DNA from: Telmatactis stephensoni
Taxonomy: Eukaryota; Cnidaria; Anthozoa; Actiniaria; Isophelliidae
Assembly: GCA_029948255.1 (NCBI GenBank)
Contig: JALIZF010001473.1
Coordinates: forward strand, 252,501 to 316,500
Length of the DNA: 64,000 nucleotides
Reading direction: 5' to 3'
Shown here: piece after piece, positions 1 through 64,000 of the stretch
Numbering within the stretch: the stretch's first letter is position 1
Layout of the letters: each line of letters starts with the position of its first letter
The notes under the pieces: generated by a model
The model's database searches: none
What the model was told of the DNA's origin: nothing
The model's input: the letters and a program-made list of their open reading frames with translations, nothing else
Position numbers and translations under genes: made by a program

Positions 1-38
1 TGATTTGGATATACACCTGTATAATTGAGACAAAACAC

Positions 39-2426
39 CTAATAATTGTTGTTTCTCAAGACACATTTCACTGATATGCAGTACAAATAGATACCTAGTT
101 TTTTACCAATAGCAGCATTCCTTTCAAGATCTTGAAATGGTTTCTTAAATCGGCCCAAATCCTCTTCAAACTTTTTTACCTTGTCACTGAATCCCTTTCC
201 AGTAAACAAATCGAAAAAATGTGTGACCACATTCTTGATGTTGTGCATCAAATCAGGATAGCATTGCTTAGGATGATCGTTGTCTGGAAGCAACATGAAA
301 CAATTTACTCCCTTGGATCCAGTTGCTTTCATTACATTCCCTGCCTGCGTCTTATTTTTAGCTTTGCTGTGAGCTATAGAATTCCTCAGAATATCATCAT
401 TGGTAAACTTCTCTGGTTGATTACAGAGCTCTTTCCCTTTAGGAAATTCTTTAGCCATTTGGTTATGCAATTCATGGTTTTTGGGAAGGAAACGCTGATT
501 TCACAGAAACACCACTTTGTCTAACAGATCCATGTAGCTTCCTAATTAAAAGAAAAGTACCTTTTTTATCTATTGATCATGTAGCACTAACTAACTACAC
601 AAAAAGGTAACAGCTTGGGAGTCATGTAGTCTCCTTCACAGCAGTTATTAGTCTAGCTCCCATTCCCCTGGAATCTACTCCCGCCAGCCACTTTGCGGGA
701 GTGGACTGCAGGGGAATGGGAGTTAGACTAATAATAGCTCAGTGAAGGAGACTAGGGAGTCATGAAGTGCATCAATGATGGAATTATAGGCAAAAAATTT
801 GCTCTTGCTCTATTGCTTAGTTACAAATTTTTGAGGGAAAAAATTACATGTATGTATACCAAAAACTCAAACAGATTGACTGATTGAATTACTATTTTAT
901 AGTTCCATAATGTTCTTACCTCTCAAGTCACACCACATACAAGCTTGAAGTGCTGTTGGGCCTGCTGAAGTAAATATATTGGTACATCCTGGGTAATCTA
1001 ATGTATAATTCAAGATGGTTGCTTTAAGAGGGAATGATTCTTTTTTGAATGCATCAAATAATTTGACTTCAGTTAAACTGAGGAGTTCATCCACAACAAT
1101 TTCCAAATATGGATCCAAGGACTTTGGCTCTCCCCCATCAGACTGTGCTGGTACAATGCCAACAAGCATTATACTTCCAAAAATTGAGCGCATCTGGCGA
1201 GGTAGGTTCAGATTACTGAGTGTTATGGGCCACATTGAGTATGGGACTTTGTTTGAACTAAATGGATTAACCCCATCAGTAGAGAATTGAAGAAGAAGAG
1301 CTCTAGGATCACCACTTGAGAAGCCATTGTCACTGAAGGCCTGTTCCCAAGATGGGCTATCATGAACATCTTTCATTGCATTCTCATGTGTTGTACAGCT
1401 ATCACTGTGACTTTGAAGGATTTCGGCAACAGTGGTATTGCCATACATATGCTTCCAGCGTGGAAGTAGAGGATAATATACAAACATCCTGGCTGGCTTG
1501 TTGGCAGAAACGTAGCGACTAGCACCACAGATAGGGCAGCTCTTTAATTTGGAATAGTCATACCTAGGACTTTTCCTGTAAATGATACAGTCGTTCACAC
1601 ATGCATGGTAAGTAACCAGTGGGAGAAGAAATGGTTTGATGAATGCCATTGCTTTATCGTACGAATCTGGAAGGTTATTTGGACAAGGCATAAGTTTTTT
1701 ATTTACATTCAACATTTTGGACAGTGCATTTTTACTGATTGCCGGGAAATCGGTAAACCATGCAAAGTAGCTGGCAAGTGCTTCTATTACTTTAACAGAA
1801 CTGCCATCAAATAACGGAAGTCTTGCACTTTCTTTTGAATAAATTTTGTTGCCACCTTCAACTGAATCATCAGAATCTTCACTCTAGATTGATGACTAGC
1901 TTTCATCATTATCTTCGAGGTTCGACTCGATGGAGCTATTTGATCCATAATTCACAGTATTAGTGCTCGGTAACTCACCATCCTCATCGCTTGAACAACT
2001 GGACATGGCATAGTCATCTTCAATATGTGATGTTCTATGTAACAGTGGATCGTTGTTTTGAGCACTATTGCTTGAACTGCTGTCGTAGCCATCTTCGATA
2101 TTACTTAAATTATTTGTACTAGGTACCTCTGGACCTTTTAGCACAGCTTGACTTGTAGCGTTATCATGATCATCGCTTGAACTTGTGCTACTGTCAGAGT
2201 CGTCTTTGAAGTCGTGATGTCCAAAGATTTTTAAATGTCGATTAATCACTTGAGTAATTATTTTCCCGCCTGCACACAGAACAAGGACAAGGGCGATTGA
2301 CTCTTTTCTTTTGAGAAGCACATGACTTTTTTCGAACATGCTGCGAACTAAACGGCATGTTGATATAATTAATGGCGACATGAGGAAGATGGCTGAGGAA
2401 GACTTGTAACTAGTCTTCACGTGCAC
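39..2426 (-). pseudogene. CACTA/EnSpm-like transposase (Transposase_21 type), disrupted
   Basis: The protein would be the DNA-cleaving transposase of a CACTA-type element. The main exon runs from 2426 down to about 922 in one frame. It has a Ser/Asp-rich N-terminal region, then CPNNLPDSYDKA, a zinc-like pair CPICG, and the family hallmark FSTDGVNPFSS followed by PYSMWPITLSNLNLP. Two in-frame TAG codons (near 1884 and at 1896) split it; the frame is otherwise open for 510 codons (2426-897). A GTAAGA donor lies near 921. A second exon below about 500 carries PDLMHNIKNVV, another region typical of this family, and runs off the left edge. The intron holds a foldback element (627-754). The start is uncertain because the first ATG lies only 24 bp from the ATG of the divergent gene. 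Family assignment is strong; functionality is unlikely because of the stops. Confidence 0.8.
627..754. mobile_element. 128-bp foldback MITE with 10-bp target-site duplication
   Basis: Two arms of about 44 bp, starting TAGTCTCCTTCAC and ending GTGAAGGAGACTA, are near-perfect inverted repeats around a centre that itself contains a small hairpin (CTCCCGC / GCGGGAG). The element is flanked by an exact 10-bp direct repeat, GGGAGTCATG, at 617-626 and 755-764. It sits in the intron of the CACTA-like transposase. Target duplications of 9-10 bp are typical of Mutator-like elements, so a MULE-derived MITE is the best reading. Confidence 0.8.
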
Positions 2427-2449
2427 CCTGCATGCTCATTTCCAAATAT

Positions 2450-5400
2450 GGATAGCAATGGACTAAAGTCCATAGTAATCCGATCTAGATGTGGGTTAAA
2501 TTATGAAAAAAGGCGCGCATTTCGAGGCTTCATTGAGTTGATCAGCACAAGTTTAAAATCTCTTCGATTCTTAGAATCACAAATATCTTCAACTAGTATG
2601 AGTAATGGAACTCAGCTTCTTCAGTTACTGCAAGAGAATCCAGTCCTGGCTGAATCACTACTAAGAACTCTACAAGCATTGACTCGCTCTGCTTCTCCAA
2701 AAGTTCCTTTGCCACCATCGACGACCACGTCTTCTAACGAGCCTATAGCTAACAAGTCAGATTATGGCTCTTGTAGTAGTCCTGATTCCGATTACGAAAC
2801 CACGGTTCACGATCAGGATAACAGTGGGCCTTTATCTGATGAGGAGGAGAATGATGATCATGAACAGCCGCCAAAAGAGAACGTCACGGGAGAAGAGACG
2901 ATCAAGAATGTGGAGGCAGTGTACACTGCAGAGGACTTGTTATCCAAACGAAAAAAAAAGGCTACACCCGCACAACAAAACTTTCGAGTAAGTTTTTATT
3001 TTATTAACATATTTTTGCTAGCTGTCAGATATAACTTATTAAGACTTTTGAGACATTTTGAATCTGGTCGACGAGCGTTTACGCGGGCAAACTAGCTACT
3101 GATATACCTTCAAGTGAGTTTTGCTTACGCCATTGAAAAGTGGAAGATTGAAATTGCAATAACCCTAGAACATTTTAAGAAGTATTTTATAGTTATTGTA
3201 ACTTTCTATAGAACTCATAATCTTATTATATTAGCTCTATTAGATATACCTAATGGAAGTGTATACAAATTATATATTACATAATTTATACGCTCATTTC
3301 AATTCAGCGTTATGAAAAATAATTAACATTACTTTTCCGTTTTCTTTCCATACAAAGTACCATCTCAGAGCTGCAGCTACCAGGCATGGGGTGTGGATAA
3401 ATCCCCCTTACATGAAAGAAATCAAAGCAAAAACGATTGATAAAATTATGCAAAAGTTAAACAATATATTACACTGCCTGTGATATGATAGACACTCAAA
3501 ATAATACCCTGCAAACAGGAGTTTGGGAGACTGATATCCATATGGCAGTCATCATGGGCATTTGACATTTTCTGATTTTCGAATATTATTTCTCCAACCC
3601 TGGGCCTACTAAAGGTTTGTTATTTTTAAAATTATCATGTTGTTGGTAAACCCCCTTTTATCAAGTGTTTGATAGATGTAACATAGAAGGATGGTCTTAC
3701 ATCTTATATATGTATATTTCTGTCCTCATTAATTAAGGTCACCACAAATCTTCCTCAACTCAAAGGCAGAGAAAATGAAATTAAGAAAAAACTCTCAGAA
3801 AGTCTCATTTATAGACGAAATCAATTGAAGAATGCTAAGCACTGGAAACGTGCTCTGAAGGTAATTATCTAACCAAAACTTTGACATATTTTATGTTTTC
3901 AAGCAGTAGTCTAAAGTGAACACAAACAATATCAAACCATGAAATTGTACCACTTTGGAAAACTTTGTGCACATAATAAACAATGGGTTTAGAAAAGAAA
4001 AGGTTTCTTCACTCAGTCTTATATTTTCGAAATTTATGTACAGCTTAACAAGTACAAAGATCAAGCTTAATCAATAATGAGCAAGTGGAATTCCAACCTA
4101 CAGTTGAATCAATCAAATCAAAATTGAAGAGAATAAAATCAAGGACAAAGAGGACAAGTTTGAGAACAACACTGATGATGAGGAGACTGGATTTGTTTTT
4201 GAGCCTTCATAAGTTTCATGCAGATATAACTATGATATCATTAATACACTAATATGAATCAATACTCAAAAAATTCTTGTTATTCTTTATAGTGAAAATG
4301 TGATTGTCATGAATGGAATTAACAAGCTTGCAAGGGGATCATACCTCAGACATTCAAAAGAAAATAGTAAGTAACTGTTATAAACATATCAATTCTTAAT
4401 ATATAAATCATTTTCTGTACACACTTTGTATTTTGCCATGTGTTATGGTATTTGTGTAATGCATACATTGTCAGATCAGTAAACCCTGAAGATTGCAATT
4501 CAAGTAGCCCAAAATTAAAGCTGTAATATGGTTAATTTATAAATAAAAACCATGTTTGTTAAATAATTATATTATATACATGTTCACTTTTATTAATTCT
4601 ATCTTGTACTAAATCTTTATCGATCTGCATATATAGCTATTTCAATTAACGTTGTCGCTGAAAAGCCTAAAGGCTAAAGCCTTTCAAATATCTTTTGTGT
4701 ACTTACAAACTACTTTGTAGGCTATCTGAGAAATTAATGCATATATGTGTGCAAGTTGTAGAATTTGCGAGCATACAGTGAGGTTTTTATTGTAATGATG
4801 TCACGGTGATAAAACTTTTCATGAATTCCGCTCTCAAAGCTTTAGGCTTTAGGCTTTTTTTCAGCGACAACGTTAATTGAATTAGCTATATATATAAAGA
4901 TCTAGTACAAGATAGAATTAATAAAAGTGAACATGTATAGACAGTGTAATTAAGCAACTGGCTAAATGTCTATGCATCAATCATATCCCTCTATACATAA
5001 TATAACCTACCGTGTATGTTACAAATCCCAACCTCTACAACTACTTTCTCTATGACTTTATAATTAATGTAGAAGTTTACAGAATATTCAAGAAGTTTAA
5101 TTTTGAACCTTCACACATAATAATAAGGGTTGGTCATTTTATATACATTACTAAATATTTTCACAGGTGACTTTGTCAAGCTTGTTCTGCAAGCTAAGTA
5201 TGATGGAAGTAATGACATTGCACTAAGTAAGCCAAATACAGCTACGTCATTTTCAGAACTTAAGGTTAGTAAAGTGCAAATGAGGGATTTAATGACAAAT
5301 TTATTAGCATTAATTAAATATTTTGTTATGTTGTAGATTGGAAACATATTTTATTGGCCTGAGAACCAACTTTTGAAGCAAACTGCTAGGCCAGCTAATA

Positions 5401-5924
5401 ATAATAATAAGGCTAATAGCAATAATGGTCAGCTAATTAACAATAATAGAAAGCAAAAGGACAAGCAAGCTGGTAAAAAAGTTATGGCTAATAACAATAA
5501 TGGTCAGCTTATTAACAATAGCAAGCAAAAGAACAAGCAAGCTGTTAATAAGATTATGTCTAATAGCAATGGTCAGCTTATTAACAATAATAGCAAGCAA
5601 AAGAACAAGCAAGCTGATAATAAGGTTATGGCTAATAACAATAATGGTCAGCTTATTAACAATAATAGCAGGCAAAAGGACAAGCAAGCTGGTAAACAAT
5701 TTAATGATAATGATCAACAAATTAATATAATTGGAAATGGAAATACTGAGTGTAATGGCAAGATTAAGGAGGCTGATACTACAAAAACTAAGAGGAAGTA
5801 TAAGGGATATGTCTATGTTACTGATCATGAGACACCTGCACATGTACAAGAGCCAAAAGTTCTGCCATCCAAAAGGAGAAGGATGCCTCCACAAAAAAGT
5901 TTGGTCTTTGATTTTTTTTATTGA
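2450..5924 (+). CDS. Multi-exon gene divergent from the CACTA transposase; N/Q/K-repeat C-terminal exon
   Basis: I do not recognise the product. Likely exons: 2450-2987 (MDSNGLKS start; acidic Ser-rich tail; ends TTTCGA with donor GTAAGT); about 3358-3480 (acceptor ACAAAG, coding YHLRAAATRHGVWINPP); about 3739-3859 (VTTNLPQLKG through HWKRALK, donor GTAATT); about 4293-4368 (ENVIVMNGINKLARGSYLRH, donor GTAAGT); 5168-5262 (GDFVKLVLQAKYDG, donor GTTAGT); and 5337-5924, ending RRRMPPQKSLVFDFFY. The last exon contains about four degenerate 26-residue repeats with core NNNGQLINNNSKQK. A 365-bp inverted-repeat element sits in the intron between the fourth and fifth exons. The head-to-head position suggests it is the accessory gene of the CACTA element, sharing a promoter, but this is inference. 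Exon joins were made by eye, and an exon near 4100-4200 may be missing. Confidence 0.5.
4575..4939. mobile_element. 365-bp MITE with ~107-bp terminal inverted repeats
   Basis: The left arm begins TATACATGTTCACTTTTATT and runs through AACGTTGTCGCTGAAAAGCC to about 4680. The right arm (about 4840-4939) is its inverted copy with a few substitutions and a small indel. The centre is unique AT-rich sequence. It lies in an intron of the 2450-5924 gene. No convincing target duplication was seen. Confidence 0.7.
5373..5710 (+). repeat. In-frame ~78-bp degenerate tandem repeat coding for N/Q/K-rich units
   Basis: Four units share the nucleotide core AATGGTCAGCTTATTAACAA followed by AATAGCAAGCAAAAGAACAA. 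They translate as NGQLINNNSKQKNKQA with a variable linker. The period is a multiple of three, so the reading frame survives repeat-number change. Confidence 0.75.
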
Positions 5925-7799
5925 TACACAAATTGTGACATTTGGTGTTTAAATCAATTTTCATTTTGTTCTTTTTAGATAATATTGAAATATATTTTAT
6001 ATTTTTATATTTATATATTTATATGTAGTCATGGTTCATTTTATAAATTCAATCAATCAATCATTTCCTTTATTTAAAGCCCTCAGAATATTTTTTTATA
6101 TAATAGATTATAGAATTGAGCTGGGACGTCAGAAAGGCATTAAAGCTGCAAATCACTAAATAGCTATAAGTAAACAGATCTCTTTAGAATCTTGATCTAT
6201 ATATTAAATCACCAATTGCAGCATGTGGTTTTCTGTTGGTTTCATATGATTATATAATTACTGATTTATGGAGATTATAATTATATAATGCCTTTTTGTA
6301 AGCTTTCAAATCTACTTTTTACACATTACAGTATTTTTATCAGTCAATTATCAGTCAGAATCACAGACATTCATCATATTATTATACTCATGATTAATAA
6401 CTTTATCAAGTGAGTATACATGGATTAAACAAATTTACTGATCAATAGCAATACATAATGCAATGCTGAAAATGTATATACTAGATGAGCAAATCAAGTA
6501 TTTTTAAATTATATCACATAATTTCAGATCTATATATTATCAAAATTATAGTATTTATGAATTCAAAATAACATGAAAAATGCTTTAATTTTATGATTAT
6601 TACATGTAGAAAGTTTTACAATGATTAATTTACCATGGAATCAATTACAAATCGACATTTAATATTCTTTAAATTTCAATTTCCACAATTGAAAATTTTA
6701 TATATAAATGTTATAATATAGAAATAAATAATTTTAAGGCACACCATGCATCATGATCATATCTTCTTATTCTTGAATTTATTTCACAGGTTTTTATCAT
6801 TAGGTAAAGAGTGATTTCACTTTTTTTTTTCATGTGAAATTGAAATGTTTCAGGTTTTTCACAGGTTTTCTCAGAAAGAAAGAATGGGATTTTCACATGT
6901 TTCCAAGTGAAAGAAGTCATAAATTCAATGATTTTCACATTTTCATTGTGTTTTCATGTGAAATGTTAATGTTTCACAGGTTTTCCACAGAGAAAATTTG
7001 AATTTCATATGTTTTTCCATGTGAATTAAAGGCATCTTCTTTAGAAATTGCAATGATTTTCACGTTTTTCACATTGTCTGTTCACATGATTTAAGGCTGT
7101 GAAAAGGAGGCGCCCATTTCACACACTTTTCACATTATTTTTTCACATGAAGATGTGAAAAAATGTGTGAAAATTGTGTGAAATATTTCACTGGCTTTTC
7201 ACACAATTTTCACTTAGCTTTCACATACTGTCTTCCAACAGTGAAAGGCTAAAAAGTTCCAAACAGCATCTGTTATACGCGAGTTGGCTGGACACGGTCA
7301 TCGAAAGAATAAATAACGCCCATCACCCAAGTTCAAAAGGTATTTCTATTCATACTATATTGTGTATGATTTAGATCAGTACAGAGCTAACTTAAGTAAT
7401 GCTCGAGTCAAAACAAAATACACTCATATCACACTAGCATGACGTGATTTGATTCGTCGGAAAAAAGAATTCACCACCAAATTCTTCACTTCGATAAAAT
7501 TGCAAAGTTTCAGGGAGATGAATTTTTACAAAGGAATGTACGATGTAGTGCCCGGTGAGCCTTGTTATCATGCTTAAAAACGCATTCATTTCTTTACAAA
7601 AATTCTGCAAGAATATTCAACTTTAAAAATTCACAACTTCGTCGACAGTTTTAGGGCAATCTTTTTGAGACTGCAATTTTCTTAATATCCAAGTGCTGAA
7701 TTAAATATTGAATTCGGTTTTTTTTAACACACATGTAAAAGAAATGTTGCCCTTACCTAATTTTAGCACAATCTACTGACCAAATCCTTTTTTCTTGAG
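5925..7799. other. AT-rich intergenic DNA with a TTTTCACA-rich stretch
   Basis: No gene is supported here. From about 5930 to 6780 the sequence is AT-rich with no clear structure. From about 6785 to 7235 the octamer TTTTCACA and its complement TGTGAAAA, often as CATGTGAAA or CACAGGTTTT, recur more than twenty times at irregular spacing. This gives a low-complexity, partly palindromic block rather than a clean tandem array. Confidence 0.6.
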
Positions 7800-8324
7800 A
7801 TGTTCAACAATTTTTTTCTTCGACTTTCTACAGCAAAATGGAATAACCTTGAAATAAATCACATTCCAGTGAGCTACTTTCAACACTTCCTGGCTGACTT
7901 TGGCACTCCTCTTCCGAACGCAGTCAGAGAGACACATCATTGGAGGGCAACGATAATGAAGTCGAAGGCAATGCAGATTTCATACAAGTCGTTTCAGCTT
8001 GCATCGCTTGAAAACGTTTTGGCACATGCAGAAAATGCCCATCTACAAACGTCTGTTGTGTGGAGTGGAGAAGAGCAAATTGACGGCGTCCAAGACGCGA
8101 TTGCCAGTGTATGCACAGAGGAGGAGGCGATACAGGCTGCCATTAAAAGAGCAGCAAATACAAAGCGCGCAACGTGCAGCAGCTCAATTCAAGTGAGAGA
8201 GGGACAAAAACGAGTACCCTCTCGAGAAATTGAAATCAAGTGGTGGCCTGACCTGTACTCGGCCAATTCTAATTATGGCAAAATGTCGATTAGGTTTTAC
8301 GTAGGTAAAATTTACTCGCATTAA
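7800..8324 (+). CDS. Hypothetical ORF, unrecognised
   Basis: An open frame of 174 codons. A good acceptor-like tract (TTTTTTCTTCGACTTTCTACAG) ends at about 7833, so the coding part may be an internal exon beginning AAATGGAATAACC. The middle is helix-prone and charged (EEEAIQAAIKRAANTKRA). No family was recognised, and two other frames are also partly open, so it may not be a gene. Confidence 0.2.
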   Translation: MFNNFFLRLSTAKWNNLEINHIPVSYFQHFLADFGTPLPNAVRETHHWRATIMKSKAMQISYKSFQLASLENVLAHAENAHLQTSVVWSGEEQIDGVQDAIASVCTEEEAIQAAIKRAANTKRATCSSSIQVREGQKRVPSREIEIKWWPDLYSANSNYGKMSIRFYVGKIYSH

Positions 8325-8982
8325 TTTGATTTTCTAATTATGTAACTTTTATTAAGTAGAATATTTTTATTGTATTTTTCTAAAAAAAGTATCGGTTGTA
8401 TATAAGCTGAAACAAACGAAAGCCTCGTTGCTGCTAGAGTGGTTTTAATGAAATGTGTGTAAATATCTAAGAGTAGCTATTGTTTACATGTAAAATTTAT
8501 TGCATTCAACGTCACAAGCATGTTCACTCTGAATAATGTTGAAAATAGGGACAATGATAGATACTGTACCTCTGGCTTCCAGGGAATAGAACGATTGATT
8601 TATAGCATGATGTGGCGTTGTTTATGGGAGTGAGGAATTTTAATATTATATAAAATGTTACCTTTATAACCTTGATAAATAAACAACAAACAATACACCC
8701 TTAATTTGTAGATGAAAGTGAGGGATAAAAAATCAAACACAAATCTCATATGCGAAGCATTAGGATTGCCAATGGTACTCTTGAGTAGTTGTCAAAACAA
8801 TTGATCCTAGTGACCAACGTTAAGATTTTGGAGCTATGATACAAGAATTACGAAAAAAGCAAAGCAAAACAATAGCAAAGAACGACTGAAACAAAAATAA
8901 CAAAAGGGCAACACGCTGTACGTTGAGTAGTTCAGAAACACTCATTAAAATAGTAAAGAACAAAATGATTAGTAAGAATATC
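8325..8982. other. Intergenic stretch with nothing recognised
   Basis: AT-rich sequence. No coding frame, repeat array or inverted repeat that I could support. Confidence 0.5.
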
Positions 8983-9964
8983 TTATGAAGACAACAAGAG
9001 GAAGAGTTCTTGAAGGGTGGGCCTTCTTGATTGTTCTTTGGCAATAGATCTCATAAAGCTATTGAGCACAGCAGCTTCTACTGTCGGAATCAGATGCAAA
9101 ACACCTAGAGAGAGGTGTCCCAATGAGAATACATCGCTTTGAACACTTTGCTGGCTTGTCCCTTTGACTATTTCTGGAGCAATGTGAGGGTATTTCTTTC
9201 TATAACCGCATTGGTCATCAGGGGACAGTAGTTTCACAGGTTTTGGACTACTTATGCGTCTCGCTTTACCAAAGTCAATAATAACAGGGTTGTAATCATC
9301 ATCTCTCTTTTCCAAGACTACATTGTTGGACTTCAAGTCATTATGCAAAAATCCCATACTATGAATTCTTATTATAGCATCTATTATTCCCGACAGAATT
9401 CTATACCAGCTTGTCTTAATCAAATGTAACTTTTTCATCAACTTCCAAAGGGTTAAACTGGAATTCTATCGCCGTGAAATTGTAGAATCAAGCTGTATGG
9501 CTGGCTCGTAGTAACTACACCAAACAATAAGGGTAAGCCAGGATGATCACCAAGTTTTGAAATGACTGCCACTTTGCGCAAAACATCTTCCTTAATTGTT
9601 TCAGGTTCTTGCGTGTTTTTAAATTGTTTTACAGCCACAACAATCCCTCGATAAAAGGCCAAGTAACAACTTCCAAAAGTTCCACATCCTAAACTTTTCT
9701 TGGTTCTTACTATCTCGGAAGTGCTTATTTCTTTTATCGCTCCTCTGTGTAAAATGATGTTATCCTTTGAAGAGAGGGAGGCTACTCCATTGGTTGTGGG
9801 ATGAACAGCCGGTATGTGCGTCTCTAGCTGAGGCTTGCCGTTTCATTGATCAAAGCTCCTTTGACACTCTTTTTAATTCTTTCTCTTCGCCTTTTTTTAC
9901 ATGCCTTCCTTAACTGCTTAAACTTCTCTTTGTCTTTAATATTCTTTCTCTTGTTTCTTGCCAT
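8983..9964 (-). pseudogene. Protein kinase domain, frameshifted
   Basis: Read on the minus strand, a basic N-terminal segment starting at 9964 (MARNKRKNIKDKEKF) leads into a kinase domain. Visible motifs: glycine loop GCGTFGSC; VAVKQF with the ATP-binding lysine; HNDLKSNN catalytic loop; DFG in IIDFGKA; and APE in HIAPEIVKG. Two frame changes break it: one between the basic segment and the kinase (about 9845, after a TAG) and one near 9465 between FHGDRIP and the SLTLWKLMKK segment. No introns are needed. It resembles the expanded, divergent kinase families of non-bilaterian animals. The frame breaks could be real decay or sequence errors; all catalytic residues are still present. Confidence 0.75.
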
Positions 9965-10180
9965 AAAATTATGGAACATCAATAATTAGCTAATAATTCG
10001 CTTGTTTGCATACTGCGTTAACAAGAACAAGAACCACGTTATTACTTCTCTATTTTAAAGTCACCTATTATGAATGGCACATTATTTGTAACCATAGTGA
10101 TGACATTTCGCCGCTGACCTGCTCATAAAATGAAAAAACGAATTAATTTTAATTCAGTTTTTATTTACGAAATAAATATA

Positions 10181-10690
10181 CTTCCAGATAACAACAGATT
10201 ACAAGTGAGCTGACTACCCAAGGAAGGTAGAATATAATTCTGTCACTTCCAGATAACAACAGATTACAAGTGAGCTGACTACCCAAGGAAGGTAGAATAT
10301 AATTCTGTCACTTCCAGATAACAACAGATTACAAGTGAGCTGACTACCCAAGGAAGGTAGAATATAATTCTGTCACTTCCAGATAACAACAGATTACAAG
10401 TGAGCTGACTACCCAAGGAAGGTAGAATATAATTCTGTCACTTCCAGATAACAACAACTCACAAGCAAACTGACTACCCAAGGAAGGTGTAGAATGTAAT
10501 TCCACTTCCAGATAACAACAACGCACAAGCAAACTGACTACCCAAGGAAGGTGTAGAATGTAATTCCACTTCCAGATAACAACAACACACAAGCAAACTG
10601 ACAACCCAAGGAAGGTGTTGAATGTAATTCCACTTCCAGATAACAACAACGCACAAGCAAACTGACTAACCAACTGAAGGAAGATAGAAT
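10181..10690. repeat. Minisatellite, eight units in two blocks (4 x 65 bp, then 4 x 64 bp)
   Basis: Each unit starts CTTCCAGATAACAACA and contains CTGACTACCCAAGGAAGGT. Units starting at 10181, 10246, 10311 and 10376 are essentially identical, with GATTACAAGTGAGC. Units starting at 10441, 10505, 10569 and 10633 carry CACAAGCAAAC and a GTGTAGAATG variant. The last unit degenerates after about 10670. Long open frames on the minus strand here are repeat artefacts. Confidence 0.9.
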
Positions 10691-10755
10691 GCTAATCTGC
10701 TTTCCAAAGCAGTTGAGAAAAAATGAGCTTATAAAATATCCTATTTCTTTTAGAT

Positions 10756-11634
10756 CAGGGCCATAGCAAGGGGAGGGGCAATGGGGGCGCTCGCCCCCCC
10801 AATAATTTTTCAACGGTTTTTCAATTGTTCAATTTTTACATTTAAAGTTCTAAATTTTAAATGACTACAATATTCAGTTGTCATATATATAACACATTGC
10901 TACAGAATTTAGTGTAAAAAGTGCAGTTAGTTACAGTTCTAAGCTGACATGTATCGAGCGAGCCGCCAATTCTTAGGTATCTTTGAAATGTACACTCAAA
11001 AAAGTATGCGTTGAGTGGCTCGCGCTTCACGCTCGCAATTAATATTCCATATCAACTACATGGTTAAAAAGTGGTACTATATTTGGAAAATCTAAAGATG
11101 GTACCTACATCGCTTTTAAAATACAACTTAGCTCTTGACGACTAACTACATCACGTTTCATTCCCCACAAAAAAAGTTGAAAAAAATCAATTTTGTAAAA
11201 AAAGGCCATTTTTTTGCCAAGTGGCTTGCACTTTGTGCTCAATGTAGCTATATATAACACTGGCCCAAGAGAAACATCCCAAAACAACTTAGAAACGGTG
11301 GTTGAGAACTCCTTTTCTGCCAAAATTTGTGCCGAGCGGCTCGCGCATCGCGCTCGCTATAGCTAAATATTGTATTCTACCATATCACCTACACACTATG
11401 AGTACGATTTGAACCTCAAAAAGCATACAAGTTTGACTACCATCGAAACGAAGGGGATCACATGTACACCCCCAGGCTCACTAATTAGAGGAGTCATGTG
11501 CACGCTAGGATCCTACGGATACGCCCATACATAAAGCATCACATGGTGCAAATTTACTTTTGTCTTTCGTTCACTATAATGTGACTTGAAATCCCGAGAG
11601 CCCACCCAATAATTTAGACCTCGCTACGGCCCTG
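10756..11634. mobile_element. Non-autonomous DNA element with CAGGGCCRTAGC termini (hAT-like ends)
   Basis: The left end, CAGGGCCATAGCAAGG, and the right end, CCTCGCTACGGCCCTG, are inverted copies with three differences. Internally there are three GC-rich motifs of the form GGCTCGCGC-TCGCGCTCGC (about 10955, 11015 and 11335) in otherwise AT-rich DNA. No coding capacity is seen. The CAGGG ends resemble hAT elements, but no exact 8-bp target duplication was found. Confidence 0.6.
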
Positions 11635-11803
11635 TATATTTTACGATTCTATGCAAGACCTGAAAAATAACAACTCTTAAAGCACTAACAACTAATTTTG
11701 AATTGTATTCACCTCAATATAGGAATTGTGTACTAGCCGACTTAGCAATAATTCTAGCGTTCCAGTGATTTCAATACAACTTGCCTACTCAGCTCTATTA
11801 TTG

Positions 11804-12280
11804 TCAACTAATCTGCTTCCATTTGGCAATCTGGACCATCAATCTGACTCTGTGGTACTTCATATCTTTGTAGTGCCACTGGAAGTTGTTAATACACGAT
11901 GGACCCACACCACAGCTTCCACTTCCAGCAACGTTACTTTCACGTTGGGAGGGCATCCCAAATCTTATAGGGGAATGCACAGAATGCCAAAACTTTGATT
12001 GAAGCTTTGAGTTTCCCTGACACAGAGTACATAAGAGGTCAAGACCATCCTTAATGACAATGAATTTGTCTCTTGGCATGTCAAATTTCATCCCATCATC
12101 GAACATTAACCTCTGATTTTGCAAGTCAACGTAGACTAAGCCCCAATGACTTTCTGCATCAAAATGGACTGGTACTAGAATCTGTAACAGTGGATTATCG
12201 CCCATGTAACTCAACATCTGTCTAGTCTTGAAGACTTGGTCGGAGGATCCACTACAATCAAAGTGGCGGAGAAAGCACAT
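11804..12280 (-). pseudogene. Ulp1/SENP-like cysteine protease (C48) domain fragment
   Basis: The 158-residue frame shows the C48 pattern: a histidine in ESHWGLVYVD, an aspartate in MFDDG, and the nucleophile context GSGSCGVG. Such domains cleave ubiquitin-like conjugates in cells but are also carried by many transposons. There is no convincing upstream part on the minus strand, and the neighbours are transposon relics, so it is most likely a transposon-borne fragment. Family call from motifs only. Confidence 0.55.
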
Positions 12281-12429
12281 GGCGATCGTAAGAAAATAGA
12301 TGAAGGTGTAAGGCTCTTACGACAAGCAACAGATCTTCTAACAATAGCAACCAGTACTAGTACAGTACAGTACATTGGAACATCGAATCTAAACTTACTG
12401 AAGATCAGAAGGAATTAACGTCTGTGACC

Positions 12430-12915
12430 CTATGTTCAATTGCCATAAATTATGCATGACACAAAGGCCCTGCAACTCCCAAGGAACTTTTAAAAGTAAT
12501 CATTCATTTGAAACGATGTAGTGACACTGTTCTAACAAAACCTGATAAAGGTGCAGGAATGGTCGTGATGAACAAGTCCATGAACAAATCTATGATAGAT
12601 TATTAGCTGAGTCAATCAATCAATGATACAGAAGGGTTTAGAATGTGTGATAGTGAAAGACTAAAGACAAGAGGACGACCACCAAAATACTGCCATCCAC
12701 TGTAAGACAAAGAGAAATTTATCAACTCTGTTGCCTGCAGGATTGTACCACAAGCCATTGCCGATAATATCTCTGCCATAAAGGATCAAGGCTTGCCCAT
12801 CTGTATGGTCTACCTAAATTACATAAGAAGCAATTGGCAATGTGGCCAATATTATCAGCCACTTACAAGACTTGCAACTTCATGCTTGGCAAGAAGCCCA
12901 ACTTCAAAAGAAAGT
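12430..12915 (+). pseudogene. Penelope-like reverse transcriptase fragment
   Basis: Across shifting frames the sequence reads LKRCSDTVLTKPDKGAGMVV, then SINDTEGF, KTRGRPPKYCHPL, and after a frame change SRLAHLYGLPKLHK and LAMWPILSAT. These are the N-terminal RT blocks of Penelope-like elements (KPDKG and LYGLPKIHK are hallmarks). The catalytic YxDD block and any GIY-YIG domain are absent. It is a frameshifted, truncated relic adjoining the Ulp1 fragment. Confidence 0.75.
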
Positions 12916-12983
12916 TTCTCCAACTGAAAGAATGAGAAAAATAGAAATGTTAAACATCAATTTAAGAAAAGCGTTGAAAATAT

Positions 12984-13313
12984 GTGGCAGCACAAAGAAC
13001 ATCGTTTACAGCAAGAAACGTACAATGGCTCAATCAGTCTTTTGAATCAGTACATGATGCACAAGAAAGAGTTACACAGAGAAAAGAAGACAAGGAAAAG
13101 AGCCATAGCCCAAAATACATTACAGGACACTACGTAGAGTTGTTACATGATTTTAAACAGTGGACCCCGGGGACTCCACTGAACTGGACTGCTAAGGCTA
13201 AAGATGCTGGTCAGATACTTAAGGCATATTTAAATAATAGAGAGCTTAAGCAGCAGACGTTTCTGAGCCACGGACGGCAACCGGAAGTGATTTCGTCATG
13301 GATGATGATGTGA
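12984..13313 (+). CDS. Hypothetical ORF, charged
   Basis: An open frame of 109 codons with a coiled-coil-like charged stretch (ESVHDAQERVTQRKEDKEK) and WTPGTPLNWTAKAKDAGQ. The frame follows the Penelope fragment directly and may be transposon remnant. No family recognised. Confidence 0.2.
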   Translation: MAAQRTSFTARNVQWLNQSFESVHDAQERVTQRKEDKEKSHSPKYITGHYVELLHDFKQWTPGTPLNWTAKAKDAGQILKAYLNNRELKQQTFLSHGRQPEVISSWMMM

Positions 13314-13362
13314 AAACTCTCGCTTTCCCGTCCGTGTTGAAGGTGAAAAATGGTAAAGAGGT
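13295..13362 (+). other. Possible first exon: ATG and canonical splice donor
   Basis: A GC-rich patch with an ETS-like ACCGGAAGTG precedes an ATG reading MDDDVKTLAFPSVLKVKNGKE, then the donor GTAAGT. A candidate acceptor CCTTTTAG lies at about 13454. The following sequence has stops in the joined frame, so this may be a relic of the first exon of the recombinase element downstream. Confidence 0.3.
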
Positions 13363-13889
13363 AAGTTCCTGTTTTCTTTTTATTTCTTTTTATTTCATCT
13401 TGTATAATTTTACACAAATATATCGCTTTTAACTTAATAACGTTTCCTTTTAGGTCATCAACATAGCCTAGAAACAGCCAAAAAATGTCTGTGTCAGGAA
13501 GTAGCGAAACTCAAAAACCTGAGCAGTAAGTTGCCCATTCTAATGTTAACTTTGTTGTGTTTGGCTGTGTGTGTAAAATAACTGTTTGCCTAAATGTCTT
13601 AGTACATATAATTTGTTTGTAACTGGCTTATATAATGTTTGAATAGATTTTCAAACTGTTTCATTCATATATTTCTAACTTCACAGAAGTGTCCCAATGG
13701 ATTGGACAACAAAGCATGATATCAACTAGCTTTGTCTTACTTAGTTTTACTGACAAACCCATATCAAGCGAAGAGCACAGCTGTGGCATAAGGTGTGTGA
13801 CCATTGGAAGTCACTAGACTATCTAAAGTTTAATACAACGTTAACAAAAGAGTCAGTTCAGGATCGAACCACGCTTTTATAAGAAAAGA

Positions 13890-14495
13890 ATGGCAGAGGA
13901 AAAACGGGCATCGGGTATCTCACCCGAAATGACCGAGTTGGACAAGCTGGTCGAAGAAATATTGGCAAAATTCACTTTGATAGCATTTTTTTCTGTTTTA
14001 ACAGCTCGTAAATATGTCTTATACAGTTTTATATAATATACATGCACTGTAGACATGCTCTGTACTAAAAGCATGCAACATAAATAGTATAAAAGTGATG
14101 TTATGCTAATTTTATTGTTCTCTGTTTAGTTAGTACTATTTTGTACTAAATAGTGCAAAGCATTGCACTCTCTTAGTGTTTGTACACTAAAGTTATCAAC
14201 AATTTTTTATAAATGTGTAAACCATCTGACAAATATTGATTTCAACTTTCTGAAATTGTACACATTCATAGGTGATCCAAAGAAGAAACAATAAGAAGAC
14301 AGGCAAAAAGCAATTGACATGAGGCAGAAAGCAATGGAGAAATTTAGTGAGAACAAGAAAAGGAAAGCTGATGATACTGGTGCCACTGATGATGATGATG
14401 GTGATACCACGGGGGTTGTTGAAAAGAAAAAGAAAAAAGAAAAACAGGCTCTGAAACTGTGGAGTTCTCAAGAGAGAGAAATGAAAAAGAAATGA
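13890..14495 (+). pseudogene. Coiled-coil accessory gene of the recombinase element, fragmentary
   Basis: Two pieces can be read. One starts at the 13890 ATG (MAEEKRASGISPEMTELDKL) just after a TTATAAAAG-like box. The other spans 14319-14495 (MRQKAMEKFSENKKRK with a D-rich patch and poly-K). Stops and a splice-like gap separate them. The charged, helix-prone composition and the position just upstream of the tyrosine recombinase suggest an accessory protein of the same element. The product is not known to me. Confidence 0.35.
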
Positions 14496-14584
14496 AGCTG
14501 AAAAAGAAAGAACTAGCATTAAGGGAAGAAAAAAAGTGCACATGATCTCCTGGGAGATCTAGAAATCCATAAAGAGCAAGGTGA

Positions 14585-15253
14585 AGATAAACGAGAGTAT
14601 ATAATCTGGCAAACTGAACGTGGATCAAAGACCAGACCCGGTGGTAAAGAGTTCGGACCCGAGCGATATTTTAATAGACGAATGTACGCTACCGGGAATG
14701 ACAGGTGTCAAGTGAAGTTTTTCAAAGCCTACTTGGAGCATCAACCAGCAGAAATGATGAGTGAAGATTACCCATTATATCTTTACAACGGTAAAGAATC
14801 CCAAGACACATATATGGTACAAGCGCCAGCCACTTGGAGTTCATTCTCTTGCATCTTTCATGAAGCAAATGACGGCCAATGCTGACATTCCTGGCAAGTA
14901 CACCAACCACTCTGCTCGACGAACAATGATAACAGCACTCCGCCACGACAACTTCAATCCGCTTGACATCAGCCAGCTGACAGGGCACAAAAACTTAAAA
15001 TCCATCGACAGCTACTCAAGTGCCTCTGAAGAACATGTCTTTGGCCATAAGCAAGTTGAGCAGCCCACGGGTTCCTTTGAGTAATGTCACTCAAAACATA
15101 AGCACTACAAGCACTGGGAGTTCAACCATTCATTCTCTTGATTCACCGCTTTTCTCGGGAGCAGTCTTCAATCATTGCACCTTCAATGTTGGTAGTTCAA
15201 ACCCTTCACTTCAAGCTGCAGTTCTAAAGCGAAGAAGATATGTTGAAGAATGA
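14585..15253 (+). pseudogene. Tyrosine recombinase, Crypton/DUF3504-like, frameshifted
   Basis: Three overlapping frames make up the C-terminal half of a tyrosine recombinase. First: RYFNRRMYATGNDRCQVKFF and EYLEHQP-like sequence. Then, after a +1 shift near 14790, KTHIWYKRQPLGVHSLASF and the catalytic block NHSARRTMITAL (HxxR), LTGHKNL (His) and SYSSAS (Tyr). Then, after another shift near 15035, a tail with SPLFSGAVFNHCTFNV. The order and spacing fit Crypton-type recombinases, which catalyse strand exchange without DDE chemistry. The N-terminal DNA-binding part is missing. Two shifts make it a pseudogene unless the sequence has errors. Confidence 0.75.
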
Positions 15254-15730
15254 CTGTTGAACTTGTCAGATTCTCTCCTTTTGTAGAACACTTGATCTTT
15301 TACTTCCAGCAACGTTATCATGCTGTGGGTTGTTTGATCTTCATCTTTTATCAAGTTTACCTATTTGTAATAAATTTGACAACACTTTTTAACAAAAATT
15401 GATGTAAGAACAGCTAAATAAAAATTCGATTGTGTGCCAAGAAAATGGCGTGTTTGTTTGAATAAAGAAAAAAACGGTTTAAACTGTATGTGTATTCAGC
15501 CTGATTCCCCAGCACACGGGTCACGCAATATCTATCACACTACAGCTTTTTATAGTCCAGCCAGAAGGGCTTTTCGAAATTTTCCTAACTTTATGAAGTG
15601 TTTTATATTTTAATATTTTAAATTTGATTTAGATTAGTATTTATGCTCCTGAGCATTTCTTAACTTTTATTTTGTTATGGAGGACCTCCCTGAGAATCAC
15701 AAGTTGTGAGGAAGCTTCCTCTTGAAAGAT
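15254..15730. other. Intergenic stretch after the recombinase
   Basis: AT-rich. Repeated AATAAA-like motifs near 15370 and 15420 could serve as polyadenylation signals for the recombinase gene. Nothing else supported. Confidence 0.4.
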
Positions 15731-15732
15731 TT

Positions 15733-15821
<89 letters not shown>

Positions 15822-15843
15822 TAATTATTATTATTATTATTAT
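15731..15843. repeat. Compound microsatellite (TCA)n-(TAA)n
   Basis: About 13 copies of TCA (15731-15769) are followed by about 20 copies of ATA/TAA, then a short reversed TTA run. The poly-Asp/poly-Tyr frames across it are artefacts. Confidence 0.95.
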
Positions 15844-15972
15844 CATGCAGTTTATTAAAAAAACAACTATATGAGGGGTGACAACACAAAAGGGGTCTTG
15901 TCTACTAAGACCCCTTTGATGTACCATCTTTCAGATTTGCCGCTTTAACAGCAATCTTTAGGGTTTTTTTGG

Positions 15973-16109
15973 TCATTTCTCGGCGAAGATAGGAGAGAGA
16001 ACAACAACAACAACAACGAAACTCTCAAAAGAAGGGGGGGTCATTTCTCGGCGAAGATAGGAGAGAGAACAACAACAACAACAACGAAACTCTCAAAAGA
16101 AGGGGGGGA
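15973..16109. repeat. 68-bp tandem duplication
   Basis: The unit starts TCATTTCTCGGCGAAGATAG, includes an (ACA)n run and ends in a G-run. It occurs at 15973 and 16041 with near identity. Confidence 0.9.
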
Positions 16110-16856
16110 CAGAGAGAAAAGAAAGAAAAATGAACAGAAAAACTGCAGAGCGCGCTTGGGTGAGAGAGAAGGTAAGAAGGAAAAACAAAACAGAAAACAA
16201 AGACAATAGTTGTTCGGATTTCTTTTGCCAATTAGTGGGAACCAAAAACAAACTTAAAAAAAGAAATAACTAACAAATGAGAAAGAGAAAAGAAAGAAAA
16301 ACAGAAAAAATGTGTTTGTGAAACAGAAAAAGAGAGAAGAAAAAGAAAAAAAACGGGAAAGAGAAACAATAGTTGTCAAGGTAACTGTCAATTTGGTGCT
16401 GTTCTAGAAGACTGAAGGCTCACTTATCCAGTGACGCCTGACGAATTCTAGGGTTTACGTTCGGTGAGCGTACTGATCGTGGCCTGAATTCAGCTTCTAA
16501 GTGCTTTTTCGAGTCATTTTGTAGCACAGAAGTCGCTTGACTTGCATCATCAAGCAAGAAAAGACGACGGAGACAATCTCCTGGAAGAACTCAGGAGTGG
16601 GAAGCGACTTTACGAAGAAAGAGTCACAGTAATTACGGCGACAAGGTTCAACTGTGATCTCCAGAGTATTGAGGCTTCTCTGGTCGTTCTGTGATGCATT
16701 CCCCAAGCCAACAAGGTCATTTCGGCGAGTTTTGAACTGTAAAGAAGGCAATCGGTGCCGTCTGGGGCCTGTTAGCGAGGGGGGCTCGGCACTTATAAGA
16801 AATTTCTAAGACTAAGAGTAGGGGATGGGTGCTGTCCAAATTTTTCATGGATGCCC

Positions 16857-16909
16857 ATAATCCTTTTCTTCCGCTGTATCTGATCCAGCGGAAGAAATGC
16901 ATTATGGGA
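16857..16909. repeat. Imperfect hairpin, ~20-bp arms
   Basis: CATAATCCTTTTCTTCCGCTG and CAGCGGAAGAAATGCATTATG pair around a 9-nt loop with few mismatches. No known family. Confidence 0.7.
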
Positions 16910-17061
16910 TGCATGTTTGGACGCGTACAGTGTTTTTCCTTGGACCAGCTATGGTTGTAGCGCTGAGAGTGCCAAAATGGGGTCGACTTGCGCACCGTGC
17001 GTTACAGCCTATCTTATGGTCAACCTTTAAGACCCCTTTTGTGTTGTCACTCCTCATATTG

Positions 17062-17361
17062 TATACTTTAATTCGCCGTTTCCTTGGCATTCTCTCTAGA
17101 TCGACACAAAATCACCGAATGTCTCATACCTTGCATTAATGCTGCAAAACACAGGCCGTGATCGCCTTTTAGCTCGAGAATCGGTCATCTTGGTTGGTTA
17201 TAGTAGCCTTATATACTTAATTTGGCGTTTCCTTGGAACTCTCTCTAGATCAACTCAAAATCACCGAATGTCTCATACTTTGCATTCATGCTGCAAAACA
17301 CAGGCTGTGATCGCCCTTTAGCTCGAGAATCGGTCATCTTGGTTGGTTATAGTAACAATAT
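17062..17361. repeat. ~150-bp tandem duplication
   Basis: Two copies, from 17062 and 17212, share ATCACCGAATGTCTCATAC and CTCGAGAATCGGTCATCTTG with about 90% identity. The second ends where the third GAGGGGTGACAACAC copy begins. Confidence 0.85.
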
Positions 17362-17410
17362 GAGGGGTGACAACACAAAAGGGGTCTTGTCTACTAAGAC
17401 CCCTTTGATG

Positions 17411-17759
17411 TAAAATCTTAATAAATTCAGACGTATTATTGCCCGTGGAAATAATAAAAAAAAGGTTATAAATATATTAGTTATTAATCTCAGTGGAAAA
17501 AGAGAGAAAAGGGCTATATATCCCTTATACTTCTGAGAAGGAGCCCAATTAACTGGAATTCGAATACTGAATAATGTAGAAACTCACATTAATTACTTAC
17601 AGCCGGAAGAATTAATTAATAAAAAAATTACCATGTATCCTTATAAATTCGGAGAAGGAAGTCTTATTAACCATGCTGAAATTCATCAAAAAAATTCAAG
17701 TAACATAATAACTTAATTTGGTATAATGTTCATGTAACCTTTGTTGTAATTGTTCATGT
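17411..17759 (-). other. Probable 3' region of the LINE
   Basis: No coding frame. AT-rich sequence lies downstream (in minus-strand sense) of the LINE stop at 17760. The exact 3' end of the element was not found; no poly-A tail or target duplication is obvious. Confidence 0.3.
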
Positions 17760-20700
17760 TCATACTGCCACTTTAAATGTTCTTGCAATATGCAAGGAGC
17801 TTGAGATCACTGATAGCTGCATCCTTCTGAGAACATCTTTGGTCTTATCTCCCATTAACTTTCGTAGCTCACGTTCCATATTGTCTGACCATCCGCCCAA
17901 AACATCCATAATGATGTTGTACTGCTTCACTTGATAATCTGGATAGCGCTCTTTCAATTCCCATCGTAATGGTCTGTACTTCAAGGTCTTCTCTTCTTCC
18001 TTCTTCTGCCGGTTGTCAATCCATGGACAACTCATTTCAAGGGTTGTCACTTCTTTGGTCTTATGGTTGACTATCTTGGCGTCGATCCTGTTTGCCTGTA
18101 ATTCGTGGTTCTCACCATATGTTGGGATATCCCACAGGGCCTGGACATCATTGGTACTGTACTCTGGTTTTGGCTTGATTGGTGAGTGCCAAGGTGGCAC
18201 GCTGTCAACCAGTTGGAGATCTCGTAGTATCTCAAAGTACAGTGTTTTGAGAGCGTTGTTGTGCCTTGTCAGATACTTGTTTTGAGCGAGAGCTGAACAA
18301 CCTGACAAGACGTGAGCCATGCTTTCAGGCGCCTTGCCACAGAGACGACAGTAAACGTTGTCAGTTGATAGTGTTTTTGTCTTCTTTGTGTGGTACAGCT
18401 TGGTTGGTAAAAGCTGTTCATAGAGCTCAAACATACCAGCAACCACATACGTGGGGCTTGTTGGCCATTCGTTAAGCCACAAGAAGCACTTCTTGGTATT
18501 CAAGCTCTCGTCGTCCCATCTTGCCGTCGATAGCTTACCCTGCCATTGTTCCTCACGAACAGATTTCTCTAGCGTATTTCGGTACATTGATCTGAGTAGA
18601 CCATTTACTTTGGTAGGACGTACTTCTTCACCATTGGTCTTACAAACAACAGGGTCAGGGAAGGTCAACTTTAACTGTAGGTCTAGTTCTTCTGCACACC
18701 TCTGCGCCTCTGTAATAATTGATTGATGACCTAAAGCAGCTGCTCGTTCTTTGAATTGCCGCACGGTCTCCATATTGGGATCAACGTTAGAATACAGCTT
18801 TAGAGCCGCCTTGATCTTTGTCATTTTATACTCGCTTTCCACCGATCGTAGACCTCGACCACCTTTATCTCTCGGCAAGTACAACAGGGCGTTTGATGAT
18901 GCTGTTTCCCTCCACAGCCAACGATGATCTTCCTTGCTTCCCGGTCTATCCTCCTAAGCTCAGTCAACGGCCAGTGTTGCGTCCACATATGATACATCAG
19001 TGCGGGTAGAGCAAACTGGTTGGAAGCCATCACTCTATAGTGATCTGATAGGGGGCTTGTCCAGATTATTGACATTCGTTGTAGGTATGTCTTCTCTGCG
19101 TACTCTTGAGTTAATTTCTCTTCATGTCGCACACTTTCCAGGACCCCAAGGAACTTGTACTGAGAGTCTTCTTCCAAAGCCTTGATGGCTACAATCTCGT
19201 CGACTTTCATCCCACTTGCCTCTTGGTTCAATACACCACGCTTGACATGGATCACATTGCATTTTTTTGGGTTCCACTGTAATCCAATGTCTCCCATGCT
19301 GCTGTTAACATCTCTCAAGACACAGTTCAACTTGGTTTCAGATTGAGCAAAGACCTTTAGATCGTCAATATATAAAAGGTCAGTTACCTTGGCCTGGATA
19401 GGCTTGGACATCCTATATCCCTCTGTTGCTGCAAGTTTCCAGGCAACTGGGTTAAGGCATAAGGTGAACAACCTGGGACACAAAGCATCACCTTGGGGCA
19501 ATCCTCTCTTGAATCTAATGGTGTCGGATGTTTCTCTGCCTTTCTTCGTTTGTATGACAATCCTTGTGTTCCACATGCTGCACATCTTACTGATAGTGTC
19601 AGCCAACCATGCTGGAAATCGATGGACATTCATCATCTCGACCAGATAGCGATGATCAACAGAGTCATAGGCCTTTCTGACGTCAACCCAGGCAGCACTC
19701 ATGTTCCGTTTCCCCCTATGACAGTCTAAAGTAACCATCCTATCGATCAGTAGGTCTATTGTTCCGCTACAATTCTTCTTGGCGCCGCGTTGTTGACACT
19801 CCATTAGGTTGTTACGTTCCAGGTGATTATCGATTGGGATAAGTAGACAAGAGGTGAAGAGCTTGTAAATCGTATTCAAACACGTGATCGGCCTGTGGTT
19901 CTCGCTTGAAAATGGCCCAGGTTTGGGAAGAAGGCTTGTCTTTCCCCCAGCAAACCATACAGGATGCTCTTCCCTTCCGTTCACGATCGATTTGAAGCAC
20001 GTGGCCAAATCACCGTGTAGTGAGTCTGCACATTTCCACCAGTAATTGGCTATGTGATCAGGGCCTGGAGCTGACCAGTTTTTCTTCTTTTTAATGGTCT
20101 TAGTAACCTCATATTTGCTTATCGACCACTCCGCTTCAGATGGCTCCCCAACTTTCTGGTGTATCACGTCTTTGATCTCTGTAAGCCATTTTGGTGATGG
20201 GTTCCCTGTGCCTTCTTTCTCCCATAACTGTTTCCAGAAATTTGCTGCTTCGTCGATGTCATTAAAAAGCTTTACATCCTCATTGGTCCTATCACCTTGT
20301 CCCGTGTACACTGGGCGTGGATTGTCCTCATCCTCTTTCACTGTATCTTTCAGCTTGCGGTAAACTCCGGCCGGGTCAATTCTAAATTGATAGTTCAAAG
20401 TCCTTGATTCCTCTTGCTTCTTTGTTCTTACATAACCTCTCTTTAGCTTTCTTAGCAAACTCTTGTTCTTTTCCATATAACATAATAAGCCGGCCACTGA
20501 CATGTCACGGCACCGCTCCTTGATAACTGCTCTGTTCTTCCTTCCACGTTTAGTCAACTTCCGATTCGCTTTGATACGCTCTACTTCGGCCTTTGTTATT
20601 GATATCTGTCCTCTTAAATCCTTTACTTTCTCTTCGTAATCTCTCTTGATTCTCTCTATTTTAGATGTTTTCTTCCTGCTTGCTGTTTTGTGTCGGTGTT

Positions 20701-21289
20701 TTTTCCAGCCTTTGGAAAAAAGAAAGGACACTACGACGGCATACAACACGCAGCTTGCGATCCAAAGAAATTCGAATGGTCGGTTCTTTGGGCATACACT
20801 CTCTCGGCTTATTAGCTCTCTGATAGCAATGTTTATATTGTCAATGTCACGTTTGAGAGGTCTCTCATTTATCCTCGTGTCCACGTCACGCACACTGAAG
20901 TCACCTTGGTCTTTGTTCACTGACAATAAGATTTCATTGGCCGATTCAATTAACTCTCTCGCCTCTGTGGTCTTCAAATCCTGTGTATTTTCCGCTTGAT
21001 GAACAGCAGATGAATTTGCATTTTCCACTTCAGGAGCTTCAAATAAACTAGAAGATTCACTGTCGTTTGGCTGACTTTCTTCATGACTTTCATTATTCTC
21101 AGGTCCCACCACATTCGATATTATTTCTGTAACATTTCCCAGCATCTTTTCCAATCTTGCTGCTTGGTCTCGCAGATTTTGAGCTGTAAGTTGCAAATTT
21201 GAAGCTTTCTTTTTACACTCCAGCAAGGTGTTATTCATTTCCTCTGTCCATTTCAGCTTCTCTTTCCTTGACCTTGTAGATCTAGGCAT
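17760..21289 (-). mobile_element. R2-like non-LTR retrotransposon ORF (RT + CCHC + restriction-like endonuclease), one frameshift
   Basis: The element would encode a target-primed reverse transcriptase. The first frame (21289-18821, 822 codons) starts MPRSTRSRKEKLKWTEEMNN, has an acidic stretch, and then a hydrophobic span near residues 172-192 (LWIASCVLYAVVVSFLF) followed by basic residues. The RT domain shows LLPKPGPFSSENHRPITCLN, VDVRKAYDSVDH, GLPQGDALCPRLF and LLYIDDLKVF. The second frame (18884-17760, 374 codons) overlaps by about 60 bp and continues with YLPRDKGGRGLRSVE. It then has a CCHC knuckle (CRLCGKAPESMAHVLSGC) and an endonuclease-like RIDAKIV...TLEMSCPW block. A single frame change near 18890 separates an otherwise ~1170-residue protein. 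The knuckle plus endonuclease order is that of R2/NeSL/CRE-type LINEs. The upstream TM-like span is atypical. Confidence 0.85.
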
Positions 21290-21512
21290 TTGTTGAGTTC
21301 AGTCAAGCGAATTAGATAACTTTAGATAAACCAACACAAAATTACACCACAAAATGTTGCTCAGAGACACTTAGCTGCCCGGAATTTCCAGCAGCAGATG
21401 CAGGTTACTTAGTAGTAATGTTGTACTGCTTAAAGCGCTCAAGCTCGGCTTGCTTTCAGTAGTAAATACTTATTTTAGCAAGAGCCAAAATATGGCGTCC
21501 GACCTACTTGCC

Positions 21513-21588
<76 letters not shown>
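21513..21588. repeat. (ATT)n microsatellite, ~25 units
   Basis: An uninterrupted run of TTA/ATT between the LINE 5' region and the next RT fragment. Poly-Leu and poly-Ile frames here are artefacts. Confidence 0.95.
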
Positions 21589-21592
21589 AGAT

Positions 21593-21960
21593 ACTCCTTC
21601 AAACCTCCGTCCTATCACTCTGGAATCCGTCACTTTGAAGGTATTTACGTCCTGTCTTTTTAACTCCATTTTCTCTTTTCTTGCTGCTAAAAACTTTGTT
21701 AACCAAGATATCCAAAAGGGATTTACACCTAACCTAGTACTTTAGAACATACTGCTCAAATGGCTAACATTATTAACAAAGCTCGATCCAAACAACGTTC
21801 TCTTGTCATCACTCTGCTTGACCTTAAAAATGCTTTTGGTGAAGTTCATCATAACTTGATACAGTCCGTACTTAGCTATCATCACGTCCCTGATCACATT
21901 AAAGACATTGTTAAGAGTTTGTACACTGGTTTTAAAACCGTTTTGTTTGATTGTATTTGA
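21593..21960 (+). pseudogene. LINE reverse transcriptase fragment, second family
   Basis: The translation reads PSNLRPITLESVTLKVFTSC, then QKGFTPNL, and after a one-base shift near 21745, AQMANIINKARSKQRSLVIT and LLDLKNAFGEVHHNLI. These are RT blocks 1-3 of a non-LTR element different from the 17760-21289 LINE. It ends before the catalytic xxDD block. The fragment starts right after the (ATT)n run. Confidence 0.65.
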
Positions 21961-22269
21961 AATGATCAACAAATAATGGAAGAAAAGCTTACTTCAATTG
22001 AAATTCGGTCACAGAATAGATCAGCATTACTTTTACAGACATTTATCAAACTCGAATTACATTTTAAATTACATAGCCTTATTATTACTTTTTTTTGGAA
22101 CAAAAATTAGAGTGGAATTATCTGAAACCAGTCTTGCTGACTGCTTAACTACTGAAAACAGTTCTATTCAGAACTATGAACCCTGACAACACGCCTGCCA
22201 TACTCGTCAAAATGACGGAAAGCCAGGCAACACCACTGTCTCCACTCAAGAGAGATCTAGAGAGTAGCG

Positions 22270-22758
22270 ATGACGAGATTCCATAATATCAACCACCTCC
22301 CAAGTGCCAGAAAACTGCAGAGAGCTCCAACCACATCACAAGCCTCAAATCAAGAGGAGTTGCCAAAAGTAAAAAAGTCAATGTTGGTCCTCAACAAATT
22401 TGTCGGCAAAAGTAGCTGTCCAGTTGGTCTACAGTACCAGTCAAAACCCAACATTAGACCAGCCTCTACCTTCACGACCAAAGTCCACCACATTTGCAAA
22501 GTTGCTGAACAAAGTCTACTTAAACTGGTCAAACAGCACCAGAAAAATATCAGTGCAGACAATGAAGCCATAGCATTGTTGAAAACATCATTGAACAACA
22601 ACCTAGACCAAAAGAAGAGATTACTAGCAGCAAGGAATAAATCAATACATAGGACAAAAAAGAGACAATTTGCTAAGAAATCTGAGGAAAACGAACTTGA
22701 TGACTTAAGAAAGAAAGTCAAGGAACTAACAACTGTAAAACTTTTTTTCACAATGTGA
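22270..22758 (+). CDS. Hypothetical coiled-coil ORF
   Basis: 162 codons, basic. The second half is helix-prone, with heptad-like leucines (LLKLVKQHQKNISADNEAIA; ENELDDLRKKVKELTTVK). No family recognised. It ends just before a repeat element (22771-23664), so the 3' end may be truncated by that insertion. Confidence 0.3.
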   Translation: MTRFHNINHLPSARKLQRAPTTSQASNQEELPKVKKSMLVLNKFVGKSSCPVGLQYQSKPNIRPASTFTTKVHHICKVAEQSLLKLVKQHQKNISADNEAIALLKTSLNNNLDQKKRLLAARNKSIHRTKKRQFAKKSEENELDDLRKKVKELTTVKLFFTM

Positions 22759-22770
22759 AAATAAAAATAA

Positions 22771-23664
22771 AATAAAAGGCACCTGAAAGGTGCATGTATC
22801 TACTGCAGACGTGTTATAGAAATATTTTTGACAATGTGAAATGCATTGAAATTGAAAGAAAAACATGAAGAATGTTGAAGAATTTTATGGAGTTGGACAG
22901 GGCAGTTTGATATTACCTCAACTGATGTCTTTCGGAAATTAAATGTTCGGAAAAACTTGGTAAGTGATATTCTTAACAATGTTTTTACGTCCATCAATAG
23001 AGACAGCTTTCATAGACAGTGTCATAGGTTTTATAAAAGGAATTGCTAGTGTTTGTTTGGCCTTGCAATCAAGGTCCACGGTTTGAGGTCTTCGTACATA
23101 CTGTAGGCCATTACATTTTTTTATTTAAATAGGAGCTGAAATATTATATAATGAAGTGAATTATTTGATGATAGTTTACATGCAATCGGTGTAAACTTGT
23201 TTACTGTTGCTAAAAGATAGAACATTTGCGAAAGGCTCAAACGAGATCGAGACGAACACTTCAATATTGTATTGACTTACCGGCTCAAAAACGACCTCAA
23301 AATTGAATATTGATTTAAAAATTCCATAAGAATAAACCTGACACATTCTATTAAAGCTGAGCCTTATTAATGGGCATAAAAACATTGCTAAAAACATCAC
23401 TTACCAAGATTTTTGACTTGAATTCCTGTCAAGCTTGTCAACAGTCGTCATGTCCGTGTTCCCGTGTATTTTCCGAAAATATTCCGACTTTTCTATTGTT
23501 AACACTTTCTATTGTTAACAAGCATAGAACTTCGTGTCGAAACTCACACATGTTCTGGTGAATACCAATATACCCTGATCTCATAATTTGAGTGAAGCAT
23601 GAAGTATATCCATTTTCAACACGATGACATAGTATCTACTGCATTCTGCAGTAGATACAAAAAA
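22771..23664 (+). mobile_element. Putative non-autonomous Helentron (HINE-like), copy 1
   Basis: The left end has a 6-bp-stem hairpin GCACCTGAAAGGTGC (22779-22793) followed by GTATCTACTGCAGA (22796-22809). The right end is a 12-bp-stem hairpin GTATCTACTGCA-TTC-TGCAGTAGATAC (23632-23658), whose second arm is the inverted copy of the left motif. There is no coding capacity. Sub-terminal inverted repeats plus a 3' hairpin are known for Helentron-derived elements; class assignment is inference. A second copy lies at 60203-61178. Confidence 0.6.
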
Positions 23665-23984
23665 TAAAAATTGAGTTGTAAGCTAAATGTCTCATTTAAT
23701 GACTCTCAGCGCGTAAGAACTATGCAAACGGAATCTCGCTCTAAAAGGCATTATATTATGAACAGATATCGTATAGCAAAAACTAGGGTTCATAATTTAT
23801 TATTTATTAAGAACCTTTTAAGCAAAGTCCTCACAAATAGCGAAGCCCCTCTGCTATCAAAAGGCTTTAAGCTCAGTCCAACTCCTCCAAAGGCAGCTTC
23901 TAATGTGCTAATAGTGACCTTTAGCATCACGTTGATCGCACACGGCAAACCGCAGGATAGAGTAGATTTCGTATAACTGTGAAA

Positions 23985-25404
23985 ATGGCACTGCACTGTC
24001 ACAACGGAATTCCTGCCGTTTCTTTGCCTAGTACAACCTCTGGTGTTTCCAACGTTGTTGGGGTTCTAGTGAGAAGCTCAAGTTCTTTATCATCCTCTAC
24101 TGCTTCTGGGAGTGCGAGTACAGTTTCTACGGTTTCTACGCCAGTAACTTTGCCTTCATGTACTACACAAGCTAGTTCAGTCAGCTCGCGAGTCTCAACA
24201 GCAAGCTCTGTGGTTCCAGTTGTTTCCTCTGTCCCTTCTAATGCAGAGGTGGGTTCATATTTTTTCTAGTGAATGCGAATTTGTTCGTGTTATGAGTTGT
24301 GTGTTGTTGGTAATTTTCATGTTGGGTGCCAAATATTCATGCTTTAGGGACCATGAGGTCACAAAATTATGTAAATTTATGTTTGATTAGACTTTCTTCT
24401 CTCTGTTGTGTACATATCACTCGTATATCTGGTCCAGTTTGTTTGCGACATTTTTTATGTATATTTTGTATAGATTATGTTTATTATTATTACTACTATT
24501 TATTTTGTGTTTACTTCATAATATTTTTTCATATCGATTGTTAGATATTTTATGGCAGATTTATCTATTGTGATGCACTGTGTGCGCTCTTGGAGAGGAA
24601 ATAATTTACTGGAGTTACTGTGATGCACTGTGTGCGCTCACTGAGAAGAAATAACTTACTGGAATTATTGTGATGCACTGTGTGCGCTCTTGGAGAGGAA
24701 ATAATTTACTGGAATTACTGTGATGCACTGTGTGCGCTCACTGAGAAGAAATAACTTACTTGAAGTATTGTGATGCACTGTGTGCGCTCACTGAGCACAA
24801 ATAATTTACTAGAGTTATTATGATGCACTGTGTGCACTCATTGTGGAAAAATTGACTGGAATTAATGTAATGCACAGTGGGTGCTCACTGAGGGGAATTC
24901 AAAACTATTGTGATGCACTGGGTGCGCTCATGGAGGGGAACTAATTTACTTGAGTTATTGTGATGCACTGTCTGCAGTTACGATGGACAACTGAAGTAGA
25001 AGGGTTAGAACGCATGTGGTTATTTTACCCCTTGTTAGGCATCAGGTGAAGTGAGAGTGTTAAGGGACCAGTTAGAGGAGATGCGAAAGAAATTGAATAA
25101 GGCACTAGTGGACACTTCTCTGGCTTCACTACAGCTGCTCATCTCCAAACCACAGGCGCTATTTGACCCTTATGCAGCGATAGCAGCTTTGGAGCACCTT
25201 GTTGACTGTGCAAGAGAGTGTGGGGATGCTAGAGCAAACCCCTTTAGAATTGTCCTCAGGCAATGCCGCCCACTGATCCAGAGTCCAGCTCTTCAACCTG
25301 CGCTGATAAAGTTAGTGGCAGATAAGGAGGGAGCAAAGGTTTCAAAGGTGGTTGAGAAGGCGTTAAGAAAGTCCTTGCCCGTGCGATTACAATTCTATAT
25401 TTAA
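23985..25404 (+). CDS. Two-exon gene: Ser/Thr/Val-rich N-terminus plus helical C-terminal domain
   Basis: Exon 1 (23985-24249) encodes MALHCHNGIPAVSLP and a long Ser/Thr/Val-rich tract, ending at donor GTGGGT. Exon 2 (25039-25404) follows acceptor CCTTGTTAG and joins in phase 0. It encodes LRDQLEEMRKKLNKAL (coiled coil) and a helical region with DPYAAIAALEHLVDCARECG and QCRPLIQSPALQPALIKLV, ending at TAA. The intron holds a 50-bp minisatellite. I do not recognise the family; the product could be host or transposon-encoded. The exon join is clean, so it is probably real. Confidence 0.55.
24567..24980. repeat. 50-bp minisatellite, about nine units, in an intron
   Basis: Units begin TGTGATGCACTGTGTGCGCT at 24570, 24620, 24670, 24720, 24770 and 24820, with degenerate units near 24868, 24910 and 24960. 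The first four alternate between CTTGGAGAGG and CACTGAGAAG types, a two-unit higher-order pattern. Confidence 0.9.
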
Positions 25405-25919
25405 TTAAAAGAGTATTTGTTACATTAAGATTACAATTGCTTGATCATACATTCTGATCATATTTTCACAACAATCTCGCTCAGTTCATTTGTTGTGTGA
25501 ACACGTTCCTTGAAACTTTGAAAGAGGTCGGATTACCTGTTACATAATCATCAAGTTATTCATTAAATCTGTACTTAACAGTGGCTTTGAAGGGACATTG
25601 GAATAGCATGAAATATTTTTCAAATGAGAGCTACTAACTAATACCCAATTGAGAGTGACAATCAACTAAAAAAATATTTCACACAATTTTAATGTCCCTT
25701 CAAAGCCACCGTAAGTTTGATTGTAATTGTAATGGAAAACAAATAAATTCTGATCTTTACTTCATGATTTATCAGAGCCCATTATTGTATATATTTCATA
25801 GCCTCCTATTTATATATAATATATATTTAATATTGCAAATCATCCAATAATGTAAAATACTTGACTTTTGATGGATAGTCGCGCATAAGACTGTTATTGT
25901 TTTAAATTAAACGGATTAA
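25405..25919. other. Intergenic stretch containing one MITE
   Basis: Apart from the MITE at 25579-25711 it is AT-rich. It runs into the 5' side of the Helentron; the exact Helentron 5' end could not be placed. Confidence 0.5.
25579..25711. mobile_element. ~131-bp MITE
   Basis: GTGGCTTTGAAGGGACATT (25581-25599) and its exact complement AATGTCCCTTCAAAGCCAC (25691-25709) bound an AT-rich centre. The arms continue weakly inward (GAAATATTTTT). No clear target duplication. Confidence 0.75.
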
Positions 25920-28492
25920 TTGAGTTTGAAAAACTCCGATCCTAACTCTGATCCTAACTCAGATCCTAACTCAGATCCTAACTCAGATCTCAACTCGGTG
26001 TTTAGTTTGTCTCAAGTGACCTTAGTTGAACCTCCACATTTGCTAGAAAATACTAGACCGATATACATAGGTCATATAGGTGAAATGCATTATGTTTCAA
26101 CATGTCTAGCTTCATGTTTTGACAATTCAATTGAAATTGAAGATGACAGATCAGGTACTTCTAATATAAAATCAACTTCCATAATAAGTGAAAGAGATGG
26201 ATCTTCTCAAAAAAGGAAACAATCAGCTGCTTATATGAAACAATATAGAATGTCCACTGAATCTCCTGAGAAAAGACCAAAGTGAAATGAATACGAAAGG
26301 AATCATAGAGCAGCTTCAGCATCTGCAGAGAAAAAGGCTAAGCGTAATGAATATGAAAGGAATCATAGAGCAGCTTCAGCCTCTACAGAGAAAAAAGCTA
26401 AATGCAATGATTATGAAAAGAATCGTAGAGCAACTACACATCTTGATTGTGCCATTGAAAAATTCCATGAATAGTAAAATAAGGTCCAGTAGTTGTGACC
26501 AGTTATGGTATAGACATAGTGTCATAAATGCAGATAAACTTAGACAGACAAATCCTGGCATGAAAAAATATCTATTAAATAAAACCAGTGTTGGTGACAA
26601 AGAGTGGGTTTGTAACACATGTAAAAATCATTTGATAAAAAACAAGGTCCCTCCATGTGCTGTTGCAAATGGTTTGGTTTTTCCAGAAAAACCGGATTTT
26701 TTTTTATCTGAATGAATTAGAATGTCGATTGCTAGCACCAAGGATTGCATTTCAAAAATAAAATAATGCAAGCACCGAGAGGATGCCAGCTAAAAACACT
26801 TGGTAATATTGCCATTGTTCCTGCACATTACACTCATATAGTAAAAATGTTACCACAGTTACACAACCAGACTGCTACAATTCAAAGTTGATTTAAAGCG
26901 AAAACTCTAGCATAAAAGTTCAGCATTGTCTTTAAATGTAAGACCACACACGGTAGTGCAAGCAGCTAAATGGCTAATGTAAAATAGCAGTTTGTATAGA
27001 AATGAAGGCATAGTATTTGATAAAAATTGCACAAGTTGAAAATGATAGCAATAATGACAGCTTTCAGAATCAGATGAAACAAATGCTTGCAATAATGTCA
27101 CTCCTGTAGAGTTAAGCCGATGATGAGCAATTAAGTGAAGATGAAGCAGAAACATGTGCAGGTGTAACTGATACTTTGTTTACTGCAAAAGACTTTTTGG
27201 ATGATAATGGGCAGCAAAATATTCTCAATGTTGCTCCAGCTGAAGGTAACAGACCATTGAGTGTTTTTAGAGATAAGCATTTTAAGAAGTTGGCATATCT
27301 TGGAACATTTTTTGGTCAGCCAAGACCAGAAACTAAACAAAGAAAAGTCAGTGTTACCTTTAGTGATATTTGCAAGTCAGAACTAGAACTAAAACGGTCA
27401 GATCGACGAGCTGCAATGTGCATTGAAAATATTTTTTTATAAAACAAAGAAGCTACAAATCAAAATACTTTTAGGAAAATCACATATTGCTCTTAGAAAA
27501 TGCAAGGGAAATAATAAAAATATTAAAGCAGGGCAATTGAAACAGCAAGGAGCTTTAGACAGATTAATCCGTCATGATGAAGGGTATAAATTTCTAAATG
27601 CATTAAGAGGTTCACCTCCATATTTTGAAAAGGCTAAAAGAGACTTGTTTGCAATGATAAGACAGCTGGGTCCTGCTACATTGTTTTGTAGTTTTTCATC
27701 AGCTGAAACACAATGGTTACACTTACTTAGAATCCTTGGAGAAGTTGTTGATAAAAAGCAATATACTGATGAACAAATAGAGCATTTTAACTGGGAGGAC
27801 AGATGCCAGTTAATTCAAAGTGACCCTGTAACATGCACCAGGCAATTTGATTATCAAGTCAATCAGTTTTTAATAAACATTCTGTCAAGTTTATTAAAAC
27901 CTTTAGGTAAAATATCAGACTGGTTTTATCGAGTTGAATATCAACAAAGAGGATCACCTCATATTCACATGCTGATATGGCTTGAAGGAGCTCCACAGTT
28001 TCAAGTAGATAGTGATGCACAAGTAACGGCATTCATTGATAAAATCATTTCATGCCATATTCCAGTAGATAATCCAGAACTGTTGAATCTTGTTAATAGA
28101 CAGATACATAGACACTCACATACATGGCGTAAGAGTACAACCACTCCATGTAGATTTAACTATCCACAACCTCCTATAAGGCAAACACACATAATTCATC
28201 CTCTGGATAAAGAAACACCAGAGAGTGAAACTAAATTTCATAAAGATAATTGGAAATCTGTTAAAAAATATTTGAATGACCTCAAAGAAGATGATTATAT
28301 TTCAATTTATCAGTTATTGCTTAACTTGCAAATTACTGAGGAAAATTATTTACTTGCTATTAGGTCATCTTTAAATACTCCTACAGTGTTTTTGAAAAGA
28401 AATCCCAATGAAATTCGTATAAACAATTATAATCCTGCTTGTCTTAGTGCATGGAGAGAAAATATGGATATACAGTTTGTCTTAGATGTGTA
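25920..28492 (+). pseudogene. Helentron, N-terminal half: repeat-rich leader, DUF6570-like and Rep (HUH) regions
   Basis: A rolling-circle transposase, split by a BEL insertion. From the start: a 12-bp repeat giving (DPNS)5; KRKQSAAYMKQYR; then a TGA at 26283, after which three 60-bp units code for NEYERNHRAASASAEKKAK. Next comes a Cys-containing region (WVCNTCKNHL, PPCAVANGLVFPEKP), then several frame breaks between 26710 and 27130, then DFLDDNGQQNILNVAPAEG. The Rep domain (27423-28492) has EYQQRGSPHIHMLIW, where HIH is the HUH motif. The frame ends at FVLDVY at 28492 by insertion of the retrotransposon. The remainder resumes at 34855. Many stops make it inactive. Confidence 0.85.
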
Positions 28493-28661
28493 TGTCTTGA
28501 AACCCCTCGATATCAAAGAAGTTGGGAGAGCTAATGGTGGGCTTCAAGACCGTTTATTGTGAACTGGTAACATACACCGCACGCGCGCGAACGCTTATGT
28601 CACAATCACTGTTGTTAATTAATTATTTCAACGGGACACAGGAAGCCCGCATTTCACAACA
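28493..28661 (-). repeat. BEL/Pao LTR (3' in element sense)
   Basis: 169 bp. A purine-rich CCCGGGAAGG on the minus strand just inside the LTR fits a polypurine tract. Confidence 0.9.
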
Positions 28662-28701
28662 CCTTCCCGGGGCGCGAATTAACAGATACAGTTCAAAGTT
28701 C

Positions 28702-30123
28702 TTATTTCTTAGTTCTTATTAAAGTTAAATTATGTCTCGGTGTCGTCTTCTGCCTGCTGCCGGATTCTCTGGCGAGCTTTTTCCGCAGCGGACCTCTTCG
28801 CGGGTCTGGTGTAGGTTTCGGCCGGCCCTGGTACGGTGTCATCTGGCACTGGCCCTTCCAGACTCTCAGACATTTCAAGCGGGTATAATTTTCGATCGGT
28901 CTGATGAGTTCTTTTCTATTACTCGAACGCAGAGTGGCTGCTCTCACTCGACCATCCCTTCCGGGGAGAAGACCTTTGATAACGCAAAGTTTCCACTGGT
29001 TTCGTGGGAGATTGTCATGCACCAGGACAACATCTCCAGGTTTAATTGGTGGTGAGTCCAAGTGTCCTCGGCTTTGGTGGAACTCTCTTAAGCTCGTGAG
29101 GTATTCTTTCCTCCAGCTCATCCAGAAAGACTTCAATAGGGTCTCGTGGTATCTCTTGCGCTTTCTCAACGTTCTCGCTGTTACCTGTCCTGGAGGGACG
29201 TAGTCTGTGTCCCCTCTTGATCTTTCCGCTGGTAGATTGAGAAGCCGTTGGCCACAAAGAAAGTGAGACAGTGTTAGGGGAGTTCCATCCTTGATGTCAT
29301 TGTACATGTAGGTTAGCGGACGACTGTTGAGCGCCGCCTCCACTTCGGTGACAATGGTGTTGAGTTCGAATATGTTCAGTGATGCCTTGCCGATACTCTT
29401 CCTTAAGCATCTTTTCACGAGTCCCACTAGTCTCTCATAAAATCCTCCCCACCACAGAGCTCTCTCGGCGATAAACTGCCATGTGACTCTCTTTTGGGTG
29501 AGAAACTCATGCGATACGTTCGAATCGAACGAGTGGCTCGTTATTTCCTCAGCGCCCGCCTTGAAATTCTTTGCGTTGTCTGAAATTATCATGTCCGGAA
29601 TTCCCCGTCTGCTGATAAACCTTTTGAAGGCTCGAATGAATGCTTCTGCTGATAAGTCTTCTACTATCTCGAGGTGTAGTGCTCTAATGGAGGCACAAGT
29701 GAACAGACTTATGTACACTTTCATTTGGGCTGATTTCTTGCCAATGTCGCGGACAAACAGGGGTCCTGCGTAGTCGAGTCCGGTTACTTGGAATGGACGA
29801 CCATCCAAAACGCGAGCTTTGGGTAGTGGTGGAGTGATAGCAGAGCGATAAGGGCGGCCTTCATGCCTTCTACAGATTACACATTTAGATAGTACTTGTT
29901 TGACCTTTTGCCTTCCTTGTGGGATCCAGTATTGTTGCCTGATTTGAGTCAGTGTGTCTCGTACACCTCCGTGAAGCACGAGTGCGTGAGCCTCACGAAT
30001 GATCAGTTCTGTCAAGTAGCTATCTTTGGGAATAAGTACTGGACATTTGGTTTTCTTTGATAGGGGTGCATTCTCTAGTCTGCCTCGACATCGGACGAGG
30101 CCGTCCTTGTCAATGTACAGTCC
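28702..30123 (-). CDS. BEL/Pao integrase portion of pol
   Basis: This is the DNA-joining enzyme of the element. The frame is open from the 507-bp insertion boundary to 28702 and reads DKDGLVRCRGRLENAPLSKK near its start. It has a zinc-binding-like HGGVRDTLTQIRQQYW...CVICRRHEG. The core catalytic acids are D in TGLDYAGPLF, D in IISDNAKNF and E in GGFYERLVGLV, and a DUF5641-like C-terminal domain ends near RLKCLRVWKG. It was joined to the upstream RT/RNase H frame before the insertion. The frame itself is intact. Confidence 0.9.
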   Translation of the reverse strand, partial: GLYIDKDGLVRCRGRLENAPLSKKTKCPVLIPKDSYLTELIIREAHALVLHGGVRDTLTQIRQQYWIPQGRQKVKQVLSKCVICRRHEGRPYRSAITPPLPKARVLDGRPFQVTGLDYAGPLFVRDIGKKSAQMKVYISLFTCASIRALHLEIVEDLSAEAFIRAFKRFISRRGIPDMIISDNAKNFKAGAEEITSHSFDSNVSHEFLTQKRVTWQFIAERALWWGGFYERLVGLVKRCLRKSIGKASLNIFELNTIVTEVEAALNSRPLTYMYNDIKDGTPLTLSHFLCGQRLLNLPAERSRGDTDYVPPGQVTARTLRKRKRYHETLLKSFWMSWRKEYLTSLREFHQSRGHLDSPPIKPGDVVLVHDNLPRNQWKLCVIKGLLPGRDGRVRAATLRSSNRKELIRPIENYTRLKCLRVWKGQCQMTPYQGRPKPTPDPRRGPLRKKLARESGSRQKTTPRHNLTLIRTKK

Positions 30124-30630
30124 TAGTCCAGTCCCAGACTATCTTTCTTGCCGCTCCAGGACTGGCGGAGAAAGAGAGTCCAGTATAACTTGCATGCGCA
30201 TGTGCAAAATGAGCCAATCAATTAATTAATTAGTATTTTGCGAGCTTGCAATATGCAAATGTCAGTGTTTGGTAGCAGTGGTAGTGATGCGTATCGAAAA
30301 ATTCACAAATACGTCTTTCACAACTGTCCATCCGTAAATGGCCTGTAACTGCTCAAACTTTGGTAAAAGATTATAGTTGGTTTTTCCAAGTGCATAGCTC
30401 ACTGAATCAACAAATGGCTTTCCGAAATGAGACTGATATCGTGTATACAAAACACTTTCTTCATCAGCCATCTTGAATCATTAGATGACTTTAGGATTTG
30501 TAACCACGCGATCACCACATGAATGTGGTGATCGCGTGGTCACTAAGCTGACATGCGCATGCAAGTTATACTGGACTCTCTTTCTCCGCGAGTCCTGGAG
30601 CGGCAAGAAAGAGAGTCTGGGACTGGACTA
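30124..30630. mobile_element. 507-bp TIR element with 10-bp target duplication, carrying a gene fragment (Pack-MULE-like)
   Basis: Termini TAGTCCAGTCCCAGACT and AGTCTGGGACTGGACTA start ~75-bp inverted repeats that continue through TTGCCGCTCCAGGACT and AACTTGCATGCGCATG. An exact 10-bp duplication, TGTACAGTCC, flanks it (30114-30123, 30631-30640). It interrupts the BEL pol gene between RNase H and integrase. A near-perfect 36-bp palindrome, CCACGCGATCACCACATGAA with its complement, sits at about 30507-30542. The interior carries a short coding fragment (30262-30471). Confidence 0.85.
30262..30471 (-). pseudogene. Captured RecQ-helicase-like 5' fragment
   Basis: The 69-codon frame starts MADEESVLYTRYQSHFGKPF and contains NLLPKFEQLQAIYG followed by KDVFVN. 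This resembles the Q-motif region and the strand just before Walker A in RecQ-like helicases, where K.EQ..AI...G.DVFV is common. The sequence diverges before any GKS motif. It lies wholly inside the 507-bp TIR element, so it was probably captured from a host gene. The resemblance is modest. Confidence 0.45.
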
Positions 30631-30640
30631 TGTACAGTCC

Positions 30641-33600
30641 CAATTTGTCGATGATCGCCGGGCGCTTTGGCTTAGATTGTTTACTCATAAGATGCTGAAT
30701 TTCGTCGAAATATGCTTTCCTTTGTGCTGATTTTATAAGGATTTTCTCTGCGTGGCGTATATCTTGAGTGGTGATTACTCTGCCTACGATATTCTTTCGA
30801 CATTTCACCACAAAGCGAAGTACAAGCGCTATGATCCGTAGTGCGGTGTTCAGGTTACTATATCTTGTAATGTTGATGACTTCTGGGTATTCCATAGGGG
30901 TTGTTTTTGTCATTAGTTGTTGTACACATTCATGGTTGTGAGTTGTGTTGCTTACTTCGACTTCTTTCCATGTCGGCCAATCATCTTCGGACTGTGCTAA
31001 CCACGAAGGACCCTCAAACCAAAAGCGGGCGTGTTTCCCTGTGAGTGCTTTCGCGGAGATCCCACGTGTTAGCAAGTCCGCAGGATTCGATGACGTGGGA
31101 CAATATTTCCACTCGTGTCGCCGTGCATGTGGTGTGGTTATTTGCTTTATCTTCTCGACTCGAGTTTTGATGAACTTTGGTAGCTCCTTGTGCGTTGATA
31201 TCCATGATAGCACTATCTGTGAGTCACTCCATAGTACAACTTTGGACAGAGTTATTGCAAGGCTTTTATTGATGTAATCATAGAGCTGAGCCCCTAGAAG
31301 TGCTGCCTGTAGTTCTAGTCTGGGTAGTGTTTGTGTCTTAATTGGGGCGACTTTGCTTTTCGCCATTACGAACGTCGCTTGTGTACTGGCTCTCATGTAG
31401 CTGACTGCTCCGTAGGCTCGTTCGCTACTGTCGCAGAATACGTGGATTTCTACTGGTTCATGGGTGCTTGATAGTGGTGTGTAACGCCTCCGAATCTCAA
31501 GTGAAGTGAGGTGTTTTACTTCCTCAAACCATTGCCGCCATTCTTCTCTGTGATCACTTGGTAGGTTGTCATCCCAGCTGATGTTGAGCTTCCATAATTT
31601 TTGCATCATAATTCTTGCTCTTATGCTGAATGGTTCTACTGTACCCATGGGGTCAAAGAGCTTCGATGCAATGCTGAGCACTGTTCTCTTCGTCGTTTTG
31701 TCGATTTTCTTTGTCGTTTCGAGCAACTTCTCAAGTGATAGTGAGAGCGAGTCCAATTGCGAGTTCCATTTGATGCCGAGTACTTTTACCATTCGGTCTG
31801 CGTCTGTCTTGTCAATTTGAGTTTTCTTTGTTAATCGCGCGGAGTTTGTTGTCCACTGACGCAGATTCATGCCGGCTTCAGAGAGGTATTCTCTTGAGCG
31901 GGCGTAGTATTCGATTGCTTGTTCTTCGGTACTCATCCCGGAGACTACGTTGTCCATATACATGGAGTCTTTTAAATCTGCGGCAATTTTGTTCCTTCCC
32001 TTTTGGTCGAGGTGATAGCGTATTGTTGCTCCCAGCAGGAATGGCGATGGGGCAGGTACACGTTTGAATCTGTACACCTTTAAGTTGCCAGGGCTGCTGG
32101 CTGACTTGGTTGAGTCTTTGAACCATAGAAAGTGTGTTGCATCTCTATCCAGTTCGTTCAGCTCTATTTGTAGGAACGCCTTTTCGATGTCAGCTGTAAA
32201 CGCTATTTCGTGAAGTTGAAATCTTAGTAGAATACCCATTAACTCCTGCATGAGGTTTGGACCTTTGTACAGACAATCGTTTAAGCTTGGAGCGTTTGGG
32301 ACTTTTGCAGATGCATCGTACACTATTCTCATTTTCGTAGTTGCACTGTCTAATCTGAAGACTGGAAAGTGCGGGATGTAATGCAATATCCCTACGTGTG
32401 TACTTGGGGTAGAGACCTTTTCGATGAATTCTTGCTTTTCCTGATCTTCCAGGTATTTGATGTAGCTTTCGATGAGTTTGGGATCTTTCCTCAGTAGGCT
32501 TCGACGGAGACTATCTAGTCTGTTTTTAGTCATCCCGAAGTTGCTTGGCAACTCGTGCTTGTTGTCTCTCCATGGCAGACGTACAACGTATCTGCCAGAG
32601 TATTGATTAAATTCTATGGTTTCATTGAAGACCTTTAACACATCATCTTCTTCTTCGTCTTTAGTTGTCTCTATCTCGTTGATTTCCCAGAATTTAGGGA
32701 GTATGTCTTCGAGCGATTCTTGGGCTTGTATGGCATCTGTTCTATTACAGGCTACCCGTGAGGAACACTCTCTGCTGTCCTGTGTGGTGGGGCCAGAGAT
32801 TAGCCAGCCGAACTTGCTATTCATGGCGATGATTCCTCCGTCGCCGCACTTGATTAATTCTCCTGTTATCAAGTAGCTGTAGAGGTCGTTTCCGATAATG
32901 ATGTCCACGTCAAGGGCCTCATTGTTTTGCGGTGGGTCAGCTAATCTGAGCTGCTCTATTTCCTTGTGGTTTAGGCCGCCTTGTTTCATTTGGTATGACA
33001 ACGGCGGACATATGATCGGTGTGACAAGCGCTGTAAAGTCAATGTCTTCGTGATTGGTGCGGAATTTGAGTTGTACAACTTGGTACTCCTCTCTGTTGCT
33101 GCGGTTCGAACCGAACGTTGTCACGTCGAGTACTTCGTTTCTTAGCGGTTTGAGTTTTAGTTTTTCCTTGAGGTCCTTTGCTATGAAGGTTCTTTGAGAT
33201 CCGGAGTCAAATAGCGCTCGGGCTTGATGCATGTAGCCTTTTGAACAGACAACTGTCACGAGTGCGGACTGCATTAATATCGTCGTGTCCGGGTGTGGGG
33301 CTTGCGTTGTTCCCATATGCGTATGTGCGCTCGATGCGGACGCGGTTACGTTGTCGTCTTTATGTGCATGCGTAGGGGACGTGTTCTGTGACTCGCACAG
33401 TGACGTGTGGTGCTTCATTTTGCAGTTTCTGCAGCTGCCTTTTGAGTAGCATTGGCTGGTTGTGTGATTTGCACCGAGGCAGTTAAAGCATCGTCGGTTC
33501 TTGCGTAGAAATGCAAAACGGTCGCTTACGGTAGTTATTTTATCGCAATGTACTGGTGGGTGTTGACCGTCACAGTACGTGCAGGTCTTTCTTTCTGGTT

Positions 33601-34630
33601 TACTACTCGCTCTTTGCCTTCTGTGATATGCACTGGAGAGGAAAGCTCCTGCTGTCGGTACTGGTTTGTCATCTTGCAAACCGGATGTTGACGGTGATTC
33701 AGGGGTGTTCAAGCGGCCCTTTTCGCGCGTTTCTATTTCTTGTCTTAACGTGTCTCTCAAGTCATTGAGGCAGCTATCTGCTTTCTTGTTCGCTCGAAAT
33801 ATTGCGCGGCGTATTTCTTCCGGTAGTTTCTTCAGTAGTATTGGTATCAGTAGACTACCGTAGGATTCCGTTTGCGTTCCTAGGGCTTCTAAGCCTCGTA
33901 TATAGTTTTCGCAAGTGTCATAAAATGTTCTTAGCCTTTTCACATCGCCTGTTGTTGAGGGGATTTTTGATAAGGCGTCCATGTAATGATTGATCAGGGT
34001 CTGCCTCTGGCCATAGCGTTGCTGGAGAATATCTACCGCTTTCGTGTAATTGTCGTTTGAAAGTGGCAGTCCCGAAATTGTGCGGGCTGCCTTGCCTTTC
34101 AGGAGGCCATTCAAGTAGTTCATTTTGTCTATATTAGACAGTTCGGAGTTTTTGTCTATGGCAGAGGAAAACCCATCCCAGAAAGTGAGCCAGTCTAATA
34201 AGTCGCCACTAAATGGCTTCAACGTCAGTTTCGGCAGCTTAATGGCTACTCTATGTTGTTGAACTTGCTCTGTAACATCGTTAAACTGAAACGAGCTCAC
34301 CCGTTTTTGATCCGGTTTCATGTATCCAGTTGTGGATCCAGTGAACTTCATGACCTTTGTTTGTAGCTCGGCTATCCTCTCTTTCCACAGGATTGCATCT
34401 GCTACTTCGTCCTCTATAGCTTGTTGGTCCGCGCAGAATCCGATGATTGCTTCGTCCGCTCTCTCTAGTTCGTCTTTGCAACGGTTAAGTCTGTCGACGA
34501 TAGCTTCTAGCTCCAGCAAGTTTGTTTCTTCGGATTCCATGATCGAATCAGCCTTGTTGATGTCCCTCGTGCAATGGCCTCGTATCGCGGCGCGTGTGCC
34601 TTTCTTGATTCTTAGCTCGTGTTCGGCCAT
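30641..34630 (-). CDS. BEL/Pao gag-pol: Gag, protease, RT, RNase H
   Basis: One frame of about 1330 codons before the insertion. Order: N-terminal coiled coil (MAEHELRIKKGTRAA); DUF1759-type Gag (LPKLTLKPFSGDLLDWLTFW); zinc knuckles (CTYCDGQHPPVHC; CFNCLGANHTTSQC); retropepsin-like ARALFDSGSQRTFIAKDL; RT with FTADIEKAFLQIEL and DSMYMDNVVSG (the YxDD position reads YMDN); and RNase H with IHVFCDSSERAYGAVSY and LWSDSQIVLSW. The ATG at 34630 lies 32 nt inside the primer-binding site. The last residues before the stop at 30566 are contributed by the 507-bp insertion. Open throughout, hence a young insertion, but pol is now split. Confidence 0.95.
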
Positions 34631-34680
34631 TTTTTAAGATGTCTTTTACCTGGTGTGCTCCTCCCGGGTTTCGGCACCAG

Positions 34681-34849
34681 TGTCTTGAAACCCCTCGATG
34701 TCAAAGAAGTTGGGAGAGCTAATGGTGGGCTTCAAGACCGTTTATTGTTCACCGGTAACATACACCGCACGCGTGCGAACGCTTACGTCACAATCACTGT
34801 TGTTAATTAATTATTTCAACGGGACACAGGAAGCCCGCATTTCACAACA
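34681..34849 (-). repeat. BEL/Pao LTR (5' in element sense)
   Basis: 169 bp, followed on the minus strand by one base and the tRNA-Phe-type primer-binding site (about 34661-34679). Confidence 0.9.
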
Positions 34850-36990
34850 GTGTATGCTTGTGCTGTATATATAGTAAATTACATATCAAAAGGTCAAAAA
34901 GGTATGAGTGAACTTTTACGACAAGCTTGCACTGAAGCTAGACAAGGGAATCAAAACATAAAACAGCAGGTTAGAGATATAGTAAGTAAGTTTCTTAATA
35001 ATGTTGAAATAAGTGCACAAGAAGCAGTGCACATTGTCTTACAATTACCCATGAGAAAAGCATCTAGGCAAATCATATTCATAAATGCTTATAGATGATA
35101 TAAAAAATATGAAAGATGACTGTGAAGAAATCTATACTAGTGGTTTGCTCAAAAGATATTCTAAACGTCCAAAACAAACTTGAAAATCTGACACTAGCAG
35201 ACTGGGCTGCATGGTATGATAAATCTAATACAAAACCATATGCAAAAGAAGCAAATGAAGTGGACATTGATGGTCTTCCATTGGAAACATTTATTGATGA
35301 CAATCAAAATGATGATGATGATGGATGTTCAAACACATCAAATTCTAAAACCAAAAAAAAAAAAAAGTAAAGATCGATTTATGTCACTCTCTAACATGAT
35401 CAAAGAACAAATGAAGGAATATACTGTTTGTAATGAAGACTTCAATGAAATACAACAGGATATGAGTAGAATAGAGGTCATGTATGATGAAATAGCACCT
35501 AGTACACAAAGTATTGAGCAACAGGATCAAGCAGAAGGTAATCAGGACTTACATCCTGATTTTACAGGAAACTATAATCTATCAGATGATTTAGGAATAC
35601 CATCAGTTGATAATAATGAATGAATTACCAGATAATGAATATAGACATATGGTACAAACATCGAATAAAGAGCAAAAATAATTTTTCTATTCATAGTGCT
35701 CTAGCAATACCTGCATGTCAGTCATTAAGGAACTACAAAAGTCTTGATTCAAGTAGACTTAACACAATAAGATGTCAGCTTGGTGGAGTCAAACATATAT
35801 TTATTGATGAAATAAGCATGGTAGGAAATCAATGTTCAATGTTCAAATATACAATAGACTGAAGGATATCAAAGGCAGCTCACTACCATTTGGTGGTGTT
35901 AGTATTGTAGCTATAGTTGATTTATTCCAACTACAACCATTAATGGATGGTTATATATTTAAAGATATGGATAATGATGAATATGGTGTTCTTGCTCCCA
36001 ATATATGGCAAGAGCTATTCAAAATGTTTGAACTCAAACAAATAATGAGACAAAGAGAAAGCAAAGTTTTTGCTGAATTATTGAATAGATTAAGAGAAGG
36101 AAATCATACTAAAGAAGACATTGAAAAATTGATGATGTACCACATTTGTTCATTCTAAATGCAAAAGTGAATAATTTTAGCGACAGAGCTCACAATGCAC
36201 TATCAGGTGCCAAATATTCTATTAAAGCCCATGACAGTGTAGTTGGAGCTGAGACTCAGGAACTTAGAGATAACATTTTAAAACAAGTACCTAGTGATCC
36301 AAGGAAAACCAAACAGCTGCATTCTGTACTACATGTAGCAGTAGGAGAAAGAACAGAGATATCTCTTAATACTAGAACTGACGATGGTATGACCAATGGT
36401 GCCGGTAATGTTATCAAACTAATACAAATACATCAGGCAGATAAACCATCAGGTATAATATGGGTACAGTTTGACCATCCTGATGTTGGCCAAAAAACTA
36501 GGCATGATAATAAACAGTTGTATGTGGATGGTATAGGGACCTACATGGACACCTATCAAACCTGTAACTACACAGTTTGCTGTTGGTAGAAATAGGACTG
36601 TACAAGTAGTCAGAAAGCAGTTTTCCACTAAGACCTGCTGCTGCTAAAACTATCCACAGATCACAAGGTGATACTGAAAATAGAATTGCAGTTAACTTTG
36701 AACACTAGAAGAGCAATCCCTCATATACATTATGTAGGATTGAGTAGAGTGACAACTATAGATGGTCTTTATAAATTACATCACAGACCTGTGTGAAAAC
36801 AAAATAGCTGCCAGTGATGATGTCCAAACAGAAATGCATCGTTTGAGAACTGACGGACAGTTATCTCTTGCAATAAAACCGATATATAATGCACCTCCAA
36901 TAAGTTTGAAAATCTGTTTTCTTAATGCAAGATCCTTACACAAGCACATCAGAGATATATGTACAGATATGAATTATTCAAAACAACTGC
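34850..36990 (+). pseudogene. Helentron, C-terminal half: Rep tyrosines, helicase, start of endonuclease domain
   Basis: The frame resumes after the target duplication with YACAVYIVNYISKGQKG, the two-tyrosine Rep block. After several frame breaks (about 35095, 35200, 35370) comes a helicase: TIHSALAIPACQS-like sequence, IFIDEISMVGN (Walker B), SLPFGGVSIVAIVDLFQLQP, ELKQIMRQRE, TDDGMTNGAGNVIKL, KTIHRSQGDT-like and HIHYVGLSRVTTIDGL. The Walker A region expected between NKEQK (about 35690) and the HSALAIP block is absent, so about 60 residues are deleted. The tail LKICFLNARSLHKHIRDICT looks like the first strand of an AP-type endonuclease domain, the mark of Helentrons, and is cut off near 36985. 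Confidence 0.85.
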
Positions 36991-38210
36991 CGAAATAAAT
37001 CCGACCTGCATAAATAAATCCAACCTTGAGGTCATCATAAGTGCTTTTGGATCGTTTGCACTTACGATGAGTGCAAGTTACGCCGTTGCACTTACGGTAA
37101 CCTGGTTTGAGTCGACTCCGGCTTGTTTACACTTATGATAAGTGCTACGACATAGAAATAGGTTACGAAGGGTGCAAATGGTATCATTCCACTAATGATA
37201 AGTGCTCAGGCGGGTTGAAATCTACAAGCAACTATTCAAAGCTGAATCAAGTTACTGTCCTTCAGTCAAACCTTGAAGAATGTAATTTTACAAATTATTT
37301 CAACATTTACTCGGTAAAAATCTCTTGGCGATTATGGCGACTTCGATCATCATGACTGAATAACGTGACAACGAAAAAGGAAATTTAATTTTCACTGAGG
37401 GAATGCTAAAGTGATTTCTTTCTCTGGATATTAAATTCGTCCTTTCACAAAAAATGATGAATTTAGCTGAAAATTGATTCAGTCACCGACGTGGTAATCA
37501 ATGTTTCAATTAATTCAAGTAGTGCATTTCTTACCTTAGCTGTATCGAGGAATATTTTTGGTCCCAGCCGCGTCTTTCTCTTAGGACAAGTAATATTTAT
37601 CATTTCCAAGGTTTGAGATATTTCAGCGCCACAGAAAATCCTTTGCAGGCTAGCATATATTTTATAATACAGCTGATCAAGTATTCAAGACATTTTTACA
37701 TCGCGATGCACTAATTCAAACCTTCGCCTTTGCTTTGATATGAATATTATCACAAATCAATGCTTTCTTGGCGCGTAGATTGACATTCGATACCGAACAA
37801 AACATCGCGCGTAGACTAAATGGTGCAAGCCATCAATTGGTATATAAAGCCATCAATTGGTATATAAACAAAAGGTTTTTCGTGGAATTATATTTTCCTT
37901 TGAGTTTTTAATTCATATTATTCACATTCTGTACTAAAATTTGACAATTCAAGTGCATTCGACAATTCGATCAAGTTATTTACATCTGATAATATTTTTT
38001 TGTGTTGTCATGCCAGTCCGACTCATCATTAATCTAGGTGTCCTGCCAAACAAAATTGCACTTATAGGTGGGTTCACACTGGCGTTTAAGTAGGTCTAAA
38101 GTACATGAAATACCAAAGTAGTACTTAGGGGAACCGTGTTTACTTAAAAGATGTAAGCGTTCACACAACTTCCTAAGCATATTGATTAGTGCATGGAATC
38201 ACTGTAATAT
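36991..38210. other. Non-coding region with several short GCACTTAC-type palindromes
   Basis: No gene. Copies of a palindromic motif occur near 37032 (CATCATAAGTGC), 37055 (TTGCACTTACGATGAGTGCA), 37086, 37126, 37188, 38058 and 38183. The rest is AT-rich. Confidence 0.6.
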
Positions 38211-38454
38211 CATTTACTTCCCCTTATGGTAGGTGCGACCAGCGACACCTAAGAATTTAATAATCGTTTCGGCTAATTTCGGCACATCATGTATGTGATT
38301 AGTGCACTTACGATTAGTGCATGAATTCACTGTTTAAACTACTTGCACTTACAGTAAGTGGGACTGGCGATACACAGAGAAATATTATAATCGTTGTTGC
38401 TAATCCAGGCACATAGAACTTTACACATAGTGGAACTGCACTTACGATTAGTGC
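38211..38454 (+). repeat. Left terminal inverted repeat (~244 bp)
   Basis: It begins TTTACTTCCCCTTATGGTAG and ends CTTACGATTAGTGCA. Reverse-complemented 63841-63596 matches it at about 94% by eye, including GGTGCGACCAGCGACACCTA, GATTAGTGCACTTACG and GGACTGGCGATACACAGA. It contains three copies of the GCACTTAC palindrome. Confidence 0.9.
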
Positions 38455-38634
38455 ATTATGGCTGGTTGGTAATCTTCATGACTAAAAACGGCTGCAAAGG
38501 AGACTACCAGTTGGTTCCACTAAAATGGAAAACACCATAGTTCAGTTCAGTCTTTCTGGCTTTAGACGAGGCGCCGACTATCGTCGAGCAAATGTTTGAA
38601 AAACGAATATAAAGCTTCTTTTAACAGGGTCCCT

Positions 38635-38834
38635 TATACCTTTTGCGTGAAACGTGCATGGATGATTTATTTTGACGTGAAACGTGATTTAAGGTCTAAA
38701 ATCTTTTTGTGTCCACGTGAAGCAACTTTGATATTTTTGTCAACGTGAAAGAGATTTTTTAATTATCCGTGACACGTGAAAAGACCAAATATTTTAGCGT
38801 GATTTCATTTTCCAAAGGGGTATAGGGGACCCTG
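38635..38834. mobile_element. 200-bp MITE with CAGGGTCC termini
   Basis: CAGGGTCCCTTATACC and its inverted counterpart GGTATAGGGGACCCTG bound a region with five copies of an ACGTGAAA motif. Flanks (TCTTTTAA / TTTAAAAA) are similar but not an exact 8-bp duplication. The hAT-like call comes from the CAGGG ends. Confidence 0.65.
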
Positions 38835-39914
38835 TTTAAAAAATTTCATACGGTTGACTAGTCTGCTTATTTCGACTTGGTACGTCTCTTTTTTTTAGGT
38901 CTTGGATTTTCTTTGTTATTAGTACTTTTTCTCTTTCTCTGCAGTTTCCTCACATCATCCTTGGTTTTCACAACAACCTGATGGAATGGTATCATTTCAC
39001 ATTTCACTTGTTCTGAATATCTACAGGGACGATAGCTCTTATGGCGCTTAATGAATTATGAGCAATGGTTTCTGGTCTAGGCTATCCAGCAGGTTTCTGT
39101 CCATTTTTTTGTTTACTGTATTTGGTTTTGCTAACCCATAATTTTTGGCGCGTCTGTCAATTAGCATCCGTACGTGAAAACGTACCACCAAATGATATTT
39201 GAAGTGCCTGTCACCGACAACCAATCACATGAAAGCAAGCGCTATAGAACGTCTCGCGAAAAGGACTATGTTTTGTTTAGTTGACAGTGGGAACACCCCT
39301 TTCTGATTTGTTGGGAACAGAACTTGTAACAATCATACACGCCCTAAATTTTTGTTACGTGTGTGAAATTAGCCAATCATAACAGGAGAGGAAATCATGG
39401 TAATCTCGACAGTAAGTTTACGCTCTACTTAATATAATAAGTCATTAAATATTTTTATGGCAAAATTGTTTTCAAATCATCACACGGATTTACAGGCTTA
39501 TATCTATCGGTTTACATTTTTCTTTGCAAGTTTTTAGAACTCCAAGTCTCGTAAAGGGTTTTGAACGGGGCGAAACATCATTGCTTTGAGGCAATGTAGG
39601 CTTGTTGCTGTTTGACCCGATAGCCTCAAATTGAAATATTTACTTCGAACAATGAAAGTAGCTGCAATAACTGCTGTAGGCATTTATATAAAGGCGACAG
39701 GAGATAGGTAATTCTACTTTTCACGGTTGAGGGCTATATTGTTTTTTTATCAAGAAAGTCAACAATCACATTTATATCAATGTTCGGAGCAAAACGAGAC
39801 GAAATAACGAAGCTGTTTCTAAAACTTCTTGATTATTTCGGAGTTTAACTGACCTATCTACTATTGCCTTTTAGCTCTAACAACCTATTTTGAAATAAGT
39901 GTATAAAATGAATC
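38835..39914. other. Non-coding region between MITE and DUF7869 gene
   Basis: Nothing firm is seen here: AT-rich DNA and scattered stops in all frames. Confidence 0.5.
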
Positions 39915-42275
39915 CTATTTCCTAAAACGTACCTTTGATTCTTTGCGCTCCTTTGCAAAGAGTCTCTCAATTTCCTCATGTGCTCGCGAGTCATCTGCGG
40001 TAACTGGGCAGTTGTGTGTCACCACCTTAGGGTTTTCAGGCTCAAGCAGTTTATTCCAACCCCATTCTCCTCTATGACCTTCTGGGTTGGAGGTCCGATT
40101 TCGAATACTGCCAATGTAGTCATTCCACCACTTTTCCGTTGCTCTGCTGAATTTCCTTTTATATTTTGTAATGTCGGCCTCTAGTTTATCGAGATTTATC
40201 TTTGCAATGTCCAAAGGTAGCGTTTCGGGTTCGCCATTCAAGTTTTTGACTAATTTGGCACTAAACAACGCCTTAGTTACATTCCATTTTGGGGAAGTAC
40301 TCCACTTTTTGTAGGAAAGTGTAATTGCTCCTCTTTTGTTTTTTAAGAGTTTGAATTGATGGGGATCTGAATGACCCATAACGTCGTTTTGGATTGGGTC
40401 TAACCAGTTTTTGATGTCAAACACGTGATGAATTTGTTCAACAACAGGAACTGGTTTGTACGACTCCCTGATTTCCTCTTTTAAGTCGTCAACAGTTAAA
40501 ATATCTTTTTTCCGCAACCTCTTTGAAATTCGAGAAAATAACTGGTCAATGTCCTCGTGGGTGTGGCCCACCATTAGAAACCCAAGACGCACCTGTTGAT
40601 TTTAAAAAAGAAAAAGAAAAAAATTGCATTTACAAATGATTTTGGAGGAGTATATTGTGTAGATGGCCATGATCTGATTTACCTTTTTAAATATGTCAAA
40701 ATACGCTAGTAATGCAAGGAATGACAATAAAAATCAATTTTTATTTTCTCGTCCACAGTTATCCATTTGGAGATATAGGACTGGGGGGAGCCTTCCATTC
40801 TGAAATAGATAAATACAAAAACATGTCAAACATGAATGAATGAAACCATGTCCTTTTATTTGAATGTTCAGTCTACCCCCAAACCTCTGCACAATTTACC
40901 GCACAAAAATAAATAAATAAATAAATAAAATAAAACAAAAAATCGGCCACCTTTGCTTTTTCTTTCTTCAAAACATCGAAAAGAATGTTGATGGTAAAAT
41001 TCGAATCATGAGAATATTATTTTGCATCCATGTAGCAATACGCTGAAGACCTTGCGTTCAGCAAAACTCCAGTAATATGCATCTGCAATTTCCAGAGGTT
41101 CTCATCAGCCTAATCAGTAAACAAAATATTAACTTAATATATATAGTCAATTGAAAAAACGTGGTCGGCTCTAAAAACATAGGAAGTAGAAGTTGAGACC
41201 AAAATGGTGCGTGGGATCGGTGAATAAAATAGAAACTCTTGAAATACAACAGTTCAATGTGAGAATATTGCCTTTACCTTCGGGTTTTCTGTGAAGTGTG
41301 GCAAGTGAGTTTTGTTTTGATCCATGCCATCTATAATTATTGACAAGTATTTATAAGGATCCATTTCAGCTTAAATACCATGCTTATAGTATTTCTGTCT
41401 TTCGGCCCTATTGAAAAAGTGATAAAAGATGACGAATCAAAAAACGGGCGAACAAAAAATATGCAAACGGCGAAATACTTTCTTACGTTTGCTGCACGAG
41501 GTGTACTTTTCTCATGTTGGTAAAGCGCACCCTCTTTTCTGCACTAAGCCGGGGATTCATCAACTGGTTTTTGAGGTGAACACAAACTCCACACTTTGTA
41601 AAACGTGATTGCTGCAAGAGTAATGGTCAACATGCATATTAAATAGTAAACAGTATTTATTCGGCAGCACTACTACTAGTCAACCTACATACCTCTGGTA
41701 TAACAACATCTGGAAATTCATGCTTCCACATGCCGCTTATAAAGTGTTGTCTTGACAAAAGCGGATGTACGTTTTTTCTCAACTTCATTTCTTCAACATA
41801 TAACATATGGACACCTTTCTTTGTCAAAATGGAGGTTGATTTTTCCCGTTGTTGGCATAACATCAGCCATAAGGGTAAACCTTTTCATCCATTCTTTCGC
41901 CAAGTCATAGGAAAGAGACTTTGGCTTAAATCGCTTTTCATCGACACTTTGAACTCCTTGTTTGTGAAGTTTCACAATGTCCTTGTATCTAATAAACGTG
42001 TAATATATAAATTTCTTTCATATAATCAACAAAACGTAGTTTAGTTGTAGGGTGCATGACTGAATTGGTTCAGTGGTTGCGGGTCTTATATATGGCAACA
42101 AGTATCAGAAAAAACCTAGCTTTACATTTTTCAATATAGGACTGTCTGAAATATTTACTTAAACATTACAAACCTTGTTTCTTTGATACCATAGACGACA
42201 CATCACGCTTTTCTGCATATTGGATTTGGACTTTCAATGTGGAAAAATCTACGGCCTCCCTCGGTAAAAAAATAG

Positions 42276-42310
42276 GCGTCTGCCAGACGCATGTGTCTAC
42301 AGCCTACAGT
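42276..42310. repeat. Diverged HINE-like terminus with compensatory hairpin
   Basis: GCGTCTGCCAGACGC followed by ATGTGTCTACAGCCTACAG parallels the left end of the two HINE-like copies (GCACCTGAAAGGTGC then ATGTATCTACTGCAG). The stem bases differ on both sides yet still pair. Only this end was found. Confidence 0.45.
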
Positions 42311-43799
42311 AGCTGTAAGTGAGTACTGCTGAGCATCTGTGGACCTAAACCCTGAGTGTTGAAATATGCAAGCAGACGTTTTTCATTTCTTTTCCCTTGT
42401 TTCTAACAGAACGAAGGAGTAAGATTTAAATAATCCCAAAAATTTATATGTCATACTTTGGTACTCTATGGGAAATATCAAATAAGATATAAAACATTTT
42501 TGAGAACGGACGTGATAATCACTTTATTGTGATGAACTGGAACATACATAATAAATCTAAATGATAACAATATCAAATATAAAACTTATGTAAAAGACTA
42601 TTTGTTAGAGGAAAAAATAGTCATGATATTTTAAAAGTTGAACATTGTATAAAATATAATATATACAATATAAAATAAAAAAACATTTTTGAGAACAGAA
42701 ATGATAACATTATTTCAATAAGGGATTTTCGTAGTTTTCTTCTGCTACACCTTTGTTTCGTATCGGTACTAGTTGAGGCAAATCAGCCGTCGCGTAGAAA
42801 CGCTGTCTCGCTGGTCGCAGCAGGTCAGACTTTGGACATAAACATTGACCTAAAACATGAAGAAGACTAAAAGAACACTTCATGTGAACATTTGCTGCAA
42901 TAAATGTCATGCTTCGCTTCAACATTTGATGTTTATGTACCAGTAAACTTTACTTCCCTCCAACCATGAGGTATCTTGGAAGCTCTCTCTTTAGTTGGAA
43001 TATGTGCGATATATCGGTAAAATATCGAGTCAACGGCTGAATAGCACTCATAACGTACGCCAAAAATCTTTGGTAAATGAAATTTCCTTGAATTTCTAAA
43101 GAATATTAACTTTAACTTACCTAGAACTAGTGACACCTTCGACTGCCTTTGCATGCCACGAGAGCAAAGTTGTTTGGTCGAATGCTGATTGGTTCCGAGG
43201 GATCCCAAAAATAACAATTGGGCTTCCTGTGGTGTTACAGACTTACTTACACGCACGATGACATAGTACGGTTACTGCCTCTACGAGGCTGTAGCCACAA
43301 AAACTGTTGTCAAGACTTTCAAGCATCATGTTTCTTTGTTGAGTTAAGGACTTCGACAACCAGAAATTATCTCTTTTTGTCAATGCTGATTCAAAGGGGA
43401 CCGATTTAAGACATTCCTGTGAACAGCAGGTTGTAGTTCGGAGCTCTTGATAAACTAGTTCTGCAGAAGAGTATCTTGTTCTTTTTTCGCATATATACAA
43501 TCCGCCTAAACATAACAATAACACAATAACAATATATACAATGTATTTGTATAAATTTATATTATAGGACAACCTTTCTGCAAATATCGCTATTTAACAA
43601 TTCAAGAATTATAAAGAATACCGTTTGGATTCAAAGATCAATGTACCTTTGTTTTTTTTACAGGCTTGTTTTTTGCTTCTTGTTATTTTCTAAAAGGAAT
43701 AAACCAATAGGATTGGTTACCACACTGGGCGCCTGGCTAAGTGATATTAGAAATAACTAGAGTATCGTAATTCCTTTAAACTTAACTCAAAACAACCAT

Positions 43800-43832
43800 A
43801 TTCCAGTCCATTGTATGTCAATGGACTGGAAT
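43800..43832. repeat. Perfect 14-bp-stem hairpin
   Basis: ATTCCAGTCCATTG and CAATGGACTGGAAT enclose a 5-nt loop. Function unknown. It lies between exons of the DUF7869-type gene. Confidence 0.85.
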
Positions 43833-44096
43833 ATTACCCACCAATAATGGCTTAAGAAGGCATGTAACGCTGTTGCGTTATGTCGACGTTACGTAAGATA
43901 TTTATATAGGGATTACTATGCGATCCTTTCGTCTGGATAGTATAAACACTAATTCTGCACCCTGTGATTTTAACTAATGACAAGGTAACTATCATATACT
44001 ACTTTCAAAATTCAATTCTTAAGTTATATCAAGGTCTTCAGTGTATGCTTACATGGTGGTCATCATTCGCATCACATATTGTCTCTTGATTTCGGG

Positions 44097-46042
44097 TGTC
44101 AAACTGATAAGGATCTTCATTATCTGTTTCCTGTTGCCCCTGAAGGTCATTCAAACAATATTGAGCGTGAGTCAAATTTCAGGGAAGGAAAGACTGGGTT
44201 CGCCGGCTTCCAAGGATTTTTTTTCCTTGAATTCAGACTAAACAAAAAAATGTAAAACCCTAACTTGCCTGAATTTGTGAAAGTTCTATTTCAAGTTCCT
44301 CTAAATCTCCAGAAGCCTTTTCTTTGCAATCACAGTTGTCTCCCAAACAGCTACATGCATAATCGTAATCTTCCCAGTTTTCCACATCCTGCACAACAAT
44401 TAGACCCAATTATGAGTTCTCTAAATATGAACTCTGATGTAAGCAAAAGACAAATGTTGATATTATAAAACTGTATTTACTCCGTTGTCACCTTTTGTGT
44501 ATTTCTGTAAGCTTGTATCCTGAGGTTACTGATATCCTGAATGAGAGGAAAAATACCTCAAAACAGTTCTGTGAATATCTATCAGTCAACTCATCATCTA
44601 AGCGTATATAAGTGATTTTTGGTATAACCAGTTTTAACTAACCTTTCTGTTCTGTATCTGCTGAATAAAGTTCATGTCAAGTAGGACAGCATTTGGGGGC
44701 AATACGTAACTCGAAAGAAGAAACGGAGTGAACATTAACCTGATAACTTTAAGAAGTGATCTATGAAGTCCCATTTGTCAATATGCTTCAAACAAGAAGG
44801 GAAGAGTTAATATAAGACTTCTAGTAAGGCTTTGGTGGATGCACTCTCGACGAAGAGTTAAATATTTTGAAACTAGGCGCCAAAACTAGACTCATGTGCA
44901 GTTGAGTGTACAATTGCATTTCCACTTACTATAAGTGCAATTTCAAAGGCGGAAAAAAGGCGGAAAAAAGGCAGAAAATTGAATTTGGCGTGAGTCAATA
45001 ATTTTTTTTTTGCCTTGCACTTACCATTAGTGCATTTTGTTAAATAGAAAATTAAACTGATTTGGCGGGTGTCAAACTGATAAGGATCTTCATTATCTGT
45101 TTCCTGTTGCCCCTGAAGGTCATTCAAACAATGTTGAGCGTGAGTCAAATTTCAGGGAAGGAAAGACTGGGTTCGCCGGCTTCCAAGGATTTTTTTTCCT
45201 TGAATTCAGACTAAACAAAAAAATGTAAAACCCTAACTTGCCTGAATTTGTGAAAGTTCTATTTCAAGTTCCTCTAAATCTCCAGAAGCCTTTTCTTTGC
45301 AATCACAGTTGTCTCCCAAACAGCTACATGCATAATCGTAATCTTCCCAGTTTTCCACATCCTGCACAACAATTAGACCCAATTATGAGTTCTCTAAATA
45401 TGAACTCTGATGTAAGCAAAAGACAAATGTTGATATTATAAAACTGTATTTACTCCGTTGTCGCCTTTTGTGTATTTCTGTAAGCTTGTATCCTGAGGTT
45501 ACTGATATCCTGAATGAGAGGAAAAATACCTCAAAACAGTTCTGTGAATATCTATCAGTCAACTCATCATCTAAGCGTATATAAGTGATTTTTGGTATAA
45601 CCAGTTTTAACTAACCTTTCTGTTCTGTATCTGCTGAATAAAGTTCATGTCAAGTAGGACAGCATTTGGGGGCAATACGTAACTCGAAAGAAGAAACGGA
45701 GTGAACATTAACCTGATAACTTTAAGAAGTGATCTATGAAGTCCCATTTGTCAATATGCTTCAAACAAGAAGGGAAGAGTTAATATAAGACTTCTAGTAA
45801 GGCTTTGGTGGATGCACTCTCGACGAAGAGTTAAATATTTTGAAACTAGGCGCCAAAACTAGACTCATGTGCAGTTGAGTGTACAATTGCATTTCCACTT
45901 ACTATAAGTGCAATTTCAAAGGCGGAAAAAAGGCGGAAAAAAGGCAGAAAATTGAATTTGGCGTGAGTCAATAATTTTTTTTTTGCCTTGCACTTACCAT
46001 TAGTGCATTTTGTTAAATAGAAAATTAAACTGATTTGGCGGG
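44097..46042 (-). repeat. 973-bp tandem duplication of the first exons of the DUF7869-type gene
   Basis: Copy 1 is about 44097-45069 and copy 2 about 45070-46042, more than 99% identical by eye (for example AATATTGAGC versus AATGTTGAGC). Each copy holds the first three exons (44774-44643, 44536-44492, 44388-44269; plus 973 in copy 2) and part of the fourth. The fourth exon of copy 2 is cut at TTTGACACCCG and runs into CGCCAAATCAG. Each copy also carries two GCACTTAC palindromes near its upstream end. Near identity implies a recent duplication. Confidence 0.95.
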
Positions 46043-47190
46043 AGTCAATGGTTTATTAACCATAAGTGCAAAAATGAAATTTGGCGCGAGTCGGTGATTT
46101 ATGTTTTGTATTGTCCTTACCATTAATACATTCTGTATTATTATGGGTATTATTGCTAGAGAGTGTAATCACACCATACGGTCTTGATGCTAATAGAGAT
46201 TTTGGAGAATAATGCCATACTTTTTAGTTTTTTAATTATAGCAAAGTTATTCCTAAACTGATCTAAAATCTAAATATTTCCTAAACAAAATTGAATGAAG
46301 AACTAAATGAATGAATGACGCCTTCTTTGCTGTACAAAGACATAGCCAGTTTACGTTGGCTAGTTTCTGTTCTTTTAATGATTTTTGGATAATTTTTTTT
46401 TGGGGGGTTATGTGCCATAATATTTGTCAATTGTACTGTTGGATTCCTCAGCTCACTACCTATGCTCTTCGCACGTTTCTGAACAATTTCAGTAGGTAAA
46501 ACTGAGATTTGTTGTGCGGTTTGTAGGAATATAACTTAAATGATTATTTATGCGTTATCTAAATACACTTGCGAAATAGGAAAGCTAAAGATTAGTGTGG
46601 GAAAGATCTGATATCAAAGGCACCATCTATCAGTGTACGCATTCTTAAACTTGAAGCTCGCATTTCAGCTATCAGCTGTCGTGTTTATTTGCCGTACATT
46701 AATTTGCATTGACACCACTGTCGATTGCTCAACAGAATAACCCTACTTCTTTGGGTTAATTCGAGCAGTTTGGAAACAAAAGCATTGTGCAAACTCTCAG
46801 GTGGAAACAGTTTTCTCTTTCAAAAGTGTTCTCCACACAAATAAATGCTATCATAAGTAGTTTTGAATTTCTTAACTTTGTAAAAGAACGCAAACGTTTT
46901 TGTTCGGCCGCACATGATTGTCCGTGGGACCACCCCTGGGCAATTACTACTGCCGTCTTGCTGATCTATGTTGTAACATTCCAACCATTTCCGATAATCG
47001 TATAACAGATGCACATCAAGGACGTGATGCCATAATTAGAATATGGGAAGTATTAGGATTGATCGGATACCCCTACTCAATCTCTTGAGTTTATCAGATA
47101 AAAGACCAGTTGTAAAATCGTGACGTCATTAACATTGAGTAAAAGCTAATTTAAAGGCCTTGCCCAATATTTGTAATGACGTAATTATAT
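46043..47190. promoter_or_regulatory. Divergent intergenic region between minus- and plus-strand genes
   Basis: About 1.15 kb with no supported gene. It contains degenerate palindromes near 46055 (TAACCATAAGTGCA) and 46115, two TGACGT motifs (GTGACGTCATT near 47120 and AATGACGTAAT near 47175) and, at its right edge, a TATA-like box. A bidirectional control region is the natural reading. Confidence 0.4.
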
Positions 47191-47194
47191 TCAC

Positions 47195-47202
47195 TATAAA
47201 AG
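47195..47202 (+). promoter_or_regulatory. TATA box of the plus-strand gene
   Basis: TATAAAAG lies about 85 bp upstream of the ATG at 47286, with a CRE-like AATGACGTAAT just before it. Confidence 0.5.
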
Positions 47203-47285
47203 TCCAATTCAACCTACAGCCATCCATAAAGTAAAAAAGATTCAAAAGAGAAGGACGCCTTGGCTGTTTCATTATATTTTGGAGT

Positions 47286-48161
47286 ATGACAGAACTTACG
47301 TGGAGATTTCAGATAATCGAAAATAATATTTATCTGCGAATCGATGAAACAGAAACAACTCTGGAGGTGCAATCAGTGACTGTACCTGTAGAAGAAGATT
47401 ATGAAGATGAACATATTGAGGTTAGTATTACACCGTTGCAAAAAATAAAAATAAAAACTCAGAAATTTAGCATTCAGCTGACACTGTAATGAAATTTTGG
47501 ACTACCTGGAAGTAATCGAAGTGAAATTGTGTTCTCAGATAGGAGCGCATTTAGCAGACTCCTAATTCTGAAATGTATTTTGCAAATTGATGCTGAGCAC
47601 AACTGTTTTGTTTTTTCAGGTACATTGTACAGGAGTTACTCAAGCAATATTCTGTCGCTCGATAATGAAACATGCGAGATTTGTAGAGATGCCAGTGCTG
47701 GCGATTTATGTAGCTCAGCCGATTTTGTGGCATTTTTTAATAAACAGAGCCCGGTGACGACCGGAACAGCCTCTCCAGATGTGACCCTGATCAAAGTACT
47801 GCAAGTGTGAGTGCAGACTACCCCAATATGGACAATATGGAATTTTGTGTCAGCAGTAAGTGTAGATTCATCTCATCTTAAGTCAATGTTCTTCTGAAAT
47901 AGTGCTGCAGTATTATATCACTTTCTGTTATGCCAGTACTCGCGAACCGATTACATCTATTTCCCTGACACAAATAAATGCCTCAAAAACACGCAAGAAT
48001 GCAAGTTTATTTACACTAGCCGGAAAACACATTTTCTTCCTTTCATGTTCTTTCAGGTCCAGAGTCTGACCGCTTTGAAATGGAAACTAGCTTCATTGCA
48101 AGCACTTTAGATGATAGTGGCATAGTGGCTACGGACCCTGACACATCATTAGATAATGATG
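47286..48161 (+). CDS. Plus-strand gene of the TIR element, 5' exons
   Basis: Exon 1 (47286-47420) encodes MTELTWRFQIIENNIYLRID and a run of acidic residues, with donor GTTAGT. A second exon starts at 47620 after TTTTTTCAG; its frame is uncertain (phase 0 reads VHCTGVTQAIF and stops at 47755). A third (48057-48161) encodes PESDRFEMETSFIASTLDDS and ends at donor GTAAGT. The next exons are separated by the Gypsy insertion, and the phases (1 versus 2) do not join directly to 58813, so either an exon is missing or this is a separate gene. Acidic, unrecognised protein. Confidence 0.45.
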
Positions 48162-48328
48162 GTAAGTTTGAAAAATAGATCTCTATGAGGCCATGTGGTT
48201 ACTGGCCCCAAATCCAAATATAGATATAGACACATTTCAAGGCCTGTCCCTAGTTCGGGGTGGGGGTAGGGGTCTACTTCGACTAGTGCATACACACACC
48301 GACTTTGTCCTAGTGCCCTTGGTAAGTT

Positions 48329-48460
48329 TATTTAAATTTCTACATAAGCAAAATGAAAAACTGAAGTACTATATAAAATGTAACAGAACTATTGAGAAAT
48401 ATAAATCATGTTCTACCTGCCTTCGCACCTTTAACTAGTAAATGTACATTGTAAACACGG
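48329..48460. repeat. Duplicated exon-intron junction segment, copy 1
   Basis: GGTAAGTTTATTTAAATTTC and the following ~130 bp recur at 58190-58320. The first ~85 bp are over 95% identical and the rest about 75%. Both start with a splice donor. The copies lie on opposite sides of the Gypsy insertion in the same orientation. Confidence 0.75.
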
Positions 48461-48648
48461 CCGGAAAACAAAATTTCGATCAAACATGTAAGTTCTGTTG
48501 AGAAATTGCCTCAACCAAATCAACAATAAACCACACTTCAAGATAATCTTGAATTTTACGAGGTCAAAAACAAGACGACGCTTGGCATTTTTAGTATTAT
48601 AATATCAATGGTAGCCCAAAGCCAAGTAGAATTCTTATCATATTAAAG

Positions 48649-48956
48649 TGTAAGAGAGCGTAATTAGTGTGTGTATTGTATTGTTTGTTACATGTTATGT
48701 ATTGTATTGTTTGTGTGTCACGTGTGTCACGTGGGTTGGGCGTATTTAACAGCGCAGCCATTCACCGGATGAGAGAATTGGGGCTCGTGGTGCAAAGTAA
48801 GAGAGCAGCGCAAAAGGCTAGACTAAAAACTCAAGAAGCACTCACTCTATTGCTCTTCGTTAAATGAAGAGGGAAAGACACCTCGAACTGGGATAACTAA
48901 GAGTTCATCTAGTTATCTGTAGAGTTATCCATAACCTGAATAAAGAAGTTGTTACA
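48649..48956 (+). repeat. Gypsy 5' LTR (308 bp)
   Basis: It begins TGTAAGAGAGCG and ends GTTGTTACA. It is 9 bp longer than the other two LTR copies through duplication of TGTCACGTG near 48720. Confidence 0.9.
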
Positions 48957-48958
48957 TT

Positions 48959-48976
48959 TGGCGCCCAATGTGGGGC
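48959..48976 (+). promoter_or_regulatory. Gypsy primer-binding site, tRNA-Lys type
   Basis: TGGCGCCCAATGTGGGGC starts 2 bp after the 5' LTR. It matches the tRNA-Lys primer site as I recall it, with one change (T for C). Confidence 0.8.
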
Positions 48977-49270
48977 AAGATCGAGAAAAGTTGGCCGACC
49001 GTCGCCCTCTTTTGAGCCATTGTCTCAGTAGACTGAGAATCTATACGTGGTTGAAGATTCTTGAAGAATTTCTAATAGTTCAAGTTCTACGTTGAAAACC
49101 TTCGAGGGACTGAGTTTGATGAGAGAACTGTTAGCTACAAGGCATTATCATCTTTGAATTGCTTGGAAAGAGTGGTCAATTGTATGTACTAAAGTCATAT
49201 ATTAGTGATTGAACTTGACCAATTAGTGGAGGAATGGTTAGAAGTTAAGTGGAGGAGCGAAAGCGAAAGT

Positions 49271-49430
49271 CTTGGACCCTTCAGCAAGCAAGGATTGGAA
49301 ACTATCTTGGACCTTTCAGCAAGCAAGGATTGGAAACTATCTTGGACCTTTCAGCAAGCAAGGATTGGAAACTATCTTGGACCCTTCAGCAAGCAAGGAT
49401 TGGAAACTATCTTGGACCTTTTTTTCTTAA
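49271..49430 (+). repeat. 35-bp tandem repeat in the Gypsy leader, ~4.6 units
   Basis: Units CTTGGACCYTTCAGCAAGCA plus AGGATTGGAAACTAT start at 49271, 49306, 49341, 49376 and 49411. They lie between the primer-binding site and gag. The period is not a multiple of three, so the open frames across it are incidental. Confidence 0.95.
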
Positions 49431-50093
49431 GCTAAGTGCATTGGAATTTATTTGCAACTGTAATATATTTGATTTTTGTTGTAAGAATTTATATCTTAAG
49501 TAACTTAGTATTTAAGCTTATTTAATCAAAGTTCATATTTGAAAGTTATAAAGTTGTCGCTTAAGTTTTTGAGTTGAATTTGAATTGCTAATATATCATT
49601 AATTAATATCCATTCAATTAGTATAATTTAAGTTTATTTAAGTTAAAGGAACAATAGATTGCTTATTTAGTACCAATTCAATTAGTATAATATAAGTTGA
49701 TTACATTAGGATACAATAGGTTGCGGAGTTTTAAAGAAACGCTTACCGCATTGGACATTTATGTTGTTAGATTTGTTTATTTTTGTAAGTTATGTAATTG
49801 CAGAATATTGTTTAATCAAGATTTATATTTTTGTAGGAATATTCCAGCTTCAGTGTGTTTTTCTTTTTCGTTTGGATTGGCATCGAATTGGCTTCGCCGC
49901 GACTACGACTCTTGTTTGATTGTCTAGTGCTTGGCTTTGTTGATAAATACACGTGGAAGAGTGGGGGTTTGGGTATCTTCGTATGTGTGTGTTTGTGGAA
50001 CTTTTTGGCGCTTTGATCAAGAAGCAACAACGCTTAACGATAAGTATTCAGATTTTCTTATTGATAATTATAGTAAGTGTTATATTTTACACA

Positions 50094-51350
50094 ATGGCCG
50101 AAGCATCGACACGTGTAGAATTTGAAGAAGACGAAACCGATCGTCTGGCTGAGGCCGTAATGACACTCAGGCGATCAGGGCTGTTTTCTGTGGAGCCCAT
50201 AGAACAGCTACCTGAGCACTCAGAACAGTTATCGGAGGAAAATCTATTTGGCTTCAATTTGAATACCACGAACATAAAAGAGACCACCCAATATGAAATG
50301 ACTTCTACGCCCACACGATTCAAAACTATGTTGCTCCCACCCTCGAGTTTTATTGTGCCCGTTAAGTCCAGCACCCCTACGTTGCAGGAAACTAGAATGA
50401 CGCAGACTGAACCTTTTGAACGCGGTCCGTCCAAAAGCTTCCGAATTGACTCAGACAAGGCTAAAGAAATTGCTAAGTCCACAAGTCTAGAAATAGATCC
50501 TGTTGTATATGGTCGAGCGCCTAGAATTTCTAATTTTTCAGGAAGTATCTCCAAAGGGGAGGTAAGCTTCGAAGCTTGGAAGTTTGAAGTTAGATGCCTA
50601 ATGAAAGATAAAGTGTGCCATAAAGATTTGCTTCTTCAAAGCGTCCGCCGTTCTTTGAAAGGAGAAGCAAGTCGTGTTGCCATGCACCTCGGGGAGGATG
50701 CCACCTTGGATGTCATCCTACAAAAGCTCGAGACGGTTTACGGCATTGTACAAAGTGGTACAACTTTACTTCAGCAGTTCTACAATTCCAAGCAGGAAGT
50801 AGATGAAACAGTAGCTGCTTATGGGTGTAAGTTGGAAGATATTCTAAACAAAGCCATTAGTCGAGGAGCTGTCGCCAAAGAGCAAGCTGAAGAGATGCTA
50901 AGGAGTAAATTATGGACCGGCCTAAGAGACGAACGGGTAAGAAACGCCACGCGCCATAAGTATGATAGCATACGTGACTTCGATAAGCTGAGAGCTGAAC
51001 TCAGAGCTATGGAACAAGAAATACATGAGCTCGATGGTGTGCGCGGGAAAGTGCCGAAAGTACAGAAAGCAACGTACATGCCGCAAACGAAAACTGCTCG
51101 TGAATACCCAAAGACAGCTGGTGTGAGCGGAATTTCGGACAAAAGCACTTTAGAAGAATTAGCAAAAAAAGTCAACGCGCTAGAAGCTAAGGTGAAGGAA
51201 CTTCCAGACAATACAAAGATGCTAAGTAGGATTTTGAAAAAAATCGAGAAATTAGAGAAAAATCCTAGTCACGGAAAGGACACACCTAAAGAAAAAGAGT
51301 CGGCCAAACCGTCAAACTCTGGGAGACCTCTGGCGAGGGACAGGCAGTAG
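50094..51350 (+). CDS. Gypsy Gag
   Basis: Structural protein that packages element RNA. The ATG at 50094 (MAEASTRVEFEEDETDRLAE) is preferred over an in-frame codon at 49953 because the preceding part is hydrophobic leader sequence. A retrotransposon Gag-like core follows (FEAWKFEVRCLMKDKVCHK; QKLETVYGIVQSGTTLLQQF; EMLRSKLWTGLRDERVRNAT), then a lysine-rich coiled coil. No CCHC knuckle was found. It ends 26 bp before the protease frame. Confidence 0.85.
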   Translation: MAEASTRVEFEEDETDRLAEAVMTLRRSGLFSVEPIEQLPEHSEQLSEENLFGFNLNTTNIKETTQYEMTSTPTRFKTMLLPPSSFIVPVKSSTPTLQETRMTQTEPFERGPSKSFRIDSDKAKEIAKSTSLEIDPVVYGRAPRISNFSGSISKGEVSFEAWKFEVRCLMKDKVCHKDLLLQSVRRSLKGEASRVAMHLGEDATLDVILQKLETVYGIVQSGTTLLQQFYNSKQEVDETVAAYGCKLEDILNKAISRGAVAKEQAEEMLRSKLWTGLRDERVRNATRHKYDSIRDFDKLRAELRAMEQEIHELDGVRGKVPKVQKATYMPQTKTAREYPKTAGVSGISDKSTLEELAKKVNALEAKVKELPDNTKMLSRILKKIEKLEKNPSHGKDTPKEKESAKPSNSGRPLARDRQ

Positions 51351-51376
51351 GTCTTGGAGAGAAGAAACGTCCCGAC

Positions 51377-51838
51377 ATGTCTGACCTATTGGGAGATGTT
51401 AATGTGAGTTTACTGTATGTAGAAAATGTTCCTTGCCTTGTATTAGTTGATACAGGTTCTCAAATTTCCACTGTTAGTGAAAATTTCTATAACGAGTATC
51501 TTTCAGATTGTCCCCTACAACAGTTGGATCTTTTAGTGAAGATTGAAGGTGCAGGTGGTCAAGAGGTACCTTTTAAAGGTTTTATCGAGGTTGAAGTCTC
51601 GTTTCCAGAGCAAAGTAGCGGTGTTGATGAAAGAGTCCAGGCATTACTACTAGTTGTTCCCAACACAGCGTTTAACAAGCAAGTGCCAGTGGTTCTAGGG
51701 ACTAATTTAATTAAGCAATGTAAAGACAGATCGAACATCATGGACAATCTTATCTTCGTCGAGCAAAACCCGATTTGGCTTGGAGATTGGCTTACCAGAA
51801 CTTGGCGCACCGAGATAAAAAGTCCAGAAAAGCGTTAA
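51377..51838 (+). CDS. Gypsy aspartic protease
   Basis: A retropepsin-like domain with LVLVDTGSQISTVS (catalytic D-T-G) and a second half ending VVLGTNLIKQC. It lies in a different frame from gag and overlaps the start of pol by 64 bp; both shifts are in the -1 sense. The shift sites were not identified. Confidence 0.85.
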   Translation: MSDLLGDVNVSLLYVENVPCLVLVDTGSQISTVSENFYNEYLSDCPLQQLDLLVKIEGAGGQEVPFKGFIEVEVSFPEQSSGVDERVQALLLVVPNTAFNKQVPVVLGTNLIKQCKDRSNIMDNLIFVEQNPIWLGDWLTRTWRTEIKSPEKR

Positions 51839-54800
51839 AAACCAACAAGGTGAGAGTAGAATCAGATAATCCAATAGTAATCCATGCCAACGAAACCACA
51901 GTTGTTTGGTCAAAAGTTAAGACACAGAAAATTAGCTGTGTATCTCTGTGTGCCTTAGTAGAGCCTGATAGCGAAGAATTACTATCTCCCTTAGAAGTGA
52001 TCCCAACATTAGCTAGAGTGAATATGGATGGAAAGCGGAACTTTATTCCAATCAAAGTTCATAATCCTTCACCGAAAGATGTCACAATACCACCTAGAGC
52101 GGTTTTTGCTTCCCTGCAACAGGTAAGTATAGTGGGCGGGTCCGAGGAATCAGTTGAGCCAGAGCAGATTGACCCTGCAGCTTGCCAATTTGAATTTAGT
52201 GACTCACCAATGAATGAAGAACAGAAAAAAACGGCGTTGGATATGTTAGGCAAGTGGGAGAGCAGGGTTTTTGCAAGAAGTTCTAACGACCTAGGTTGTA
52301 CATCATCTGTAAAACACAAAATTCACTTGACCGATAATGTGCCATTTAAACAGCGACATCGTCGTATTCCGCCATCACAATATGAAGAAGTGCGTCAACA
52401 CTTAAAAGAAATGCTAGACTGTGGTGTAATACGTGAATCGCATAGCCCCTGGTCCTCACCCGTTGTTTTGGTACGCAAACGAGACGGCAGTTTAAGATTT
52501 TGCATAGACTTCCGAAAACTGAATTTGCGAACCATCAAGGACGCCTATTCCATCCCTAGAATAGACGAGGCTTTGGAGGCAATGGGAGGGTCTTCATGGT
52601 TCACGGTATTGGATCTAAAAAGTAGGTATTGGCAGATTGAAGTAGAGGAGGAGGACAAGCCCAAAACAGCCTTTACGGTAGGGCCGCTTGGCTTTTATGA
52701 GTGTAACAGAATGGCTTTTGGGTTAACCAACGCCCCTGCAACATTCCAACGTTTAATGGAACACTGTATGTCTGACTTGAATTTCAGGAAATGCATAGTT
52801 TATATAGACGACATCGTAGTCTACGCTAAGACATTTCAAGAACACTTAGAGAGATTAGAAGCTGTATTTGAAAGACTTGAAAGATATGGTTTGAAACTCA
52901 AGTCCTCGAAATGTTCATTCTTCCAGAATAAGGTAAAGTATTTGGGTCATGTTATTTCCTCAGAAGGAATAGAGACGGATCCGGATAAAATAGAAGCCGT
53001 TAAAAACTGGCCAATCCCAAAGAATCTAGCAGATTTGAGAACATTTCTTGGCTTCGCAGGCTACTATAGGAAATTCGTACCGAACTTTACTCGACTGGTT
53101 AAACCATTAAACGATCTGGTAACACGCATGCTCAAGTCGGGTAAGAAAAGTGAAAAGGAATGGGAATGGACGGAGGAGTGCCAGAGAGCTTTCGAACGTG
53201 TTGTAGAGATTTTGTCGTCGCCTCTTGTTCTGGGATATCCTGATTTTAAGAAACCATTTGTATTAAACACTGATGCAAGTAAGGATGGATTAGGTGCGAC
53301 ATTGAGCCAGAAAGAAGATGGGAGGGAAAAGGTGATTGCCTTTGCCAGTAGGGCTTTGCGTAAAAGCGAGCAGAACTACCCTGCACACAAGCTGGAGTTT
53401 CTTTGCATGAAATGGGCTGTAACAGAAAAGTTTCACGATTATCTGTATGGTAACACTTTTACAGTCCACACTGACAATAACCCCTTGACGTACGTAACAA
53501 CCTCTGCAAAATTAGACGCAACGGGACACCGTTGGTTAGCTGCCCTAGCCACTTACAATTTTGACATTGTGTATCGTTCAGGTAGGAAGAACGTTGACGC
53601 AGATGCTTTGTCCAGAAGACCGCACGAAGACATGTGTACCATTAAAGAGGATACTATCAAAGCCATTTCTCAGTCTTTGTCTCTGGATGGTGTTCCATGT
53701 ATTGAGAATTTTCTTGTTGACATAGATAGTATTACAGAAGAATCTGGAATTTGTTGCCAGTCTCAGACTTCAATACCTGCTTTGAGTCATGAAGATCTCC
53801 GTTCGCTGGTACAGGATGATAAAGTTCTTGCAAAGGTAAAAATGTACTTGGAGAAAGGAAGTAAGCCATCTAGAAGGGAAGCCAGGAACGAGGAAAACAA
53901 GGTATTAAGAATACTCAAATCCTGGGACCAACTTATTCTTGATAAAGGTGTTATTTACAGGCGTGGCAAAACAGGCCCTCAAGGTGAACATGTTCTACAA
54001 CTACTTGTACCGGAGAAATTGAAGAGGAAGGCTTTATCTGGAGTCCACGATGATTCGGGCCATTTTTCAGTTGAGCGCACATTAGACCTAGCTAGATCGA
54101 GATTCTATTGGCCTGGGATGGCTAAAGATGTTGAAAACTGGGTGAAGAACTGCAAGGCTTGTGTCCTACGAAAGAATCCACGTAGGGTAGCCCCTCTAGT
54201 GAGCGTGACGACATCAGAGCCTCTTGAACTTGTCTGCATGGACTTCTTAAAGCTTGAAAAATGCAAAGGAGGATATGAGAATATTCTTATAATAACTGAC
54301 CACTTCACCAGGTACGCACAGGCTATTCCCACCCTGAACCAAACAGCCAAGACAACAGCTAAAGCACTATTCAACAACTTTATAGTTCATTATGGTTTTC
54401 CAGCTAGAATTCATAGCGACCAGGGAAGGAACTTCGAATCGAAGATCATTAGTCAGTTGTGTAAAATGGCGAACATCACTAAAACGAGGACCACGCCCTA
54501 TCATCCAATGGGAAACGGTATGTGTGAACGTTTTAATCGTACATTGCTGCACATGCTGGGAACGTTGGGAAAAGAACAGAAAGCAAATTGGAAAGAATTT
54601 GTGGCACCAGTCGTTCACGCTTATAATGCAACCAAGCACGACAGTACTGGAGTCTCACCGTTTTATTTGATGTTTGGTCGCCACCCCAGATTAGCGATAG
54701 ACCTGTACTTCAGCCATGATCCTAATGCTTTTCAAGGTAAGGATGAATCAGTCTTTATTGAAGATCTACGGAAACGTTTGGATTACGCCTATAAGCTAGC

Positions 54801-55272
54801 AAAGGGCAACGCCACAACTTCATCGAGACACCAGAAAGAGATATATGATCGTCGCAGACCAACATCAGGCACGCTTGGCCCTGGTGATAAGGTACTGGTG
54901 AAAAACGTGACCCCTCAAGGGAAACTGGATAATTACTGGGAAGATGACATATATATTGTGGTAGACAAACCAAATGAAGATATTCCAGTTTATAACGTTA
55001 AACGTGAAGACGGAAAAGGACGTACTAAGAGACTTCATAGAAATCTCCTTTTGCCGTGCCCAACTTCAGGTTTGCATTCTTCACACAGTTCGTATGAGAG
55101 ACAGGAACGGACACACGATTCCGAGATGAGAAATAGACACAGCTATGAGCCATCAAATACCGAAAGTAATAGTGACTCTGAAGAAACGGATGACGAAAAA
55201 CGTACAGATAGACCACAACGTAATCGAAGGAAACCCACTTGGATGAGAAATTCAAGTTGGATCTTCTCATAG
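51775..55272 (+). CDS. Gypsy Pol: RT, RNase H, integrase
   Basis: One open frame of 1165 codons. RT: WSSPVVLVRKRDGSLRFCID, FTVLDLKSRYWQIEV, FGLTNAPATFQRLM and KCIVYIDDIVVYA (YIDD catalytic). RNase H: FVLNTDASKDGLGATLSQ and HTDNNPLTYV. Integrase: H2C2 zinc domain (HDDSGHFSVERTLDLARSRF, NCKACVLRK), then D, D, E in VCMDFLKLEK, HSDQGRNFES and NGMCERFNRTL. The tail has a GPY/F-like GPGDKVLVKNVTPQGKLDNY segment. All catalytic residues are present, so the element may still be competent. Confidence 0.95.
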   Translation: MAWRLAYQNLAHRDKKSRKALKTNKVRVESDNPIVIHANETTVVWSKVKTQKISCVSLCALVEPDSEELLSPLEVIPTLARVNMDGKRNFIPIKVHNPSPKDVTIPPRAVFASLQQVSIVGGSEESVEPEQIDPAACQFEFSDSPMNEEQKKTALDMLGKWESRVFARSSNDLGCTSSVKHKIHLTDNVPFKQRHRRIPPSQYEEVRQHLKEMLDCGVIRESHSPWSSPVVLVRKRDGSLRFCIDFRKLNLRTIKDAYSIPRIDEALEAMGGSSWFTVLDLKSRYWQIEVEEEDKPKTAFTVGPLGFYECNRMAFGLTNAPATFQRLMEHCMSDLNFRKCIVYIDDIVVYAKTFQEHLERLEAVFERLERYGLKLKSSKCSFFQNKVKYLGHVISSEGIETDPDKIEAVKNWPIPKNLADLRTFLGFAGYYRKFVPNFTRLVKPLNDLVTRMLKSGKKSEKEWEWTEECQRAFERVVEILSSPLVLGYPDFKKPFVLNTDASKDGLGATLSQKEDGREKVIAFASRALRKSEQNYPAHKLEFLCMKWAVTEKFHDYLYGNTFTVHTDNNPLTYVTTSAKLDATGHRWLAALATYNFDIVYRSGRKNVDADALSRRPHEDMCTIKEDTIKAISQSLSLDGVPCIENFLVDIDSITEESGICCQSQTSIPALSHEDLRSLVQDDKVLAKVKMYLEKGSKPSRREARNEENKVLRILKSWDQLILDKGVIYRRGKTGPQGEHVLQLLVPEKLKRKALSGVHDDSGHFSVERTLDLARSRFYWPGMAKDVENWVKNCKACVLRKNPRRVAPLVSVTTSEPLELVCMDFLKLEKCKGGYENILIITDHFTRYAQAIPTLNQTAKTTAKALFNNFIVHYGFPARIHSDQGRNFESKIISQLCKMANITKTRTTPYHPMGNGMCERFNRTLLHMLGTLGKEQKANWKEFVAPVVHAYNATKHDSTGVSPFYLMFGRHPRLAIDLYFSHDPNAFQGKDESVFIEDLRKRLDYAYKLAKGNATTSSRHQKEIYDRRRPTSGTLGPGDKVLVKNVTPQGKLDNYWEDDIYIVVDKPNEDIPVYNVKREDGKGRTKRLHRNLLLPCPTSGLHSSHSSYERQERTHDSEMRNRHSYEPSNTESNSDSEETDDEKRTDRPQRNRRKPTWMRNSSWIFS

Positions 55273-55403
55273 TAGTCAAGGCAAGTTCATTTTGTTATTT
55301 CTCTTTCAGCATCGGGTCTTCGGGTCTTCCTGAGAATGAAAGGTGAGTAACCATATTTTCCCATTTAGTAAAGAGAAGAGGAGGAAAAAAAAACAGGGAA
55401 AGG

Positions 55404-55697
55404 TGTAAGAGAGCGTAATTAGTGTGTGTATTGTATTGTTTGTTACATGTTATGTATTGTATTGTTTGTGTGTCACGTGGGTTGGGCGTATTTAACAGCG
55501 CAGCCATTCACCGGATGAGAGAATTGGGGCTCGTGGTGCAAAGTAAGAGAGCGGCGCAAAAGGCTAGACTAAAAACTCAAGAAGCACTCACTCTATTGCT
55601 CTTCGTTAAATGAAGAGGGAAAGACACCTCAAACTGGGATAACTAAGAGTTCATCTAGTTATCTGTAGAGTTATCCGTAACCTGAATAAAGAAGTTG
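55404..55697 (+). repeat. Gypsy 3' LTR, missing its last 5 bp
   Basis: Preceded by a polypurine tract ending ACAGGGAAAGG. It stops at GAATAAAGAAGTTG and runs straight into the 15-bp spacer ACATTGGGCGCCAAA. Confidence 0.9.
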
Positions 55698-55712
55698 ACA
55701 TTGGGCGCCAAA

Positions 55713-56011
55713 TGTAACAACTTCTTTATTCAGGTTACGGATAACTCTACAGATAACTAGATCAACTCTTAGTTATCCCAGTTCGAGGTGTCTTTCCCTC
55801 TTCATTTAACGAAGAGCAATAGAGTGAGTGCTTCTTGAGTTTTTAGTCTAGCCTTTTGCGCCGCTCTCTTACTTTGCACCACGAGCCCCAATTCTCTCAT
55901 CCGGTGAATGGCTGCGCTGTTAAATACGCCCAACCCACGTGACACACAAACAATACAATACATAACATGTAACAAACAATACAATACACACACTAATTAC
56001 GCTCTCTTACA
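55713..56011 (-). repeat. Inverted Gypsy LTR (299 bp)
   Basis: A complete LTR on the minus strand, from TGTAAGAGAGCG (56011) to GTTGTTACA (55713). It is followed on that strand by the 15 bases TTTGGCGCCCAATGT, identical to 48957-48971. Confidence 0.9.
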
Positions 56012-57972
56012 CCTTTCCCTGTTTTTTTTTCCTCCTCTTCTCTTTACTAAATGGGAAAATATGGTTACTCACCTTTCATTCTCAGGAAGACCCGAAGACC
56101 CGATGCTGAAAGAGAAATAACAAAATGAACTTGCCTTGACTACTATGAGAAGATCCAACTTGAATTTCTCATCCAAGTGGGTTTCCTTCGATTACGTTGT
56201 GGTCTATCTGTACGTTTTTCGTCATCCGTTTCTTCAGAGTCACTATTACTTTCGGTATTTGATGGCTCATAGCTGTGTCTATTTCTCATCTCGGAATCGT
56301 GTGTCCGTTCCTGTCTCTCATACGAACTGTGTGAAGAATGCAAACCTGAAGTTGGGCACGGCAAAAGGAGATTTCTATGAAGTCTCTTAGTACGTCCTTT
56401 TCCGTCTTCACGTTTAACGTTATAAACTGGAATATCTTCATTTGGTTTGTCTACCACAATATATATGTCATCTTCCCAGTAATTATCCAGTTTCCCTTGA
56501 GGGGTCACGTTTTTCACCAGTACCTTATCACCAGGGCCAAGCGTGCCTGATGTTGGTCTGCGACGATCATATATCTCTTTCTGGTGTCTCGATGAAGTTG
56601 TGGCATTGCCCTTTGCTAGCTTATAGGCATAATCCAAACGTTTCCGTAGATCTTCAATAAAGACTGATTCATCCTTACCTTGAAAAGCATTAGGATCATG
56701 GCTGAAGTACAGGTCTATCGCTAATCTGGGGTGGCGACCAAACATCAAATAAAACGGTGAGACTCCAGTACTGTCGTGCTTGGTTGCATTATAAGCGTGA
56801 ACGACTGGTGCCATAAATTCTTTCCAATTTGCTTTCTGTTCTTTTCCCAACGTTCCCAGCATGTGCAGCAATGTACGATTAAAACGTTCACACATACCGT
56901 TTCCCATTGGATGATAGGGCGTGGTCCTCGTTTTAGTGGTGTTCGCCATTTTACACAACTGACTAATGATCTTCGATTCGAAGTTCCTTCCCTGGTCACT
57001 ATGAATTCTAGCTGGAAAACCATAATGAACTATAAAGTTATTGAATAGTGCTTTAGCTGTTGTCTTGGCTGTTTGGTTCAGGGTGGGAATAGCCTGTGCG
57101 TACCTGGTGAAGTGGTCAGTTATTATAAGAATATTCTCATATCCTCCTTTGCATTTTTCAAGCTTTAAGAAGTCCATGCAGACAAGTTCAAGAGGCTCTG
57201 ATGTCGTCACGCTCACTAGAGGGGCTACCCTACGTGGATTCTTTCGTAGGACACAAGCCTTGCAGTTCTTCACCCAGTTTTCAACATCTTTAGCCATCCC
57301 AGGCCAATAGAATCTCGATCTAGCTAGGTCTAATGTGCGCTCAACTGAAAAATGGCCCGAATCATCGTGAACTCCAGATAAAGCCTTCCTCTTCAATTTC
57401 TCCGGTACAAGTAGTTGCAGAACACGTTCACCTTGAGGGCCTGTTTTGCCACGCCTGTAAATAACACCTTTATCAAGAATAAGTTGGTCCCAGGATTTGA
57501 GTATTCTTAATACCTTGTTTTCCTCGTTCCTGGCTTCCCTTCTAGATGGCTTACTTCCTTTCTCCAAGTACATTTTTACCTTTGCAAGAACTTTATCATC
57601 CTGTACCAGCGAACGGAGATCTTCATGACTCAAAGCAGGTATTGAAGTCTGAGACTGGCAACAAATTCCAGATCCTTCTGTAATACTATCTATGTCAACA
57701 AGAAAATTCTCAATACATGGGACACCATCCAGAGACAAAGACTGTGAAATGGCTTTGATAGTATCCTCTTTAATGGTACACATGTCTTCGTGCGGTCTTC
57801 TGGACAAAGCATCTGCGTCAACGTTCTTCCTACCTGAACGATACACAATGTCAAAATTGTAAGTGGCTAGGGCAGCTAACCAACGGTGTCCCGTTGCGTC
57901 TAATTTTGCAGAGGTTGTTACGTACGTCAAGGGGTTATTGTCAGTGTGGACTGTAAAAGTGTGACATAACAA
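56012..57972 (-). pseudogene. Inverted partial Gypsy pol (RNase H end through integrase)
   Basis: The frame (57972-56143, 609 codons) matches the last ~600 residues of the 51775-55272 pol apart from a few changes (for example GSGICC for ESGICC, GERVLQ for GEHVLQ, MANTTK for MANITK). It lacks RT and all upstream parts; homology stops at about 57962, mirroring 53453. Integrase acids are retained, but the protein is truncated and has no promoter. Confidence 0.95.
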
Positions 57973-58790
57973 CTCTTGCCCGCCGAATAAAACATCTTGT
58001 GCATCAAATTCTTTCGCTTTCGGCTCAAATCTCCAAACACAGTTTTCTAAACCATGTTTTTGAATAAAATCGATTGGACGAAAAATGAAATATTAATTCA
58101 AATTTTGGGCACCTATGCCGTGACGTGCAAATAAAGATTTGTCTACAGGTCTATTACAAATCGAAAACCTTCAAATCTTTAGACACGGTAAGTTCATTTA
58201 AATTTCTACATAAGCAAAATGAAAACTGAAGTACTATATAAAATGTAACAGAACCATTGAGAAATATAAATTACGATCAACTTACCTTGGCACCTCTAAT
58301 TACTAAAATGCACATTATAAACGCCTACGACCCAAAGCCATTGATCTATAGTAAAATATTGCCCCGTGTTTCCGTGCTTCAGTTTCCTATTTCATTCCGA
58401 ACGGCTACGTCAATACTACGTTTATCGAGAATTGATCAAACGTTTCCCCTACAGATACATTTCTGGACTAAACTGCACAGTTTGGTCTCAAACCATATAT
58501 TTACAACCACAAACCCTATATTTGATTATTAATAGTCGCCTTAAACACTCTCAGGCCGGTGCACGAAGTTCCCGTATCTTTCGGCTTGACACTTGCCTCT
58601 CCTTCGGAGATTTCCGAATTTCACCCGAAGTTTGCCCGAATTTCACTCACTCACTCACTGACTCATGGACCCGATGGCATAGTGTGTTACTGGCATTAAG
58701 CCGGTAACCACAAAAACCTTATATGACAAATACATTGGCTATACTGCCGTTTGTTTCACACAAAGTATATAATTGATTTTGAGAGCCTTT
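57963..58790. other. Non-coding flank of the Gypsy palindrome
   Basis: Contains copy 2 of the duplicated junction segment (58190-58320), a possible 39-nt exon just before it (58150-58189, between TCTACAG and GTAAGT), and a short CACTCACTCACT run near 58646. A TATATAAT box at 58766-58773 lies 40 bp before the ATG of the next gene. Confidence 0.5.
58190..58320. repeat. Duplicated exon-intron junction segment, copy 2
   Basis: Matches 48329-48460; see that entry. Starts GGTAAGTTCATTTAAATTTC. Confidence 0.75.
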
Positions 58791-58812
58791 CAGTGTTGCT
58801 TTGAGTGACGAA

Positions 58813-61800
58813 ATGGAGCAGCCTAGGCCTCCCACCCAGAAGAAAACTGCAAGGATTCCAGGTGACAAAGCTGGCAATTTGCTTTATGAGGCAGACAAAA
58901 ATGGAAATTGTCTGATTGGTCAGGATATTCCGAAGAAATCCTCACAAAACTGGCCACCACCTTTCAAAAGAACGGTATACATCTTTAGAGACATGCTGGT
59001 TAGAAAATTTGGACCGCCCCATCAGTGGACGAAAGCCTCTTGCTTGGCCCAACAAACTTATTTTTCAAGGCTACTTGAAACAGAAAAAACAAAGGTATAC
59101 TCTTCACAATCAGTTATTTTAGTCAAAAGACAATCAAAAGAATGACAATGATTTATTGGTGTCTCCAACAACAGTACTCACCATACACTCATTTGTTTGA
59201 TATTTCAGAGGGGAAGTGGCACTTTATTCCATTACTTTAAAGTGTCCCAATTATCTGCACGAAACTGGGAATTGGTGACAAGGATAATGGAAAAAATTGA
59301 AGATGGTTCCTTAAACAAGAACAAGAGAAAAAAGGAACCAATAGTCTATCAGTCGTCTTTTCATGTTATTGACCCCCTTGATAGTTTTAAACATCAGGGT
59401 CATGAGGCCATTGCACATCGTGCACTTACCGAATACCTTAATGGTAACTATGAGGGAGCCGTATCCATAGTCACAAATGAGGTTCCAAGGCCGAAGAAAT
59501 GGAAGAAAGAAACGTTTTGCAGCCTTGGGGAAGACGTAAGACTAACTTATTTCTGATGCCAGTTCTTTTCACTTCGTTTCAATTATCTGCTTGCTTGCTC
59601 TCTCTCTCTCTTTCTCTTTCTCTCAGCCTCTTTCTAAAATGTTCGAAAACGCGTCGCAACAGCTTGAAGATATCAAAACTGTAAGTATACCATGCTGTTT
59701 ATCAACTTGAAGCTTTAAATGTCAATTGACCACTTTGGTTTTCCCTCTTCTATTCTTTGTCTATTGGATTAATTAATGCCCCCAATACCTTTTGAATTAG
59801 GAAAACCAGCTTATCTGGAAAACCAGCTCGATGTGTTGTGACAACAGAACATAATACTCCAAAAGGTATGAAAAGATCGTTAAATGACGTTCCCTTCCAA
59901 CGAAATATGATAATCCTTTTACTTTCAAACGACAGGAGTGGAAGTTCTTGAAGAACAGTAACCTAAAACTTGACAAAGAAAAAGACAATTTAGAAAAGGT
60001 AAATAGTCACCTTTTTCACTGCCAATGATAGAGCAATTTTTTTAGCCGCTTTTTTCACGTTCTAGGAACTAGAGGTACTGAAACAAGACAACGCCTTTTT
60101 AAACCAAAAAAAAATGAAATCGCACGGTAATGTAGCTGATTTACGAATACCCTTTTTTAGATGCTAATAAGATATGAGCAGCAGAAAGGATTACAAGCAC
60201 AAATAAAAGGCACCTGAAAGGTGCATGTATCTACTGCAGAAGTGTTATAGAAATATTTTGACAAATGTGAAATGCTGATTGGAAAGAACTGAAACACGAA
60301 TAGCGATGAAGAATTTGATGGAGTTGGACAGGGCAGCTTGTTATTACCTCGAATGTCTTTTTGAAACGTTCGGAAAAACTTGGCAAGTGATATTTTTAAC
60401 AATGTTTTTACGTACATCAATAGAGACAGCTTTCATAGACAGTGTCATAGGTTTTATAAAAGGATTGCTAGTGTTTGTTTGGCCTTGCAATCGGGGTCCA
60501 CATGCCTTTTGAGCTCTTCGCACATACGAAGGCCATTACATTTCCTTAATAGAATATGAAATATTGTATAATGAAGTGAGTCATTTGATAATTTACATCA
60601 GCAATCGTTGTTAACTTGTTTACTGTTGCTAAAGGATAGTACAATTGCCAAAGGCTCAAACGATGATCGAGACGAACACTTCAATATTGTATTATTTACA
60701 CTCAAAAACGGCCTCAAAATTAAATAATGATTCAAAAATTCTCCATAAGAATAAACCTCACACATTCTATTACAGCTGAGCCTTATCAATTGACATAAAA
60801 ACATTGTTAAAAACATCACTTACCAAGATTTTTGACTTGAATTCCTGTCAAACTTGTCAACAGTCGTCAGTCACATGGAACTTCGTGCACACTTCGTGCT
60901 TGTCAGTTTTTCCTGAATGTTTCCGAAAGACATTCGGTCGATTCGTACGTCATTTCGTCTTTACTTGTTTGTTCCCGCGTATTTTCCGAAAATATTCCGA
61001 CTTTTCTATTGTTAACACATTTCTATTGTTAACAAGCACAGAACTTCGTGTCAGAACTCATGCATGTTCTGGTGAATACCAATATACCGTGAACTCATAA
61101 TTGGAGTGAAGCATGAAGTATATCCATTTTCAACACGATGACATAGTATCTACTGCATTCTGCAGTAGATACAAAAACTACAATGCCGGTAATGCCAGAG
61201 AAAACTGACGGTTATGTGGTTGACATTTACCAATTATGTCAGTTTATTTCCGAAATATATAGATTGAGTCTTTTTTTCTCTACAGGTTCCAAAGAAGCTA
61301 AATGAAAAGTCAACAGAAAAAGAACCAGCAAAGAAGTTACAAGAAATAAAAAAGAAGAAAAGAAGATGCGAAGAAGACTTAATGGATTTGGTAAGATATG
61401 CATTGCTTACTGCTCAATTTTAATCAGAAGTCTCAAAATACTGCAATGAATGTCCTATTCTGAAGATCTTTCTTTTTCTTTCAAGGAAACTTCATTATCT
61501 TCTATAGAAACAAAAAAGCCTTGTGGGAAAATGGTAAAGTGAATTATACAAAATATATTCTTGCATTACGGATGTAGCATGCCGCATAAATATATTTGAC
61601 GTGATATTCAAGGTGACATAACAATCGATTCGTTATCCTGGATGTTGCAGACATTTGATTTTTTGTTTCTTTTCTTTTGTTTTAAAACCAGCGTAAGACA
61701 TCTTCTAATGATGTGCAAAACGCCAGACCCGAATGGGAGGAGGAAGAAGAAAACTCAAGCGAAGTAAGTGATATCTTTATGTATATCCATCAAGTTTGTT

Positions 61801-63089
61801 TAAAGACAGGGTTGCTATTTTGCGAGCCTGTGTCTCTGCCATGCGAACGAGCCTATTTTGGCGCCAAAATATAATTTCGCGCCAAAACATTATGGTCTGG
61901 GCTAAGCTTGGCAAGAGGAAGGACGATACAATGGAGAAAGTCAAGGTGAGTTACTGTATTTCAATTTTTTAAGTTGAATTCTCTTTAGAAAATTAGTTTT
62001 TCTTTCAGTCTTTTTTTCTTTCTTTTGTCTCGGGCCACATGAAAATTGCAGAGATTTTGTTTAGCTAATATGCGGAATTATGGAATGTATACTGCATGGC
62101 TATATAAAAGCACCAGTCATGCGGTATGATAATGCAGTCAAATAATCGTTCGTGCTCATCCCTCAAATGGGTATTTAGCACACCTTGCGCGATGACATTT
62201 TAATTAGTAAAAGTATGAATTTTGAAGGACTACTTCCCTCTTGCCAAACTAAGCCTAGACCATAATTTACATGTTTTGGCGCAAATTATATTTTGGCGGG
62301 ACAGAAGGATCGTGGCTCGCATAATTTCAAAATTAACTTTTACTAATTTTGGTGTGCTCTTTTCCAATATTATATTTAATATTATAATATTATAAATATT
62401 TAGTTTTTGTTGGACAAAATTTTCACGGTGATGGAGGAAACGTAATCATGTTTTCATGTCGGGCCTATTAAATAAAATCTATTTAAATCTACTGAAAGAA
62501 ATATCTCAAAAATTCAGCAATTGTACATATTGAAGACGCGCAAGAATAGGCTCGTGGCTCGCATCAGTACAGAAGCACGGGCTGGCAGACTCCCACTTCA
62601 TTTTCTCTCGCCTCAACAAGAGACACTGAAGAAGTAAACTCATCACAGATTGATGTTAATGTATTTGTAGGTAATACAGCAAGTTGGGAAGGAAAAAACA
62701 GAAGAACAAAAATTAAGACTTCTTAAGTCTCTTTAATAAACTGAAACGGTTCATTTTCTCAACAGGATTATAAGGATGGGAAGCTAACGCTTTGCATCGG
62801 CCAAGCAGTGGCAGTGGCATACGACAAAACGTTTTTTTTGGGAATAATGAAAGAGCTGGAGGAATGGCCTGTCATAGACTTTCTAAGAAAGGCCGGTCCG
62901 AAGTCCGACCCCAGCCGTTACAAATATCCCAAGCAAAAAGATGTTGTCGATGTTGACCCCACATATATATTTGATTGCGTCAATTACATAAGAGATGGGG
63001 ATATTTTTTGTTTTAGTAATATTGAAGAAATCCATACTAAATATCTCAAATATCAAGCACGCTACATGAAGCCACTTAAAGATCATTGA
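58813..63089 (+). CDS. Plus-strand gene of the TIR element: novel N-terminal domain, coiled coil, small C-terminal domain
   Basis: Exons: 58813-59094 (MEQPRPPTQKKTARIPGDKA, FKRTVYIFRDMLVRKFGPPH); 59209-59535 (RGSGTLFHYFKVSQLSARNW, HQGHEAIAHRALTEYLNG); 59627-59680; 59936-59998; 60066-60126; 61286-61390; 61486-61533; 61692-61763; about 61906-61945; 62766-63089. Except around the intron after 60126, joins are phase 0 with good GT-AG sites. The middle small exons form a charged coiled coil. The last exon (DYKDGKLTLCIGQAVAVAYD, KTFFLGIMKELEEWPVIDFL) resembles the compact beta-rich domains at the C-termini of transposon accessory proteins. That call is by pattern only. Total about 460 residues. The phase mismatch after 60126 coincides with a HINE-like insertion, so one exon may be lost. 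Confidence 0.55.
60203..61178 (+). mobile_element. Putative non-autonomous Helentron (HINE-like), copy 2
   Basis: Same termini as copy 1: hairpin GCACCTGAAAGGTGC (60210-60224), GTATCTACTGCAGA (60227-60240) and 3' hairpin (61146-61172). About 90% identical to 22771-23664, with an extra ~80 bp near 60880-60970 (CACACTTCGTGCTTGTC region) absent from copy 1. It lies in an intron of the plus-strand gene. Confidence 0.65.
61808..62600. repeat. Nested inverted repeats overlapping an exon
   Basis: 61854-61921 (GGCGCCAAAATATAATTT...GGTCTGGGCTAAGCTTGGC) is mirrored at about 62225-62300 (GCCAAACTAAGCCTAGACC...AAATTATATTTTGGCG). A further arm (TGCGAACGAGCCTATT near 61838) is mirrored near 62555 (AATAGGCTCGTGGCTCGCA). 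The short exon ending at 61945 lies in and beside the left arm. Confidence 0.6.
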
Positions 63090-63595
63090 GATATTTTAAA
63101 ACTGCAAACAAATTCTTTTCCGCACACCAAACAAAGTTTTCGAATATTTGTTCTACTTGGTGGTGGGCTAGGGCACTTTGGCATCTAACCAGAGTTAATT
63201 ATGCGAACTCTGACCTGCAATTTGGTTTTTCGCTTCCGCCCACCAAACAACCAACCAAAAAAATACACATAAAGAACACTCAAACCTATCAAATCACTTA
63301 AAATGATCTGTCGACAATCTGTAACAGCTAAATATATTTTAAGTATTAGTTAGGTCTTCGTATTTTTTATCTTTCATTTTGATTGACGGAAGCTAATTTG
63401 GTGAAAGCATTTGAGTGTTTAGATAAGATGTTGAGGTCGTTGAGCAAACTTATAGACTTATGGAATTTATTCACATGGTTTTAAAAATCGCAGTAAAGTG
63501 AGAATTTAGATCAACTCTGAAGAAGTTCCCACCTACCGTGAGTGCAAGAAAACATTAATCATAAGTGCAGTTCAAGTACACAATGTTTAAACAGT
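63090..63595. other. Downstream of the plus-strand gene, no gene
   Basis: Contains two palindrome halves (CCGTGAGTGCAAG near 63536; TCATAAGTGCAG near 63558). Otherwise unremarkable. Confidence 0.5.
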
Positions 63596-63841
63596 GAATT
63601 CATGCACTAATCGTAAGTCCAGTTCCACTATGTGTAAAGTTCTATGTGCCTGGATTAGCGACAACGATTATAATATTTTTCTGTGTATCGCCAGTCCCAC
63701 TTACTGTAAGTGCAAGTAGTTTAAACAGTGAATTCATGCACTAATCGTAAGTGCACTAATCGCATACATTGGCCGAAATTAGCCAAAACGATTATTAAAT
63801 TCTTAGGTGTCGCTGGTCGCACCTACCATAAAAGGAAGTAA
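63596..63841 (-). repeat. Right terminal inverted repeat (~246 bp)
   Basis: Inverted counterpart of 38211-38454. It contains CACTAATCGTAAGTGCACTA, CCACTTACTGTAAGTGCA and CACTAATCGTAAGTCCAG. Homology ends at GGAAGTAAA; the flank (ACCAAACATT) differs from the left flank. Confidence 0.9.
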
Positions 63842-64000
63842 AACCAAACATTATGTCCAAAGCATAATGTGCTTTTATCTCGAGTCATTACATTATCCAT
63901 CGGTCAACATAAGTATCAATTACTATTGTAATCTCTAAACCAATCATGCGCGAGGGGCGGTGACGGCCAAGGGTTTACTAGGTGTGTCAAGATTACCCCT
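63842..64000. other. Right flank outside the inverted repeat
   Basis: Unique sequence with a small inverted repeat (CATTATG...CATAATG near 63850). Nothing else seen. Confidence 0.5.

Follow-up and report, generated by a model that had tools for sequence, protein, structure and literature searches.

An interrupted copy of a large two-gene DNA transposon with DUF7869 as its probable transposase in Telmatactis stephensoni

Introduction

Several described groups of DNA transposons invite comparison with the element reported here. The Ginger, IS3EU, IS481EU and Polinton groups are marked by an rve-type integrase, PIF/Harbinger elements are laid out as a transposase with a second gene, and Pfam has models for both the Harbinger transposase and the KDZ transposase (Zisupton and kin). 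In the accessible parts of the literature, Sola2 is described with AT-rich 4-bp target duplications (AWWT and similar; PMC3627910), Ginger1 with 4-bp duplications, IS3EU with TA..TA ends and usually 6-bp duplications, and PHIS with duplications of none or 1-4 bp (all PMC10045372). Sola1-3 are listed in Repbase (PMC4455052) and curated Sola1 elements in bivalves have a mean length of 5,445 bp (PMC10294476), again according to excerpts of these sources.

We analysed a window, i.e., the whole 64,000-nucleotide stretch from Telmatactis stephensoni (GCA_029948255.1, contig JALIZF010001473.1, positions 252,501 to 316,500), part of which is occupied by a large DNA transposon, present as an old and interrupted copy. 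We observed terminal inverted repeats (TIRs) of about 1.4 kb with fixed ends, 4-bp target duplications, two outward-pointing multi-exon genes, further copies and a diverged family, and these support, with high confidence, the reading of this stretch as one member of a two-gene DDE transposon lineage, about 15 kb long when intact and probably with DUF7869 as its transposase. Its copies, its target duplications and the reading frame that it interrupts together define a two-gene, long-ended transposon, and DUF7869, an abundant Pfam domain without a known function, would gain a concrete role in a mobile element.

Compared by description only, and from partial descriptions, Sola1-3 and the present element are alike in their eukaryotic host, 4-bp duplications and DDE-type transposase (a probable one here), and they differ in size, TIR length and the bases duplicated. 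Ginger1/2, IS3EU and IS481EU belong to the integrase-like DDE group, the kind of enzyme predicted for DUF7869 as well, and Ginger1 also has 4-bp duplications; DUF7869 does not match rve (no rve match in Pfam at E<=1). IS3EU, as far as the excerpt describes it, also has TA..TA ends and usually 6-bp duplications, whereas here we find AA..TT and 4 bp. PIF/Harbinger elements share the two-gene layout, and the duplication lengths given for PHIS in the available text are compatible with 4 bp; the joined DUF7869 exons of the C212 copy described below matched neither the Harbinger nor the KDZ transposase domain of Pfam (E<=1). DUF7869 likewise had no sequence match to the retroviral integrase catalytic core, to IS21 IstA or to a chain of a Tn7-like transpososome, assumed to be TnsB (no rve at E<=1; best match by sequence among solved structures E 0.36).

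Methods

Searches covered the window's own genome (483.5 Mb, 1,782 contigs). Because the searches score best candidates only, all copy counts are lower bounds. Contigs are given as short handles, C498 being that of the window. The long surroundings of two DUF7869 relatives outside the family of the window and C212 copies, on C531 and C374, were also read.

Results and discussion

Termini and copies

An earlier note on this DNA had proposed a transposon bracketed by two inverted repeats of about 245 bp, with its ends at 38211 and 63841. The repeats are real, as a BLASTN comparison of the window with itself aligned 38213-38456 with 63842-63602 (244 columns, 95.9% identity, E 3e-108), but they are the inner parts of longer TIRs only, and both the proposed ends and the proposed TIR length have to be abandoned. 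The left TIR occupies 36982-38456 (plus strand), with an outer part at 36982-38064 and an inner part at 38213-38456 that is the repeat first reported and is supported by the self-comparison and by genome matches. Its terminus is AACAACTGCCG, the start of which is common to the left and right ends of C212 and to C50. The inner part of the right TIR (63602-63842, minus strand) is followed from 63843 by a 10,173-bp retroelement nest, after which the outer right TIR resumes at C498:326516-327601, outside the window. The element stops 11.1 kb past the window and measures 38,120 bp with its inserts (C498:289482-327601). A truncated right TIR was ruled out, the right TIR being split by the 10.2-kb insert, and so was a neighbouring older element as the source of the flank similarity at 37.05-38.2 kb, which is the outer TIR.

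At least eight matches to the inner TIR were found in the genome, seven in inverted pairs (the window pair, a pair on C679, two left and one right on C212) and one, on C50, alone. The outer TIR had at least seven matches, six of them paired in inverted orientation and one alone. An abundant MITE found mostly by itself, the outcome that the earlier note had named as fatal to its proposal, was not seen, and a solo-MITE origin is ruled out by the inverted pairing of both the inner and the outer matches, with the counts read as lower bounds.

The copy on C212 is 15,140 bp long, in agreement with the figure of about 15 kb previously reached by subtracting the insertions from the window copy. Its TIRs (1,385 and 1,396 bases) are 98.2% identical, its ends are AACAACTG..CAGTTGTT, and its alignment to the window extends outward to window position 36982 at both ends. 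One fixed terminus recurs throughout, with four ends (window left, C212 left, C212 right and C50) all beginning AACAACTGCCGAAATAAATC and the right end of the window locus being the mirror image of this terminus. C679 aligns with the window locus, flanks included, at 98.0-99.7% identity and lacks 48650-57959 and the tandem duplication described below. We infer that C679 is the other haplotype of the window locus, and the two are therefore counted as one insertion; C212 is the second independent insertion and C50 the third, with one end, a second end not being found within the 30 kb examined.

The site of insertion

On either side of the C212 copy stands AAGT, a 4-bp duplication without mismatches. 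At the window locus the left flank ATTATTCAA is followed by AACAACTG, and at the right CAGTTGTT is followed by TGAAGTACTG; the left duplication TCAA (36978-36981) has its partner, TGAA, at C498:327602-327605, outside the window, with one mismatch. With four bases of the right flank deleted, a single open frame spans the junction, reading DICTDMNYS before it and STDVNIFSETRFSQ after it, which is not so with 0, 3 or 5 deleted, although this test (lengths tried: 0, 3, 4 and 5) fixes the duplication length modulo 3 only and 1 or 7 would also restore the frame. Since TCAA/TGAA at the window, the perfect AAGT at C212 and the frame test are all accommodated by it, 4 bp is the simplest duplication length, and both complete insertions of this family (2/2) fit it. 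Several copies with the same paired ends, the same genes and a duplication of constant length, as the earlier note expected of a transposon, are thus present.

These results bear directly on the reading that the locus is not mobile, with DUF7869 and the second gene as host genes and the repeats as a MITE unrelated to them or as an inverted duplication that arose by chance. The genes are multi-exon and their exons are more conserved between the window and C212 than the surroundings, as host genes might be, but the insertion sits inside a reading frame, the same ends and genes occur at independent places with 4-bp duplications, and the arrangement is repeated in the diverged family on C531, so that a non-mobile locus is contradicted and can be considered highly improbable.

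The interrupted frame at the window locus is, by resemblance, presumably that of a Helentron endonuclease. Pfam places Helitron_like_N at 27393-28562, and the window from 26000 to 36981 can be read as three nested layers, a Helitron/Helentron-like element broken first at 28493-34849 by a BEL/Pao element, whose direct repeats of 169 bp are 96% identical, and then by the present transposon.

A candidate transposase

The DUF7869 transposase-like gene lies at 38868-45650 on the minus strand, in about 12 exons with approximate limits. Its recognition in the earlier note was borne out, the exon at 40601-39915 matching DUF7869 at E 1.7e-37, as was the outward orientation of the two genes, which diverge from about 45-47 kb. 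The window gene is broken by three in-frame stops (relative to homologues) and one frame change. Within it about 1 kb (42273-43298) is absent from C212, where one frame continues unbroken, and this is therefore probably an insert in an exon. All DUF7869 exons seen in C212 are open, the anchors and joins of the first ones being resolved in part, and four of them joined match positions 1-191 of the 192 of DUF7869 (E 9.8e-81), with no other Pfam match at E<=1. In two exons compared between the window and C212 there were 3 silent and 6 replacement changes (ratio 0.52), which are small numbers.

Three acidic residues were found in the arrangement D..D-x38-E. The proposed first catalytic D lies in the exon with IIIDGMDQ (41278-41407), the proposed second in the exon with LQMDN (40683-40799), and the proposed catalytic E in the exon with HTHEDIDQ (39933-40592), which also carries the C-terminal half of DUF7869 (all minus strand). 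The E is present in 39/39 alignment rows and the second D in 14 of the 15 rows that cover it, and C212 has all three; which D of IIDGMDQ is the first catalytic one, we infer. A structure model suggests that DUF7869 may have an integrase-like (RNase H-like) fold, and a sequence search of solved structures gave four matches at E<=10, the best at E 0.36. The DUF7869 protein would then be a DDE (D..D-x38-E) transposase of integrase fold, which would cut at the element ends and join these, staggered by 4 bp, to the target DNA. Alternatively, DUF7869 could be a passenger, the cutting being done by the second protein or by a transposase encoded elsewhere. The second protein has neither a recognised family nor a usable model, which leaves room for such an activity; however, the conserved acidic residues of DUF7869 at the spacing of DDE enzymes and its integrase-like model make this improbable.

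The element may represent a new superfamily, set apart from Sola and others by their descriptions only. We put at just short of even the chance that large two-gene eukaryotic DNA transposons with a DUF7869 transposase form a superfamily of their own, so far undescribed. Its defining features would be an integrase-fold DDE (x38) enzyme, a regular divergent partner gene, TIRs of more than 1 kb with arrays of the 17-bp palindrome described below, which is found again at the shared promoter, and 4-bp duplications. If this is true, many DUF7869 genes of animal genomes would be mobile copies or descendants of such transposons. A substantial minority possibility is that the superfamily is an already named DDE one, most likely Sola, with this element as a large two-gene, long-TIR member whose transposase Pfam would list only as DUF7869. 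The source excerpts also give 4-bp duplications for Sola2 (PMC3627910) and Ginger1 (PMC10045372), and Sola1-3 are in Repbase (PMC4455052); moreover, the DUF7869 exon has at least 102 matches in the genome (from 150 scored candidates), an abundance such that a repeat library has probably met it already. The duplications found here, AAGT and TCAA/TGAA, do not follow the AT-rich pattern (AWWT and similar) described for Sola2, and the Sola1 mean of 5,445 bp (PMC10294476) contrasts with 15 kb and 1.4-kb TIRs, both being weak arguments against Sola on such partial descriptions.

A protein search with DUF7869 gave 38 matches, of which one had a named animal source, the coral Oculina patagonica, so the protein database seems thin for animals. 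Among viral contigs, 44 stretches fitted a pattern and none encoded a DUF7869 relative, and there was no exact match to a 19-base stretch containing the palindrome described below. A literature search did not find DUF7869 by name, nor, among the matches listed, a DUF7869-type element in titles or abstract openings; the matches listed for 'HTHED' were all unrelated.

A divergent partner gene and a shared palindrome

The second gene spans 47286-63089 on the plus strand. Nine open exon segments run from 58813 to 63089, in five later exons (58804-59094, 59209-59535, 59627-59680, 59936-59998 and 60066-60125, the end of the last uncertain) and four last ones (61286-61390, 61486-61533, 61692-61763 and 62766-63089), and all inner boundaries have GT/AG signals apart from the 3' boundary of the fifth segment (60125), with its uncertain donor. 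The gene starts upstream of the exons first reported, as C212 has open N-terminal frames; in the window the corresponding exons lie within 47286-48161 (plus strand), with a frame change judged against C212, and are separated from the remaining exons by Gypsy insertions. One exon of the C212 gene carries an indel of a single base. The window and C212 differ by 10 silent and 19 replacement changes (pN/pS 0.47), small numbers that cover eight of the ten exons given, the other two not being fully alignable without gaps.

Read by eye, the second protein starts acidic and continues with a basic, coiled-coil-like middle part, and its C-terminal region is conserved in C531. Searches with 444 aa found no homologue at E<=0.001 among the 7,995 candidates sharing most words, those with 206 aa none at E<=10 among 60 candidates, and Pfam at E<=1 gave sub-threshold matches only (best E 0.037). 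The structure model of the C-terminal exon, made from two sequences, was poor (pLDDT 38.2). We suggest that the protein would act as a partner of DUF7869, probably aiding DNA binding or end pairing.

With up to four mismatches allowed, a 17-bp palindrome, GCACTTACCATTAGTGC (symmetrised form GCACTTAYNRTAAGTGC), is confined in the window to the left TIR, the region 44.9-46.1 kb, and the right inner TIR or sequence beside it; ten single-base shuffles gave 0-2 sites. Five sites lie in the centre between the divergent genes (44922-46129), a proposed shared control region. Of the 23 sites in C212, 10 are within or next to the left TIR and 9 within or next to the right one, the other 4 (7409-7632) lying between the starts of the two genes; 40 dinucleotide shuffles gave 0-2. 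The shuffles overstate the rarity of the palindrome because its consensus was read off the same sites, and it is the placement that matters. One of the two proteins may bind the palindrome as a dimer, and the palindrome, by its presence in both TIRs and between the promoters, could serve as one site for end recognition and self-control of expression. This is a specific and testable model of self-regulation. In the window copy the centre between the genes, together with the first exons, is duplicated in tandem at 44087-46048 (44087-45075 / 45058-46048, 99.5%), and is single in C679 and C212.

Relatives and later insertions

In the diverged family on C531, TIRs of about 1.65 kb (90%) enclose a rightward DUF7869 gene (49%) and leftward exons that match the second protein at 36-49% among the matches listed. 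Its ends begin AACAACTGCAG (left) and TCCAACTGCAG (right), the flanks show no clear target duplication, and the centre lacks the palindrome, 15 variants of which are found within or close to the TIRs. C374 also has both genes (second protein 36-38% among the matches listed), together with one weak palindrome site and one stretch faintly resembling an end (E 0.002), which lacks the first 11 bases, the contig end being reached. The partner gene is thus present in both relatives read and visible TIRs in one of the two. Groups of DUF7869 matches with equal scores occur on C368, C278, C330 and C323, and also on C234, C353, C477, C798 and C899; at 29-32% to the window exon, they suggest further multi-copy families or haplotypes.

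The nest that splits the right TIR (C498:316343-326515, 10,173 bp) has split direct repeats of 211 and 195 bp (98%), which are typical of DIRS/Ngaro-like elements, and we read it from its sequence as a putative tyrosine-recombinase retroelement with a Gypsy-like pol inside. A later insert of about 0.97 kb at 60207-61172 (plus strand), called a HINE when first noticed, is absent from C212 and has sequence in common with 22770-23669. The Gypsy insertion noticed at the same time was confirmed by LTRs at 48645-48971 and 55400-55715 and by pol domains (Pfam) in 51724-55272; it occupies 48645-55715 on the plus strand and is followed by a partial Gypsy in the opposite orientation (55698 to about 58092). 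C679 lacks the stretch 48650-57959 and C212 the stretch 48176-58711. On the reading of C679 as the second haplotype, only one of the two haplotypes carries the Gypsy stretch and the tandem duplication; the matching blocks of C679 are 173 bp apart, so that it is not a clean empty site for the Gypsy stretch. In the frame ahead of the Gypsy pol (49947-51350) Pfam recognises PNMA (E 2.2e-11), which is related to the gag of Gypsy elements. The Gypsy stretch is flanked by a direct repeat of 137 bp (88%; 48321-48456 / 58187-58322), which is also matched in C679 and falls within the stretch absent from C212.
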